This document shows, one piece after another, positions 1-35,671 of a stretch of 35,671 bases of DNA. This DNA is from a virus. Location of the stretch: positions 1 to 35,671 of IMG/VR virus record IMGVR_UViG_3300034378_000133; one strand, written 5' to 3'. The notes under the pieces were generated by a model, which did not search any database, was not told the DNA's origin, and saw only the letters and a list, made by a program, of their open reading frames with translations. The position numbers were made by a program, and so were the translations under genes. The stretch's first letter is position 1. Every line of letters starts with the position of its first letter.

Positions 1-156
1 AGCATAACTAATAACATCTTCTATATAAGCACCTTCTTCTAAACAAGTTTGACCTACCATCCATTTCATAAATTTTGTATATTCTCTTTTACCCCATGTT
101 CTTTCTATCTGTTTCCAAGGTACGCATTCAGTAAATTGTGTTTCTAATTTTTTCAT
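1..156 (-). CDS. Hypothetical protein, C-terminus cut by window edge
   Basis: An open frame of 52 codons runs from an ATG at 156 off the left edge of the window. It begins MKKLETQFTECVPWKQIERT and continues with basic and aromatic residues. I see no recognisable domain. The start lies only 2 bases from the 3' end of the tRNA-Thr gene, so it would be co-transcribed with the tRNA array. No clear ribosome-binding site is visible because the upstream sequence is the tRNA. The partial length prevents any family assignment. Confidence 0.55.
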   Translation of the reverse strand, partial: MKKLETQFTECVPWKQIERTWGKREYTKFMKWMVGQTCLEEGAYIEDVISYA

Positions 157-158
157 AG

Positions 159-232
159 AGCCAACAGGAGGAATCGAACCTACCAACCTTCTCGTTACAA
201 GGGAGCTGCTCTACCAATTGAGCTACGCTGGC
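159..232 (-). tRNA. tRNA-Thr(TGT)
   Basis: A cloverleaf folds with a seven-pair acceptor stem and a standard D arm and T loop. The anticodon loop CTTGTAA gives anticodon TGT. The anticodon stem has mismatches at its top and bottom pairs. CCA is not encoded. Confidence 0.88.
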
Positions 233-236
233 ATGG

Positions 237-309
237 TCAGGTTGACAGGGGTCGAACCTGCGGCCTCGTGAACCCAAATCACGCGCTCTTCCATCTGAGC
301 TACAACCTG
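237..309 (-). tRNA. tRNA-Pro(TGG)
   Basis: A perfect seven-pair acceptor stem starts with C1-G72, as is usual for bacterial proline tRNAs. The anticodon loop TTTGGGT gives TGG. CCA is not encoded. Confidence 0.92.
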
Positions 310-310
310 G

Positions 311-384
311 TACGGGAGACAGGATTCGAACCTGTAAAATTTAGTTTCTAAAACTAACATGTATGCCAGTTCCATCACTCCCGC
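311..384 (-). tRNA. tRNA-Leu(TAG) with short variable loop
   Basis: The D arm has a 3-bp stem and 11-nt loop typical of leucine tRNAs. The anticodon stem TTAGT/ACTAA encloses anticodon TAG. The variable region is only about five bases, whereas bacterial Leu tRNAs normally carry a long variable arm. The acceptor starts with a G1-U72 wobble. Confidence 0.88.
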
Positions 385-387
385 TTG

Positions 388-460
388 GACTCCCAGGTGG
401 GAATCGAACCCACGTCAACGGGTTTGCAATCCGCTACCTAGCCTCTTGGTTACTGGGAGT
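388..460 (-). tRNA. tRNA-Cys(GCA)
   Basis: The acceptor stem ACTCCCA/TGGGAGT is fully paired and the T arm is canonical. The anticodon loop TTGCAAA gives GCA. The anticodon stem has one A-C mismatch next to the loop. Confidence 0.88.
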
Positions 461-465
461 ATTTT

Positions 466-766
466 GGGCAAGTCATAAGCCGAATTCTGTTATTACGACG
501 ATCATCTATCTAAGCGAGCTACCATATCTTGCTCTTGCACCCAGGTAAGGATTTAGCCGTTTCACATTTCTCGTCTCTGTTCGCACCTCTCACCTTACGG
601 TGGACGGGCGTTACCCGCTACCCTACTCCTCATAAAAAGGGATCGCAAAAAATTTTCATTTTAGCTACTTATTGACCTACCTATCATTCGACATATTAGT
701 CAAGCCCTATTAATAAGGGGGTGTTCGGACTTTCCTCTCCCGAAGGAGCGATCGTCTCCCTTGCCC
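466..766 (-). ncRNA. rnpB: RNase P RNA, compact bacterial type
   Basis: On the minus strand the 5' part holds GAGGAAAGTCCGAACA and the 3' part ACAGAATTCGGCTTATG. These are the two strongly conserved ends of bacterial RNase P RNA. The termini GGGCAAG and CTTGCCC pair to form helix P1. Internal matches include GGGTAACGCCC, a GTGCGAACAGAGACGAGAAA block, a CGGCTAAATCC/GAGCAAGATATGG segment like conserved region IV, and TTAGATAGATGATCG before the 3' domain. A short GAGC/GCTC hairpin carries GGT in its loop and is the probable L15 site that pairs with the tRNA CCA end. At about 301 bases it is shorter than most bacterial RNase P RNAs (350-400), so some peripheral helices are missing. It lies between tRNA-Cys and tRNA-Val in the same orientation, so its transcript would arise together with its substrates. 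The identification is firm; catalytic competence is inferred. Confidence 0.93.
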
Positions 767-771
767 ACGGG

Positions 772-842
772 TACTCCGTGAAGGTACTGCCCCCTCGTCT
801 ACTGGATGTAAACCAGTCATTCTACTATTGAACTAACGGAGT
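772..842 (-). tRNA. tRNA-Val(TAC), atypical loops
   Basis: The acceptor ACTCCGT/ACGGAGT and the anticodon stem ACTGG/CCAGT are perfect, giving anticodon TAC. The D loop lacks the usual GG and the T loop reads GGCAGTA instead of TTCRANY, so the elbow contact would be abnormal. It may be a degenerate tRNA. Confidence 0.75.
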
Positions 843-843
843 G

Positions 844-915
844 TACGTCACATTGGATTCGCACCAATATCCACCACTTTATAAGAATGGGACTCTGCTA
901 TTGAGCTAGTGACGT
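844..915 (-). tRNA. tRNA-Ile(TAT)
   Basis: The acceptor ACGTCAC/GTGACGT is fully paired. The anticodon loop CTTATAA gives TAT, which reads AUA. The T loop is TGCGAAT. It lies one base from the Val gene. Confidence 0.87.
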
Positions 916-916
916 G

Positions 917-987
917 TAGGGGTAGAGGGAATTGAACCCACGTCTATTGTTCATCGGACAACTGCTCTACCATTGAGCTATACCCCT
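917..987 (-). tRNA. tRNA-Ile(GAT), C33 in anticodon loop
   Basis: The acceptor AGGGGTA/TACCCCT and the D and T arms are normal. The stem GTTGT/ACAAT encloses CCGATGA, so the anticodon is GAT, but position 33 is C rather than the near-universal U. The identity assignment is therefore less certain than the tRNA call. Confidence 0.78.
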
Positions 988-991
988 ATAG

Positions 992-1063
992 TGGACCGAG
1001 TAGGATTTGAACCTACAATCTTCTCCTTAAGAGGGAGTTGCTTTGCCATTTAGCTATCAGTCC
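992..1063 (-). tRNA. tRNA-Lys(CTT)
   Basis: The acceptor GGACTGA pairs with TCGGTCC. The anticodon loop CTCTTAA gives CTT, and the T arm GTAGG/CCTAC is canonical. Confidence 0.9.
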
Positions 1064-1064
1064 G

Positions 1065-1136
1065 CACCCTCGGCAGGAATCGAACCCGCATCCTAGGGAT
1101 AGAAGCCCTTCATTCTGTCCATTGAACTACGAGGGT
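1065..1136 (-). tRNA. tRNA-Arg(TCT)
   Basis: The acceptor ACCCTCG/CGAGGGT is fully paired, with discriminator G. The anticodon loop CTTCTAT gives TCT for AGA codons, which are common in this AT-rich genome. Confidence 0.9.
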
Positions 1137-1142
1137 AAAAAG

Positions 1143-1216
1143 TGGAGGAGAGGAGAGTCGAACTCCTAACAGATTCATTGCAAGTGATTCTCGCTAACCT
1201 CAGTACATGCTCCCCC
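1143..1216 (-). tRNA. tRNA-Ala(TGC)
   Basis: The acceptor GGGGGAG pairs with CTCCTCC and the T arm AGGAG/CTCCT is canonical. The anticodon loop CTTGCAA gives TGC. The D arm is weak, and the anticodon stem has one mismatch. Confidence 0.83.
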
Positions 1217-1218
1217 TG

Positions 1219-1290
1219 TGCCTCGTGAAGGACTCGAACATTCATCTCGCTGGTTAAAAGCCAGGTGCTTTCCCATTAAGCTAACGAGGC
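1219..1290 (-). tRNA. tRNA-Lys(TTT)
   Basis: The acceptor GCCTCGT/ACGAGGC is fully paired and the D arm is normal. The anticodon loop CTTTTAA gives TTT. The T stem has one mismatch. Confidence 0.9.
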
Positions 1291-1292
1291 AT

Positions 1293-1328
1293 AATTGTTT
1301 CATTTTTTCTGTTTAATTGTTTCATTTT
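1293..1328. repeat. Short direct repeat in the tRNA spacer
   Basis: The 14-base sequence AATTGTTTCATTTT occurs at 1293-1306 and again at 1315-1328. This is the only long spacer (about 60 bases) within the tRNA array. No function is evident. Confidence 0.7.
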
Positions 1329-1350
1329 GCAACAATCAATGCAACAATTG

Positions 1351-1438
1351 TGGGCCCAGCAGGATTCGAACCTGCGATGTTTACCGCGAGGGTAACTGCT
1401 CTACAGGCAGTCGCCTTCAACCACTCGGCCACAGACCC
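1351..1438 (-). tRNA. tRNA-Tyr(GTA)
   Basis: This is a class II tRNA with a long variable arm. The stem ACTGC/GCAGT encloses CTGTAGA, giving GTA. The acceptor contains several wobble pairs. Confidence 0.9.
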
Positions 1439-1439
1439 A

Positions 1440-1513
1440 TAGGAGCGATAGGATTCGAACCTATATATTACTGGGTTTGAACCAGTTCCCTTTACCAATT
1501 AGAGCACGCTCCC
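1440..1513 (-). tRNA. tRNA-Leu(CAA) with short variable loop
   Basis: The anticodon stem ACTGG/CCAGT encloses TTCAAAC, giving CAA. The D arm has the 3-bp stem and 11-nt loop of leucine tRNAs. The variable region is AATAT, five bases, instead of a long arm. The acceptor begins with a G-U pair, as in the other two Leu genes here. Confidence 0.85.
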
Positions 1514-1519
1514 ATATTG

Positions 1520-1592
1520 TGTCAGAAGTCGGACTCGAACCGACGCCGCGCAGTTCTTCAAACTGCCGCTCTACCAACTGAGCTACTCTGAC
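1520..1592 (-). tRNA. tRNA-Phe(GAA)
   Basis: This is a near-ideal cloverleaf. The stem GCAGT/ACTGC encloses TTGAAGA, giving GAA, and the T arm is GTCGG/CCGAC. Confidence 0.93.
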
Positions 1593-1593
1593 A

Positions 1594-1681
1594 TGGCGGA
1601 AAAGGAGGGATTCGAACCCCCGAAGGTGTTACCCTTAACACGTTAGCACCGTGCCGCTTTCGTCCGCTCAGCCACTTTTCC
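1594..1681 (-). tRNA. tRNA-Ser(GCT), CCA encoded
   Basis: This is a class II tRNA with a long variable arm. The acceptor GGAAAAG/CTTTTCC is followed by discriminator G and an encoded CCA. The anticodon loop GTGCTAA gives GCT. Confidence 0.92.
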
Positions 1682-1682
1682 T

Positions 1683-1770
1683 TGGCGGTAGGTAGTGGAA
1701 TCGAACCACTAACTCCTTTCGGAGCGACAGTTTTCAAGACTGCTTGACGCTAACCAATGTCCGACCTACC
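1683..1770 (-). tRNA. tRNA-Ser(TGA), CCA encoded
   Basis: This is a class II tRNA with a variable-arm hairpin. The acceptor GGTAGGT/ACCTACC is followed by G and CCA. The anticodon loop CTTGAAA gives TGA. Confidence 0.92.
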
Positions 1771-1774
1771 ATGA

Positions 1775-1849
1775 TAGCCAGGGTGGGATTCGAACCCAAC
1801 ACTTTGATGGTCTTAAGCCATCTGCCTCTACCAGTTGGGCTACCTGGCC
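1775..1849 (-). tRNA. tRNA-Leu(TAA) with short variable loop
   Basis: The stem GATGG/CCATC encloses CTTAAGA, giving TAA. The D arm is GCC/GGC with an 11-base loop. The variable region is only five or six bases, making this the third leucine tRNA of this unusual form in the array. Confidence 0.87.
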
Positions 1850-1850
1850 G

Positions 1851-1921
1851 CAGACCTCGAAGGAATCGAACCCTCGTCAACTGGTTTGGAATCAGTTATT
1901 TTACCATTAAACTAGAGGTCC
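1851..1921 (-). tRNA. tRNA-Trp(CCA)
   Basis: The acceptor GGACCTC pairs with GAGGTCT and the discriminator is G, as usual for tryptophan. The anticodon loop TTCCAAA gives CCA, which reads UGG only, consistent with TGA being a stop here. Confidence 0.9.
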
Positions 1922-1925
1922 ATAG

Positions 1926-1997
1926 CACCCTTGCTAGGATTTGCACCCAGAACTTCTCCTTCGAAGGGAGGTGTGATGTCTATTTCACCACAAGGGT
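1926..1997 (-). tRNA. tRNA-Arg(TCG)
   Basis: The acceptor ACCCTTG/CAAGGGT is perfect and the D stem is GTGA/TCAC. The anticodon loop CTTCGAA gives TCG. The D loop lacks a clear GG. Confidence 0.88.
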
Positions 1998-2003
1998 ATA
2001 TTG

Positions 2004-2075
2004 GGGGATTAATGGGAGTCGCACCCATATCCTTCGGTTCACAGCCGAGAACTTTACTATTAAGCTATAATCCCC
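2004..2075 (-). tRNA. tRNA-His(GTG) with encoded G-1
   Basis: The acceptor GGGATTA/TAATCCC is preceded by an extra G that can pair with C73, the histidine identity element. The anticodon loop CTGTGAA gives GTG. Confidence 0.91.
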
Positions 2076-2080
2076 ACAAG

Positions 2081-2151
2081 CGCCAGATAGGGGAATCGAA
2101 CCCCTGACCATGCATCGACAGTGCATCGTTTTGCCATTAAACTAATCTGGC
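2081..2151 (-). tRNA. tRNA-Asp(GTC)
   Basis: The acceptor GCCAGAT/ATCTGGC is perfect, with discriminator G. The stem ATGCA/TGCAT encloses CTGTCGA, giving GTC. Confidence 0.93.
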
Positions 2152-2152
2152 A

Positions 2153-2224
2153 TAGCCCCGAGGAGAATCGAACTCCTTTCGGAAGGGTGAAATCCTTCCA
2201 TCCTAACCAGTAGACGACAGGGCC
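2153..2224 (-). tRNA. tRNA-Glu(TTC)
   Basis: The stem GAAGG/CCTTC encloses ATTTCAC, giving TTC. The acceptor GGCCCTG/CGGGGCT contains wobble pairs and the T arm is canonical. Confidence 0.9.
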
Positions 2225-2225
2225 T

Positions 2226-2300
2226 TGGCACTCAGGCCTGGACTCGAACCAGGAACATTTGATTAACGGTCAAAGGTGATACCGATTTCACCACCTGAGT
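2226..2300 (-). tRNA. tRNA-Asn(GTT), C33, CCA encoded
   Basis: The acceptor ACTCAGG/CCTGAGT is perfect and is followed by G and an encoded CCA. The stem TTTGA/TCAAA encloses CCGTTAA, so the anticodon is GTT but position 33 is C rather than U. Confidence 0.88.
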
Positions 2301-2301
2301 A

Positions 2302-2375
2302 TGGCTGCGGGAGAAGGAATCGAACCTCCATTCTTAAGTTCAAAGCTTAGCGTCCGACCATTAGACGATCCCGCA
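2302..2375 (-). tRNA. tRNA-Gln(TTG), CCA encoded
   Basis: The acceptor TGCGGGA/TCCCGCA is perfect and is followed by G and CCA. The anticodon loop CTTTGAA gives TTG. It is the first tRNA after the terminator-like hairpin at 2380-2405. Confidence 0.93.
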
Positions 2376-2379
2376 TCAT

Positions 2380-2405
2380 AAAAAATCAGCCTTTTTGAGG
2401 CTGAT
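2380..2405 (-). terminator. Intrinsic terminator or attenuator before the tRNA array
   Basis: On the minus strand an eight-pair stem (ATCAGCCT/AGGCTGAT, loop CAAAA) is followed directly by five T. It lies upstream of tRNA-Gln and inside the small leader frame that starts at 2437, so it could act as an attenuator for the array. Confidence 0.75.
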
Positions 2406-2472
2406 GAGTATTTACACATAATAATATAAACACTCATCTACCCACCTCCTTCTTTTGCATCTGTTAAATACG

Positions 2473-2507
2473 AAAAACCGACCAAACTATTAATCTGGGT
2501 TTGTCGG
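2473..2507 (-). terminator. Intrinsic terminator after tRNA-Met
   Basis: On the minus strand CCGACAAA and TTTGGTCGG pair with one bulge and are followed by TTTTTCG. It would end transcripts that start at the promoter at 2642-2688 after a short RNA carrying tRNA-Met. Confidence 0.65.
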
Positions 2508-2549
2508 GCTCTCGGATGGAGCCATATTTTACATAGATTTTTCATAGTG

Positions 2550-2620
2550 TTGCAGGGACGGGGATTGCACCCGCTTAAATATGGATATGAGCCACATTAG
2601 ATACTAACCTGCCCCCTGCG
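2550..2620 (-). tRNA. tRNA-Met(CAT), probable initiator, reduced D arm
   Basis: The anticodon loop CTCATAT gives CAT. The acceptor CGCAGGG/CCCTGCA leaves a C1-A72 mismatch, the hallmark of bacterial initiator tRNA. The D arm reduces to AGGT/ATCT with a four-base loop lacking GG, and the anticodon stem lacks the usual run of three G-C pairs. It stands apart from the array with its own promoter and terminator. Confidence 0.75.
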
Positions 2621-2641
2621 ATAATTCATTATACACTATTA

Positions 2642-2688
2642 ATTTTAACATATATAGTTTAGCTTGTCAACCCCTAGCCTGTGGATAA
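2642..2688 (-). promoter_or_regulatory. DnaA box plus sigma70-type promoter, minus strand
   Basis: On the minus strand a perfect DnaA box TTATCCACA (2680-2688) is followed nine bases later by TTGACA (2665-2670). A 17-base spacer then leads to TAAAAT (2642-2647) with a TGT extension. Transcription would start near 2635, just before tRNA-Met. Confidence 0.8.
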
Positions 2689-2689
2689 C

Positions 2690-3232
2690 TCAATCCCAGA
2701 GATTTTCAAAAAATTTGACAAAAAGTTTCATATCTTGCTCCCACTTTCTCCTTCGTTCTTTGTAAAGCTTATTAGCTCTTTTAATCCCATATCTTTCAAA
2801 GTCATTCAAATGTTTCTCATCACCATCTCTAGCCATTTCAAAAGCCTTAGCCATTTTCAATAAAGCCTGTTTCCATTCTTTAAGACTAGCCATTTCTATG
2901 GGATAACCAGAAGTATCTTCTTGCAATTTTCTAAGAGTGTCACTAATTACTGTGCCCAAATAATCATACAAAGACCAAATATCTTCTTCACACCAGCCTC
3001 TTTTAATCCGTTGATACCACATTTTCATCCTCCAGAAGGGCCTAAATTCTATATAGAATAACAATCTTCTAGTATACCAAAAAGCTTTATATAATTTACT
3101 TCTGTCTTCCCACTTTTTGAATATTTCTTTGTAGGAAAGTGTATTTCCCTTTTTCATATCTTCTTGAGATTTCTTTAAGTTTTCTATCGTTTTCTTAGAT
3201 AATTTTTTTGTAGCTACTTTTTGTATGTTCAT
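2690..3232 (-). CDS. Hypothetical protein, 180 aa
   Basis: The start ATG at 3232 follows the stop of the upstream zinc-ribbon gene by one base (TAA-T-ATG), so translation is probably coupled. The N-terminus is rich in Lys and looks helical (MNIQKVATKKLSKKTIENLK). The middle holds many Trp, Tyr and Arg residues around 35-75, and the rest is predicted helical. I do not recognise a family. It is the last gene of the cluster before the tRNA-array promoter and its C-terminus overlaps no other gene. Confidence 0.8.
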   Translation of the reverse strand: MNIQKVATKKLSKKTIENLKKSQEDMKKGNTLSYKEIFKKWEDRSKLYKAFWYTRRLLFYIEFRPFWRMKMWYQRIKRGWCEEDIWSLYDYLGTVISDTLRKLQEDTSGYPIEMASLKEWKQALLKMAKAFEMARDGDEKHLNDFERYGIKRANKLYKERRRKWEQDMKLFVKFFENLWD

Positions 3233-3233
3233 A

Positions 3234-3566
3234 TTATTCTTTTAATTTCTTAATTTGTTGGCAAGTTTTACAGACTATAGCTGGTTCATCTGCTGGTATG
3301 TGAGGATTTTGAACCCCAGCAGTTCCCAGCGTTGCCATTTTTTTTGCTATATGCATATAGTCTTTATCTCTATAGCGAGACAATCGATCCATGCCTTGTG
3401 TAAATATAATATCTAAATACTTCGGAATTTTAGCAGGCATATATGTATTAGGATTTCCATATCTATCTCTTTCTGTTATTTTAACATATAAATCAGCGTC
3501 AATAAACTTTCCACATTTTTCACATTGAAGTCTTATTTGATAACTTTTGTCTTTTTTTGTAGGCAT
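3234..3566 (-). CDS. Zinc-ribbon protein with C-terminal IxKLxE tail
   Basis: This 110-residue protein has a CEKCGKF pair near residue 15 and a second pair at the end, CKTCQQIKKLKE, which closes the protein. The four cysteines suit a treble-clef or split zinc-ribbon fold. The final I-K-K-L-K-E matches twelve other proteins in this window (I-x-K-L-x-E). The region between the cysteine pairs (about 70 residues) differs from all its relatives. It begins one base after the stop of the next gene upstream, and its own stop is one base before the following ATG. The biochemical role is unknown. Confidence 0.85.
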   Translation of the reverse strand: MPTKKDKSYQIRLQCEKCGKFIDADLYVKITERDRYGNPNTYMPAKIPKYLDIIFTQGMDRLSRYRDKDYMHIAKKMATLGTAGVQNPHIPADEPAIVCKTCQQIKKLKE

Positions 3567-3567
3567 A

Positions 3568-4011
3568 TTATTCTTGTAACTTATGTATTTGATAACAAGT
3601 GTCGCACATTATTTGTTCTTTATTAGATCCATTCATTTGGGCATAGATTCTTCTAATAATATCTTTCTTTTCTTTTCGCCAACGTTCTTTAATTAGTCTT
3701 TCAATATCAAATTTATGATTAGTATCTGATAGAACATTTGCTGGACTCAAGATCGTCTCTTTTTTTATTTTAAACTGTCTAGAATAAACTTTAATTTCGG
3801 TAAGATTATGATGGGCTATTTTTTTAGCTCCTTCATCTACAAATCTTATAACAAAAGGAAACCTCTCTTCACACTTCTGACATTTAACAGTATAAGTACC
3901 AATAACAAGTCGATCCTTATTGGTTATAATATCCTTATATTTTTCTTTATCTTGCCACGAAGGCGCACAAGGAAGCTTTTTTATTCTTTTAGTTTTTTTA
4001 TTTGATGGCAT
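3568..4011 (-). CDS. Zinc-ribbon protein with C-terminal IxKLxE tail
   Basis: From an ATG at 4011 (an in-frame ATG at 4020 is possible) the protein has 147 residues starting MPSNKKTKRIKKLPCAP. A first pair CQKCEER lies near residue 47 and the protein ends CDTCYQIHKLQE. The start lies inside the last codons of the upstream gene: the bases for CHQIKKLKE there also encode MPSNKKTKRI here. The gene at 33222-33542 starts the same way inside another tail, which is why I prefer 4011. The central region is unique and basic. Function is unknown. Confidence 0.82.
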   Translation of the reverse strand: MPSNKKTKRIKKLPCAPSWQDKEKYKDIITNKDRLVIGTYTVKCQKCEERFPFVIRFVDEGAKKIAHHNLTEIKVYSRQFKIKKETILSPANVLSDTNHKFDIERLIKERWRKEKKDIIRRIYAQMNGSNKEQIMCDTCYQIHKLQE

Positions 4012-4364
4012 GTTTTGCAAATACGGCCAGGATAGCCGTAGCCAGCTATTATGTTTTGATTACCCAAAGAAAAATTCATCATCTTTGGATAACACTTTTT
4101 AAAACAACCAATTTTCTTTTTACATTCTTCGCATTTTCTTTGGCCATCGCTCAAATTGTTTTCTCTTAAAAACATTGAAAGATAACAATAAATAGGCAGA
4201 GAATAAAGGCCAATAATAATAGATAATAAATATTTTAAAGTAAGATTAGTGCTGCTTGCGCCCGCTAACACAAATGATTGCCATATCATTACTAAAAACA
4301 TCAATGCTGTTGCGATTAAAAAGTAACGACCCGTTATTCTTTTAATTTTTTTATTTTCCAACAT
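3981..4364 (-). CDS. Membrane protein with cytoplasmic zinc ribbon and IxKLxE tail
   Basis: After a short basic N-terminus there are two hydrophobic stretches (from GRYFLIATALMFLVMIW and from LKYLLSIIIGLYSLPIYCYL), probably two transmembrane helices. These are followed by a zinc-binding unit: CEECKKKIG, then the closing CKTCHQIKKLKE. It is the only member of the tail family here with membrane segments. The start codon (4364, or 4373) lies within the end of the upstream tail gene, and its own tail codons overlap the start of the next gene. The tail would face the side opposite to the inter-helix loop, most likely the cytoplasm. No family is recognised. Confidence 0.8.
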   Translation of the reverse strand: MLENKKIKRITGRYFLIATALMFLVMIWQSFVLAGASSTNLTLKYLLSIIIGLYSLPIYCYLSMFLRENNLSDGQRKCEECKKKIGCFKKCYPKMMNFSLGNQNIIAGYGYPGRICKTCHQIKKLKE

Positions 4365-4636
4365 GTTGGGCAATATAATTTTTCTTCAACTTTTTTCCCA
4401 GGATACAATTGTTCCTCGGGAGGTTCTATAGCTATTGTTTTTTTACACTTTACGCATTTAATCTTTTCTGCCTTTGGTGGGGGTGGTTCTGAAAAAGCGC
4501 TTTCGTAATCTGGCTTAAAAGGCGACGGATAAGGATGCATCATTTTTTGCCTATAAAGTTCTGTTTTATATTGTCGTCTTAACAGTTCTTGCTCCAGGGC
4601 TATTTCTGCGCGTGTTTTTTGTCTTGGTTGTTCCAT
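4334..4636 (-). CDS. Zinc-ribbon protein with C-terminal IxKLxE tail
   Basis: This 100-residue protein starts MEQPRQKTRAEIALEQELL with an amphipathic helix. A proline-rich linker (SEPPPPKAEK) follows, then CVKCKKTIAI and the closing CPTCWKIKKLKE. The ATG at 4636 is preferred over one inside the upstream gene because it sits one base after that gene's stop (TAA-T-ATG). The linker suggests a separate helical N-terminal part attached to a C-terminal zinc module. The partner or target is unknown. Confidence 0.85.
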   Translation of the reverse strand: MEQPRQKTRAEIALEQELLRRQYKTELYRQKMMHPYPSPFKPDYESAFSEPPPPKAEKIKCVKCKKTIAIEPPEEQLYPGKKVEEKLYCPTCWKIKKLKE

Positions 4637-4637
4637 A

Positions 4638-5903
4638 TTAATCACGATATAAAATTTTTCTTCCCCAACCAGGCGTTTCGCCATGGTCTCTAGTAGCCAA
4701 CCAAATAACGTCATAGTTGGGTTCTTTGTCTGGAAAATCCGCATAAAGATCTCCCATTATAATTAGAACACAAGGTTCAATATTTCGTTTTTCAATTTCA
4801 TCAAAGACACATCTATAATCGGTTCCTCCGCCCCCGAAATACTGAATGTTTAATTGATAATCATTTATTTCTTTCCAATCGTAAACCTGGGTATCAATAC
4901 TACACATATAAGCTTTTACATTTCGAAAGGCACCTAGAAGCCCCTTAACTTCTCCAGCAAACTTATTTAACTGTTGTTCGGAAATAGAGCCCGAAGTATC
5001 AACTGCGATCACAACCTCGTCAATCTTCTCGCCTTCTTCCATAGACGGCATTATAAACTCTGAATCTAAGAACCTGCGATCAGACTGACGATAACTGAAG
5101 TCATCGTGAGATTTTACCACATAATTTACCAGAACTTCTCGCCAATCTACTATGGGTGCCGCTTCTTCGACCAATCTTTGAAGCTCGCCAGGCAAATTTC
5201 CTTTTTGCTTTTGAGCATGAGCATCTGCTGCCTGCTTAACTGCTCGCTGCCATTTCTTTTGCATTTTTTTGTTTTTAGGGTTTCCTTGTCCTTTATACCA
5301 TTGCGAATGATCGCCTCGACACCCACAATTTCCCTCGCCTTCTACTATAGTCATATCTTCATTTTTTTGACCACCATTTCCATCTGCAAATCCCATTTTC
5401 ATCTTTCCTATAACTTTAGGACCCTTGCCTTTTTTATTACCCCTTCCTTTTCCTTTGGTCTTTTTGTCCTGCTTAGTAGCCTTGCTTATTCTATTTCTTA
5501 AATCATTATAAATCTGTTCTGCCGACCAACCTTTGTATCGTTTATCTAAAAGAACTCCTTTGGGCAATCTCATTCCTGTATATCCATTAATATCTCCATT
5601 GATTGACAGATCGGCCGCTATATTCCAAAGCATGCGCTCTCGAGCTCCTACTCTCCATAAATGCCCTAAGGCCAGATGTAAAACTTCATGCACAAGAACC
5701 GCTCGCATTTCCTCATCTTTAAGCTTTTTCATAAATTCCTCTCCATAGTATAAATACTGACCATCTAACCCAACCCCTGCAGTCATTACCGCTTGTTTGG
5801 TTAGACGAGGAATTAACATAAAGAGTAAATAACCAAAAAATGGGAATCTTTCAGTCTTTGCGAGCCATATTTTGGTTTGAATTATGCGATCTTCTAGATT
5901 CAT
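4638..5903 (-). CDS. VWA-like putative metallopeptidase (DUF2201 type)
   Basis: This 421-residue protein has an N-terminal metallopeptidase-like domain with HEVLHLALGH at residues 72-81, a zincin HExxH motif with a third His. A basic low-complexity linker rich in Lys and Gly follows (about 140-170). A C-terminal von Willebrand A-like domain begins at DEVVIAVDTSGSIS (about 295), where DTSGS is the metal-ion adhesion motif. This is the architecture of bacterial DUF2201/VWA-like proteins encoded next to MoxR AAA ATPases. Here the MoxR gene is upstream, separated only by a homing endonuclease gene. By analogy with MoxR/VWA pairs, the two would form a chaperone-like remodelling complex in the cytoplasm. 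Its substrate is unknown. Confidence 0.88.
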   Translation of the reverse strand: MNLEDRIIQTKIWLAKTERFPFFGYLLFMLIPRLTKQAVMTAGVGLDGQYLYYGEEFMKKLKDEEMRAVLVHEVLHLALGHLWRVGARERMLWNIAADLSINGDINGYTGMRLPKGVLLDKRYKGWSAEQIYNDLRNRISKATKQDKKTKGKGRGNKKGKGPKVIGKMKMGFADGNGGQKNEDMTIVEGEGNCGCRGDHSQWYKGQGNPKNKKMQKKWQRAVKQAADAHAQKQKGNLPGELQRLVEEAAPIVDWREVLVNYVVKSHDDFSYRQSDRRFLDSEFIMPSMEEGEKIDEVVIAVDTSGSISEQQLNKFAGEVKGLLGAFRNVKAYMCSIDTQVYDWKEINDYQLNIQYFGGGGTDYRCVFDEIEKRNIEPCVLIIMGDLYADFPDKEPNYDVIWLATRDHGETPGWGRKILYRD

Positions 5904-6685
5904 AAATTAATATATTTTCTTTCTAAATAAACTGTAGCATCTTTATATAAATAGTTTACAATTCTTTTAATTTGTTTGTTTCCTCTATATCGCAAATTAG
6001 AAATTAGGTGCTTTCTTTGAACTTTATATATATTAACTTTATTTACAGAACAATTTTTTATTAATACTTTTTGAATACTTTTAAGAAAACCACAAGAACC
6101 CGAAGTTATAGTTAAAGACCACTGTCCTTTATTGCACTTTGACCAACATCCATCGCCATCTGTCACACCACGAATAAAATGGTGATTAAATTCTTTAGGT
6201 ATTTGAGAGGGACATTGAATAGTAAATGATTTCTTGGGTGTTATATTAAAATTAGTTCTTAAGTCATCGACTAATTTTTTATTTGAAATATCAATATAAA
6301 ATTGATTTTTTGCCTTTAGTTCTTTAAGGGGATAGGTAGCCTTAAGATGTTCTAAAAATTTTTGTAGATGATTTTTGTCTTTTTCGTGTAAACTGATTTT
6401 GATTTCGTTTCCTTTATTCTTACGTATATTTCCATCTGCTGCGATAAATCCAGCCCAATAGCAAGATTGTTCATTATATTGAGAAAAGAAGTTATTATTA
6501 CAAAAATATATATGTGGTCTCCCTTTGCTATAACCAAGATGTCCTTTTTGAAATCCAACTTTTTTAATCATTTCTCGAAACTGCTTGCTTTCATGATAAC
6601 ATTCTTGAGAACAATAAGAACGATAATTGCTTGGCCAATCCATAAAAATATCACCACATTTTTTACATTTAATCTTCGTTTTCAT
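5900..6685 (-). CDS. LAGLIDADG homing endonuclease
   Basis: The 261-residue protein starts at 6685 with a zinc finger (CKKCGDIF, then CSQEC). A FQKGHLGYSKGR segment follows, then two LAGLIDADG-type motifs: WAGFIAADGNI near residue 78 and IRGVTDGDGCW about 95 residues later. Two motifs in one chain indicate a monomeric enzyme. It sits between the MoxR and VWA genes and overlaps both: the first 17 bases lie in the MoxR gene and the stop overlaps the VWA start as ATGA. This suggests a free-standing selfish gene that inserted without breaking its neighbours. No intron is evident. Confidence 0.9.
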   Translation of the reverse strand: MKTKIKCKKCGDIFMDWPSNYRSYCSQECYHESKQFREMIKKVGFQKGHLGYSKGRPHIYFCNNNFFSQYNEQSCYWAGFIAADGNIRKNKGNEIKISLHEKDKNHLQKFLEHLKATYPLKELKAKNQFYIDISNKKLVDDLRTNFNITPKKSFTIQCPSQIPKEFNHHFIRGVTDGDGCWSKCNKGQWSLTITSGSCGFLKSIQKVLIKNCSVNKVNIYKVQRKHLISNLRYRGNKQIKRIVNYLYKDATVYLERKYINL

Positions 6686-7682
6686 GCTCGTCATCATAGA
6701 ATCGCCCAAATTTGTCAAGCCATTTTTGAAACTTAGAGTAAGCCTTAAAGATATTAACATTTCGTCTAGTAATATCTCGAATAGTCAAGATATGAAATTC
6801 AGTAGGCATTTTCTCGGCATACTTGAAAACATTCTCAATGTTTTTCTTGTCGGCCTTAGCAACAATAGAAGACGAGAGCGCATAAAGAGTGCTAGGCTCT
6901 GAAGGAACTTTTACTTTTTTATCGCCCTTAAGAATTTTATTAATGTCAGGTAGATTTGCATAAACTTCTATATAGGAGAAGAACTCACTAGCCATTCCTT
7001 TTCCGATTGTTCCCGCAATTACGTCTTCATCTGTAATTCCTGCTTTTAGAAAGTCAGAAACATATTCCCAGGTTCGCGGAGTTGGATATGCCTTGTCTTC
7101 AACGTTGGGTTTTTTACAAAGGGCAGCTTCTTTAAATTTGAGAAACCCAATGACTTTCTCGCTAATGCCATTTTTCCAGGCCCAGTCTTTCCAAGCCTCT
7201 ACTTCTGGCTCGACAAAGAAATGAACAAACCTATTTGAAAGAGCGGCATTAAATTTTCCCACTCCTGACTTGTCAGTTTCGCGATTGGAAGCAGCCACCA
7301 TTCGTACTCCTTCTGGAAACTTGTAGTGATCCCCGATTGATCTGTCTAAGATTATTCGATAACATCCATTTTGAACTGTCATTGGCGCATTTCCTATTTC
7401 ATCAAAAAGAATTAAAAAGTTTTCCTTAGAATTTGGTTCAGGAAAAAAATCAGGATAAAGCCACTTGGCACGATTTTTTTCCTTATCAGGAAATGGCAAC
7501 CCTAGAAGATCCGAGGGCATAAGAAGAGGTAACCGAATATCAATAAATTTCCAGTTAAACTCTTCTGCTAATTGCTTGCAGATACTTGACTTGCCAATTC
7601 CAGGGCTAGACCACAAAAGAACTGGCTTATGATTCAACTTAAGGATTGACCTCAGCTGTTTTTTGGCGCTTCCAATGTTCAT
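6669..7682 (-). CDS. MoxR-type AAA+ ATPase
   Basis: The 337-residue protein has Walker A SSPGIGKSS (25-33), Walker B ILFDEIGNA (91-99) and a sensor segment AASNRET after the arginine-rich stretch. The region between Walker A and B (LPLLMPSDLLGLPFPD) is typical of MoxR-family ATPases, which read MDSSDLLGLP-like text there. C-terminal residues form a helical lid. MoxR ATPases pair with VWA proteins to insert metals or remodel complexes, and the VWA-metallopeptidase gene lies two genes downstream in the same direction. The plus-strand text AGGAGG just before the start codon is the complement of a ribosome-binding site, so it cannot serve that role for this gene. Confidence 0.9.
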   Translation of the reverse strand: MNIGSAKKQLRSILKLNHKPVLLWSSPGIGKSSICKQLAEEFNWKFIDIRLPLLMPSDLLGLPFPDKEKNRAKWLYPDFFPEPNSKENFLILFDEIGNAPMTVQNGCYRIILDRSIGDHYKFPEGVRMVAASNRETDKSGVGKFNAALSNRFVHFFVEPEVEAWKDWAWKNGISEKVIGFLKFKEAALCKKPNVEDKAYPTPRTWEYVSDFLKAGITDEDVIAGTIGKGMASEFFSYIEVYANLPDINKILKGDKKVKVPSEPSTLYALSSSIVAKADKKNIENVFKYAEKMPTEFHILTIRDITRRNVNIFKAYSKFQKWLDKFGRFYDDEHENED

Positions 7683-7705
7683 ATGTTTTTTAGGAGGAAA
7701 ATTAG

Positions 7706-8215
7706 TTAATTATCCTTTTTTATTATCTTTTTAGCTTTGTCAAATCGCTTCTTGTGGATAACTTGTGAATACTTTCCATTCTTATCAAGATTTTTTTTGT
7801 AAGTTTTAAAATAAAGTCCAGACATAATTCTACCAATTTTCTCGGTAGCATATTCAACTTCTCTCCTTATTTCTTGTGGGCTGGTGTGAGTTTGATAGAT
7901 TAGATCTTGGAATGGTTCGGTAATAGTGTGGGCAACCTCATGACAAAGAGATTCAGTAAAAGTAAAAAAGTCTTTTTTTTTCCACGTCTTCACGGCAGAA
8001 GGGAAAAAAGTCAGCATAGCTCGATGATAGTGAACATTGACGTCCACTTTTGCAAAAACGCTTTCGCCATCAACCTTATAGGCCTCCTCCCCACTATCAT
8101 CTTCTTTGATAGTAATGTTGAATTCATAATCAACGCCAGCTAGCGTCTTAACCCTGTCAATAACATCAAACGCATCTTCTATAAATTTTTTCTCTTCTTT
8201 TTTGTCTTTGAACAT
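7706..8215 (-). CDS. HExxH metalloprotease-like protein
   Basis: The 169-residue protein carries CHEVAHTITEPF at residues 91-102, a zincin HExxH motif, after a beta-rich half containing VDVNVHYHRAMLTFFP. The length and layout resemble SprT-like or small phage metallopeptidases, but I cannot assign a specific family. It is transcribed just upstream of the MoxR gene and likely belongs to the same functional group. A DnaA-box sequence TGTGGATAA lies inside the gene near its 3' end (7753-7761) without an attached promoter. The catalytic role is inferred from the motif alone. Confidence 0.8.
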   Translation of the reverse strand: MFKDKKEEKKFIEDAFDVIDRVKTLAGVDYEFNITIKEDDSGEEAYKVDGESVFAKVDVNVHYHRAMLTFFPSAVKTWKKKDFFTFTESLCHEVAHTITEPFQDLIYQTHTSPQEIRREVEYATEKIGRIMSGLYFKTYKKNLDKNGKYSQVIHKKRFDKAKKIIKKDN

Positions 8216-8219
8216 ATTA

Positions 8220-8471
8220 TTATTCTGTTAATTTTTTAATCTTGGCACAGATTTTGCAATACATATTTTCAAAGGGATAAATATATGGAGCGTAATAAAA
8301 ACCTAATTTTTTTCCACAACCAGTACATTTTAAAACTCTCATTTTTTCTGGTGGCGCAGTAGAAGAGCTGGACTTGGTAGACATGGCACTTGCCGAACAT
8401 TTTCCACCACCAACTGATGAATGAGATGTTATTGGCATTCTTTTTCCATATAATTTTTTAAGCCATTTCAT
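8220..8471 (-). CDS. Zinc-ribbon protein with C-terminal IxKLxE tail
   Basis: The 83-residue protein starts MKWLKKLYGKRMP. A Ser/Thr-rich, low-complexity stretch follows (SASAMSTKSSSSTAPP), then CTGCGKKLGF and the closing CKICAKIKKLTE. The variable part looks disordered, so the C-terminal zinc module and tail are the only folded elements visible. The start overlaps the stop of the CHC2 gene as ATGA. The stop precedes the protease start by a few bases. Confidence 0.83.
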   Translation of the reverse strand: MKWLKKLYGKRMPITSHSSVGGGKCSASAMSTKSSSSTAPPEKMRVLKCTGCGKKLGFYYAPYIYPFENMYCKICAKIKKLTE

Positions 8472-8740
8472 AAGTATTTTTTAAGATACTCAACAGCATC
8501 GAGAAACTTAACATTGGTAAACTTCATTATAAACTCTATAATATCCCCGCCTTGATTACAGCCATAACAATGCCACGTATTAGTTCTTTTATACCAGGCA
8601 AAGCTTGGGTTCTTATCGTTGTGCAAAGGACAAACATACATCCAATAACCATTTCCCCGCCTCTTTGGAGCAGGAGGAAGAATTCTGTCCATCGGAATTT
8701 GTTTTACCTGTTCAATTGTTTTGTGGGGGATTCTTTTCAT
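8468..8740 (-). CDS. Stand-alone CHC2 zinc finger of DnaG-type primase
   Basis: The 90-residue protein matches the zinc-binding domain of bacterial and phage primases: CPLHNDKNPSFAWY (C37, H40), then HCYGCNQGGDIIEFIM (C58, C61). This domain reads the template trinucleotide during primer synthesis. The Toprim and helicase parts lie in a separate gene (9197-10753) two genes upstream, separated by a zinc-ribbon tail gene, so the usual single primase polypeptide is split. The start follows the upstream stop as TAA-T-ATG. Confidence 0.9.
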   Translation of the reverse strand: MKRIPHKTIEQVKQIPMDRILPPAPKRRGNGYWMYVCPLHNDKNPSFAWYKRTNTWHCYGCNQGGDIIEFIMKFTNVKFLDAVEYLKKYL

Positions 8741-8741
8741 A

Positions 8742-9200
8742 TTACTCTATTAACTTCTCAATTTTACGACAAGTAGGACAATAACACCTTAAATCATAGC
8801 CACCCCAATGATAGGGTCTTCTAATCGTTTTATTAAAAATACCAAAGAAAATAGTTTTATTTGAATCAAGCTTCTTGTTACATTTTTTACACCTTAATTC
8901 AGACCGAGAAAGAATTAAATACTTGTCACCATAATGCGCTTTCTTTTTTAACCGCCCATGATATAATCTACAATTACGAAATGTTTTATTATCGTGGGCC
9001 TGATTAAACGCCCCCTTTGTCATGAGCTTAACCTTTCTGGCCATACAATCACTGCTAGTCCTCAAATAAACATCCCGATACCAATATTGATCATTCCATT
9101 CTCTAAAGAAATGAAGAGAAGACTCTAAGGGCGGAAACCTTTCATCTTTAGGGAATTCTTGCTTGATCCACTCATCTTTTATTTCCCATTTCATGCTCAT
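8742..9200 (-). CDS. Zinc-ribbon protein with C-terminal IxKLxE tail
   Basis: The 152-residue protein starts MSMKWEIKDEWIKQEFPKDE. Its N-terminal two thirds are rich in Trp, Arg and Phe, and it ends with CKKCNKKLDSNKT and the closing CPTCRKIEKLIE. The start overlaps the stop of the helicase gene as ATGA, and the next gene starts one base after its stop. It lies between the two halves of the split primase, so a replication-linked role is possible, though only from position. No known domain besides the zinc module is visible. Confidence 0.82.
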   Translation of the reverse strand: MSMKWEIKDEWIKQEFPKDERFPPLESSLHFFREWNDQYWYRDVYLRTSSDCMARKVKLMTKGAFNQAHDNKTFRNCRLYHGRLKKKAHYGDKYLILSRSELRCKKCNKKLDSNKTIFFGIFNKTIRRPYHWGGYDLRCYCPTCRKIEKLIE

Positions 9201-10753
9201 GTTATTTCAGGGACATTATATTCTTCTTCGTCTTTGTCCTCTTTTTCATAATAATTTTTATCTTGAGGGATGTGCTCGCGCATTATTCCAGTTTCTTTTT
9301 CAAATTCAAACTCTAATGGTTTTACTGTCGTATTTCCCTCTCGGTTCTTTTGAACTGCCAATTGAGTAATTGTTTTACCCTCTTGCAATTCAGGAGTTCG
9401 GAATAACATAATAATCATATGAGCATCTCCCTTAATCAAGCCAGAATCACGAAGCTCGTTCATGCTTGGCATTCTTGCCCAGTCTCCTTGGCCCTGTTTT
9501 TTTCTGATATGAGAAATTACAAATATAGTTACATTATAATGACGAGCTATATCTACGATTTCTCTCATTAAATATCCAATCTCTTCTGATATTTTACGAC
9601 TGCTTCTTTTACACAGAAAGTGTAAGTGATCCAATATAAATACTTCAATGTTATGAATCTTCTTGCCCTCTTCAATGGTTTTGCGAAATATATTTAAATC
9701 AAATTTGTCTTGGGCCATGTAAAAGTAAAACGGAAAGTCCCTGATTTTATCCTTAAGATCTTTCCATTCATTCTCTTCCAGCTTAGACACCTCTTTTTCA
9801 GATATAATATTAAACATTCTTCTAGCTAGAAATACAGGATTATCTTCAAGAGGAACATACAACACGGGCGTATCGTGTTTGCACAAATTCATTGCAGTAT
9901 TAAACATAAAACTTGTTTTGCCGTGGGAGGTTTCAGCAGATACCACAATTACATTAGCGCGATTAAACCCTCCAGTCGCCAAATCTAACATAGGATAATG
10001 AAACTGAAAATCTTTTGTTCCATACTTATTTGCCAGAACATCCTCGTAAAGATCTTTAAGAGTAGAAACATCTTTAATCGGGAACTTATTTGAATTTCTA
10101 AGAACATTTCTAAATTCTTTCTCGTCGTATTTTTTAAAGAAATCATTGGCGTCCTTTTCTGGTAATTCTACATTAATACATTTTTTAATTCCTATTCTGT
10201 CTGCCAGCCTGCGAGCGGCCTGTTGTCCTGCCGTGTCGTTATCAAGACAAATATAAACCTTTTCTATGTTTTCTAGCTCATGAATCCAGGTTCCCATGTG
10301 TTGTGCTCCGCCAACCAACGATACTACATTTTTAATACCAGCCTGATAGATTGACATAGCGTCTATTTCTCCTTCAACAACCAATATTCCGTTTTTCTTT
10401 TTTCCTTCTTTAAATCCCTCGTCATTAAACACCCACGTTTCTGAACCAGAGAACCTACTAAATCCTTTTGGATTTGGGGGCAATGTTCTGAATTTGTAAT
10501 CAATCAATTTTCCCTTTTTATAAATGGGAATAACTAGGCTACCCTTATCACCCAGGCCCAATTTAAAGTGTTCAATAGTCTTTAAATCTAACTTTCTGTC
10601 CTGAAGAAGATATAAAAGAGCTTCTTGGTTTTGCAGTAAGTTAGTATGAAATTCGTCAACCCTATTTTCTGGCCGCTTATAATTAATATTGCCAACCTCT
10701 CTAAGGCTTTGGATTTGGCTGTCTATTATTTTGTTTTGCGATGATCCCTCCAT
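9197..10753 (-). CDS. Toprim primase and DnaB-type replicative helicase
   Basis: The 518-residue protein has an N-terminal primase-like segment. A Toprim domain follows (VVEGEIDAMS at 125-134 and LDNDTAG at 170-176). The DnaB/RecA-like helicase domain has Walker A VSAETSHGKTS (271-281) and Walker B VFILDHLHFL (371-380); the conserved SHIRK segment follows. This is the architecture of T7 gp4 without its zinc finger, which is encoded separately at 8468-8740. The start at 10753 overlaps the preceding gene by 53 bases, a long overlap, so a later non-ATG start cannot be excluded. It would unwind and prime at the phage replication fork. Confidence 0.93.
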   Translation of the reverse strand: MEGSSQNKIIDSQIQSLREVGNINYKRPENRVDEFHTNLLQNQEALLYLLQDRKLDLKTIEHFKLGLGDKGSLVIPIYKKGKLIDYKFRTLPPNPKGFSRFSGSETWVFNDEGFKEGKKKNGILVVEGEIDAMSIYQAGIKNVVSLVGGAQHMGTWIHELENIEKVYICLDNDTAGQQAARRLADRIGIKKCINVELPEKDANDFFKKYDEKEFRNVLRNSNKFPIKDVSTLKDLYEDVLANKYGTKDFQFHYPMLDLATGGFNRANVIVVSAETSHGKTSFMFNTAMNLCKHDTPVLYVPLEDNPVFLARRMFNIISEKEVSKLEENEWKDLKDKIRDFPFYFYMAQDKFDLNIFRKTIEEGKKIHNIEVFILDHLHFLCKRSSRKISEEIGYLMREIVDIARHYNVTIFVISHIRKKQGQGDWARMPSMNELRDSGLIKGDAHMIIMLFRTPELQEGKTITQLAVQKNREGNTTVKPLEFEFEKETGIMREHIPQDKNYYEKEDKDEEEYNVPEIT

Positions 10754-11507
10754 CTCGTTTGTCTAAAAATGCTTGGTGCACAGTTAGTTTTTTATCTTTG
10801 ATTACTTTGGCAATATATTTTTTGCAAAATTCATCTTCCCTGCCAACCATTCCGTAATAAATAATTTTGTCGTTGAGCTTCTCCTTGCACAAATTCATTC
10901 GATATCCTATAAGATGAATGGGGTACTTGTGATTGTCTAAATAATCATCCTCCAAATCCATAAATATTGGAATACAGGCTTTAAATACTTGAAACTTTGT
11001 TTGCTTCAAAATATTCTTTAGTTGTTTTCTTGTCTTTGGAATATCTACAACTGGTGTTACTCCGTATTTTTTCTTGAATAAATCCCAGTAAAAATCAAGA
11101 ACTTCTTTAAATTCTGTGTTATATGTTTTAGCCCTGCTTTTGACCTCTTTAATTTGATGAACTATTTCTTCTCCATTGGCCCTTTCAAAATACCACACAT
11201 TGGTTACCATCTCGCCAGCCATTGTTTGAATCTTGTGCTTTTCTCCCAGAATATAAACACTACGAGACTGTCCTTCTAGTCGTTTAATCAGACCCTCTTT
11301 AGTCAAAAGATCGTTAAGGGGACTAATGTTTCCTACTAACAATCCTTTTTCCTCTAATTCCTTGGAGGTCGTCTTCGTGGCCAAATAGGCGCTAGAAGGA
11401 TAAGGATTATTAATAGCCAGATATAATAAACTGAAATAGTGTAAGATGGCATTTCGAGTTAATTTAGGATTAGAAATTAAAATTTTTAGCAGGCTTTCGT
11501 AGTTCAT
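10701..11507 (-). CDS. Putative winged-helix replication protein
   Basis: The 268-residue protein has an N-terminal region with helix-turn-helix character: residues 15-90, including SSAYLATKTTSKELEEKGLL, then LNDLLTKEGLIKRLEGQSRS and a beta hairpin. The C-terminal half is helical and basic. Position directly upstream of the helicase, with a long overlap, fits a phage replication initiator or helicase loader. This is inferred from order and from the winged-helix look, not from a family signature. Confidence 0.72.
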   Translation of the reverse strand: MNYESLLKILISNPKLTRNAILHYFSLLYLAINNPYPSSAYLATKTTSKELEEKGLLVGNISPLNDLLTKEGLIKRLEGQSRSVYILGEKHKIQTMAGEMVTNVWYFERANGEEIVHQIKEVKSRAKTYNTEFKEVLDFYWDLFKKKYGVTPVVDIPKTRKQLKNILKQTKFQVFKACIPIFMDLEDDYLDNHKYPIHLIGYRMNLCKEKLNDKIIYYGMVGREDEFCKKYIAKVIKDKKLTVHQAFLDKRDGGIIAKQNNRQPNPKP

Positions 11508-11809
11508 TTTTCTATATGAATTTTTAGCCCCAAGTATTTAGCGAGCTCCATCTCCATTCTACCTCCTCGACTCTTTTCCCAATTTTTGAGAAAGTAACAA
11601 ATAGGCCTTTTTTCTATCATTAACTTTACGCTACGAGCCATATACCATTCCCAACTTTTCCCTTGTGGATTTTGACGAGCTGGGTTAAAAGTTTTAAATC
11701 CAAGCGTTTGAAGCTCTTTTTCTTTATCATTAAATCTCGCACAGTTTCTAGCCCAGCGCTTTGGCGTGTAATCTGATATTTTGCCTAGTATATAAACTTC
11801 TTTTTTCAT
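11504..11809 (-). CDS. DUF4406-like nucleoside deoxyribosyltransferase-fold protein
   Basis: The 101-residue protein starts MKKEVYILGKISDY, with ELQTLGFKTFNPARQNPQ in the middle. It ends with CYFLKNWEKSRGGRMEMELA, where W-x-x-S-x-G-A/G-x-x-E is the DUF4406 signature. Proteins of this small Rossmann-like group relate to nucleoside 2-deoxyribosyltransferases and are common in phages. A role in nucleotide metabolism is inferred from the family. It overlaps both neighbours by four bases (ATGA). Confidence 0.83.
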   Translation of the reverse strand: MKKEVYILGKISDYTPKRWARNCARFNDKEKELQTLGFKTFNPARQNPQGKSWEWYMARSVKLMIEKRPICYFLKNWEKSRGGRMEMELAKYLGLKIHIEK

Positions 11810-12261
11810 TTTTTTAAATCTTTTAATACGGCTTTAGCCGCTTGAATTAATCTCTCTAATTTCCAAGTCGTCTCGCGATCAGGATCTTTCATCTTTGGCT
11901 CTTCAGCTTTTTTACAGAGATCTAAAAAAGTATCAAAATAAACTACGACCTTAGCAGATTCTAGTGGCTCTTGATGAATCTTAAACACCAAAAGGGGTTC
12001 TCCATAACCCATGCTATCTTTCTCGCTTTGACGCCACCATTCTTGAATCTTTAGAAGTTTTTGATTCTTGCACTCTATATGAGCTTGCCTCCCTAGAATA
12101 GTCAACTTGGTATGGGTATCACCTTTAAACTGTCCCGAGCCAGAGCCAGGAGTTCTTATAGCTTTTTTGTCTAGGCCCTTATCTCGAATGGTTTGAGCCA
12201 CATATTTCTCTAGTTTTTTACCTTTGGCGATTTTAGATTTAGGATCTATATCTGTTTTCAT
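11806..12261 (-). CDS. PD-(D/E)XK nuclease, resolvase-like
   Basis: The 151-residue protein has the order of an archaeal-type Holliday junction resolvase or related nuclease: an N-terminal helix with KGKKLEKYVA (E18), then GSGSGQFKGDTH (D48), then HIECKNQKLLKIQEWW (E63, K65). The E...D...ExK residues form the metal-binding catalytic set. It lies in the replication cluster next to an HNH gene. A role in branch resolution or DNA processing is the family expectation; substrate preference cannot be read from the sequence. Confidence 0.85.
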   Translation of the reverse strand: MKTDIDPKSKIAKGKKLEKYVAQTIRDKGLDKKAIRTPGSGSGQFKGDTHTKLTILGRQAHIECKNQKLLKIQEWWRQSEKDSMGYGEPLLVFKIHQEPLESAKVVVYFDTFLDLCKKAEEPKMKDPDRETTWKLERLIQAAKAVLKDLKK

Positions 12262-12637
12262 ATAATTTTTTCCATTTAGGAGTTATATATTTGTGAGCAA
12301 TCTGTTTCATCTCTGTGACCGTAAGAAAATCATTCTTAATAAGATTACACCGCTCGCAACATAATACAATATTGCCCAGAACATATCCCTCGTTAGGATT
12401 CTTACGATCAACCGTAAGCCGACGAACCGTTTCGTGATGCCAATCTATAATTTTAAGAAGGCTTTCGGGGATTCCACAATAATAACATTTTTTTTCTGAG
12501 ATAGTATGCCAAGTCTTAAACTCCCCACAAGAACATATGTCCATAGGCCGCCCTCTTTTTTTAAGCCCCCTTCTTCTACAGTTTAGGTGCTTATAAATCT
12601 TGTGTGGTTTATTTATATTATTTCCCTGTTTTTGCAT
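12239..12637 (-). CDS. HNH endonuclease
   Basis: The 132-residue protein has CYYCGIP at 51-57, DWHHETV at 65-71, RLTVDRKNP and then GNIVLCCERCNLIKND. This is a full HNH fold with two CxxC zinc pairs and a central His-His. The gene overlaps the upstream gene by 20 bases and the downstream nuclease gene by 23 bases, as do other homing-type genes in this window. The first 32 residues are basic and could be dispensable; an internal start at MDICSCG is possible. Confidence 0.88.
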   Translation of the reverse strand: MQKQGNNINKPHKIYKHLNCRRRGLKKRGRPMDICSCGEFKTWHTISEKKCYYCGIPESLLKIIDWHHETVRRLTVDRKNPNEGYVLGNIVLCCERCNLIKNDFLTVTEMKQIAHKYITPKWKKLYENRYRS

Positions 12638-12827
12638 TGCCCTTCGGAGGGGATTTATAGTATTTAAGAAAATCTTGAACCATTTTCTCTAACTCGTCGT
12701 TCTCAACAAAGAAAAGTCTATGGCCCACCATTTCATCGTCATGACCATATGCATGAGCCATAGCATTCCAAATCAATTGACCTAATCTCATATCAGATAT
12801 TTTATTTTTAGGAATTACTCTTTTCAT
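12618..12827 (-). CDS. Hypothetical protein, 69 aa
   Basis: This small protein starts MKRVIPKNKISDMRLGQLIW. It contains an acidic central part (DDEMVG, ENDELEKM) that looks helical and a basic Pro/Lys C-terminus. Its 3' end overlaps the HNH gene by 20 bases and its 5' end overlaps the HELLH protease gene by 20 bases. The family is not recognised. The RLGQLIWNAM segment resembles small phage proteins of unknown function. Confidence 0.75.
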   Translation of the reverse strand: MKRVIPKNKISDMRLGQLIWNAMAHAYGHDDEMVGHRLFFVENDELEKMVQDFLKYYKSPPKGNAKTGK

Positions 12828-13167
12828 GTATTCTTAATTGCTTGATAACATTAAGTACGTTTTCGCAAATTGTTACAATAAACTTTTCTTCATTTTTAAC
12901 TTTTTTAAAATTTACTTTCGTTCCTCTAATTCCGCTTTCTGTTAAAATTCCATGAAGCAACTCGTGCACGAAGACTTTTTCAATATTCGGAACATCTTTT
13001 CTTATTTTTATTGTTCTTTTGGAACAACAGTAGTTTCCCCAGACTTTTTTATTCTTGGGCACTGGAGTACTGAATTTAACTCCTTTTTTTCTAATCCATT
13101 TTTGCGTCTTAATCTTATAAGTATTCTTGCCTATTTTAATTTTATCAGGAATTTCTATTGTTCTCAT
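12808..13167 (-). CDS. Small HELLH metalloprotease-like protein
   Basis: The 119-residue protein has beta-strand-rich basic text up to residue 60 and then VFVHELLHGILTESG, with the HExxH zinc motif at 68-72. The size and pattern match small phage SprT-like or minigluzincin-like proteins. It is the third HExxH protein in the window, after 4638-5903 and 7706-8215. It overlaps the Gp37/Gp68 gene upstream by four bases. Activity is inferred from the motif. Confidence 0.82.
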   Translation of the reverse strand: MRTIEIPDKIKIGKNTYKIKTQKWIRKKGVKFSTPVPKNKKVWGNYCCSKRTIKIRKDVPNIEKVFVHELLHGILTESGIRGTKVNFKKVKNEEKFIVTICENVLNVIKQLRIHEKSNS

Positions 13168-13793
13168 AAATACTTCTTAATATTATCTTTATAAAAAATA
13201 TTTTTATGCTTAATCGAATCAATCCATTCCTTCTCGGGCTTGATAGACCCTCTTCCAGTCATGGCCCCCACGATAGCTAAGTTAATCTGTTTCATGCATT
13301 CGCCAGTAGAATCTTTGAATAATTGAGACATGTCTCCTAGTAATGGCTCGAAACTAATAAAGGTATAATTAGTTGCAGATTTCGTCCTCATTATATTAAC
13401 TTTGGTATTGGTATCGTACTGAACTTTATCAATGGTTAATCCTAACCAACAATTTTCTGGAAACTCAAGCTCCAAATATCTTTTAGGATTTTTGGTGAGG
13501 AACTGAAAGGTGTGTTCTGGATTATCTATGGCTACTTCAATAACTTTATCAATCCAACCCCCTGGCACCCAATCACCAAACAAGTCAGCCACTGAACATA
13601 CGAATATCTTATTGGGTTCTTTAAGATTATAGGGCTCTTTTAATCTTTCAATAAAAAACTTTGGCTTATCCCATTTTGCAATCCACTTAAATCTATCATT
13701 CATTCTTTTAGCATAACAGTACCAACACTCATTTTTGCAACCGACTACGGGATTCCAAGTATAATCTGTCCATTCTATTTTAGTCTTATTCAT
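13164..13793 (-). CDS. Phage Gp37/Gp68-family (DUF5131) protein
   Basis: The 209-residue protein begins MNKTKIEWTDYTWNPVVGC and continues with CKNECWYCYAKRM. This is the C-x3-C-x2-C cluster (C19, C23, C26) seen in this family and in radical SAM enzymes. FVCSVADLFGDWVP and FLTKNPKRYLEL are further family blocks. The family is frequent in phages, but its reaction is not established. The start at 13793 is chosen because it forms an ATGA overlap with the upstream stop. Confidence 0.9.
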   Translation of the reverse strand: MNKTKIEWTDYTWNPVVGCKNECWYCYAKRMNDRFKWIAKWDKPKFFIERLKEPYNLKEPNKIFVCSVADLFGDWVPGGWIDKVIEVAIDNPEHTFQFLTKNPKRYLELEFPENCWLGLTIDKVQYDTNTKVNIMRTKSATNYTFISFEPLLGDMSQLFKDSTGECMKQINLAIVGAMTGRGSIKPEKEWIDSIKHKNIFYKDNIKKYL

Positions 13794-14278
13794 TTTTTCC
13801 AACACCAGCCAGACCATCTTTCCCAATGCCTAGTTCCCTCATTGGCAAGTAGCCACATGCCAGCCCCAATATTTAATCTATAATTATAAACATTGGCGAA
13901 TTCTGGCAGTCCTATCTTTTCAGTAACGTATTTCCAAGTGCTCGGGGTTATTTGAAATAGTCCCTGTCCACGTTTTCCCCCATCATTTTTAGCATTAGGA
14001 TTCCAACGAGACTCACACCATATAATTCGATTGGCTAAATCTGGATCAACTCCTAAGCGAGTAGCCTCTGAAACCATATAACCGATCATTGAATCTGCTT
14101 CGCCATAAACAGTTACGGCTTTTTCTATTTCGTTTAGTCTATCCATTACTTCCTGATCGTAGGGCGTCTTTCGAGCAAAATCATAATAGCTCCACCACAT
14201 CATTAATGGAATCAAAATCACATCTAAAACAACAATCCACAAAGCAATCTTTTCAATTTTTTCTGTAAATAATTTCAT
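13790..14278 (-). CDS. Membrane-anchored lytic transglycosylase
   Basis: From the ATG at 14278 (ATGA overlap with the upstream stop) the protein has 162 residues. An N-terminal hydrophobic helix (IALWIVVLDVILIPLMMWW) serves as an anchor. The lysozyme-like SLT domain follows: IIWCESRWNPNAKND (catalytic Glu about 89), GQGLFQITPSTW, then NIGAGMWLL. It would cleave peptidoglycan glycan strands, either for lysis or for DNA entry. The small two-helix membrane protein upstream may be its holin partner. Confidence 0.9.
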   Translation of the reverse strand: MKLFTEKIEKIALWIVVLDVILIPLMMWWSYYDFARKTPYDQEVMDRLNEIEKAVTVYGEADSMIGYMVSEATRLGVDPDLANRIIWCESRWNPNAKNDGGKRGQGLFQITPSTWKYVTEKIGLPEFANVYNYRLNIGAGMWLLANEGTRHWERWSGWCWKK

Positions 14279-14439
14279 AATACTAACAGAATTATTAATA
14301 AAATTAAATAAAAGACTATTAGTGGTAGCCAATGCCTACCTTTGATACAGACTCTATGAATATCAATAAGTCCGCCCACTATGAATGCTGCAAATATTAT
14401 TGCTAAGATGGCTCCAGGAATGTAAAGTAAATAACTCAT
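14275..14439 (-). CDS. Small two-helix membrane protein, possible holin
   Basis: The 54-residue protein starts MSYLLYIPGAILAIIFAAFI and has a second hydrophobic helix at the C-terminus (LPLIVFYLILLIILLVL). A short basic loop lies between. The start at 14439 lies one base after the stop of the upstream gene (TAA-T-ATG). Position immediately before a lytic transglycosylase fits a class II-like holin, but no family signature supports this. Confidence 0.72.
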   Translation of the reverse strand: MSYLLYIPGAILAIIFAAFIVGGLIDIHRVCIKGRHWLPLIVFYLILLIILLVL

Positions 14440-14440
14440 A

Positions 14441-15175
14441 TTAATTTTCTTTTTTGACAATATATTCGGCCACTAAATTACTTGCCCTTAAAAGACTATT
14501 ATGATTTTCTCCAGCGTCTGCCCAGAGATCTTCAAGGATTCTATAGTTCATTTCGCCTCGTTTAATATACCAATTATTAACATCAGTAATCTCAAATTCC
14601 CCTCGGCGAGATGGTTTCAACTCATCAATAATATCAAACACCTGATTATCATACAGATAAAGCCCAGTAACCACTTTATCCCCGACCTTTATCTTTGGTT
14701 TTTCTACGATCTTTTTAATCTTAGTCTTGTCTTTTTTATTAATAATCGCCACGCCATATGCTTCAGGGTTTGCCATTCTTTTAAGAAACACCTTGGCGCC
14801 CTTGCTAAATGATCTAATGTCCTCAGCAAAGCTTTCTTTAAATATGTTGTCCCCTAGAACAACTGCCATGTTTTTATCCTTTCCTATAAAATCTCTGGCT
14901 ACGCCCAGGGCACCAGCTATTCCACTTGCCTCTTCTTGTATGTCATAGGTTAATTTAACCCCAAATTCTTTTCCTGAACCAAAATAATTGAGAAATCCCC
15001 CTACATGATCTCGACTAGACACAAGAAGAATATCTTTAATTCCAGATTTCTTTAAGGTCATCATTGGCCAATAAGCCATCGGTTGATTATAAACAGCTAT
15101 CATGTGTTTATTTGTTGTTTTTGTGAGAGGCCAGAGCCTAGTTCCCTTCCCCCCCGCTAAGAGTATTCCACGCAT
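14441..15175 (-). CDS. rmlA: Glucose-1-phosphate thymidylyltransferase-like nucleotidyltransferase
   Basis: The 244-residue protein begins MRGILLAGGKGTRLWPLTK, the nucleotide-binding loop of RmlA-type enzymes. VVLGDNIF supplies the metal-binding Asp, and VEKPK and YLYDNQVFDI are further family blocks. It would couple dTTP with glucose-1-phosphate to make dTDP-glucose, the entry step to dTDP-rhamnose. It is at the short end for the family (usually 245-295). No other rhamnose-pathway genes are seen here, so the product may feed host pathways or surface or DNA sugar modification. Confidence 0.92.
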   Translation of the reverse strand: MRGILLAGGKGTRLWPLTKTTNKHMIAVYNQPMAYWPMMTLKKSGIKDILLVSSRDHVGGFLNYFGSGKEFGVKLTYDIQEEASGIAGALGVARDFIGKDKNMAVVLGDNIFKESFAEDIRSFSKGAKVFLKRMANPEAYGVAIINKKDKTKIKKIVEKPKIKVGDKVVTGLYLYDNQVFDIIDELKPSRRGEFEITDVNNWYIKRGEMNYRILEDLWADAGENHNSLLRASNLVAEYIVKKEN

Positions 15176-15600
15176 GTTAAATCTTCAGTTTGTTTTAATT
15201 TTTTATTCCAATGATTCTTTAAAAGAGAATCATTCAATTTATCGTGTTCGACCTTTGGTAATATTTCTAAATTGTCTAATGAATTATTTTGTTTATTTCC
15301 ATCTTTATGATGAAATACATATCCTTCGGGAATTTCTCCATAATTTTCTTCCCAAACTTTTTTATGTTCTTTAATATAACATTTTTTATTTCTATCCCAA
15401 ATTCTTATATATCCTTTTTTGTCAACAGATTTTCCACCTTTCCAATTTGGAGCATGTCCTCCCAAAGTTTCTATTCGTTTTTTGTGCCCACATTTTATAC
15501 ATAATGGTCTTCTCTTAATATAATTTTTAGAGGATTCACCATGAGATCTATTAATTTCTCGAATCTTACCACAATTTTTACATCTCACTTTTATCTTCAT
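15157..15600 (-). CDS. HNH homing endonuclease
   Basis: From the ATG at 15600 the protein has 147 residues. A CKNCGK...CIKCG zinc finger is followed by APNWKGGKS. The HNH domain follows: KEHKKVWEENYG, then VFHHKDGNKQNNSLDNLEIL. It overlaps the upstream gene by 23 bases and the rmlA start by 19 bases, so it was probably inserted between them as a mobile gene while keeping both frames intact. Confidence 0.9.
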   Translation of the reverse strand: MKIKVRCKNCGKIREINRSHGESSKNYIKRRPLCIKCGHKKRIETLGGHAPNWKGGKSVDKKGYIRIWDRNKKCYIKEHKKVWEENYGEIPEGYVFHHKDGNKQNNSLDNLEILPKVEHDKLNDSLLKNHWNKKLKQTEDLTCVEYS

Positions 15601-15808
15601 GTTCTTCAAGGAACTTCTCAGCTTCTTTTTTATTATTAAACCAATTATTTTTTTGAATAAGTTTACCCCCTTCCGTCTTCCAATAATATGCCAACCACAT
15701 ATTTGCTTTTCGAACAAACTTTACTTTATTTGTAGGCGGATTCTTTTTAAAGTCTTTCTGTGGCCGAGGAAAACCTTTTGTTCTTTTTTCTGATTTATCT
15801 CTATACAT
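15578..15808 (-). CDS. Hypothetical basic protein, 76 aa
   Basis: The start at 15808 follows the groEL stop by one base (TAA-T-ATG). The protein starts MYRDKSEKRTKGFPRP. It then has a KVKFVRKANMWLAYYWKTE block reminiscent of AP2-like or DNA-binding beta hairpins, and it ends in an acidic helix (KKEAEKFLEEHEDK). A K/R-rich strand pattern followed by a helix suggests nucleic-acid contact, but I do not recognise a family. Confidence 0.72.
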   Translation of the reverse strand: MYRDKSEKRTKGFPRPQKDFKKNPPTNKVKFVRKANMWLAYYWKTEGGKLIQKNNWFNNKKEAEKFLEEHEDKSEM

Positions 15809-15809
15809 A

Positions 15810-17420
15810 TTACATTGGCGGCATACCGCCTCCTTGTGGTACTGGCGGCGATTCTTTTTCTGGCTCGATAGCAATTGTTGTTTCGGTAATCAAAACAGAT
15901 GAAGCAACGGAAGCCGCATTCTCAAGAGCACTACGAGTAACTTTAACTGGATCAATAATTCCCATTTCAAACATGTCCCCGAATTTAGCATTTACAATAT
16001 CATATCCTTCTTTAAGCTTCTTCTTTTTAGCTTCAGTCAAAATCTTTTCAAGATCCTCGCCACCATTTTCGATAATCTGATTAAATGGAACGGCTAATGA
16101 TTTCTTAAGAATTCTATTAACAGGTGAACTTTCTTTGAGTTTCTCTGCTATTCTAAGCAGGGGCAACCCTCCGCCTTCAATAATTCCTTCTGCCATTCCA
16201 GCCGCCACCGCAGCCACAGCATCTTCTACTCTATATTTCTTTTCTTTCTGTTCAAGTTCGCTGGTAGCACCAACTTTAATTACGGCCACGCCACCACTTA
16301 AACCAGCTATTCTTTTCTTCAGATTTTCTTTATCATAATCGCTTTCAGCTACAGCTTCCGCGGCCTTGACTTGGGTAAGTCGTGTTTCGAGTTCTTTCTG
16401 ATCTCCTTGTCCTCCCACAATAATAGTTTCTGACTTACTGGACACAACCCTATCAGCCCTTCCTAGCATATCAGGGGTTACATCAGTTATTTTCATTCCT
16501 GTTTCCTCCGTAACAAAAGTTCCCCCTGTAATTACTGCGATATCTTGCAAAACCTCACGCTTATTATCTCCAAAGCTAGGCGCTTTAATTGCTAAAGGCT
16601 TAAACTTGCCTTGTATTCTATTCACTACAAGAGCAGCAAGAGCAGATTCGGTTACATCATCAGCAATAATCATTAGCTTCTTTGTCTTTTGTTCTCCCAA
16701 GGTGGTTATTAATGGTACTAAATCTTCCACATCGGAAATTTTGTGGTCAGTAATCAAAATATCAATACCATGATATTCGCAGGTCATCTTTTTTGGATCA
16801 GTAATAAAGTAAGGAGAAATATATCCTTTATCTAGTTTAATTCCTTTTACAACTTCTTTGGTCGTTTCAATTCCCTGAGATTCTTGAACATCAACAACCC
16901 CATCTTCTCCAGTCTCGTCCATTACTTCTGCTACCAAATTACCAATATCTTCATCTCGAGAAGCAATAGTTCCAATCTGCGCCATTTGTTCTTTGGTTGT
17001 GACTTTTTGAGATTCTTTTTTTAGCTGTTTTACTATATCGGCCACGGCTTTATTAAGTTCCTTGCTGAGCTTAACTGGATTGGCTCCTTCTTTAATCTCG
17101 GCAAAACCATTTTCAATTAATGCTTGGGCTATAATAATCGCCGAACTCGTACCATCGCCACAATCATCATTAACATTAAGAGCCACTTTCCTAAGCATAT
17201 CAGCGCCCTGTTTTTCTTGTGGATCTTTTAAGTCAAACTCTCGAGCAACCGTAACCCCATCACGAGTGCTTTCGGGTGGTTGACCGTACGGTTGATCAAA
17301 GACCACATTTTTTCCAGCCCCACCAAAAGTTACTTTGACGGCCTGGGTTAATTTGTTAATACCAGATAACAACTTGCCTCTGGCTTGTTGACCATAAGAT
17401 ATTATTTTTTTTGCGTTCAT
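15810..17420 (-). CDS. groEL: Chaperonin GroEL
   Basis: The 536-residue protein is full length with the expected blocks: the nucleotide-binding loop GDGTSSAIIIAQ, STRDGVTVARE, apical domain text EDGVVDVQESQG, equatorial VEDAVAAVAAGMAEGIIEGGG, and the C-terminal tail GGGMPPM. The first third is divergent (VTFGGAGKNVVFD and NDDCGDGT in place of the usual LGPKGRNVVLD and NDVAGDGT), as expected for a phage-borne copy. Together with groES just upstream it should form a folding chamber for phage proteins such as the capsid. The ATG overlaps the groES stop (ATGA). Confidence 0.96.
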   Translation of the reverse strand: MNAKKIISYGQQARGKLLSGINKLTQAVKVTFGGAGKNVVFDQPYGQPPESTRDGVTVAREFDLKDPQEKQGADMLRKVALNVNDDCGDGTSSAIIIAQALIENGFAEIKEGANPVKLSKELNKAVADIVKQLKKESQKVTTKEQMAQIGTIASRDEDIGNLVAEVMDETGEDGVVDVQESQGIETTKEVVKGIKLDKGYISPYFITDPKKMTCEYHGIDILITDHKISDVEDLVPLITTLGEQKTKKLMIIADDVTESALAALVVNRIQGKFKPLAIKAPSFGDNKREVLQDIAVITGGTFVTEETGMKITDVTPDMLGRADRVVSSKSETIIVGGQGDQKELETRLTQVKAAEAVAESDYDKENLKKRIAGLSGGVAVIKVGATSELEQKEKKYRVEDAVAAVAAGMAEGIIEGGGLPLLRIAEKLKESSPVNRILKKSLAVPFNQIIENGGEDLEKILTEAKKKKLKEGYDIVNAKFGDMFEMGIIDPVKVTRSALENAASVASSVLITETTIAIEPEKESPPVPQGGGMPPM

Positions 17421-17677
17421 TTTTTTATAGCCAATATATCATCTTCTTTAAGAATGACATACTTGACTTGTTTTTTTTCTTTTATTTCTCGACCATTTAT
17501 ACAATATTTACTAAAGAAGACATAGTCTCCTGGTTTAACCTGTCCAATGCCATCCCCAATAGCGATGACTTTGCCTTCCGTAGCATCCTTTTCTCTGTCA
17601 GGAAGATCAAAGTTTCCTGCCTTAAGGGCAACATCAGTGGGCTCTATTAAGATATTTCCTTTAGTTGGTTTTATCAT
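17417..17677 (-). CDS. groES: Co-chaperonin GroES
   Basis: The 86-residue protein starts at 17677, MIKPTKGNILIEPTDVALKA. It has a mobile-loop region (residues 15-30), TEGKVIAIGDGIG, VKPGDYVFFSKY and the C-terminal strand VKYVILKEDDILAI, all in GroES order. The mobile loop is short compared with bacterial GroES (about 95 residues) and lacks the usual IVL hydrophobic tripeptide in clear form. The start lies just below a large inverted repeat (17688-17753). An in-frame ATG further upstream at 17743 would add a non-homologous extension. Confidence 0.92.
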   Translation of the reverse strand: MIKPTKGNILIEPTDVALKAGNFDLPDREKDATEGKVIAIGDGIGQVKPGDYVFFSKYCINGREIKEKKQVKYVILKEDDILAIKK

Positions 17678-17687
17678 ATTTGTTTTG

Positions 17688-17753
17688 TGGAATAGGGCGA
17701 TTCCAGCCCTCCAAGTTATCATAAAACTTTTTTCTGAAATCACCCCTATTCCA
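17688..17753 (-). promoter_or_regulatory. Long inverted repeat in the groES leader
   Basis: A perfect ten-pair stem (TGGAATAGGG/CCCTATTCCA) continues with a second stem of eight pairs (GATTTCAG/CTGGAATC, one G-U). A loop of about 27 bases contains GGAGGG. It lies eleven bases before the groES start. It does not match CIRCE (TTAGCACTC-N9-GAGTGCTAA). It could be an RNA thermometer, a processing site or an operator. Confidence 0.7.
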
Positions 17754-17757
17754 CTGC

Positions 17758-18156
17758 TTATTCAATTAATTTTTTAATTCCCCAACATTCATCACATCGA
17801 TTATAATACCAGCCAGATTTGGTTTTGCGAATTTTGCTGGGCTTGCCACATTCTTCGCAGATAGATTCCGACTCTTCTTCGGCCTTGCGGATTAAATCGT
17901 GAATTTCCTTCCTGGTACCATGAGTATAGAATCGAAGCCCAGCATATTTTTCTTTAACTTGAGTAGCTTCTGGAATTTCTTCTCCCGTTTTCTCGCAATA
18001 TGCATAAATATCAGAACATAATTTGTCAATTAAATCGTACCATCCATCGTCACAATCAAGCCCTAAGGGGATTAAGCTTTGCTTAATAGGTTTGTCCTTT
18101 CCAACAAAAAGCTCGGGATATTTTTTGAATAATTTTTTCGTAAGTTTGGGATTCAT
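17758..18156 (-). CDS. Zinc-ribbon protein with C-terminal IxKLxE tail
   Basis: From an ATG at 18156 the protein has 132 residues starting MNPKLTKKLFKKYPELFVGK. The N-terminal half (LGLDCDDGWYDLIDKLCSDI and GLRFYTHGTRKEIHDLIRKA) looks like a complete alpha/beta domain. The C-terminal module is CEECGKPSKI ... YNRCDECWGIKKLIE, with the tail at the very end. A similar unnamed domain occurs in some phage proteins, but I cannot name it. It is the gene transcribed just before groES. Confidence 0.82.
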   Translation of the reverse strand: MNPKLTKKLFKKYPELFVGKDKPIKQSLIPLGLDCDDGWYDLIDKLCSDIYAYCEKTGEEIPEATQVKEKYAGLRFYTHGTRKEIHDLIRKAEEESESICEECGKPSKIRKTKSGWYYNRCDECWGIKKLIE

Positions 18157-18162
18157 AAGAAT

Positions 18163-18278
18163 GAAGCTGGGCTGGAAGGGACTATGATGTATTATAGAGG
18201 AAGTATAGAAACTTATCCCCGAATGATTCAAATGTCTCCAATTACACTCACAAGATGGAGTAACCAGCCCTGCTTTTC
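18163..18278 (-). other. Inverted repeat in intergenic leader
   Basis: GGGCTGG (18169-18175) and CCAGCCC (18264-18270) are complementary, extended by GAAGC/GCTTTTC-like flanks. The loop is about 90 bases. On the minus strand an AGGAGG sequence (near 18281) precedes the outer arm but is far from the next start codon. The arrangement suggests a structured 5' leader for the gene at 17758-18156. Confidence 0.45.
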
Positions 18279-18285
18279 CCTCCTA

Positions 18286-18465
18286 TTAAGACTTAGCAGA
18301 CACGCTTAAATCCTTTGTATAGTACACGGTTTTGCCACACTTAGGACAATATAAAGAGATTAAATGATCCTCTGTCCAAAATGCATAACCGCATTCATCA
18401 CATTTAAACTCCCGCAATGTCACTACTTTTTTATTTTTTAATTTTTTTTTAAGAGTTGTTGCCAT
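18286..18465 (-). CDS. Small zinc-ribbon protein
   Basis: The 59-residue protein starts MATTLKKKLKNKKVVTLREF. It has two pairs, CDECGYAF and CPKCGKTV, separated by 17 residues, which is a classic zinc ribbon. It lacks the IxKLxE tail of the other family. The start at 18465 is chosen because the longer frame has a TTG start and no ribosome-binding site. A promoter candidate lies just upstream. DNA or RNA binding is likely from the fold. Confidence 0.8.
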   Translation of the reverse strand: MATTLKKKLKNKKVVTLREFKCDECGYAFWTEDHLISLYCPKCGKTVYYTKDLSVSAKS

Positions 18466-18479
18466 AAAAAAATCCAATA

Positions 18480-18509
18480 TCTATAAATATAGACACTGGA
18501 CAATGTCAA
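18480..18509 (-). promoter_or_regulatory. Sigma70-type promoter candidate
   Basis: On the minus strand TTGACA (18504-18509) is separated by 18 bases from TATAGA (18480-18485). There is no DnaA box beside it. It would drive the zinc-ribbon gene at 18286-18465 with a very short leader. Confidence 0.5.
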
Positions 18510-18609
18510 ATTTCAAATTATTTTTAGTTGTGCTTATTGTTACATAAGATGGTTGCTTCCCAAGCAGCATATTAGTTAGGAGGGGATTAATAATTGTTAA
18601 GTAACTATT

Positions 18610-19167
18610 CTAGTTACATTTGTGTTGTAGAGCGCCCGTATCAGGATCTACCCAAATTTTTTCACCGCAATCCTTGCAGTTAATATAAGCATGTTTAGTG
18701 CTATTTTCGTGTTTGCAATTTTCAGGATCAGCCTTGAACTTTTTGAATTCCTGCTTGAACTCCAGGTTAAAATCGCTAGTTGAAAGTATCTTGGCTTTTT
18801 CTACCCATTCATCTAAAGTTTCTCTGTCAACAGTTAATTCTGGTAGTTGGCCCCGTCCACCGCCGTGAAAAAAAACTCTCTTAAGCTTCTTCAAGCGAGC
18901 CAACATATCGCCTCTAACGGCCAATTCTCCTATGGTATATTTAGCCACTTCACAAAATGCCTTGTAGACGCTTTCATATTCCACTAATGTGGTTTCCTTT
19001 ATGCTTTTTTCGCCCATGAACTCGCTCTTTTCCTTGTTGATTTCCTCGAAGTCCTTATTCTTTTTGACCTCGTAGAACCATTTACCGAGCATAAGCTCAA
19101 TGGCTTTTTTGGTGTCGATTAAATCTTCACCTTTTTTAATTCGTTCGTATGATTTTTCTTCTGACAT
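18610..19167 (-). CDS. Hypothetical protein with C-terminal zinc ribbon
   Basis: The 185-residue protein is helical and charged in its first 110 residues (starts MSEEKSYERIKKGEDLIDTK). It has a VFFHGGGRGQLPELTVDRE segment and ends in CKHENSTKHAYINCKDCG and CN, a possible zinc site. The stop is followed by a GTAACTA/TAGTTAC hairpin. No family is recognised. It is the gene after the tail-family protein at 19172-19465. Confidence 0.78.
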   Translation of the reverse strand: MSEEKSYERIKKGEDLIDTKKAIELMLGKWFYEVKKNKDFEEINKEKSEFMGEKSIKETTLVEYESVYKAFCEVAKYTIGELAVRGDMLARLKKLKRVFFHGGGRGQLPELTVDRETLDEWVEKAKILSTSDFNLEFKQEFKKFKADPENCKHENSTKHAYINCKDCGEKIWVDPDTGALQHKCN

Positions 19168-19171
19168 ATTT

Positions 19172-19465
19172 TTATTCTTTTAGTTTATTAATTTTATAAT
19201 CGTCTAAAGCCTTTCTAAAATATTTGGCCAGACACCTTTCATTACAAAAATGTATTGTGCCACTTCCCCTAAGTCTTGCCACCACTCTCCAGCGATGTCC
19301 CCTGGTGTCTGATTGATTGTGTTTAAGCCATTCTTTATATTCTTCATCAGGTAATTTTTTTGCCCATCCAGTATTACTTCTATCAAAAGACTGAATAACT
19401 ATGTGTGGTGACTTAGTTTCTTTTCCACATTCATCGCACCTATACTTTTCTATTACTTCTCTCAT
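19172..19465 (-). CDS. Zinc-ribbon protein with C-terminal IxKLxE tail
   Basis: The 97-residue protein has CDECGKET near residue 10 and HFCNERCLAKYF near 73, ending DDYKINKLKE. In this member an extra helix of about twelve residues separates the second cysteine pair from the I-N-K-L-K-E tail, so the tail is not simply part of the zinc knuckle. The start overlaps the upstream stop as ATGA. Confidence 0.84.
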   Translation of the reverse strand: MREVIEKYRCDECGKETKSPHIVIQSFDRSNTGWAKKLPDEEYKEWLKHNQSDTRGHRWRVVARLRGSGTIHFCNERCLAKYFRKALDDYKINKLKE

Positions 19466-20205
19466 GACCTTAGACTTTTTATCTTGTCTTTTATGGCAAA
19501 TAACAAATTGGTTATTCCACTGGTTATTATTTCATTAGACCTAACCTTGTCTTGGGCCACAATCAGTTCCGCCTTTTCTTCCCATAATTCTGCTTCGGCC
19601 ATAGTCTTAGCCTTGGTATCAGACATATCACCATTCATTTTTTTGAGTTCTAGAATTTTCTCGTGGCGTTTTTTCTTATATGCTAGCTCCAGCTCATTGG
19701 CCTCATGATTATTTTTGGCGTGGTGTTGGGCAATTTTGACATTGAGCGCACTAAGTTTAAGCTCTACATCGGTAAGGCCTGCTTCGTCAGTGGCCCTTCC
19801 TACTTCCATTAACAATTCACCAAGCTGTTTAACAAAACTCTCGCCAGATTCTTCAATTGCTTCTTTAAATCCTTCAGCTACTGGAACTTTTTCTTCAACC
19901 TGAACCGCTGGAATCTCTTCAACCGCAGGCTGTTCATCTTCAACAGAAACATTCCCAAACCTATCCCATCTATACATTCTTCCGTCGTCTCCTTGAATTG
20001 CTACTATGTTTTCGTACCCCCCGCGTTCCTGAATATCTACAGTTATTTCCTTTTCTTGTCCCAAAAGACCATGCTTTTCTATTTCTTCTTTCTTGGCCCA
20101 AAGACTTAATCCTTTTCTTGTCTGGCGATTATAATTTATGCTAGCGAAATCACTTCCAGTTTTTGATTTGCGCCATTCTAATGTTAAAATCTTAATTGTT
20201 TTCAT
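19462..20205 (-). CDS. Hypothetical protein with coiled-coil C-terminus
   Basis: The 247-residue protein has a beta-rich N-terminal domain (residues 1-85, MKTIKILTLEWRKSKTGSDF ... YRWDRFGNVSVEDE) that might be an OB-like fold. An acidic Pro/Val/Glu linker follows, then a long charged helical region (about 130-235). The architecture of a small fold, acidic linker and helix resembles phage single-strand-binding or recombination accessory proteins, but no signature confirms it. The promoter at 20218-20265 puts the transcription start about six bases before this ATG. Confidence 0.72.
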   Translation of the reverse strand: MKTIKILTLEWRKSKTGSDFASINYNRQTRKGLSLWAKKEEIEKHGLLGQEKEITVDIQERGGYENIVAIQGDDGRMYRWDRFGNVSVEDEQPAVEEIPAVQVEEKVPVAEGFKEAIEESGESFVKQLGELLMEVGRATDEAGLTDVELKLSALNVKIAQHHAKNNHEANELELAYKKKRHEKILELKKMNGDMSDTKAKTMAEAELWEEKAELIVAQDKVRSNEIITSGITNLLFAIKDKIKSLRS

Positions 20206-20217
20206 GGTCGTATTTTT

Positions 20218-20265
20218 AGTTTAACTTGTTATTTTTTATTTGTCAAGAATGTCACCTGTGGATAA
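20218..20265 (-). promoter_or_regulatory. DnaA box plus sigma70-type promoter, minus strand
   Basis: On the minus strand TTATCCACA (20257-20265) is followed after ten bases by TTGACA (20241-20246). TAAACT (20218-20223) lies 17 bases further on. The expected start of transcription is near 20211, so the mRNA of the gene at 20205 would have almost no leader. Confidence 0.8.
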
Positions 20266-20478
20266 CTTTTCCTCGTCTTCTCGCCTCCTTTCTTCCTCTT
20301 CTTCTTGAAATATTTTTTCTTTTAGTGCCTCAAACTGCTCCCCCAAGCCCAAAGATTCATGAGTAATTCCCCTGCCAGTACAGGTCGTACAAATACAAAT
20401 CCTTTCATCCACAACTTTTCCACATCCGTGGCAATGTCCATCGCCACACATAGGTTGTTTATCTTTTTCTTTTTTCAT
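20236..20478 (-). CDS. Small cysteine-rich protein
   Basis: The 80-residue protein has CGDGHCHGCGKVVDERICIC and TCTGRG in its first half, giving seven Cys and one His for one or two zinc sites; CxGCG and CTGRG recall DnaJ-type zinc repeats. The second half is a highly charged helix (EKIFQEEEEERRREDEEK). Its 3' end overlaps the promoter and DnaA box at 20218-20265. Function is unknown. Confidence 0.75.
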   Translation of the reverse strand: MKKEKDKQPMCGDGHCHGCGKVVDERICICTTCTGRGITHESLGLGEQFEALKEKIFQEEEEERRREDEEKLSTGDILDK

Positions 20479-20593
20479 TTTTATTTCTTACTTCCGCAAG
20501 CTCTTTGATCTTTGTTAATAATAACCTATATTGAGAATCAATATTCTTTCTGATTTTTTCTATTTCTTTTTCGAGCTTTTTTGTCTTCCTCAT
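20459..20593 (-). CDS. Small coiled-coil protein, 44 aa
   Basis: An ATG at 20593 forms an ATGA overlap with the stop of the upstream gene. The frame encodes 44 residues starting MRKTKKLEKEIEKIRKNIDS with heptad-like spacing, and it ends in KNEKRKR inside the start of the next gene. The precise overlap and helical composition support it as a real short gene. No function is evident. Confidence 0.6.
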   Translation of the reverse strand: MRKTKKLEKEIEKIRKNIDSQYRLLLTKIKELAEVRNKNEKRKR

Positions 20594-20922
20594 AATCTCT
20601 TCTTTATTTGGTTAATCTTTTTGTTGAAAGCTTTTACTATCGCATTATATCCATCGTCCATCATATCAGCTTCATGTTCTGGGCTTACCTCCTCCATCTC
20701 CACCTCCTCCAAGATTTTAGTTATGTGGGATTTGATGAAATCAATAACATCTAAGGGAATAGCATCTCCACCTCTAAATTGCCCATCTTCTAATACGAAC
20801 ATTTTCTTAAACTCCTCCTCCCAGTTTGTTGGTTTTGGGGACATAGGCATACCAGTAGAAGTCTTAAAATCGCCATCTCCTAATCCGCTATATTTAGTGT
20901 TTTGTTGTTTCTCCTTACTCAT
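20590..20922 (-). CDS. Hypothetical acidic protein, 110 aa
   Basis: The protein starts MSKEKQQNTKYSGLGDGDFK. It is acidic in the middle (KILEEVEMEEVSPEHEADMM) and ends in a basic helix (KAFNKKINQIKKRL). There are no cysteines. It is the first gene of the minus-strand group below the intergenic region at 20923-21131. No family is recognised. Confidence 0.72.
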   Translation of the reverse strand: MSKEKQQNTKYSGLGDGDFKTSTGMPMSPKPTNWEEEFKKMFVLEDGQFRGGDAIPLDVIDFIKSHITKILEEVEMEEVSPEHEADMMDDGYNAIVKAFNKKINQIKKRL

Positions 20923-20964
20923 ATTTTTGTGGGAAATTTAATAATTATTAGTTGCGATTTTGCC

Positions 20965-20973
20965 TGTGGATAA
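20965..20973 (-). promoter_or_regulatory. Isolated DnaA box
   Basis: A perfect TTATCCACA on the minus strand lies in the intergenic region, about 45 bases upstream of the gene starting at 20922. No consensus -35 box follows at the usual distance, unlike the other intergenic copies. Confidence 0.6.
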
Positions 20974-21098
20974 CCACACCAAAAATATTATACCACATTG
21001 AATTTTCAGAGTTGCGTTTTTTTGATGTTTTTGAACGACTTTTTAAGCTAACTCCACTTATTTTTCTAAAAACTTGACACGATTTCTTAATTTTAGAC

Positions 21099-21127
21099 TT
21101 GACATTAAATTTTACCTGTGTTATACT
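21099..21127 (+). promoter_or_regulatory. Sigma70-type promoter for a leaderless gene
   Basis: TTGACA (21099-21104), a 17-base spacer with TGTG at its end, and TATACT (21122-21127) form a near-consensus promoter. Transcription should begin near 21134, at the start codon itself. Confidence 0.82.
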
Positions 21128-21131
21128 GAAA

Positions 21132-21374
21132 ATGATGAAAAGAATTGTTTACTACATAATTCAAACGACTACCGATGAAAATCAAAGTGGGATTTTCCAT
21201 TATAGTAAACCCTATTCTGATTTAGAAAAAGCCAAAGTTGATGCGAGAAAAATCAAAAATGATTTTGTAGTTATTGAAAAACATCACGAATACTTTAAAG
21301 GGTCAAAATATAAGCCAGAATATCAATGGGAAATTGACCATAATTTTGAAACTGAAATAATTGATTTCTATTAA
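21132..21374 (+). CDS. Hypothetical protein, 80 aa, probably leaderless
   Basis: The only plus-strand gene in the left two thirds of the window starts at ATGATG (21132 or 21135), MMKRIVYYIIQTTTDENQSG. It contains an alpha/beta pattern with YSDLEKAKVDARKIKNDFVV and is tyrosine- and lysine-rich. Its own promoter and a strong terminator downstream (21393-21432) make it a self-contained monocistronic unit, unlike the surrounding operons. This is often seen with early moron or host-takeover genes. No domain is recognised. Confidence 0.8.
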   Translation: MMKRIVYYIIQTTTDENQSGIFHYSKPYSDLEKAKVDARKIKNDFVVIEKHHEYFKGSKYKPEYQWEIDHNFETEIIDFY

Positions 21375-21392
21375 AACTTCAATTTCTTTTTT

Positions 21393-21432
21393 ACTCCCCA
21401 TACTAATCACTAACTATGGGGAGTTTCTTTTA
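21393..21432 (+). terminator. Intrinsic terminator
   Basis: A perfect ten-pair stem ACTCCCCATA/TATGGGGAGT with a twelve-base loop is followed by TTCTTTTATTTT. It ends the plus-strand unit at 21132-21374. The A-rich run on its other side allows weak termination on the minus strand too. Confidence 0.88.
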
Positions 21433-21478
21433 TTTTCCCCTCCTTGCTCATATTTTTGTTAAAGCTAATTGGTTAGGT

Positions 21479-21703
21479 TTAGTTGTGTTTTTTATATTGA
21501 AAATTAATTACTTGATCAATTATTTCTACAGCTCCTTCAATCATTGCAGTATCACGATTATTACAACAAGAATTATAATTAGCTTTTTCTAATAGTGTTC
21601 TTGCTCTTTTTAGATTTACTATATCTTTTTCACTAAAAGTCGCCCAATATCCTTGATGGACTTTCATCTCCCTCTCTTTAGTGTTTGGTTGTTTCTTTTT
21701 CAT
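21479..21703 (-). CDS. Hypothetical protein, 74 aa
   Basis: From an ATG at 21703 the protein starts MKKKQPNTKEREMKVHQGYW. It continues with a helical part (DIVNLKRARTLLEKANYNSC) and CCNNRDTAMIEGAVEIIDQV. The longer frame overlaps the next gene's end and has no better start. It is the last gene of the recombination-nuclease group. No family is recognised. Confidence 0.7.
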   Translation of the reverse strand: MKKKQPNTKEREMKVHQGYWATFSEKDIVNLKRARTLLEKANYNSCCNNRDTAMIEGAVEIIDQVINFQYKKHN

Positions 21704-21719
21704 AGTTCGTCTAATGGGG

Positions 21720-22496
21720 TTAGTTACAATAAGGACACAAATTTTTATAATCACACCAACCCCTATGCTGCCAGCCGACCTTTTTGTATGGCTTCCAAAC
21801 CTGACTATTTATTTTATTGGCCAAATTATTGGCCCAAGCCTTAGTTCTTTTAATTTCCTGTTCGGACACCTTAACCCAAATCTGTTCTCTGATAGGATTG
21901 GCCGACTTGTAAATGATATCATATATTACAGCACTAGAACCTATGCCAATAGCATGTTGAAATGCTAGCTCGTATAAAACATGTTGGTGAGATTCCTGAA
22001 TTTTCTCCAGAGTATATTTACTAGAAGAAGTTTTGTGTTCTATCAATTCATTGCGATCGCTAGCCCCATCTATTTTGGCTTGAAGCACCCATCCATCCAT
22101 AGAAACAAATGCCTCAAGTTCTTTCTTTTTTTTAACAACGGGCGTTTTATCTTCTCTAATCAGAGGATTCTTTTGAATGACTGTCCCTGCTTTTTTAACA
22201 TCAGACTTTATTTTTGCAGTCGATGATCCTTTTAAATATTTATTCCAAAGGTTTTTTTCTATGATTTCATCGATTAACTTATCTAGCCTAAGTGCATCTT
22301 CTAAAATTTCCTCGTTTTCTAATATCTTATGAATAAGGGTTCCGAATATAAGATTATGAGAAACCCATTTTTGCTTTATCCCACAGATGTATTTGAGGTA
22401 ATAGCAATAGCTACAAGATTCGTATAAACTAAGACTTGAATAAGAATGAATAGGAATTCCCATGTCCTCATAAGATTTTCTAAGTTCGTAACTCAT
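21720..22496 (-). CDS. RecB/Cas4-like PD-(D/E)XK exonuclease
   Basis: The 258-residue protein has SYSSLSLYESCSYCYYLKY and FGTLIHKILE in the N-terminal third. The catalytic block AKIDGASDRNELIEHKTSSS follows (Asp, then E-x-K), then SHQHVLYELA, and the C-terminus is WCDYKNLCPYC. Cysteines at 28, 31 and 38 with the C-terminal cluster could hold an iron-sulfur centre, as in Cas4 and AddB. It is a DNA end-processing exonuclease by family and lies in the same strand group as the Rad52-like annealing protein. It overlaps the upstream gene as ATGA. Confidence 0.88.
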   Translation of the reverse strand: MSYELRKSYEDMGIPIHSYSSLSLYESCSYCYYLKYICGIKQKWVSHNLIFGTLIHKILENEEILEDALRLDKLIDEIIEKNLWNKYLKGSSTAKIKSDVKKAGTVIQKNPLIREDKTPVVKKKKELEAFVSMDGWVLQAKIDGASDRNELIEHKTSSSKYTLEKIQESHQHVLYELAFQHAIGIGSSAVIYDIIYKSANPIREQIWVKVSEQEIKRTKAWANNLANKINSQVWKPYKKVGWQHRGWCDYKNLCPYCN

Positions 22497-22801
22497 AGAT
22501 TATAATGCCTTGGTTCGCTGGTAACAAGTTCTTTCTTGCCATAAGGAGCTTCTTGTTCTTCTTTCTTTAATTCCTTGCCAGTCCACCTTCCATATCTTTT
22601 CTTGCAATCCCGACAAGCAATCTCACTAATTCCATCATATCTATAAGGATCGCCAGGGGCATACTCAACGTTTATTAAATTTTTACTTTTACAATTTGGA
22701 CATTTTACCATATATTTTTTAAAACTGACCTTGCCAGTTTTACTGTTTACGGTTCCGACGATCGGAACTTCGACCGTTTGTTGGTTTAATCTTTTTTTCA
22801 T
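22493..22801 (-). CDS. Zinc-ribbon protein
   Basis: The protein starts MKKRLNQQTVEVPIVGTVNS (22801); an in-frame ATG at 22828 is also possible. It has KCPNCKSKNL and ACRDCKKRYGRW, separated by about 30 residues including a YAPGDPYRYDG loop. The basic C-terminal region ends in SEPRHYNL. It begins inside the previous small zinc-ribbon gene. A nucleic-acid-binding role is plausible from the fold. Confidence 0.75.
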   Translation of the reverse strand: MKKRLNQQTVEVPIVGTVNSKTGKVSFKKYMVKCPNCKSKNLINVEYAPGDPYRYDGISEIACRDCKKRYGRWTGKELKKEEQEAPYGKKELVTSEPRHYNL

Positions 22802-22883
22802 GTCCACAATAAAGGCACTTGTAATCATGTTTGCGCCACTTTTTAAATAGAATCATTTTTTCTCCACAGCTGGGGCACTTCAT
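22740..22883 (-). CDS. Small zinc-ribbon protein, 47 aa
   Basis: The ATG at 22883 makes an ATGA overlap with the stop of the upstream gene. The protein reads MKCPSCGEKMILFKKWRKHD, then YKCLYCGHEKK and a basic tail. Two C-x2-C pairs 17 residues apart form a compact zinc ribbon. About 60 bases of its 3' end overlap the start of the next gene in another frame. Confidence 0.72.
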   Translation of the reverse strand: MKCPSCGEKMILFKKWRKHDYKCLYCGHEKKIKPTNGRSSDRRNRKQ

Positions 22884-23080
22884 AATATTCTCCATTCCCC
22901 ATAATCTTCTTTAATATCTTCTTGTCGACCTTTTCCACATTCAGGACAAGCCTCATAGACAAATCTCGCCTTTCCTTCTGTTGTAGTAGGACTATACTCT
23001 AATTGATTAAGTCGTCCACACGACCCACATTTCCACTTAGGAAATATCTCTTTTTCGGGATACTTTAAATGTCTTCCCAT
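22880..23080 (-). CDS. Zinc-ribbon protein, 66 aa
   Basis: The protein starts MGRHLKYPEKEIFPKWKCGS with pairs KCGSCGRLNQ and ACPECGKGRQ flanking a 24-residue loop. The C-terminus DIKEDYGEWRIL is acidic. It is the first of three consecutive, overlapping small zinc-ribbon genes that follow the phosphoesterase. Function is unknown. Confidence 0.8.
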   Translation of the reverse strand: MGRHLKYPEKEIFPKWKCGSCGRLNQLEYSPTTTEGKARFVYEACPECGKGRQEDIKEDYGEWRIL

Positions 23081-23084
23081 ATTA

Positions 23085-24284
23085 TTAATTATAAAACCTA
23101 ACTTTAGGTTGTTTATTTGGATCCTTCAAAGCTATATGCCTTGTCCAAGTCTTCTTAAATTTAGGGTGAATGCTAAACATGGTTTGACTTGGAAGTTCGC
23201 CTAGCTTAAGTCTTTTAAGGGAATATTCATCACCCCCAGGAAAAGCACCGTTGGTCAATACTCCCTGGAATTCGCTTGGCGTGTGAATATGTCCTACCAA
23301 GAAATAATCAAAGTCTACTTGCCTTCCCTTTTCGTCTAGGTACTGCCTCAACAACTCGCGCATATTAGCCTTTCCCCTCTTTAACCCATAGAAAGGAATG
23401 CCAATCCAGGATCTAAACTCTTCTCCGTGTTCCATATAAAACTTAACATTCATTCGTTCAATGGCCATCCACCAAGACTCCGAGATATTGAACTTAACAT
23501 TTTTATAATTCCTTAATCGTTCTTCTAGCCATTTATATACCAAATAATCCATACTATCAGTCGGTGCCAATACTCCTATCTTTTGAGTAAGACGACCATG
23601 ATTTCCCACTACTCCGTATACATTTACTTGATTAAATCGTTGAGCTACCCAAGCCAACCAAAGAGAAATTTCGTTAACGGCTTCCATTACCTGTTGAACC
23701 ACATTTACTCCAGTCAATCTAAGCTGAGATTCTCTCATAATTCTATTTTCAATGAGATCCCCCAGCATAAATATGTTCATCGTATTATAAGGAACGTTAT
23801 CATGTAGTGCGAACACTTTGGCTTGGGACTCTTTCATAAATTCCATCTCTTTCCTAAATACATTTACATTATACGATCCAAGACCACCGCTCTCAGTTGA
23901 ATCAACCGTGAGTCCCACATGACAATCCCCGAACAACATACACATTTCTTCTTCCCTGAAATCACTTTTGGAAACTCGAATCTTTTTAGGAATGGGCCCT
24001 GCGGGAATTGCTTTGGTGGCTTCAATTAATTGCTCGCCAATTACCTCGTACAGAGTGTTCTTTCTCATTAACCTCTTTAACTCTTTTTCGCGAGCCTTAT
24101 CGACCAACCGATCCTTTGGATCTACCTCGGGCTTTTTATCGGGATTGCCGTTTTGCCTAAGGCTTCGTTGTTTTCTCTGGAGGGAAGAGATTTTTTGACC
24201 TGGGAATTCTCTTAAGAGATCTTCTTCGGCCTGACAACCCAATAACTTTTCAACGTTACGGGCATTCCATTGTATTCTACTCAT
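23085..24284 (-). CDS. Calcineurin-like metallophosphoesterase
   Basis: The 399-residue protein has all motifs of the superfamily in order: LFGDCHVG (119-122), MLGDLIENR (175-180), VVGNHGR (227-231), MEHGEEF and VGHIHTPSEF. A basic N-terminal region of about 110 residues includes a possible DNA-binding helix pair (WNARNVEKLLGCQ ... SSLQRKQRSLRQNG). The enzyme class covers Mre11-type nucleases and phage DNA phosphoesterases. Its neighbourhood of Rad52-like, RecB-like and Rad50-like genes makes a DNA-processing role likely. It is not adjacent to the Rad50-like gene. Confidence 0.88.
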   Translation of the reverse strand: MSRIQWNARNVEKLLGCQAEEDLLREFPGQKISSLQRKQRSLRQNGNPDKKPEVDPKDRLVDKAREKELKRLMRKNTLYEVIGEQLIEATKAIPAGPIPKKIRVSKSDFREEEMCMLFGDCHVGLTVDSTESGGLGSYNVNVFRKEMEFMKESQAKVFALHDNVPYNTMNIFMLGDLIENRIMRESQLRLTGVNVVQQVMEAVNEISLWLAWVAQRFNQVNVYGVVGNHGRLTQKIGVLAPTDSMDYLVYKWLEERLRNYKNVKFNISESWWMAIERMNVKFYMEHGEEFRSWIGIPFYGLKRGKANMRELLRQYLDEKGRQVDFDYFLVGHIHTPSEFQGVLTNGAFPGGDEYSLKRLKLGELPSQTMFSIHPKFKKTWTRHIALKDPNKQPKVRFYN

Positions 24285-24300
24285 TACATTTAGGAGGGAA

Positions 24301-24480
24301 TTACTTTTTATCTAAAATAAATCCTAAATTATTTCCATCAAACGCTATTCCAACTATGGCATGTTTCTTTTCAACTTTTTTAACAAATTCTTCAATTCCC
24401 ATACAACGATACCAAGTTGACGTTGGATAAGGTTTATTTTCTTCAGAATTTATTAACCAATAAACTTTGTCTTTTTTCAT
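24301..24480 (-). CDS. Hypothetical protein, 59 aa
   Basis: A short frame starting MKKDKVYWLINSEENKPYPT and ending in GNNLGFILDKK opens at an ATG at 24480. That ATG overlaps a TGA stop of an upstream frame (AAATGA). It has alpha/beta character and good coding composition. Directly upstream lies a tRNA-like fragment joined to what looks like the C-terminal coding end of a lost gene. No family is recognised. Confidence 0.68.
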   Translation of the reverse strand: MKKDKVYWLINSEENKPYPTSTWYRCMGIEEFVKKVEKKHAIVGIAFDGNNLGFILDKK

Positions 24481-24534
24481 TTTAATAAATTTAATATACT
24501 ATCTTTTTCTAATTCCTCTGGCGATAAATTAAAG

Positions 24535-24570
24535 TCAGGTGCTCTACCATTGAGCTACTTCTCTCATAGG
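24535..24570 (-). pseudogene. Fragment of a tRNA 5' half
   Basis: On the minus strand AGTAGCTCAATGGTAGAGCA is a perfect tRNA positions 8-26 segment with D arm, followed by CCTGACTTT like an anticodon arm. The 3' half is absent. The same 18 bases occur in the tRNA-Ile(GAT) gene of this window. The downstream text reads as a protein C-terminus whose stop overlaps the next start codon, so this looks like a recombination scar. Confidence 0.55.
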
Positions 24571-24622
24571 GCGGGCGGTATAAAGTTCAAGTTTATAATA
24601 GGAACCACCTATGCCCAAAAAA

Positions 24623-25444
24623 TTATTGATATTTCTTTTTTAAATCAGCGAATATTCTAACTGCCTCGGTTAATTGTTCTGCCGTCAGCTGGCCCTTAAC
24701 TTTATCCATTGTTTCTTGGGCTTTCGTCAAAGTTTCCTTATCCTGAACCGAATTCAATTCAGTTAGAAGATCGGCATACGAATCACCTTTTTCCTTTACT
24801 TCGAGAAGTTGTTCGTTAACTGGTACTTTTGGCCAAAGAATTTCATTATCGGTTTCTTTCTTGGGTTCAACCTCAATAACTTTTTCTTCTTTTTGTTCTT
24901 CAAACTCTGGTTCTTTCAGTCTTTCATATATCTCTTTCCCAACCCCAAAAGCTGCTGCGCATTTCTTAAGAGTATTAGTAATGGCGCCTTTCTTGGCTTC
25001 TGATCTACTTAAATGAGATACGCCGCCAACCCAAGAACGAGAGGCGAGAGGAACAAATTTAGGGTTCATTCTTGGGCCACCTTCTTCTTTTTCAACGCTC
25101 CAATTTCCTATCGCTAATGTCATCCCGCAAGTAGCTGACCACAATTTGCCCTTGGTTTCGTCTTCTACATTATATTCATAATGCCAGTGACTTATTCCCA
25201 ACACTTCATTCAAACGGTTGATTACAGACTGACCTCTTGGTCCCTCTGTTTCCAAGCCATACCACAATTTTCCCTTTACAATAGCTTCTTTGGGAAATTC
25301 TTTGCTTAATAGCTTATAAATCTCGGGTAAATCTCTCGGATTAATATCCCGAGTCAACCAAGGCCGTTCGACTTTTTTACGACCAGGCTTCTTACGAGTA
25401 GACTTTTTAGGGGTAGGCTTAGGTTGTGCTTTTTTCTTTGGCAT
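24623..25444 (-). CDS. Rad52-like single-strand annealing protein
   Basis: The 273-residue protein has a basic N-terminal tail rich in Lys and Pro, then a Rad52/Sak-type core: INRLNEVLGISHWHYEY near residue 77, TCGMTLAIG, and the hallmark SRSEAKKGAITNTLKKCAAA (148-165) with FGVGKEIY. An acidic C-terminal region follows and ends in helices. It would anneal complementary single strands in phage recombination. The RecB/Cas4-like nuclease gene further along the strand group could supply the resected ends. Its start overlaps the previous small gene by 26 bases. Confidence 0.87.
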   Translation of the reverse strand: MPKKKAQPKPTPKKSTRKKPGRKKVERPWLTRDINPRDLPEIYKLLSKEFPKEAIVKGKLWYGLETEGPRGQSVINRLNEVLGISHWHYEYNVEDETKGKLWSATCGMTLAIGNWSVEKEEGGPRMNPKFVPLASRSWVGGVSHLSRSEAKKGAITNTLKKCAAAFGVGKEIYERLKEPEFEEQKEEKVIEVEPKKETDNEILWPKVPVNEQLLEVKEKGDSYADLLTELNSVQDKETLTKAQETMDKVKGQLTAEQLTEAVRIFADLKKKYQ

Positions 25445-25571
25445 GTTTTTTGCGGCAATCGGGACAAAATTTGTTCCTCTTTATAAGAGAGGCACCTGGT
25501 TTTGAGTTTCTATACTTGCCTTTGAACCGAAACTCAAATTTCTGCCCACAATTTTCGCATACTTTTTGCAT
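25419..25571 (-). CDS. Small zinc-finger protein, 50 aa
   Basis: The frame from ATG 25571 starts MQKVCENCGQKFEFRFKGKY and has CPDCRKKH near the end. The pairs are 28 residues apart. The last 26 bases overlap the Rad52-like gene. It resembles the N-terminal zinc fingers of phage HNH proteins, so it could be a stand-alone module of that kind. Confidence 0.72.
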   Translation of the reverse strand: MQKVCENCGQKFEFRFKGKYRNSKPGASLIKRNKFCPDCRKKHAKEKSTT

Positions 25572-25577
25572 AGTTAA

Positions 25578-25982
25578 TTATTGTTTCAATTTCTCAATTT
25601 TTATTTCTTCTTCTAATTTATCGAGATGTTTTTTTAAGCGTTTAACCACTTGATCGACATCACCAAATACCGTTGTCTTGTCTCTGCTTCTAGGGCCAAT
25701 ATTCGTATGGTTATAAGTATGTATAAGATAACCATTATCCACTCTTCTTATATTATATTCAGTTGGTTCGTCTACGTTCACATTTCCAAGAGTAGGCAGT
25801 GGATCAAATGGCATTGCTTCTTCGGCTTTTGTTGAAAACTTAGGATCGTTTGGATTATATTTTAATGAATTTCCTTCAATAATGTAACCGTTTTTTACTC
25901 GGATAATTCTTTTGGAAAGCTTTCTTGTATCTACTCCAATACTTTTTTCTTCTGAATCTGAATTTGTTAATCCCCCTATCAT
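25578..25982 (-). CDS. Hypothetical protein with duplicated NGY motif
   Basis: The 134-residue protein contains two similar segments, IIRVKNGYIIEGNSLKY near residue 25 and NIRRVDNGYLIHTYNHT near 77, each a beta hairpin by pattern. A C-terminal helix follows and ends in EEEIKIEKLKQ. That ending is close to, but not identical with, the I-x-K-L-x-E tail of the zinc-ribbon family (final Q instead of E). The function is unknown. Confidence 0.75.
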   Translation of the reverse strand: MIGGLTNSDSEEKSIGVDTRKLSKRIIRVKNGYIIEGNSLKYNPNDPKFSTKAEEAMPFDPLPTLGNVNVDEPTEYNIRRVDNGYLIHTYNHTNIGPRSRDKTTVFGDVDQVVKRLKKHLDKLEEEIKIEKLKQ

Positions 25983-25986
25983 AATT

Positions 25987-26472
25987 TTATATATGTTTCC
26001 AAGTTATTTTATTAATAATATTTTTTATTGTACTTATAGCTACTCCAAATTTTTTTGCTAATTTTCTATAGCCAAATCTTTCAGGAACGTATAACTTTCT
26101 AATTTCTAATACTTGTTTTTCTGTAAGTTTAACATTGCCATGCTTTTCGCCCTGTGCCCGAACACTAGGAAGAACCATTCTGTTTTTCGAAAAAGCATCT
26201 TGCATATTATCTTTTTGATTTCCAAGAAATAAATGATCTGGCCTAACGCATTTTCTGTTATCGCAATGATGACAAATAAATAACTTTTTTGGAATATCAC
26301 CGCAATGCATTTCCCAAGACAATCGATGAGCTGGATACCATTTTTTGTCTCTCCAAATTACTCCATATCCTAATCGCGTAGTTCCTTTCCACTCCCAACA
26401 GTTTTTAGTCTTATCTACTTTATCCCAAAATCTTTCTTTCAATAATTTTCTTGGATAAATTCCTTTAGGCAT
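25987..26472 (-). CDS. HNH homing endonuclease
   Basis: The 161-residue protein starts MPKGIYPRKLLKERFWDKVD. It has NCWEWKG, then PAHRLSWEMHCGDIPKKLFI and CHHCDNRKCVRPDHLFLGNQ, the HNH_3-type catalytic core. A C-terminal helix-turn-helix (RKLAKKFGVAISTIKNIINK) should bind DNA. It sits between the Rad50-like gene and an unknown gene with only a few bases on each side. Confidence 0.92.
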   Translation of the reverse strand: MPKGIYPRKLLKERFWDKVDKTKNCWEWKGTTRLGYGVIWRDKKWYPAHRLSWEMHCGDIPKKLFICHHCDNRKCVRPDHLFLGNQKDNMQDAFSKNRMVLPSVRAQGEKHGNVKLTEKQVLEIRKLYVPERFGYRKLAKKFGVAISTIKNIINKITWKHI

Positions 26473-26473
26473 A

Positions 26474-27556
26474 TTATTTAATCACTACTCTTAATTCATC
26501 ATCTAAGACCCTTGAAGTAAATACTTGTTTAAAGTTAACGGGCAGTTCGCCAGTTATTGATTCCATATTATCTATAAACATCATATCTAATTTGTAAAAG
26601 TTATTTAAAAACTCGCATAGACCTACATCAACCCTTTTCTTTTCGCCCGTTGAAAGAAACCTATACTCTTTTCCATTTACCAATAATTTAAATACAGGCT
26701 TATAGCCAATTGCACTTTTAAGTAATTCCATCAATTTAATCTCTGCCCCTGGAACTATCTTTTTAATATCTGCTTCGAGAGCTATCATCTTAATTTCAAT
26801 CTCATCTCGAGGAATTTTTTTAATCATATCTAACATATTCTTAGCCCTCACTTGTTTTTCTTCAGATTCAATAATATCCTCTTTACATTCTTCTATTTTC
26901 TTTTCTATCTTTTTTTTGTCCTTTATATCCGCCCCACACACAGCGCATTTTCCTTTAAGACTATCTACAAAATAAAGATTCTCTGATTTCTTGACCTCTA
27001 TTCGAGCCGAAGAAGACTGTTTAAGGGCGTTTACTCTTTTGTAGGCTTCATCTAAATCCTCAAGATTTATTCCAAAATCATCCAAATCCTTTTGCGTTCC
27101 CCCATTCTTTTTAAAAATAGTATCTCGATCTACTGGCTCAGTCAAATCCAAAATAATCTGGCGCTGAGCCTTTTCATCCAACGACATAAAATATCCAGCA
27201 GTGAACACAGAATTAAACACTACAAACTCTGGCAACTTTAACTTATCAACCAAATTCTCTTGGGTAGTTTCACTGTTGTCCAGCCAGAGTTTAGACTTAG
27301 ACTTGTTTCGTTGCCTCTTAATAGTTCCTTGGTCTGTATTAAGAGTCACTTCACAGAAGTCTTCATCATTCTTAATGTACTTATCAGTTTCTTTTACGGC
27401 CGTCTCTGTTCTATTATATAAAACAAAAAGGATAGCCTCGCGAATGCTAGACTTCCCTGATCCGTTCTTTCCACTGATTTGAACCCTGGGCCCGAAAGCA
27501 AAAGTTCGATCATCAAAACACTTGAAGTTATTTAATTGAAGAGAATTGATTTTCAT
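26474..27556 (-). CDS. Short Rad50/SbcC-like ATPase
   Basis: The 360-residue protein has Walker A ISGKNGSGKSS (27-37) and an N-terminal LNNFKCFDD typical of SMC-like ATPases. It also has a single CAVC (204-207) as in a zinc hook, the signature LSTGEKKRVDVGL (301-313) and Walker B MMFIDNMES. The coiled coils are very short (about 200 residues between the ATPase halves), so this is a miniature relative of Rad50 or T4 gp46. The partner nuclease could be the phosphoesterase at 23085-24284. The gene is the first on the minus strand after a 255-base structured leader. Confidence 0.87.
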   Translation of the reverse strand: MKINSLQLNNFKCFDDRTFAFGPRVQISGKNGSGKSSIREAILFVLYNRTETAVKETDKYIKNDEDFCEVTLNTDQGTIKRQRNKSKSKLWLDNSETTQENLVDKLKLPEFVVFNSVFTAGYFMSLDEKAQRQIILDLTEPVDRDTIFKKNGGTQKDLDDFGINLEDLDEAYKRVNALKQSSSARIEVKKSENLYFVDSLKGKCAVCGADIKDKKKIEKKIEECKEDIIESEEKQVRAKNMLDMIKKIPRDEIEIKMIALEADIKKIVPGAEIKLMELLKSAIGYKPVFKLLVNGKEYRFLSTGEKKRVDVGLCEFLNNFYKLDMMFIDNMESITGELPVNFKQVFTSRVLDDELRVVIK

Positions 27557-27812
27557 GATCCCTAAAAGGGAAACAGGAACCCTAATCCTGTGAGAAAAAG
27601 GTTTGGCACCCCAGTGTTCGACTTTGGCGAGTCGAGTAGACTTGATATCTTTGTATATCCTGTCCCCCCTTTAAAGATCAGACATTAAATCCTTGCGACG
27701 GCGGTCAAGCGTTTCGTCGGTTTTCGGAATGCCTTCCTACTTGCTAACTATCCTTTGATTCTAGAAATCGCAGGGCAACCGCCAGCGCAAAGATTCAAAA
27801 AAATGGTTCTAT
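27557..27812 (-). promoter_or_regulatory. Long structured 5' leader of the Rad50-like gene
   Basis: Between the predicted transcription start and the ATG the minus-strand RNA has several local hairpins: TCGACT/AGTCGA, ACAGGA/TCCTGT, GATAT/ATATC and CAC/GTG. GC-rich blocks such as GCGCTGGCGGTTGCC and GACCGCCGTCGCAAGG also occur. Short frames read through it, including one in phase with the gene, but none has a convincing start. It matches no riboswitch, T-box or tmRNA motif I know. Confidence 0.5.
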
Positions 27813-27816
27813 TTTA

Positions 27817-27864
27817 AGTATAAACCCTTAATTTTTATTTGTCAAGAGGGTGGGCTGTGGATAA
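27817..27864 (-). promoter_or_regulatory. DnaA box plus sigma70-type promoter, minus strand
   Basis: TTATCCACA (27856-27864), TTGACA (27840-27845) and TATACT (27817-27822), with a 17-base spacer, form a near-consensus promoter for the Rad50-like gene and those after it. Confidence 0.85.
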
Positions 27865-27878
27865 CTTTTTTGGGTGAC

Positions 27879-27924
27879 TTATCCACAGGTTGCTCTTGAC
27901 AAGCTTAAGGTATTATGTTATAAT
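27879..27924 (+). promoter_or_regulatory. DnaA box plus consensus sigma70 promoter, plus strand
   Basis: TTATCCACA (27879-27887), TTGACA (27896-27901) and TATAAT (27919-27924) have a 17-base spacer and a TGT extension. Both hexamers match the consensus perfectly. It drives the packaging genes through a leader of about 270 bases. The opposing minus-strand promoter is a mirror image, with 14 bases between the two boxes. Confidence 0.9.
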
Positions 27925-27932
27925 ATAAGTAG

Positions 27933-28200
27933 GGGAAAAACCAATAAATAATGGGGGTCTATCCGTGATCGCTAATGTTTTAATAATTTACTAGATGGGG
28001 AAATTCGGACTCTTGATCCCGAACCCATCTGGTAGTAAGGATAAGGTCGACCTGATCTAAAAAGTGCCAACGACCTCGAAAATCAAAAACAAATGGCTCT
28101 TTTACAGGAAGGGTCCGAATCCCATCTTCGAATAAAATCTTGCATAGACTAATTACCGAACAAAGAAAACGACAGTTTAATGACAATATAAAAGAGAGAA
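27933..28200 (+). promoter_or_regulatory. Structured leader with competing hairpins
   Basis: The segment AGATGGG...ATTCGGAC near 27993 can pair either with CCGAACCCATCT near 28020-28033 or with GTCCGAATCCCATCT near 28107-28130. A palindrome AGGTCGACCT lies between. A small minus-strand open frame here is probably spurious. The layout suits a regulatory RNA or a stable non-coding RNA upstream of the packaging genes. Confidence 0.5.
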
Positions 28201-28202
28201 TA

Positions 28203-28325
28203 ATGGGCGCTTTTTACACCTCGTCAATTACTAGCGTGGTAATTCGTTGTTGGTGTGGTCAACGCCTAAACCTTTTAGTAATTGATAAATGTACAAAATG
28301 CAATACGGATTGGTCAGATTACTAA
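28203..28325 (+). CDS. Small zinc-ribbon protein, 40 aa
   Basis: An ATG at 28203 follows an AGAGAGAATA stretch that could serve as a weak ribosome-binding site. The protein starts MGAFYTSSITSVVIRCWCGQ and ends CTKCNTDWSDY. Its C-x-C and C-x2-C pairs form a minimal zinc ribbon. An ATG at 28140 would add 21 basic residues. It is the first gene after the consensus plus-strand promoter. Confidence 0.68.
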   Translation: MGAFYTSSITSVVIRCWCGQRLNLLVIDKCTKCNTDWSDY

Positions 28326-28454
28326 AGACAGTTCACAGAACTAAAAACTGTAAATAACAAATTATGACTATCCAAATACGCGTTGAGACAGAATCTACAA
28401 TTAAATAAAAGTAAAGCCAATAGCACACTTACCGTGTGAATTTGTTATATATTT

Positions 28455-28874
28455 ATGCCAACACAAAGTAAACAACAACAAGATTTAAAAAAGCTTAAGA
28501 CTAAAATGTCAAAGGCTGAGCTTCCAGAAGTTACCAAAGAACTAAACAAAGAAATGAAAAACATCCGAAAGACCAAGCGGGCTATTTCTGTTGTTGATAA
28601 AGCCCAAAAACAACAACTAAAAAGCTATTTAGAAACTATTAAAGACAAAGTAGATATGATTCTTAATGCCATAGACCAAGACAAAGTTGAGAAGGCTGGA
28701 CTTGCCCAATTAGCAAAGGCATTTAGATCATTGGCATCTGAAATGATGAGCGCGAATCAAGAAGAGATAAAGAAGATTGAGCAGAAGAGTTTGAATATCA
28801 ATATTGACGTTAAAAATATGAGTTCTTCGGAGTTGCTCGAATTCTTGAGTAAGAAAAGCCAAGAGCACGATTAA
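28455..28874 (+). CDS. Probable small terminase subunit
   Basis: The 139-residue protein is helical and charged, starting MPTQSKQQQDLKKLKTKMSK. It has a long coiled-coil-like middle (KQQLKSYLETIKDKVDMILN) and an acidic end. The position, one homing endonuclease gene before the large terminase subunit, is where the DNA-recognition subunit normally lies. No helix-turn-helix signature is obvious, so this rests on order and composition. Confidence 0.68.
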   Translation: MPTQSKQQQDLKKLKTKMSKAELPEVTKELNKEMKNIRKTKRAISVVDKAQKQQLKSYLETIKDKVDMILNAIDQDKVEKAGLAQLAKAFRSLASEMMSANQEEIKKIEQKSLNINIDVKNMSSSELLEFLSKKSQEHD

Positions 28875-28878
28875 TCCT

Positions 28879-29604
28879 ATGAAAAAAAAGAGAAAAAAAA
28901 TACGATGCAAATATTGTAAAGAGTTTTTTATTCCTAAATATCCATATTTAGCGAAGATTAGAAAATTCTGTTCTCGAAAATGTAGGATTTTTTTTGATAA
29001 GGAAAATATTAAGATGGGAACCAAAGAATGCATCAGATGCGAAAAAACCTTTGAAGATTTAAAATACAAAATAAAACGAAGAAAGTATTGCTCTCAAAGA
29101 TGTTACTGGGATGGAATAAAAGAAAATAGAAGCGGTAAAAATCACCATTATTATGGAAAGAAATTGTCTAAAGAACATAAGGCAAAAATGAGTGAGTCCA
29201 AAAAGGGCAAAGTTTCTCCAAGAAAAGGAGCCAAGCTTTCAGATGAAACAAGAAAGAAATTAAGCATCTCTCATATGGGGCTATTTGTTGGCAATAAATC
29301 AGCTTTATGGAAAGGAGGAATTACTAAATTAAATTTTCAAATTAGAAATTGTCTTAAATATAAACAATGGCGAACTGCTATATTCGAACGAGATAATTAT
29401 GTTTGCCAAGAGTGTAATCAAATTGGCGGAAAGCTAAACGCAGCCCATTATCCTGTATCGTTTAGTTCAATTTTAAAAGAAAATAATATTAAAAATTATA
29501 AACAAGCCTTAAACTGTAAAAAATTATGGGACACAAATAATGGAAAGACTGCATGCGTGAAGTGCCATAAAAAACTAGACAGACGGGGAAAGTGCAATGA
29601 CTAA
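28879..29604 (+). CDS. HNH homing endonuclease with NUMOD3 motifs
   Basis: The 241-residue protein has two N-terminal zinc fingers (CKYCKEFF...CSRKC and CIRCEKTF...CSQRC). NUMOD3-like repeats follow (NHHYYGKKLSKEHKAKMSES, SDETRKKLSISHMG). An HNH domain (FERDNYVCQECNQIGGKLNA, AHYPVSF, CVKCHKKLD) closes the protein. It separates the two terminase genes and overlaps the start of the large subunit by eight bases. Confidence 0.93.
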   Translation: MKKKRKKIRCKYCKEFFIPKYPYLAKIRKFCSRKCRIFFDKENIKMGTKECIRCEKTFEDLKYKIKRRKYCSQRCYWDGIKENRSGKNHHYYGKKLSKEHKAKMSESKKGKVSPRKGAKLSDETRKKLSISHMGLFVGNKSALWKGGITKLNFQIRNCLKYKQWRTAIFERDNYVCQECNQIGGKLNAAHYPVSFSSILKENNIKNYKQALNCKKLWDTNNGKTACVKCHKKLDRRGKCND

Positions 29605-31219
29605 TTTTTTAAACCTATCCTATGATGAAATTCTAAAGGAAAGGGCAAAAATATTATTACATTCCCAATACGACCGAGACTGGCAGGCAGTTTTAAAACA
29701 GATGTGTAAAACTGACCCTGTCTTTTTTTTCAACTTTTTTTGCTTTACTAAAGACCCAAAGAAAAAGCCAGCCAACCTTCCATTCATTCTCTATCCATAT
29801 CAAAGAAATTTAATTAGATGGTTAGAAGACTTGCTTGTAAAAGAAGAGAATGGATTAATAGAAAAGTCTAGACAGATGGGCATTACTTGGATAATGATGA
29901 CCTGGCTTTTATATCACTGGTTATTTACCCCCGACTTCATCTCATTAGTAGGATCTCGTAAAGAAGAATTGGTAGATAAGCGAGATAAAGATGATACTTT
30001 ATTTTATGAAATAGACTACAATCTAAGCAGATTACCAACATGGATACTACCAAAACGATTTAATCCCGTTAAGGATCGGCGCCATCTTCTATTGGTTAAC
30101 CCAGAAAACGGAGCCTCAATTATTGGAGAATCATCTAACAAAGACTTCGGCCGAGGTGGTACTTTTAATTGTATCTTTATGGATGAGTTCACCACTTGGC
30201 CAGAAGCGAGTGCCTCTTGGGACGGCTGTTCTGAAGCTTCTAAAATTAAGATTCCAGTTTCTACCCCTAAACCAGCTACCTTTTTCAAAACCCTACGATT
30301 CTCTAATCAAATGAAAGGAAGGGTTAAAACCATTCATTGGAGAGAACACCCAGAAAAGAACGATGAATGGTATGAAGACCAAAAAGAAAAATATTCTGCA
30401 GAAACCATAGCCCAGGAAATTGACATCTCTTATGACGTAACTGGACGAGGAAAGGTTTATCCAGAGTTTGATGCCGTTCCTATTGGAAACTATTCCTACA
30501 ATCCAAAGCTTCCTCTCTATACTGCAAGTGACTACGGATTAGATTCTACTGCAACTATCTGGGCTCAACAGAATACTAATGGCGATGTATTCATAATTGA
30601 TTCTTATCAAAATCACGACCTTACAATTGATTTCTATATTCCATTCTTCACAGGCAAAAAATACACACCCACACAACTACGAAAAAACGGATTTCAATAC
30701 ACCAACGACGAGCTTAGAAAAATAGAAGAACATAAAAAATTTAAAAGAGCCAGACATTTCGGCGACCCCGCGGGAAAACAAAGAACAGTGGTTATCGACA
30801 AGACCGTTCTCAAAACTCTTTCTCAGTCAGGTATACATGTGTTTACAAATGAACGAGCTCAATCATTCCCCGCAAGAAAAGAAGCCACTAAAATGTTATT
30901 GAGACGACTATATATAGACGAAAAGCAAAAAGCATTTATCGAAGCCATTCAGCAATCACGATATCCTAAACGAAAAGAATCTAGCCAAGCCACTTCACCA
31001 GTTTCAAAACCAGTTCACGACCAGTTCTCTCACTATAGATCCGCCCTCGAATATTTGGCAGTTAATTTAAGATTAGTTCCTGGCAAGCCTCGTAAACTTA
31101 ATTACCTAAAGGGCAAACCAAAGCTAGAAGAAGACGGAACCTTACACGAAGATCAACTTAAAAAAGAAAAGAAACGGCGTATTGTGCGCTATTCTTTTCG
31201 TTCGTATGGGAAAGGTTAA
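29597..31219 (+). CDS. Terminase large subunit
   Basis: The 540-residue protein has a packaging ATPase with Walker A SRQMGITW (91-98, the variant SRQ-type P-loop of phage terminases) and Walker B CIFMDEF (192-198). The C-terminal nuclease domain has YTASDYGLDSTATIWAQ near residue 310 and HFGDPAGKQRT near 388. It cuts concatemers and drives DNA into proheads. It is the clearest evidence that the window is from a tailed phage. The stop leads directly into the small basic gene at 31236. Confidence 0.95.
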   Translation: MTNFLNLSYDEILKERAKILLHSQYDRDWQAVLKQMCKTDPVFFFNFFCFTKDPKKKPANLPFILYPYQRNLIRWLEDLLVKEENGLIEKSRQMGITWIMMTWLLYHWLFTPDFISLVGSRKEELVDKRDKDDTLFYEIDYNLSRLPTWILPKRFNPVKDRRHLLLVNPENGASIIGESSNKDFGRGGTFNCIFMDEFTTWPEASASWDGCSEASKIKIPVSTPKPATFFKTLRFSNQMKGRVKTIHWREHPEKNDEWYEDQKEKYSAETIAQEIDISYDVTGRGKVYPEFDAVPIGNYSYNPKLPLYTASDYGLDSTATIWAQQNTNGDVFIIDSYQNHDLTIDFYIPFFTGKKYTPTQLRKNGFQYTNDELRKIEEHKKFKRARHFGDPAGKQRTVVIDKTVLKTLSQSGIHVFTNERAQSFPARKEATKMLLRRLYIDEKQKAFIEAIQQSRYPKRKESSQATSPVSKPVHDQFSHYRSALEYLAVNLRLVPGKPRKLNYLKGKPKLEEDGTLHEDQLKKEKKRRIVRYSFRSYGKG

Positions 31220-31235
31220 ACCTATCATATGTTCT

Positions 31236-31379
31236 ATGAGAAAAAAGCTCCCCAAATCAATTCGCAAGCATATAAGAAAAGAAAAGGCTCGCATTAGGCG
31301 AGAACTTTTCTTTTTATCTGATCAGCGTGAAGCTATTAAAAAGCTTTACGAGAAAATTGCTACTCGTTATAAGTTATAA
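31236..31379 (+). CDS. Small basic protein after the terminase
   Basis: The 47-residue protein starts MRKKLPKSIRKHIRKEKARI and is strongly basic and helical. Starts at 31206 or 31182 would extend it into the terminase end. Its last 20 bases overlap, in antisense, the end of the minus-strand gene at 31360-31539. It could bind nucleic acid, but no family is recognised. Confidence 0.6.
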   Translation: MRKKLPKSIRKHIRKEKARIRRELFFLSDQREAIKKLYEKIATRYKL

Positions 31380-31539
31380 AAGCAACTGGTCCACATTCGT
31401 GACAATCACAGAAAGAAATCTTAATTAGATTATCTTTGCTTATTCCTGCAAGAAATTTCCCAACCCTTCTTTCAAGGGCTCCCATCTTATAGCTATCACT
31501 CTTAACATTTTTAACGTGAATAACTTTAAACTTAATCAT
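31360..31539 (-). CDS. Hypothetical protein, 59 aa
   Basis: The frame from ATG 31539 reads MIKFKVIHVKNVKSDSYKMG. It continues with ERRVGKFLAGISKDNLIKIS and FCDCHECGPVAFITYNE. The layout strand, helix ending FLAGIS, strand resembles small phage and sporulation proteins of the Cse60 type, with added cysteines, but the match is by eye only. It is convergent with, and overlaps, the plus-strand gene ending at 31379; no terminator separates the two operons. Confidence 0.65.
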   Translation of the reverse strand: MIKFKVIHVKNVKSDSYKMGALERRVGKFLAGISKDNLIKISFCDCHECGPVAFITYNE

Positions 31540-31560
31540 GTTATTTTTTTAATATTTTGA

Positions 31561-31697
31561 TTACTGCTCGACCTTTGAATATTCCTTAAAATAATTCTGC
31601 CAATATTCTCTATTAGCATTTATACTATTATTACATCTAAAGCATATGGTATTCGACCAACATTTATTTTATGTCCTTTTTGAAATCCCTTTGGCAT
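31561..31697 (-). pseudogene. Broken HNH-type or zinc-finger gene remnant
   Basis: A frame starting MPKGFQKGHKIN at 31697 meets a stop after 25 codons. A shifted frame over the same stretch reads CWSNTICFRCNNSINANREY and ends near 31561. The two halves together resemble the N-terminus of the phage HNH or LAGLIDADG proteins here (compare FQKGHLGYSKGR in the gene at 5900-6685), so a frameshift remnant of a homing endonuclease is likely. Confidence 0.5.
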
Positions 31698-31698
31698 A

Positions 31699-32169
31699 TT
31701 AAATAGTTATTTTGTGTTTTTTTAAAAACTCCTCTAGTTTAATGCCTGCCATATTTTTTTCTCGAGGAATCAATTCAATTTCTACCTTATCAAACCAATT
31801 AATTATTTCAGTAATTCTTCCTAAAATATCATTAACTAATTCAGGATTGTTTATTTTTTTGTTTTTGACTTTACCCTTTTTAATCCAACTAAAAGCCACA
31901 GAACTATCAGTTTTGATTATAACCTTGTTAACTCCTTGTTCGCTGGCATACTTAAGTCCCTCAAAACAGGCCAAAATTTCACTTACATTGTTAGAACCGC
32001 CCTTCTTCAGGCCCAAGTTATGCTGAAAGTAATCAGCGTTAACATCATAAATACCAACCGACATTCTTCTCATGCTCTGATCCTGTACATTATTGTACAG
32101 ACAGGAACCATCAACATGAACTTCTAGCGGGCCCTTAAGACCTATATTTTTTCCGTGGACTACTTTCAT
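31699..32169 (-). CDS. Ribonuclease HI family protein
   Basis: The 156-residue protein has LEVHVDGSCLYN (D20), NNVSEILACFEGLKYA (E64), VIIKTDSSVAFSWI (D88) and IPREKNMAGIKLEEFL, the RNase HI motif order. The last carboxylate position is less clear than in the bacterial enzyme. It would remove RNA primers or RNA-DNA hybrids in replication. Its start overlaps the upstream stop as ATGA. Confidence 0.86.
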   Translation of the reverse strand: MKVVHGKNIGLKGPLEVHVDGSCLYNNVQDQSMRRMSVGIYDVNADYFQHNLGLKKGGSNNVSEILACFEGLKYASEQGVNKVIIKTDSSVAFSWIKKGKVKNKKINNPELVNDILGRITEIINWFDKVEIELIPREKNMAGIKLEEFLKKHKITI

Positions 32170-32435
32170 ATCAACTTACCCTGAGCCAGTTCTCTAACCT
32201 CTTCAAAGTCATTAGCCCTAAACTCAAGATAGTTATTATTATTCATTTGTTGACCTTTAAATTTATATTTTTTATCTTTCACTAAAGCCTTAACCTTAGA
32301 AGCATTCCAACAAACCACTGGCATTTCCCTTCCGTGTTCCCGAGTATAAATTAAAAACTTTCTGGTATTCCCAAACCTAGTGGGCCTAACAGAAATTTCT
32401 TTTACATAATGTACTGTGGCTTTGATTGTTTGCAT
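32166..32435 (-). CDS. Hypothetical protein, OB-like
   Basis: The 89-residue protein alternates strands (IKATVHYVKEISVRP, RKFLIYTREHGREMPVVCWN, YKFKGQQMNNNNYLEFRAND) in a pattern like an OB fold. W and several aromatic residues are placed as in nucleic-acid-binding versions. It lies between RNase HI and a cluster of zinc-ribbon genes. The assignment is inference. Confidence 0.68.
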   Translation of the reverse strand: MQTIKATVHYVKEISVRPTRFGNTRKFLIYTREHGREMPVVCWNASKVKALVKDKKYKFKGQQMNNNNYLEFRANDFEEVRELAQGKLI

Positions 32436-32701
32436 TATTCTTTTAGTTTATAAATTTGATAACACTCTTTTGAACAGAAATAATAACCGCCAATTTGTCC
32501 AATTATAACTTCTTCATTTCCCACCTTACGCTTACAAACCATGCACGCAGGTTGATGATAATGAATTGCTGCTGGAATTGCCTTTCCTAGCTCGCTAGCC
32601 TTACCATCTATTGTTACTTTCCATTGATAACTAGGACTTGTCCCAAGCGCAGACCATCCCTCTCTATTATAAAAAACTTTTAGACGAGTAGGCTTTCTCA
32701 T
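32435..32701 (-). CDS. Treble-clef protein with C-terminal IxKLxE tail
   Basis: The 88-residue protein starts MRKPTRLKVFYNREGWSALG. It has CMVCKRKVGNEEVI and the closing FCSKECYQIYKLKE. The FCSKEC form of the second pair is shared with the next two genes and resembles treble-clef fingers such as TRASH. The middle (SYQWKVTIDGK) resembles YYRWKITNKT in the gene at 32972-33229, so these two are close paralogues. The stop TAA overlaps the next ATG. Confidence 0.86.
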   Translation of the reverse strand: MRKPTRLKVFYNREGWSALGTSPSYQWKVTIDGKASELGKAIPAAIHYHQPACMVCKRKVGNEEVIIGQIGGYYFCSKECYQIYKLKE

Positions 32702-32970
32702 TCTTTTAATTTAAATATCTTATAACACTGCTTGGAACAGAAAAATATAAAGCCCTTTCTGGGCATACCATTATCGGTATACATACATTTCCCTACTGGC
32801 AATTCTTTTTCGCAAAGCTCACAAATAATAGGACAAGAATATCCCGCTTTTATCCCAGAAAACCAATTAACATCGCTGTCGGTAGTATCGCGGGTACTTA
32901 ATACCCACCTTAACTCTCCATCATAATTATTGCCAGAATCTCGATAATTTATTATCCCTTCCTTTAACAT
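32698..32970 (-). CDS. Treble-clef protein with C-terminal IxKLxE tail
   Basis: The 90-residue protein starts MLKEGIINYRDSGNNYDGEL. It has CELCEKELPVGKCMY and the closing FFCSKQCYKIFKLKE. The N-terminal domain (LRWVLSTRDTTDSDVNWFSG) contains a W pattern like its neighbours. The stop TGA overlaps the next start codon. The role is unknown. Confidence 0.86.
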   Translation of the reverse strand: MLKEGIINYRDSGNNYDGELRWVLSTRDTTDSDVNWFSGIKAGYSCPIICELCEKELPVGKCMYTDNGMPRKGFIFFCSKQCYKIFKLKE

Positions 32971-32971
32971 A

Positions 32972-33229
32972 TTACTCGGTTAGTTTCTTAATTTGACGAC
33001 ATTCTTTGCTACAAAAAATATTTTGAAAGTCTCTTTTCTTTAGAATAAATACTTTTTGTTCATTTTTTATTTTTCTGCTACAACAACCACATTCAGGCTG
33101 ATAAGTAAAAAACAGTGTAGTAGATTCCGTTTTATTTGTTATTTTCCACCTGTAATATTTGGGATCATTAACGGCGACCCTGAATCCATTTGTATCATAG
33201 TGGGCTTTGTACTGCATCATATTACTCAA
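32972..33229 (-). CDS. Treble-clef protein with C-terminal IxKLxE tail
   Basis: The 85-residue protein starts MSNMMQYKAHYDTNGFRVAV, with the YYRWKITNKTES strand. It has CGCCSRKIKNEQKV and the closing FCSKECRQIKKLTE. It is a close paralogue of 32435-32701 by the R/QWK(I/V)T block and the FCSKEC finger. An alternative ATG three residues later (MMQYK) fits the TAA-T-ATG spacing better. Confidence 0.85.
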   Translation of the reverse strand: MSNMMQYKAHYDTNGFRVAVNDPKYYRWKITNKTESTTLFFTYQPECGCCSRKIKNEQKVFILKKRDFQNIFCSKECRQIKKLTE

Positions 33230-33542
33230 CTAACTTCTTAATTTGATAATCCCTTTTTATATCATCAAGTTTATCAAGGAAAGCCTTGAAAGAAGAATTC
33301 TTGCCCTCAAGATAATAACCGACTATCGCATTCAATACTTTCTGAGCCTCGTCAGAATAAACTTGTAATGGCGAAGCTGGAACTCCTAAAATTTTACAAA
33401 TATTTCTAGTCACTTCAACATGATCCTCCTTCTGTAATTCAATATAATCCCTATACTTAGTAGCTTCTATCCACTTTCTTATCTCAATCCTTTCTTCTTT
33501 TGTGAGCGGATCTATTCTTTTAGTTTCTTTATTTGATGGCAT
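33222..33542 (-). CDS. Tail-only member of the IxKLxE family, no zinc site
   Basis: The 106-residue protein starts MPSNKETKRIDPLTKEERIE, is helical and charged, and contains no usable cysteine pairs, yet it ends RDYQIKKLVE. Its start lies inside the tail codons of the upstream gene (33512-33742), as for the gene at 3568-4011. It is a key case: the tail has been kept without the zinc module. Function is unknown. Confidence 0.82.
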   Translation of the reverse strand: MPSNKETKRIDPLTKEERIEIRKWIEATKYRDYIELQKEDHVEVTRNICKILGVPASPLQVYSDEAQKVLNAIVGYYLEGKNSSFKAFLDKLDDIKRDYQIKKLVE

Positions 33543-33742
33543 GATTTTGAGCAGTAAAAAAATATATCCATACTTGACCTAAATCCACCGTGTTCTATTA
33601 TAGTATAAAAAAATTCTTCTGGGTTAAGTTTCTTATTACAAACTTCACATCGTGAATCAGTGCTATAATCTCTTATAAAAGTATGCGCGATTCCTCTCTT
33701 CGCCTGTTTGTAGCATTGGTTGGATGAGTATAGTTTAGACAT
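33512..33742 (-). CDS. Treble-clef protein with C-terminal IxKLxE tail
   Basis: The 76-residue protein starts MSKLYSSNQCYKQAKRGIAH. It has CEVCNKKLNPEEFF and the closing YCSKSCHQIKKLKE. It is the first gene after the non-coding block at 33743-34326 and the only one in this cluster with a strong ribosome-binding site (AGGAGG, 13 bases upstream). Its tail codons overlap the next gene's start by 31 bases. Confidence 0.86.
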   Translation of the reverse strand: MSKLYSSNQCYKQAKRGIAHTFIRDYSTDSRCEVCNKKLNPEEFFYTIIEHGGFRSSMDIFFYCSKSCHQIKKLKE

Positions 33743-33763
33743 AGTTTTAAATTCGCCTCCTAT
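33742..33763 (-). repeat. Direct repeat copy B (functional ribosome-binding region)
   Basis: The plus-strand text TAGTTTTAAATTCGCCTCC (33742-33760) plus TAT is the reverse complement of the ribosome-binding region of the gene at 33512-33742. Copy A lies at 34212-34238. Confidence 0.8.
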
Positions 33764-34211
33764 TAATGCCCAAGCTTTCCGAAAAAAATTTCAGATAAAA
33801 TTAATAGGCGACATATGTTCTATAATTTTTTAATAAAGATTTTTTAGCGATCCCGCTAATCACTTAGACGGGGTGAAAACTTTTGCTTTCGTTTCATGAC
33901 GGGCCACCAGAAAATAAATTCTGATTTTTAACACCTCCACCATCAAGGTGCTTAGGGCGCAGATAGCACACAGGAAGCGATGGTTTATTTTTCCATTTTA
34001 GCAGATGGTTTGCCTCGTGTGGCTAATAGAACTCTTGACCTCTGGTCACTATGTCAAATCAAGAGTAGCACGGTTTTTGTCACTGGACACCGAAAAACTC
34101 AGCGCTAATTTCTGGCTACGCTAGGGCCAACTCACCAGAGAGCTCCGTATCTTTATCAGTGAGTATTATAGATTGTAAACTAGAAACATTTATTGGAGGT
34201 TTGCTTCTAGC

Positions 34212-34238
34212 TAGTTTTAAAAAAAATTCGCCTCCTAT
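34212..34238 (-). repeat. Direct repeat copy A (ribosome-binding region without a gene)
   Basis: It is the same sequence as copy B with five extra A residues. On the minus strand AGGAGGCGAA and the following text match copy B up to ACTA; the start codon ATG is here replaced by AGC. It marks the upstream boundary of the non-coding block. Confidence 0.8.
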
Positions 34239-34245
34239 GTTATTA

Positions 34246-34293
34246 AGCCTAACATATTACTTTTAACTTGTCAAGCCCCTCGCCTGTGGATAA
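34246..34293 (-). promoter_or_regulatory. DnaA box plus promoter, minus strand, weak -10
   Basis: TTATCCACA (34285-34293) is followed after ten bases by TTGACA (34269-34274). At 17 bases the -10 is TAGGCT, preceded by TGT, a weaker match than in the sister promoters. It lies upstream of the non-coding block and the zinc-ribbon cluster. Confidence 0.65.
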
Positions 34294-34326
34294 CTTGTTA
34301 GTGACAGGGGATAACTACTTGACAAG

Positions 34327-35671
34327 CTAGAACCCCAGTGTTTTTTGCGCTTCCTTTATTTCGCTTTTTAAGAACTCGTCTTTGATATTAGTTTTACGCC
34401 TAACTTTTTCACCATCCAAAATTTGATCTATGATACTTCTCTTTCTTTCAAGCAACCGATAGATCTTATTCTCAATTGAATTCTTTAATACCAAATAATA
34501 AATGTTAACAGGCTTGTCTTGACCAAATCTGTGGGTTCTATCAACGGCCTGTTCAATTTCCGCAGGTGTCCACGGCAAATCACAGAAGATAACATTACTT
34601 GCCTTAGTAAGAGTAATGCCGACACCCGAAGTTTGAATTGTGCCGATGAATAATTTGATAGACGGATCATTCTGAAACTTTTTAATTCTCTTGGCGCGTT
34701 CCTCTGGGTCGATGTCTCCATAGATGAGAACGTTGCTGGGAAACATCTTGGCTAACTCAATCGCCACTTTCCGATATTGGCTAAAGAGCACGATTTTGTC
34801 ATCAGGATTATTCTCAAGGACATTTTCCACAAAAGATTTGATCATAGTGTCAAGTTTATAGTCAGCACAAATTTGTTTAAGCATCATTACTTTGGTGAAG
34901 GCTTGGGCCCGAAGCCTACGCCATATCTCTTTGTTTGTTAGGTCGGTAAACTCTTTTAGAAATTCATAGAAGTCTTGAAGAGCGGTCGCATACATTTCTA
35001 AGTGTTTGCCTTCCATTTCTGATCCTATCTTGTTGTAGATTTTTTCTGGTAGTTCTTTGAGCACATCTTCTTTTCTTCTTCTGAAGATATAGGGATTTAT
35101 TCTACTGGCCAATTCTTCGATATTACGAGTTCCCGTTTCAATAAAAAAACCCATCCTCGGATGGTTATATCCCTCAATGTAGCGCTCGCGATAATCTAGC
35201 CAGTTGTTCCAACTATTCTTATCTAGATAGTTTAACTGATTCCACAAATCCATTGGCTTATTTGTCAGGGGCGTGCCAGTCAATAGAATTTTGCGAGGCA
35301 CATCTATTTTTTTTACCACTTTACTTCGGCGCGCCTTAGTTGACTTAATGTAGTGGCTTTCATCCACAATTACACAATCAAGCTCTTTAAATGCTGAAAA
35401 AAACTGGGGCTTGAGTTTCCAATATTGACGCCCACCCCTCCTTTCACAACTGAAGAACTTGTGAACAATATCATAATTGATGATAGTGTAATCATATCCG
35501 AACTTAACCTTTCTGTCTGTTGCTTTAACGACGTGATGAGATTTGTCAGTCCATTTCTCAATCTCGTCAGCCCAGACATATTTTAAACTGTTCGGACAGA
35601 TTACTAGAGTCCGCAGATCGTTTTCAGCCGTATAAATGAGCGCGCATAAGGTCTTCCCAAGCCCCATTTCA
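34327..35671 (-). CDS. SNF2-family DNA helicase, N-terminus cut by window edge
   Basis: The visible 447 codons begin inside the frame, just before MGLGKT (Walker A). LVICPNSLKYVW (motif Ia), VIVDESHYIKS (DExx box) and LLTGTPLTN (motif III) follow. The second RecA-like domain has VLFSQYRKVA, TSGVGITLTKASNVIFCDLP and ATP-binding TPAEIEQAVDRTHRFGQ (motif VI). It is a double-strand DNA translocase of the SNF2/RapA type, common in phage replication or takeover loci. The downstream gene group has its own promoter. Confidence 0.92.
   Translation of the reverse strand, partial: EMGLGKTLCALIYTAENDLRTLVICPNSLKYVWADEIEKWTDKSHHVVKATDRKVKFGYDYTIINYDIVHKFFSCERRGGRQYWKLKPQFFSAFKELDCVIVDESHYIKSTKARRSKVVKKIDVPRKILLTGTPLTNKPMDLWNQLNYLDKNSWNNWLDYRERYIEGYNHPRMGFFIETGTRNIEELASRINPYIFRRRKEDVLKELPEKIYNKIGSEMEGKHLEMYATALQDFYEFLKEFTDLTNKEIWRRLRAQAFTKVMMLKQICADYKLDTMIKSFVENVLENNPDDKIVLFSQYRKVAIELAKMFPSNVLIYGDIDPEERAKRIKKFQNDPSIKLFIGTIQTSGVGITLTKASNVIFCDLPWTPAEIEQAVDRTHRFGQDKPVNIYYLVLKNSIENKIYRLLERKRSIIDQILDGEKVRRKTNIKDEFLKSEIKEAQKTLGF

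Follow-up and report, generated by a model that had tools for sequence, protein, structure and literature searches.

Thirteen small proteins encoded on the minus strand of a 35,671-base virus record (the window, that is, the whole stretch of DNA analysed here) end in the same short motif, I-x-K-L-x-E, placed directly before the stop codon. The explanation that we favour, with somewhat less than even confidence, is a zinc-finger expansion specific to one phage lineage, in which the terminal helix of the finger serves as a constant surface for docking or packing. A reading made earlier from the sequence alone had claimed all thirteen ends, and at 13 of the 13 left coordinates the minus-strand stop codon is indeed preceded by I-x-K-L-x-E.

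The window is a fragment of the genome of a large unclassified phage. Its left end holds 23 tRNA genes, and the gene set, which lies mostly on the minus strand, includes a MoxR ATPase, a primase/helicase (9197) and a terminase large subunit; GroEL, GroES and a VWA partner are further apparent members, named from their sequences. The gene at 4638..5903 is labelled 'HNH endonuclease' in PHROGs and is read here, from its sequence, as a putative VWA-type MoxR partner. The best GenBank match by identity for the MoxR of the window is in Bacillus phage G. The gene run holding the HExxH gene and the MoxR-VWA pair also holds six tail genes. The features are listed below; tail proteins are named by their left coordinates, and each sequence runs to the stop.

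3234..3566, minus strand: tail protein, 110 aa, CxxC...CKTCQQIKKLKE
3568..4011, minus strand: tail protein, about 147 aa, CQKC...CDTCYQIHKLQE, ATG at 4011
3981..4364, minus strand: tail protein, CEEC...CKTCHQIKKLKE, probable ATG at 4364
4334..4636, minus strand: tail protein, about 100 aa, CVKC...CPTCWKIKKLKE, start TAATATG behind the VWA gene
4638..5903, minus strand: putative gene for a VWA-type MoxR partner, with four tail genes directly behind it (context)
6669..7682, minus strand: MoxR-type AAA+ ATPase (context)
7706..8215, minus strand: HExxH (CHEVAHT) protein, directly downstream of 8220, with a homologue in the contig L109
8220..8471, minus strand: tail protein, 83 aa, CTGC...CKICAKIKKLTE
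8742..9200, minus strand: tail protein, 152 aa, CKKC...CPTCRKIEKLIE
17758..18156, minus strand: tail protein, 132 aa, CEEC...CDECWGIKKLIE, front conserved in huge phages
19172..19465, minus strand: tail protein, 97 aa, CDEC...FCNERC, a longer helix, then YKINKLKE
25578..25982, minus strand: possible degenerate fourteenth member, ending KIEKLKQ (E to Q), without a zinc site
32435..32701, minus strand: tail protein, 88 aa, CMVC...FCSKECYQIYKLKE, modelled
32698..32970, minus strand: tail protein, 90 aa, CELC...FCSKQCYKIFKLKE
32972..33220, minus strand: tail protein, 82 aa, CGCC...FCSKECRQIKKLTE, above the Pfam zf-FLZ cut-off
33222..33542, minus strand: tail protein, 106 aa, ...RDYQIKKLVE, without a zinc site, start within the preceding tail
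33512..33742, minus strand: tail protein, 76 aa, CEVC...YCSKSCHQIKKLKE

Starts were revised for 3568 and 33222, to the ATG codons at 4011 and 33542, both of which lie within the tail-coding DNA of the preceding gene. The start of 3981 is probably the similarly placed ATG at 4364, and that of 4334 most likely moves to 4636, immediately behind the stop of the VWA gene. The resemblance of the protein at 25578..25982 to the family may be due to chance.

A chance origin of the thirteen ends themselves is ruled out. Of the 156 ORFs in the window that measure 60 aa or more from stop to stop, 13 end in the motif where composition predicts 0.006; in 1.32 Mb taken from other phage loci, not one of 6,768 ORFs does so; and column shuffles gave a best four-residue C-terminal pattern shared by at most three members, against the thirteen observed. 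Internally the motif occurs once in 16,651 positions. The relaxed form [ILVM]-x-[KR]-[LIVM]-x-[ED] ends one of 3,452 AT-rich ORFs, compared with thirteen in the window, all of which have the strict form, and no unrelated four-residue end recurs in the window to a like degree. The motif is longer than first described, since 12 of the 13 members carry Q or K directly before I. Many residues occur at the two x positions (K/H/E/N/Y/F and K/Q/T/I/V), and when eleven members, nine from the window and two from L109, are aligned, no column is invariant apart from the four Cys and the I, K, L and E of the tail.

Cys pairs are present in twelve members of this 35.7 kb window and absent from one. The sequence-only reading had placed the second pair of all twelve just before the tail. 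This applies to eleven, in which the last Cys stands three residues ahead of I; the second pair is C-x2-C in seven of these (3234, 3568, 3981, 4334, 8220, 8742 and 17758) and C-x3-C in four (32435, 32698, 32972 and 33512). In the remaining one, 19172, with the pairs CDEC and FCNERC, the distance from the last Cys to the tail is greater by 11 residues. Protein 33222 has neither a Cys pair nor a zinc site and keeps the tail, which it may have acquired by recombination with its tandem neighbours. Otherwise unrelated proteins carry the tail: 33222; 17758, whose front is conserved in huge phages; and the remaining zinc members, among which 3981 has two apparent membrane stretches. Some fronts are paralogous: 32435 and 32972 are full-length paralogues with 35% identity over 85 aa.

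AlphaFold models of 32435 and 17758, built from shallow alignments, contain strand elements and a terminal helix that begins at the second Cys pair, so that the tail is predicted to form a helix. The model of 32435 has a mean pLDDT of 75, with about 86 over the tail helix (residues 78-87), while that of 17758 has a mean of 68 and about 52-73 over residues 122-131, the last residues being weak. Plotted on a helical wheel, the conserved residues E, K, Q/K, L and I occupy one arc from 140 to 360 degrees, and the free positions fall at 40 and 100 degrees. The I and L lie on the same side as the Cys, where they may pack against the finger. The K and E are not on that side, and packing alone does not account for their invariance.

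A Foldseek search with the two models gave no significant match. The weak neighbours were MYND, C1 and ribosomal proteins, the last of which we take to be L24e; all three are presumably treble clefs. Searching the PDB with the family profile gave weak matches to Vps39, LIM and MYM fingers (E 0.012-0.07, not significant), and for the treble clefs of the LIM/Vps39 type the match spans the Cys region and mostly excludes the tail. In Pfam, 32972 scores 26.6 bits against zf-FLZ, a plant family, with a cut-off of 23.4, while 32435 reaches 18.9 against the same cut-off and the other members also stay below their cut-offs. The likeness to zf-FLZ (PF04570), MYM/zf-FCS (PF06467) and YHS (PF04945) lies in the C-x2-C...FCS-x2-C spacing and the helix behind it. 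FCS-x2-C is present in 32435, 32698 and 32972, with YCS-x2-C in 33512 and FCN-x2-C in 19172, and is absent from the seven C-x2-C members. The weak LIM, MYM/FCS and Vps39 matches suggest that eleven members share a treble-clef-like finger in two spacings. The idea that the tail is no more than the closing helix of a zinc-finger family already annotated, which would run against the sequence-only reading, receives a divided answer: a terminal helix is modelled and 32972 passes the zf-FLZ cut-off, but we know of no FCS-type finger, and of no family at all, that ends in I-x-K-L-x-E.

DNA pattern scans of 2.9 million viral contigs gave one real relative, the 17,443-base contig L109. Two adjacent proteins of this contig, encoded in the same stretch as portal and capsid genes, end in CKTCHQIEKLRE (QIEKLRE), with codons that differ from those of the window; one of them is 41% identical to 8220 over 39 aa. 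A third pattern match is absent from the record, and the two copies may be recent duplicates of each other. The tail positions do not vary freely in this relative, as the sequence-only reading had considered they might, both copies having QIEKLRE. L109 is far from the window: the only other protein clearly shared between them is the HExxH protein, at 25% identity (E 6e-8). Among about 13,000 ORFs of the examined loci, no other homologue of the HExxH protein was found at E 0.01.

In the phage searches with the tail and Cys pair pattern or profile, matches other than L109 lacked a proper ORF or were very short. Neither the scan for the C-x3-C form, whose matches had no such ORF or lay in a very short fragment, nor the DNA pattern of the C-x2-C form run on bacterial and archaeal genomes produced a real member. 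When the profile was searched without requiring a stop, no real match beyond L109 appeared. The tail proteins gave nothing convincing by tblastn against GenBank phages, and searches through the terminase, primase-helicase and MoxR gave only distant relatives of the phage, none with the tail. In the literature on shared C-terminal motifs in small phage proteins, we found only a remark on the zinc ribbons of phage G.

Four huge phages (LR756508, LR756500, LR756511 and LR745208) encode homologues of 17758 that are 30-41% identical to it across the front and the region of the zinc site. The alignments extend up to or just past the zinc site, where most homologues retain the Cys pairs, and the proteins then continue into unrelated ends without the tail. 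The finger therefore does not dictate the tail. The proposal that a constant C-terminal module is joined to variable fronts is borne out, with conservation at the protein level, recurrence in L109 and this independence from the finger, which 19172 and 33222 also show; some fronts, being paralogous, are not independent of each other.

In the mechanism that we favour, a small C-terminal treble-clef-like finger would have expanded in one phage lineage to give the thirteen proteins, its terminal helix becoming the constant element [Q/K]-I-x-K-L-x-E-COOH. Duplication and recombination would have placed this module on different fronts, and the tail would have come to stand away from the zinc site (19172) or without one (33222). 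The helix would provide a constant interaction surface, with I and L packing on the finger or on a partner and with Q/K, K, E and the free C-terminus exposed. The small proteins could then dock on the same partner, of phage or host origin, and every front would act at one place. A single shared receptor, for which the sequence-only reading had suggested a phage compartment or the virion among others, is plausible and partly supported, and if it is encoded nearby, position alone would make the HExxH protein and the MoxR-VWA pair candidates, which is a guess. Docking is favoured by the proteins 33222 and 19172, by K and E being invariant as well as probably exposed, and by the confinement of the motif to the very end of the protein.

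The main rival, which we consider distinctly possible though on the whole doubtful, is plain paralogy. The tail would then be the closing helix of one duplicated finger, kept for packing and C-terminal merely since the finger is the last domain, with no common receptor. The fingers are recognisably related, the tail is modelled as their last helix, the weak LIM, MYM/FCS and Vps39 finger matches point the same way, and the helix of the eleven zinc members may be conserved for intramolecular packing. Other huge phages also show constant ends, so that a shared end by itself becomes less unusual; some of these look like ordinary paralogy, and such paralogue sets need no docking explanation. However, several points speak against plain paralogy: K and E, though probably exposed, are conserved as strictly as the Cys ligands; the tail is kept in 33222 despite the lack of a zinc site and stands three helical turns further on in 19172; and the native finger of 17758 lacks the tail in its homologues.

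Among the remaining alternatives, it is improbable that the members bind one another through the tail as homo- or hetero-oligomers, a reading with which the amphipathic terminal helix, having I and L on one face, and the many paralogues adjoining in tandem are consistent. Slimmer still is the chance that the end is a stability signal, shielding the proteins from a protease or targeting them to one, possibly the HExxH protein encoded nearby. The C-terminus is constant and charged, and the HExxH gene lies near tail genes in both contigs and is the only other gene with an L109 homologue; against this, co-occurrence in two short contigs is weak and the HExxH protein has no family match. The L-x-E end also resembles a T4-type prohead protease site, and this idea was rejected because E is the last residue and cleavage after it would change nothing.

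The I, K, L and E of the tail change by synonymous codons only, while the x positions change amino acid freely, which shows selection on the protein. A nucleotide-level element, such as a site for ribosome binding, coupling or recombination that is incidentally translated as the tail, is mostly rejected and seems to us very unlikely, although a residual signal remains at the Leu codon. Most tails run directly into TAATATG or hold the start of the next gene (three hold that start), and the tail Leu codon in the window is always TTA or CTA, for which codon usage gives about 3e-5, a figure for a feature picked after the fact. The codon similarity of the constant residues is 0.85 where codon usage predicts 0.78 (P 0.0005). 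This likeness, which lies mainly in the Leu codons, may reflect recent common descent or a constraint at the nucleotide level; as the tails run into the next start, shared descent or a mild translational constraint is likely on top of the selection on the protein. Against an element of this kind, the x codons and synonymous positions vary while the four amino acids are constant, the L109 tails use CTT for leucine and one of them is separated from the next start by about 20-30 bases, and 17758 has no start directly behind its tail.

A bolder form of the docking reading, which we regard as unlikely, is that the tail is an address tag by which a phage or host receptor gathers many fast-changing effectors into one structure (possibly the replication site, the virion or a transcription complex), and that large phages, phage G for example, invented such tags independently. 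Should the tail bind one partner, that would explain some 13 of the roughly 57 genes of the fragment, and a cultured phage would be at hand for the same approach to the family of phage G. A constant end on variable proteins would offer a handle on the many small uncharacterised proteins of large phages. If only paralogy is at work, another zinc-finger expansion has been documented in a large phage.

Bacillus phage G has an expansion of zinc ribbons of about 35 copies (YP_009015343.1), for which roles as transcription factors or in DNA binding have been proposed, the function not being demonstrated (Iyer et al. 2021, PMC7824862). Like the window, phage G combines a lineage-specific expansion of small zinc proteins and variable parts with a constant C-terminal segment: at least 17 of its proteins have (W/L)K[E/D]ND[RKN]Y within the final 30 residues together with a C4 motif. 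This segment, probably a helix, differs in sequence from the tail of the window and is followed by a variable end, and a long variable stretch separates it from the C-P-[I/L/M]-C...C-x3-C ribbon. The family profile gave no sequence match in phage G, an absence that carries no weight. Because the sequences differ, the phage G family is an analogue whose homology is not established. The expansion of about 35 copies was already published, and its constant C-terminal segment is found here.

Three of the 13 minus-strand genes encoding the C-terminal I-x-K-L-x-E tail (3568-4011, 3981-4364 with its probable ATG, and 33222-33542) start within the tail-coding DNA of their upstream neighbour, in a different frame from that of the preceding tail. 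The N-termini of their products are alike (MPSNKKTKRI, MLENKKIKRI and MPSNKETKRI, respectively) because of this start inside preceding tail-coding DNA read in another frame. A similar sequence, ENTETKRI, opens the first ORF of L109, a 17,443-base contig distantly related to the window, where no overlapping tail is present. The window protein 25578-25982 ends in KIEKLKQ, a single base off the tail motif (CAA for GAA).

Constant ends are also found in other phages. In the zinc-ribbon expansion of Bacillus phage G (loci L128 and L129-L143), 17 members have the constant segment (W/L)K[E/D]ND[RKN]Y in their C-terminal part; eleven matches to the pattern are clustered at 354-369 kb and the rest lie near capsid genes. 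Nine proteins of the huge phage LR756500 (loci L165-L184) combine a common N-terminus of the MK[YF]I-x-x-Y-x-x-F type and an NADDFG end with variable middles, several of the ends being NADDF GFFDN-like. This N-terminus resembles the sequence that targets internal proteins of T4 to the capsid. Larger proteins of LR756500 and of a second huge phage, LR756508, form paralogous sets with ends in DRIWDCG and YRCFGTGN regions.

Zinc proteins are abundant in the window fragment beyond the tail family. Several more small proteins at 18286-25571 contain Cys pairs and no tail.

Small Cys-pair proteins of the window without the tail (coordinates)
18286
18610
20236
22493
22740
22880
25419

Phage-encoded GroEL and GroES (15810-17743), named from sequence, adjoin the tail protein 17758, and a dense array of 23 tRNA genes occupies 158-2375.
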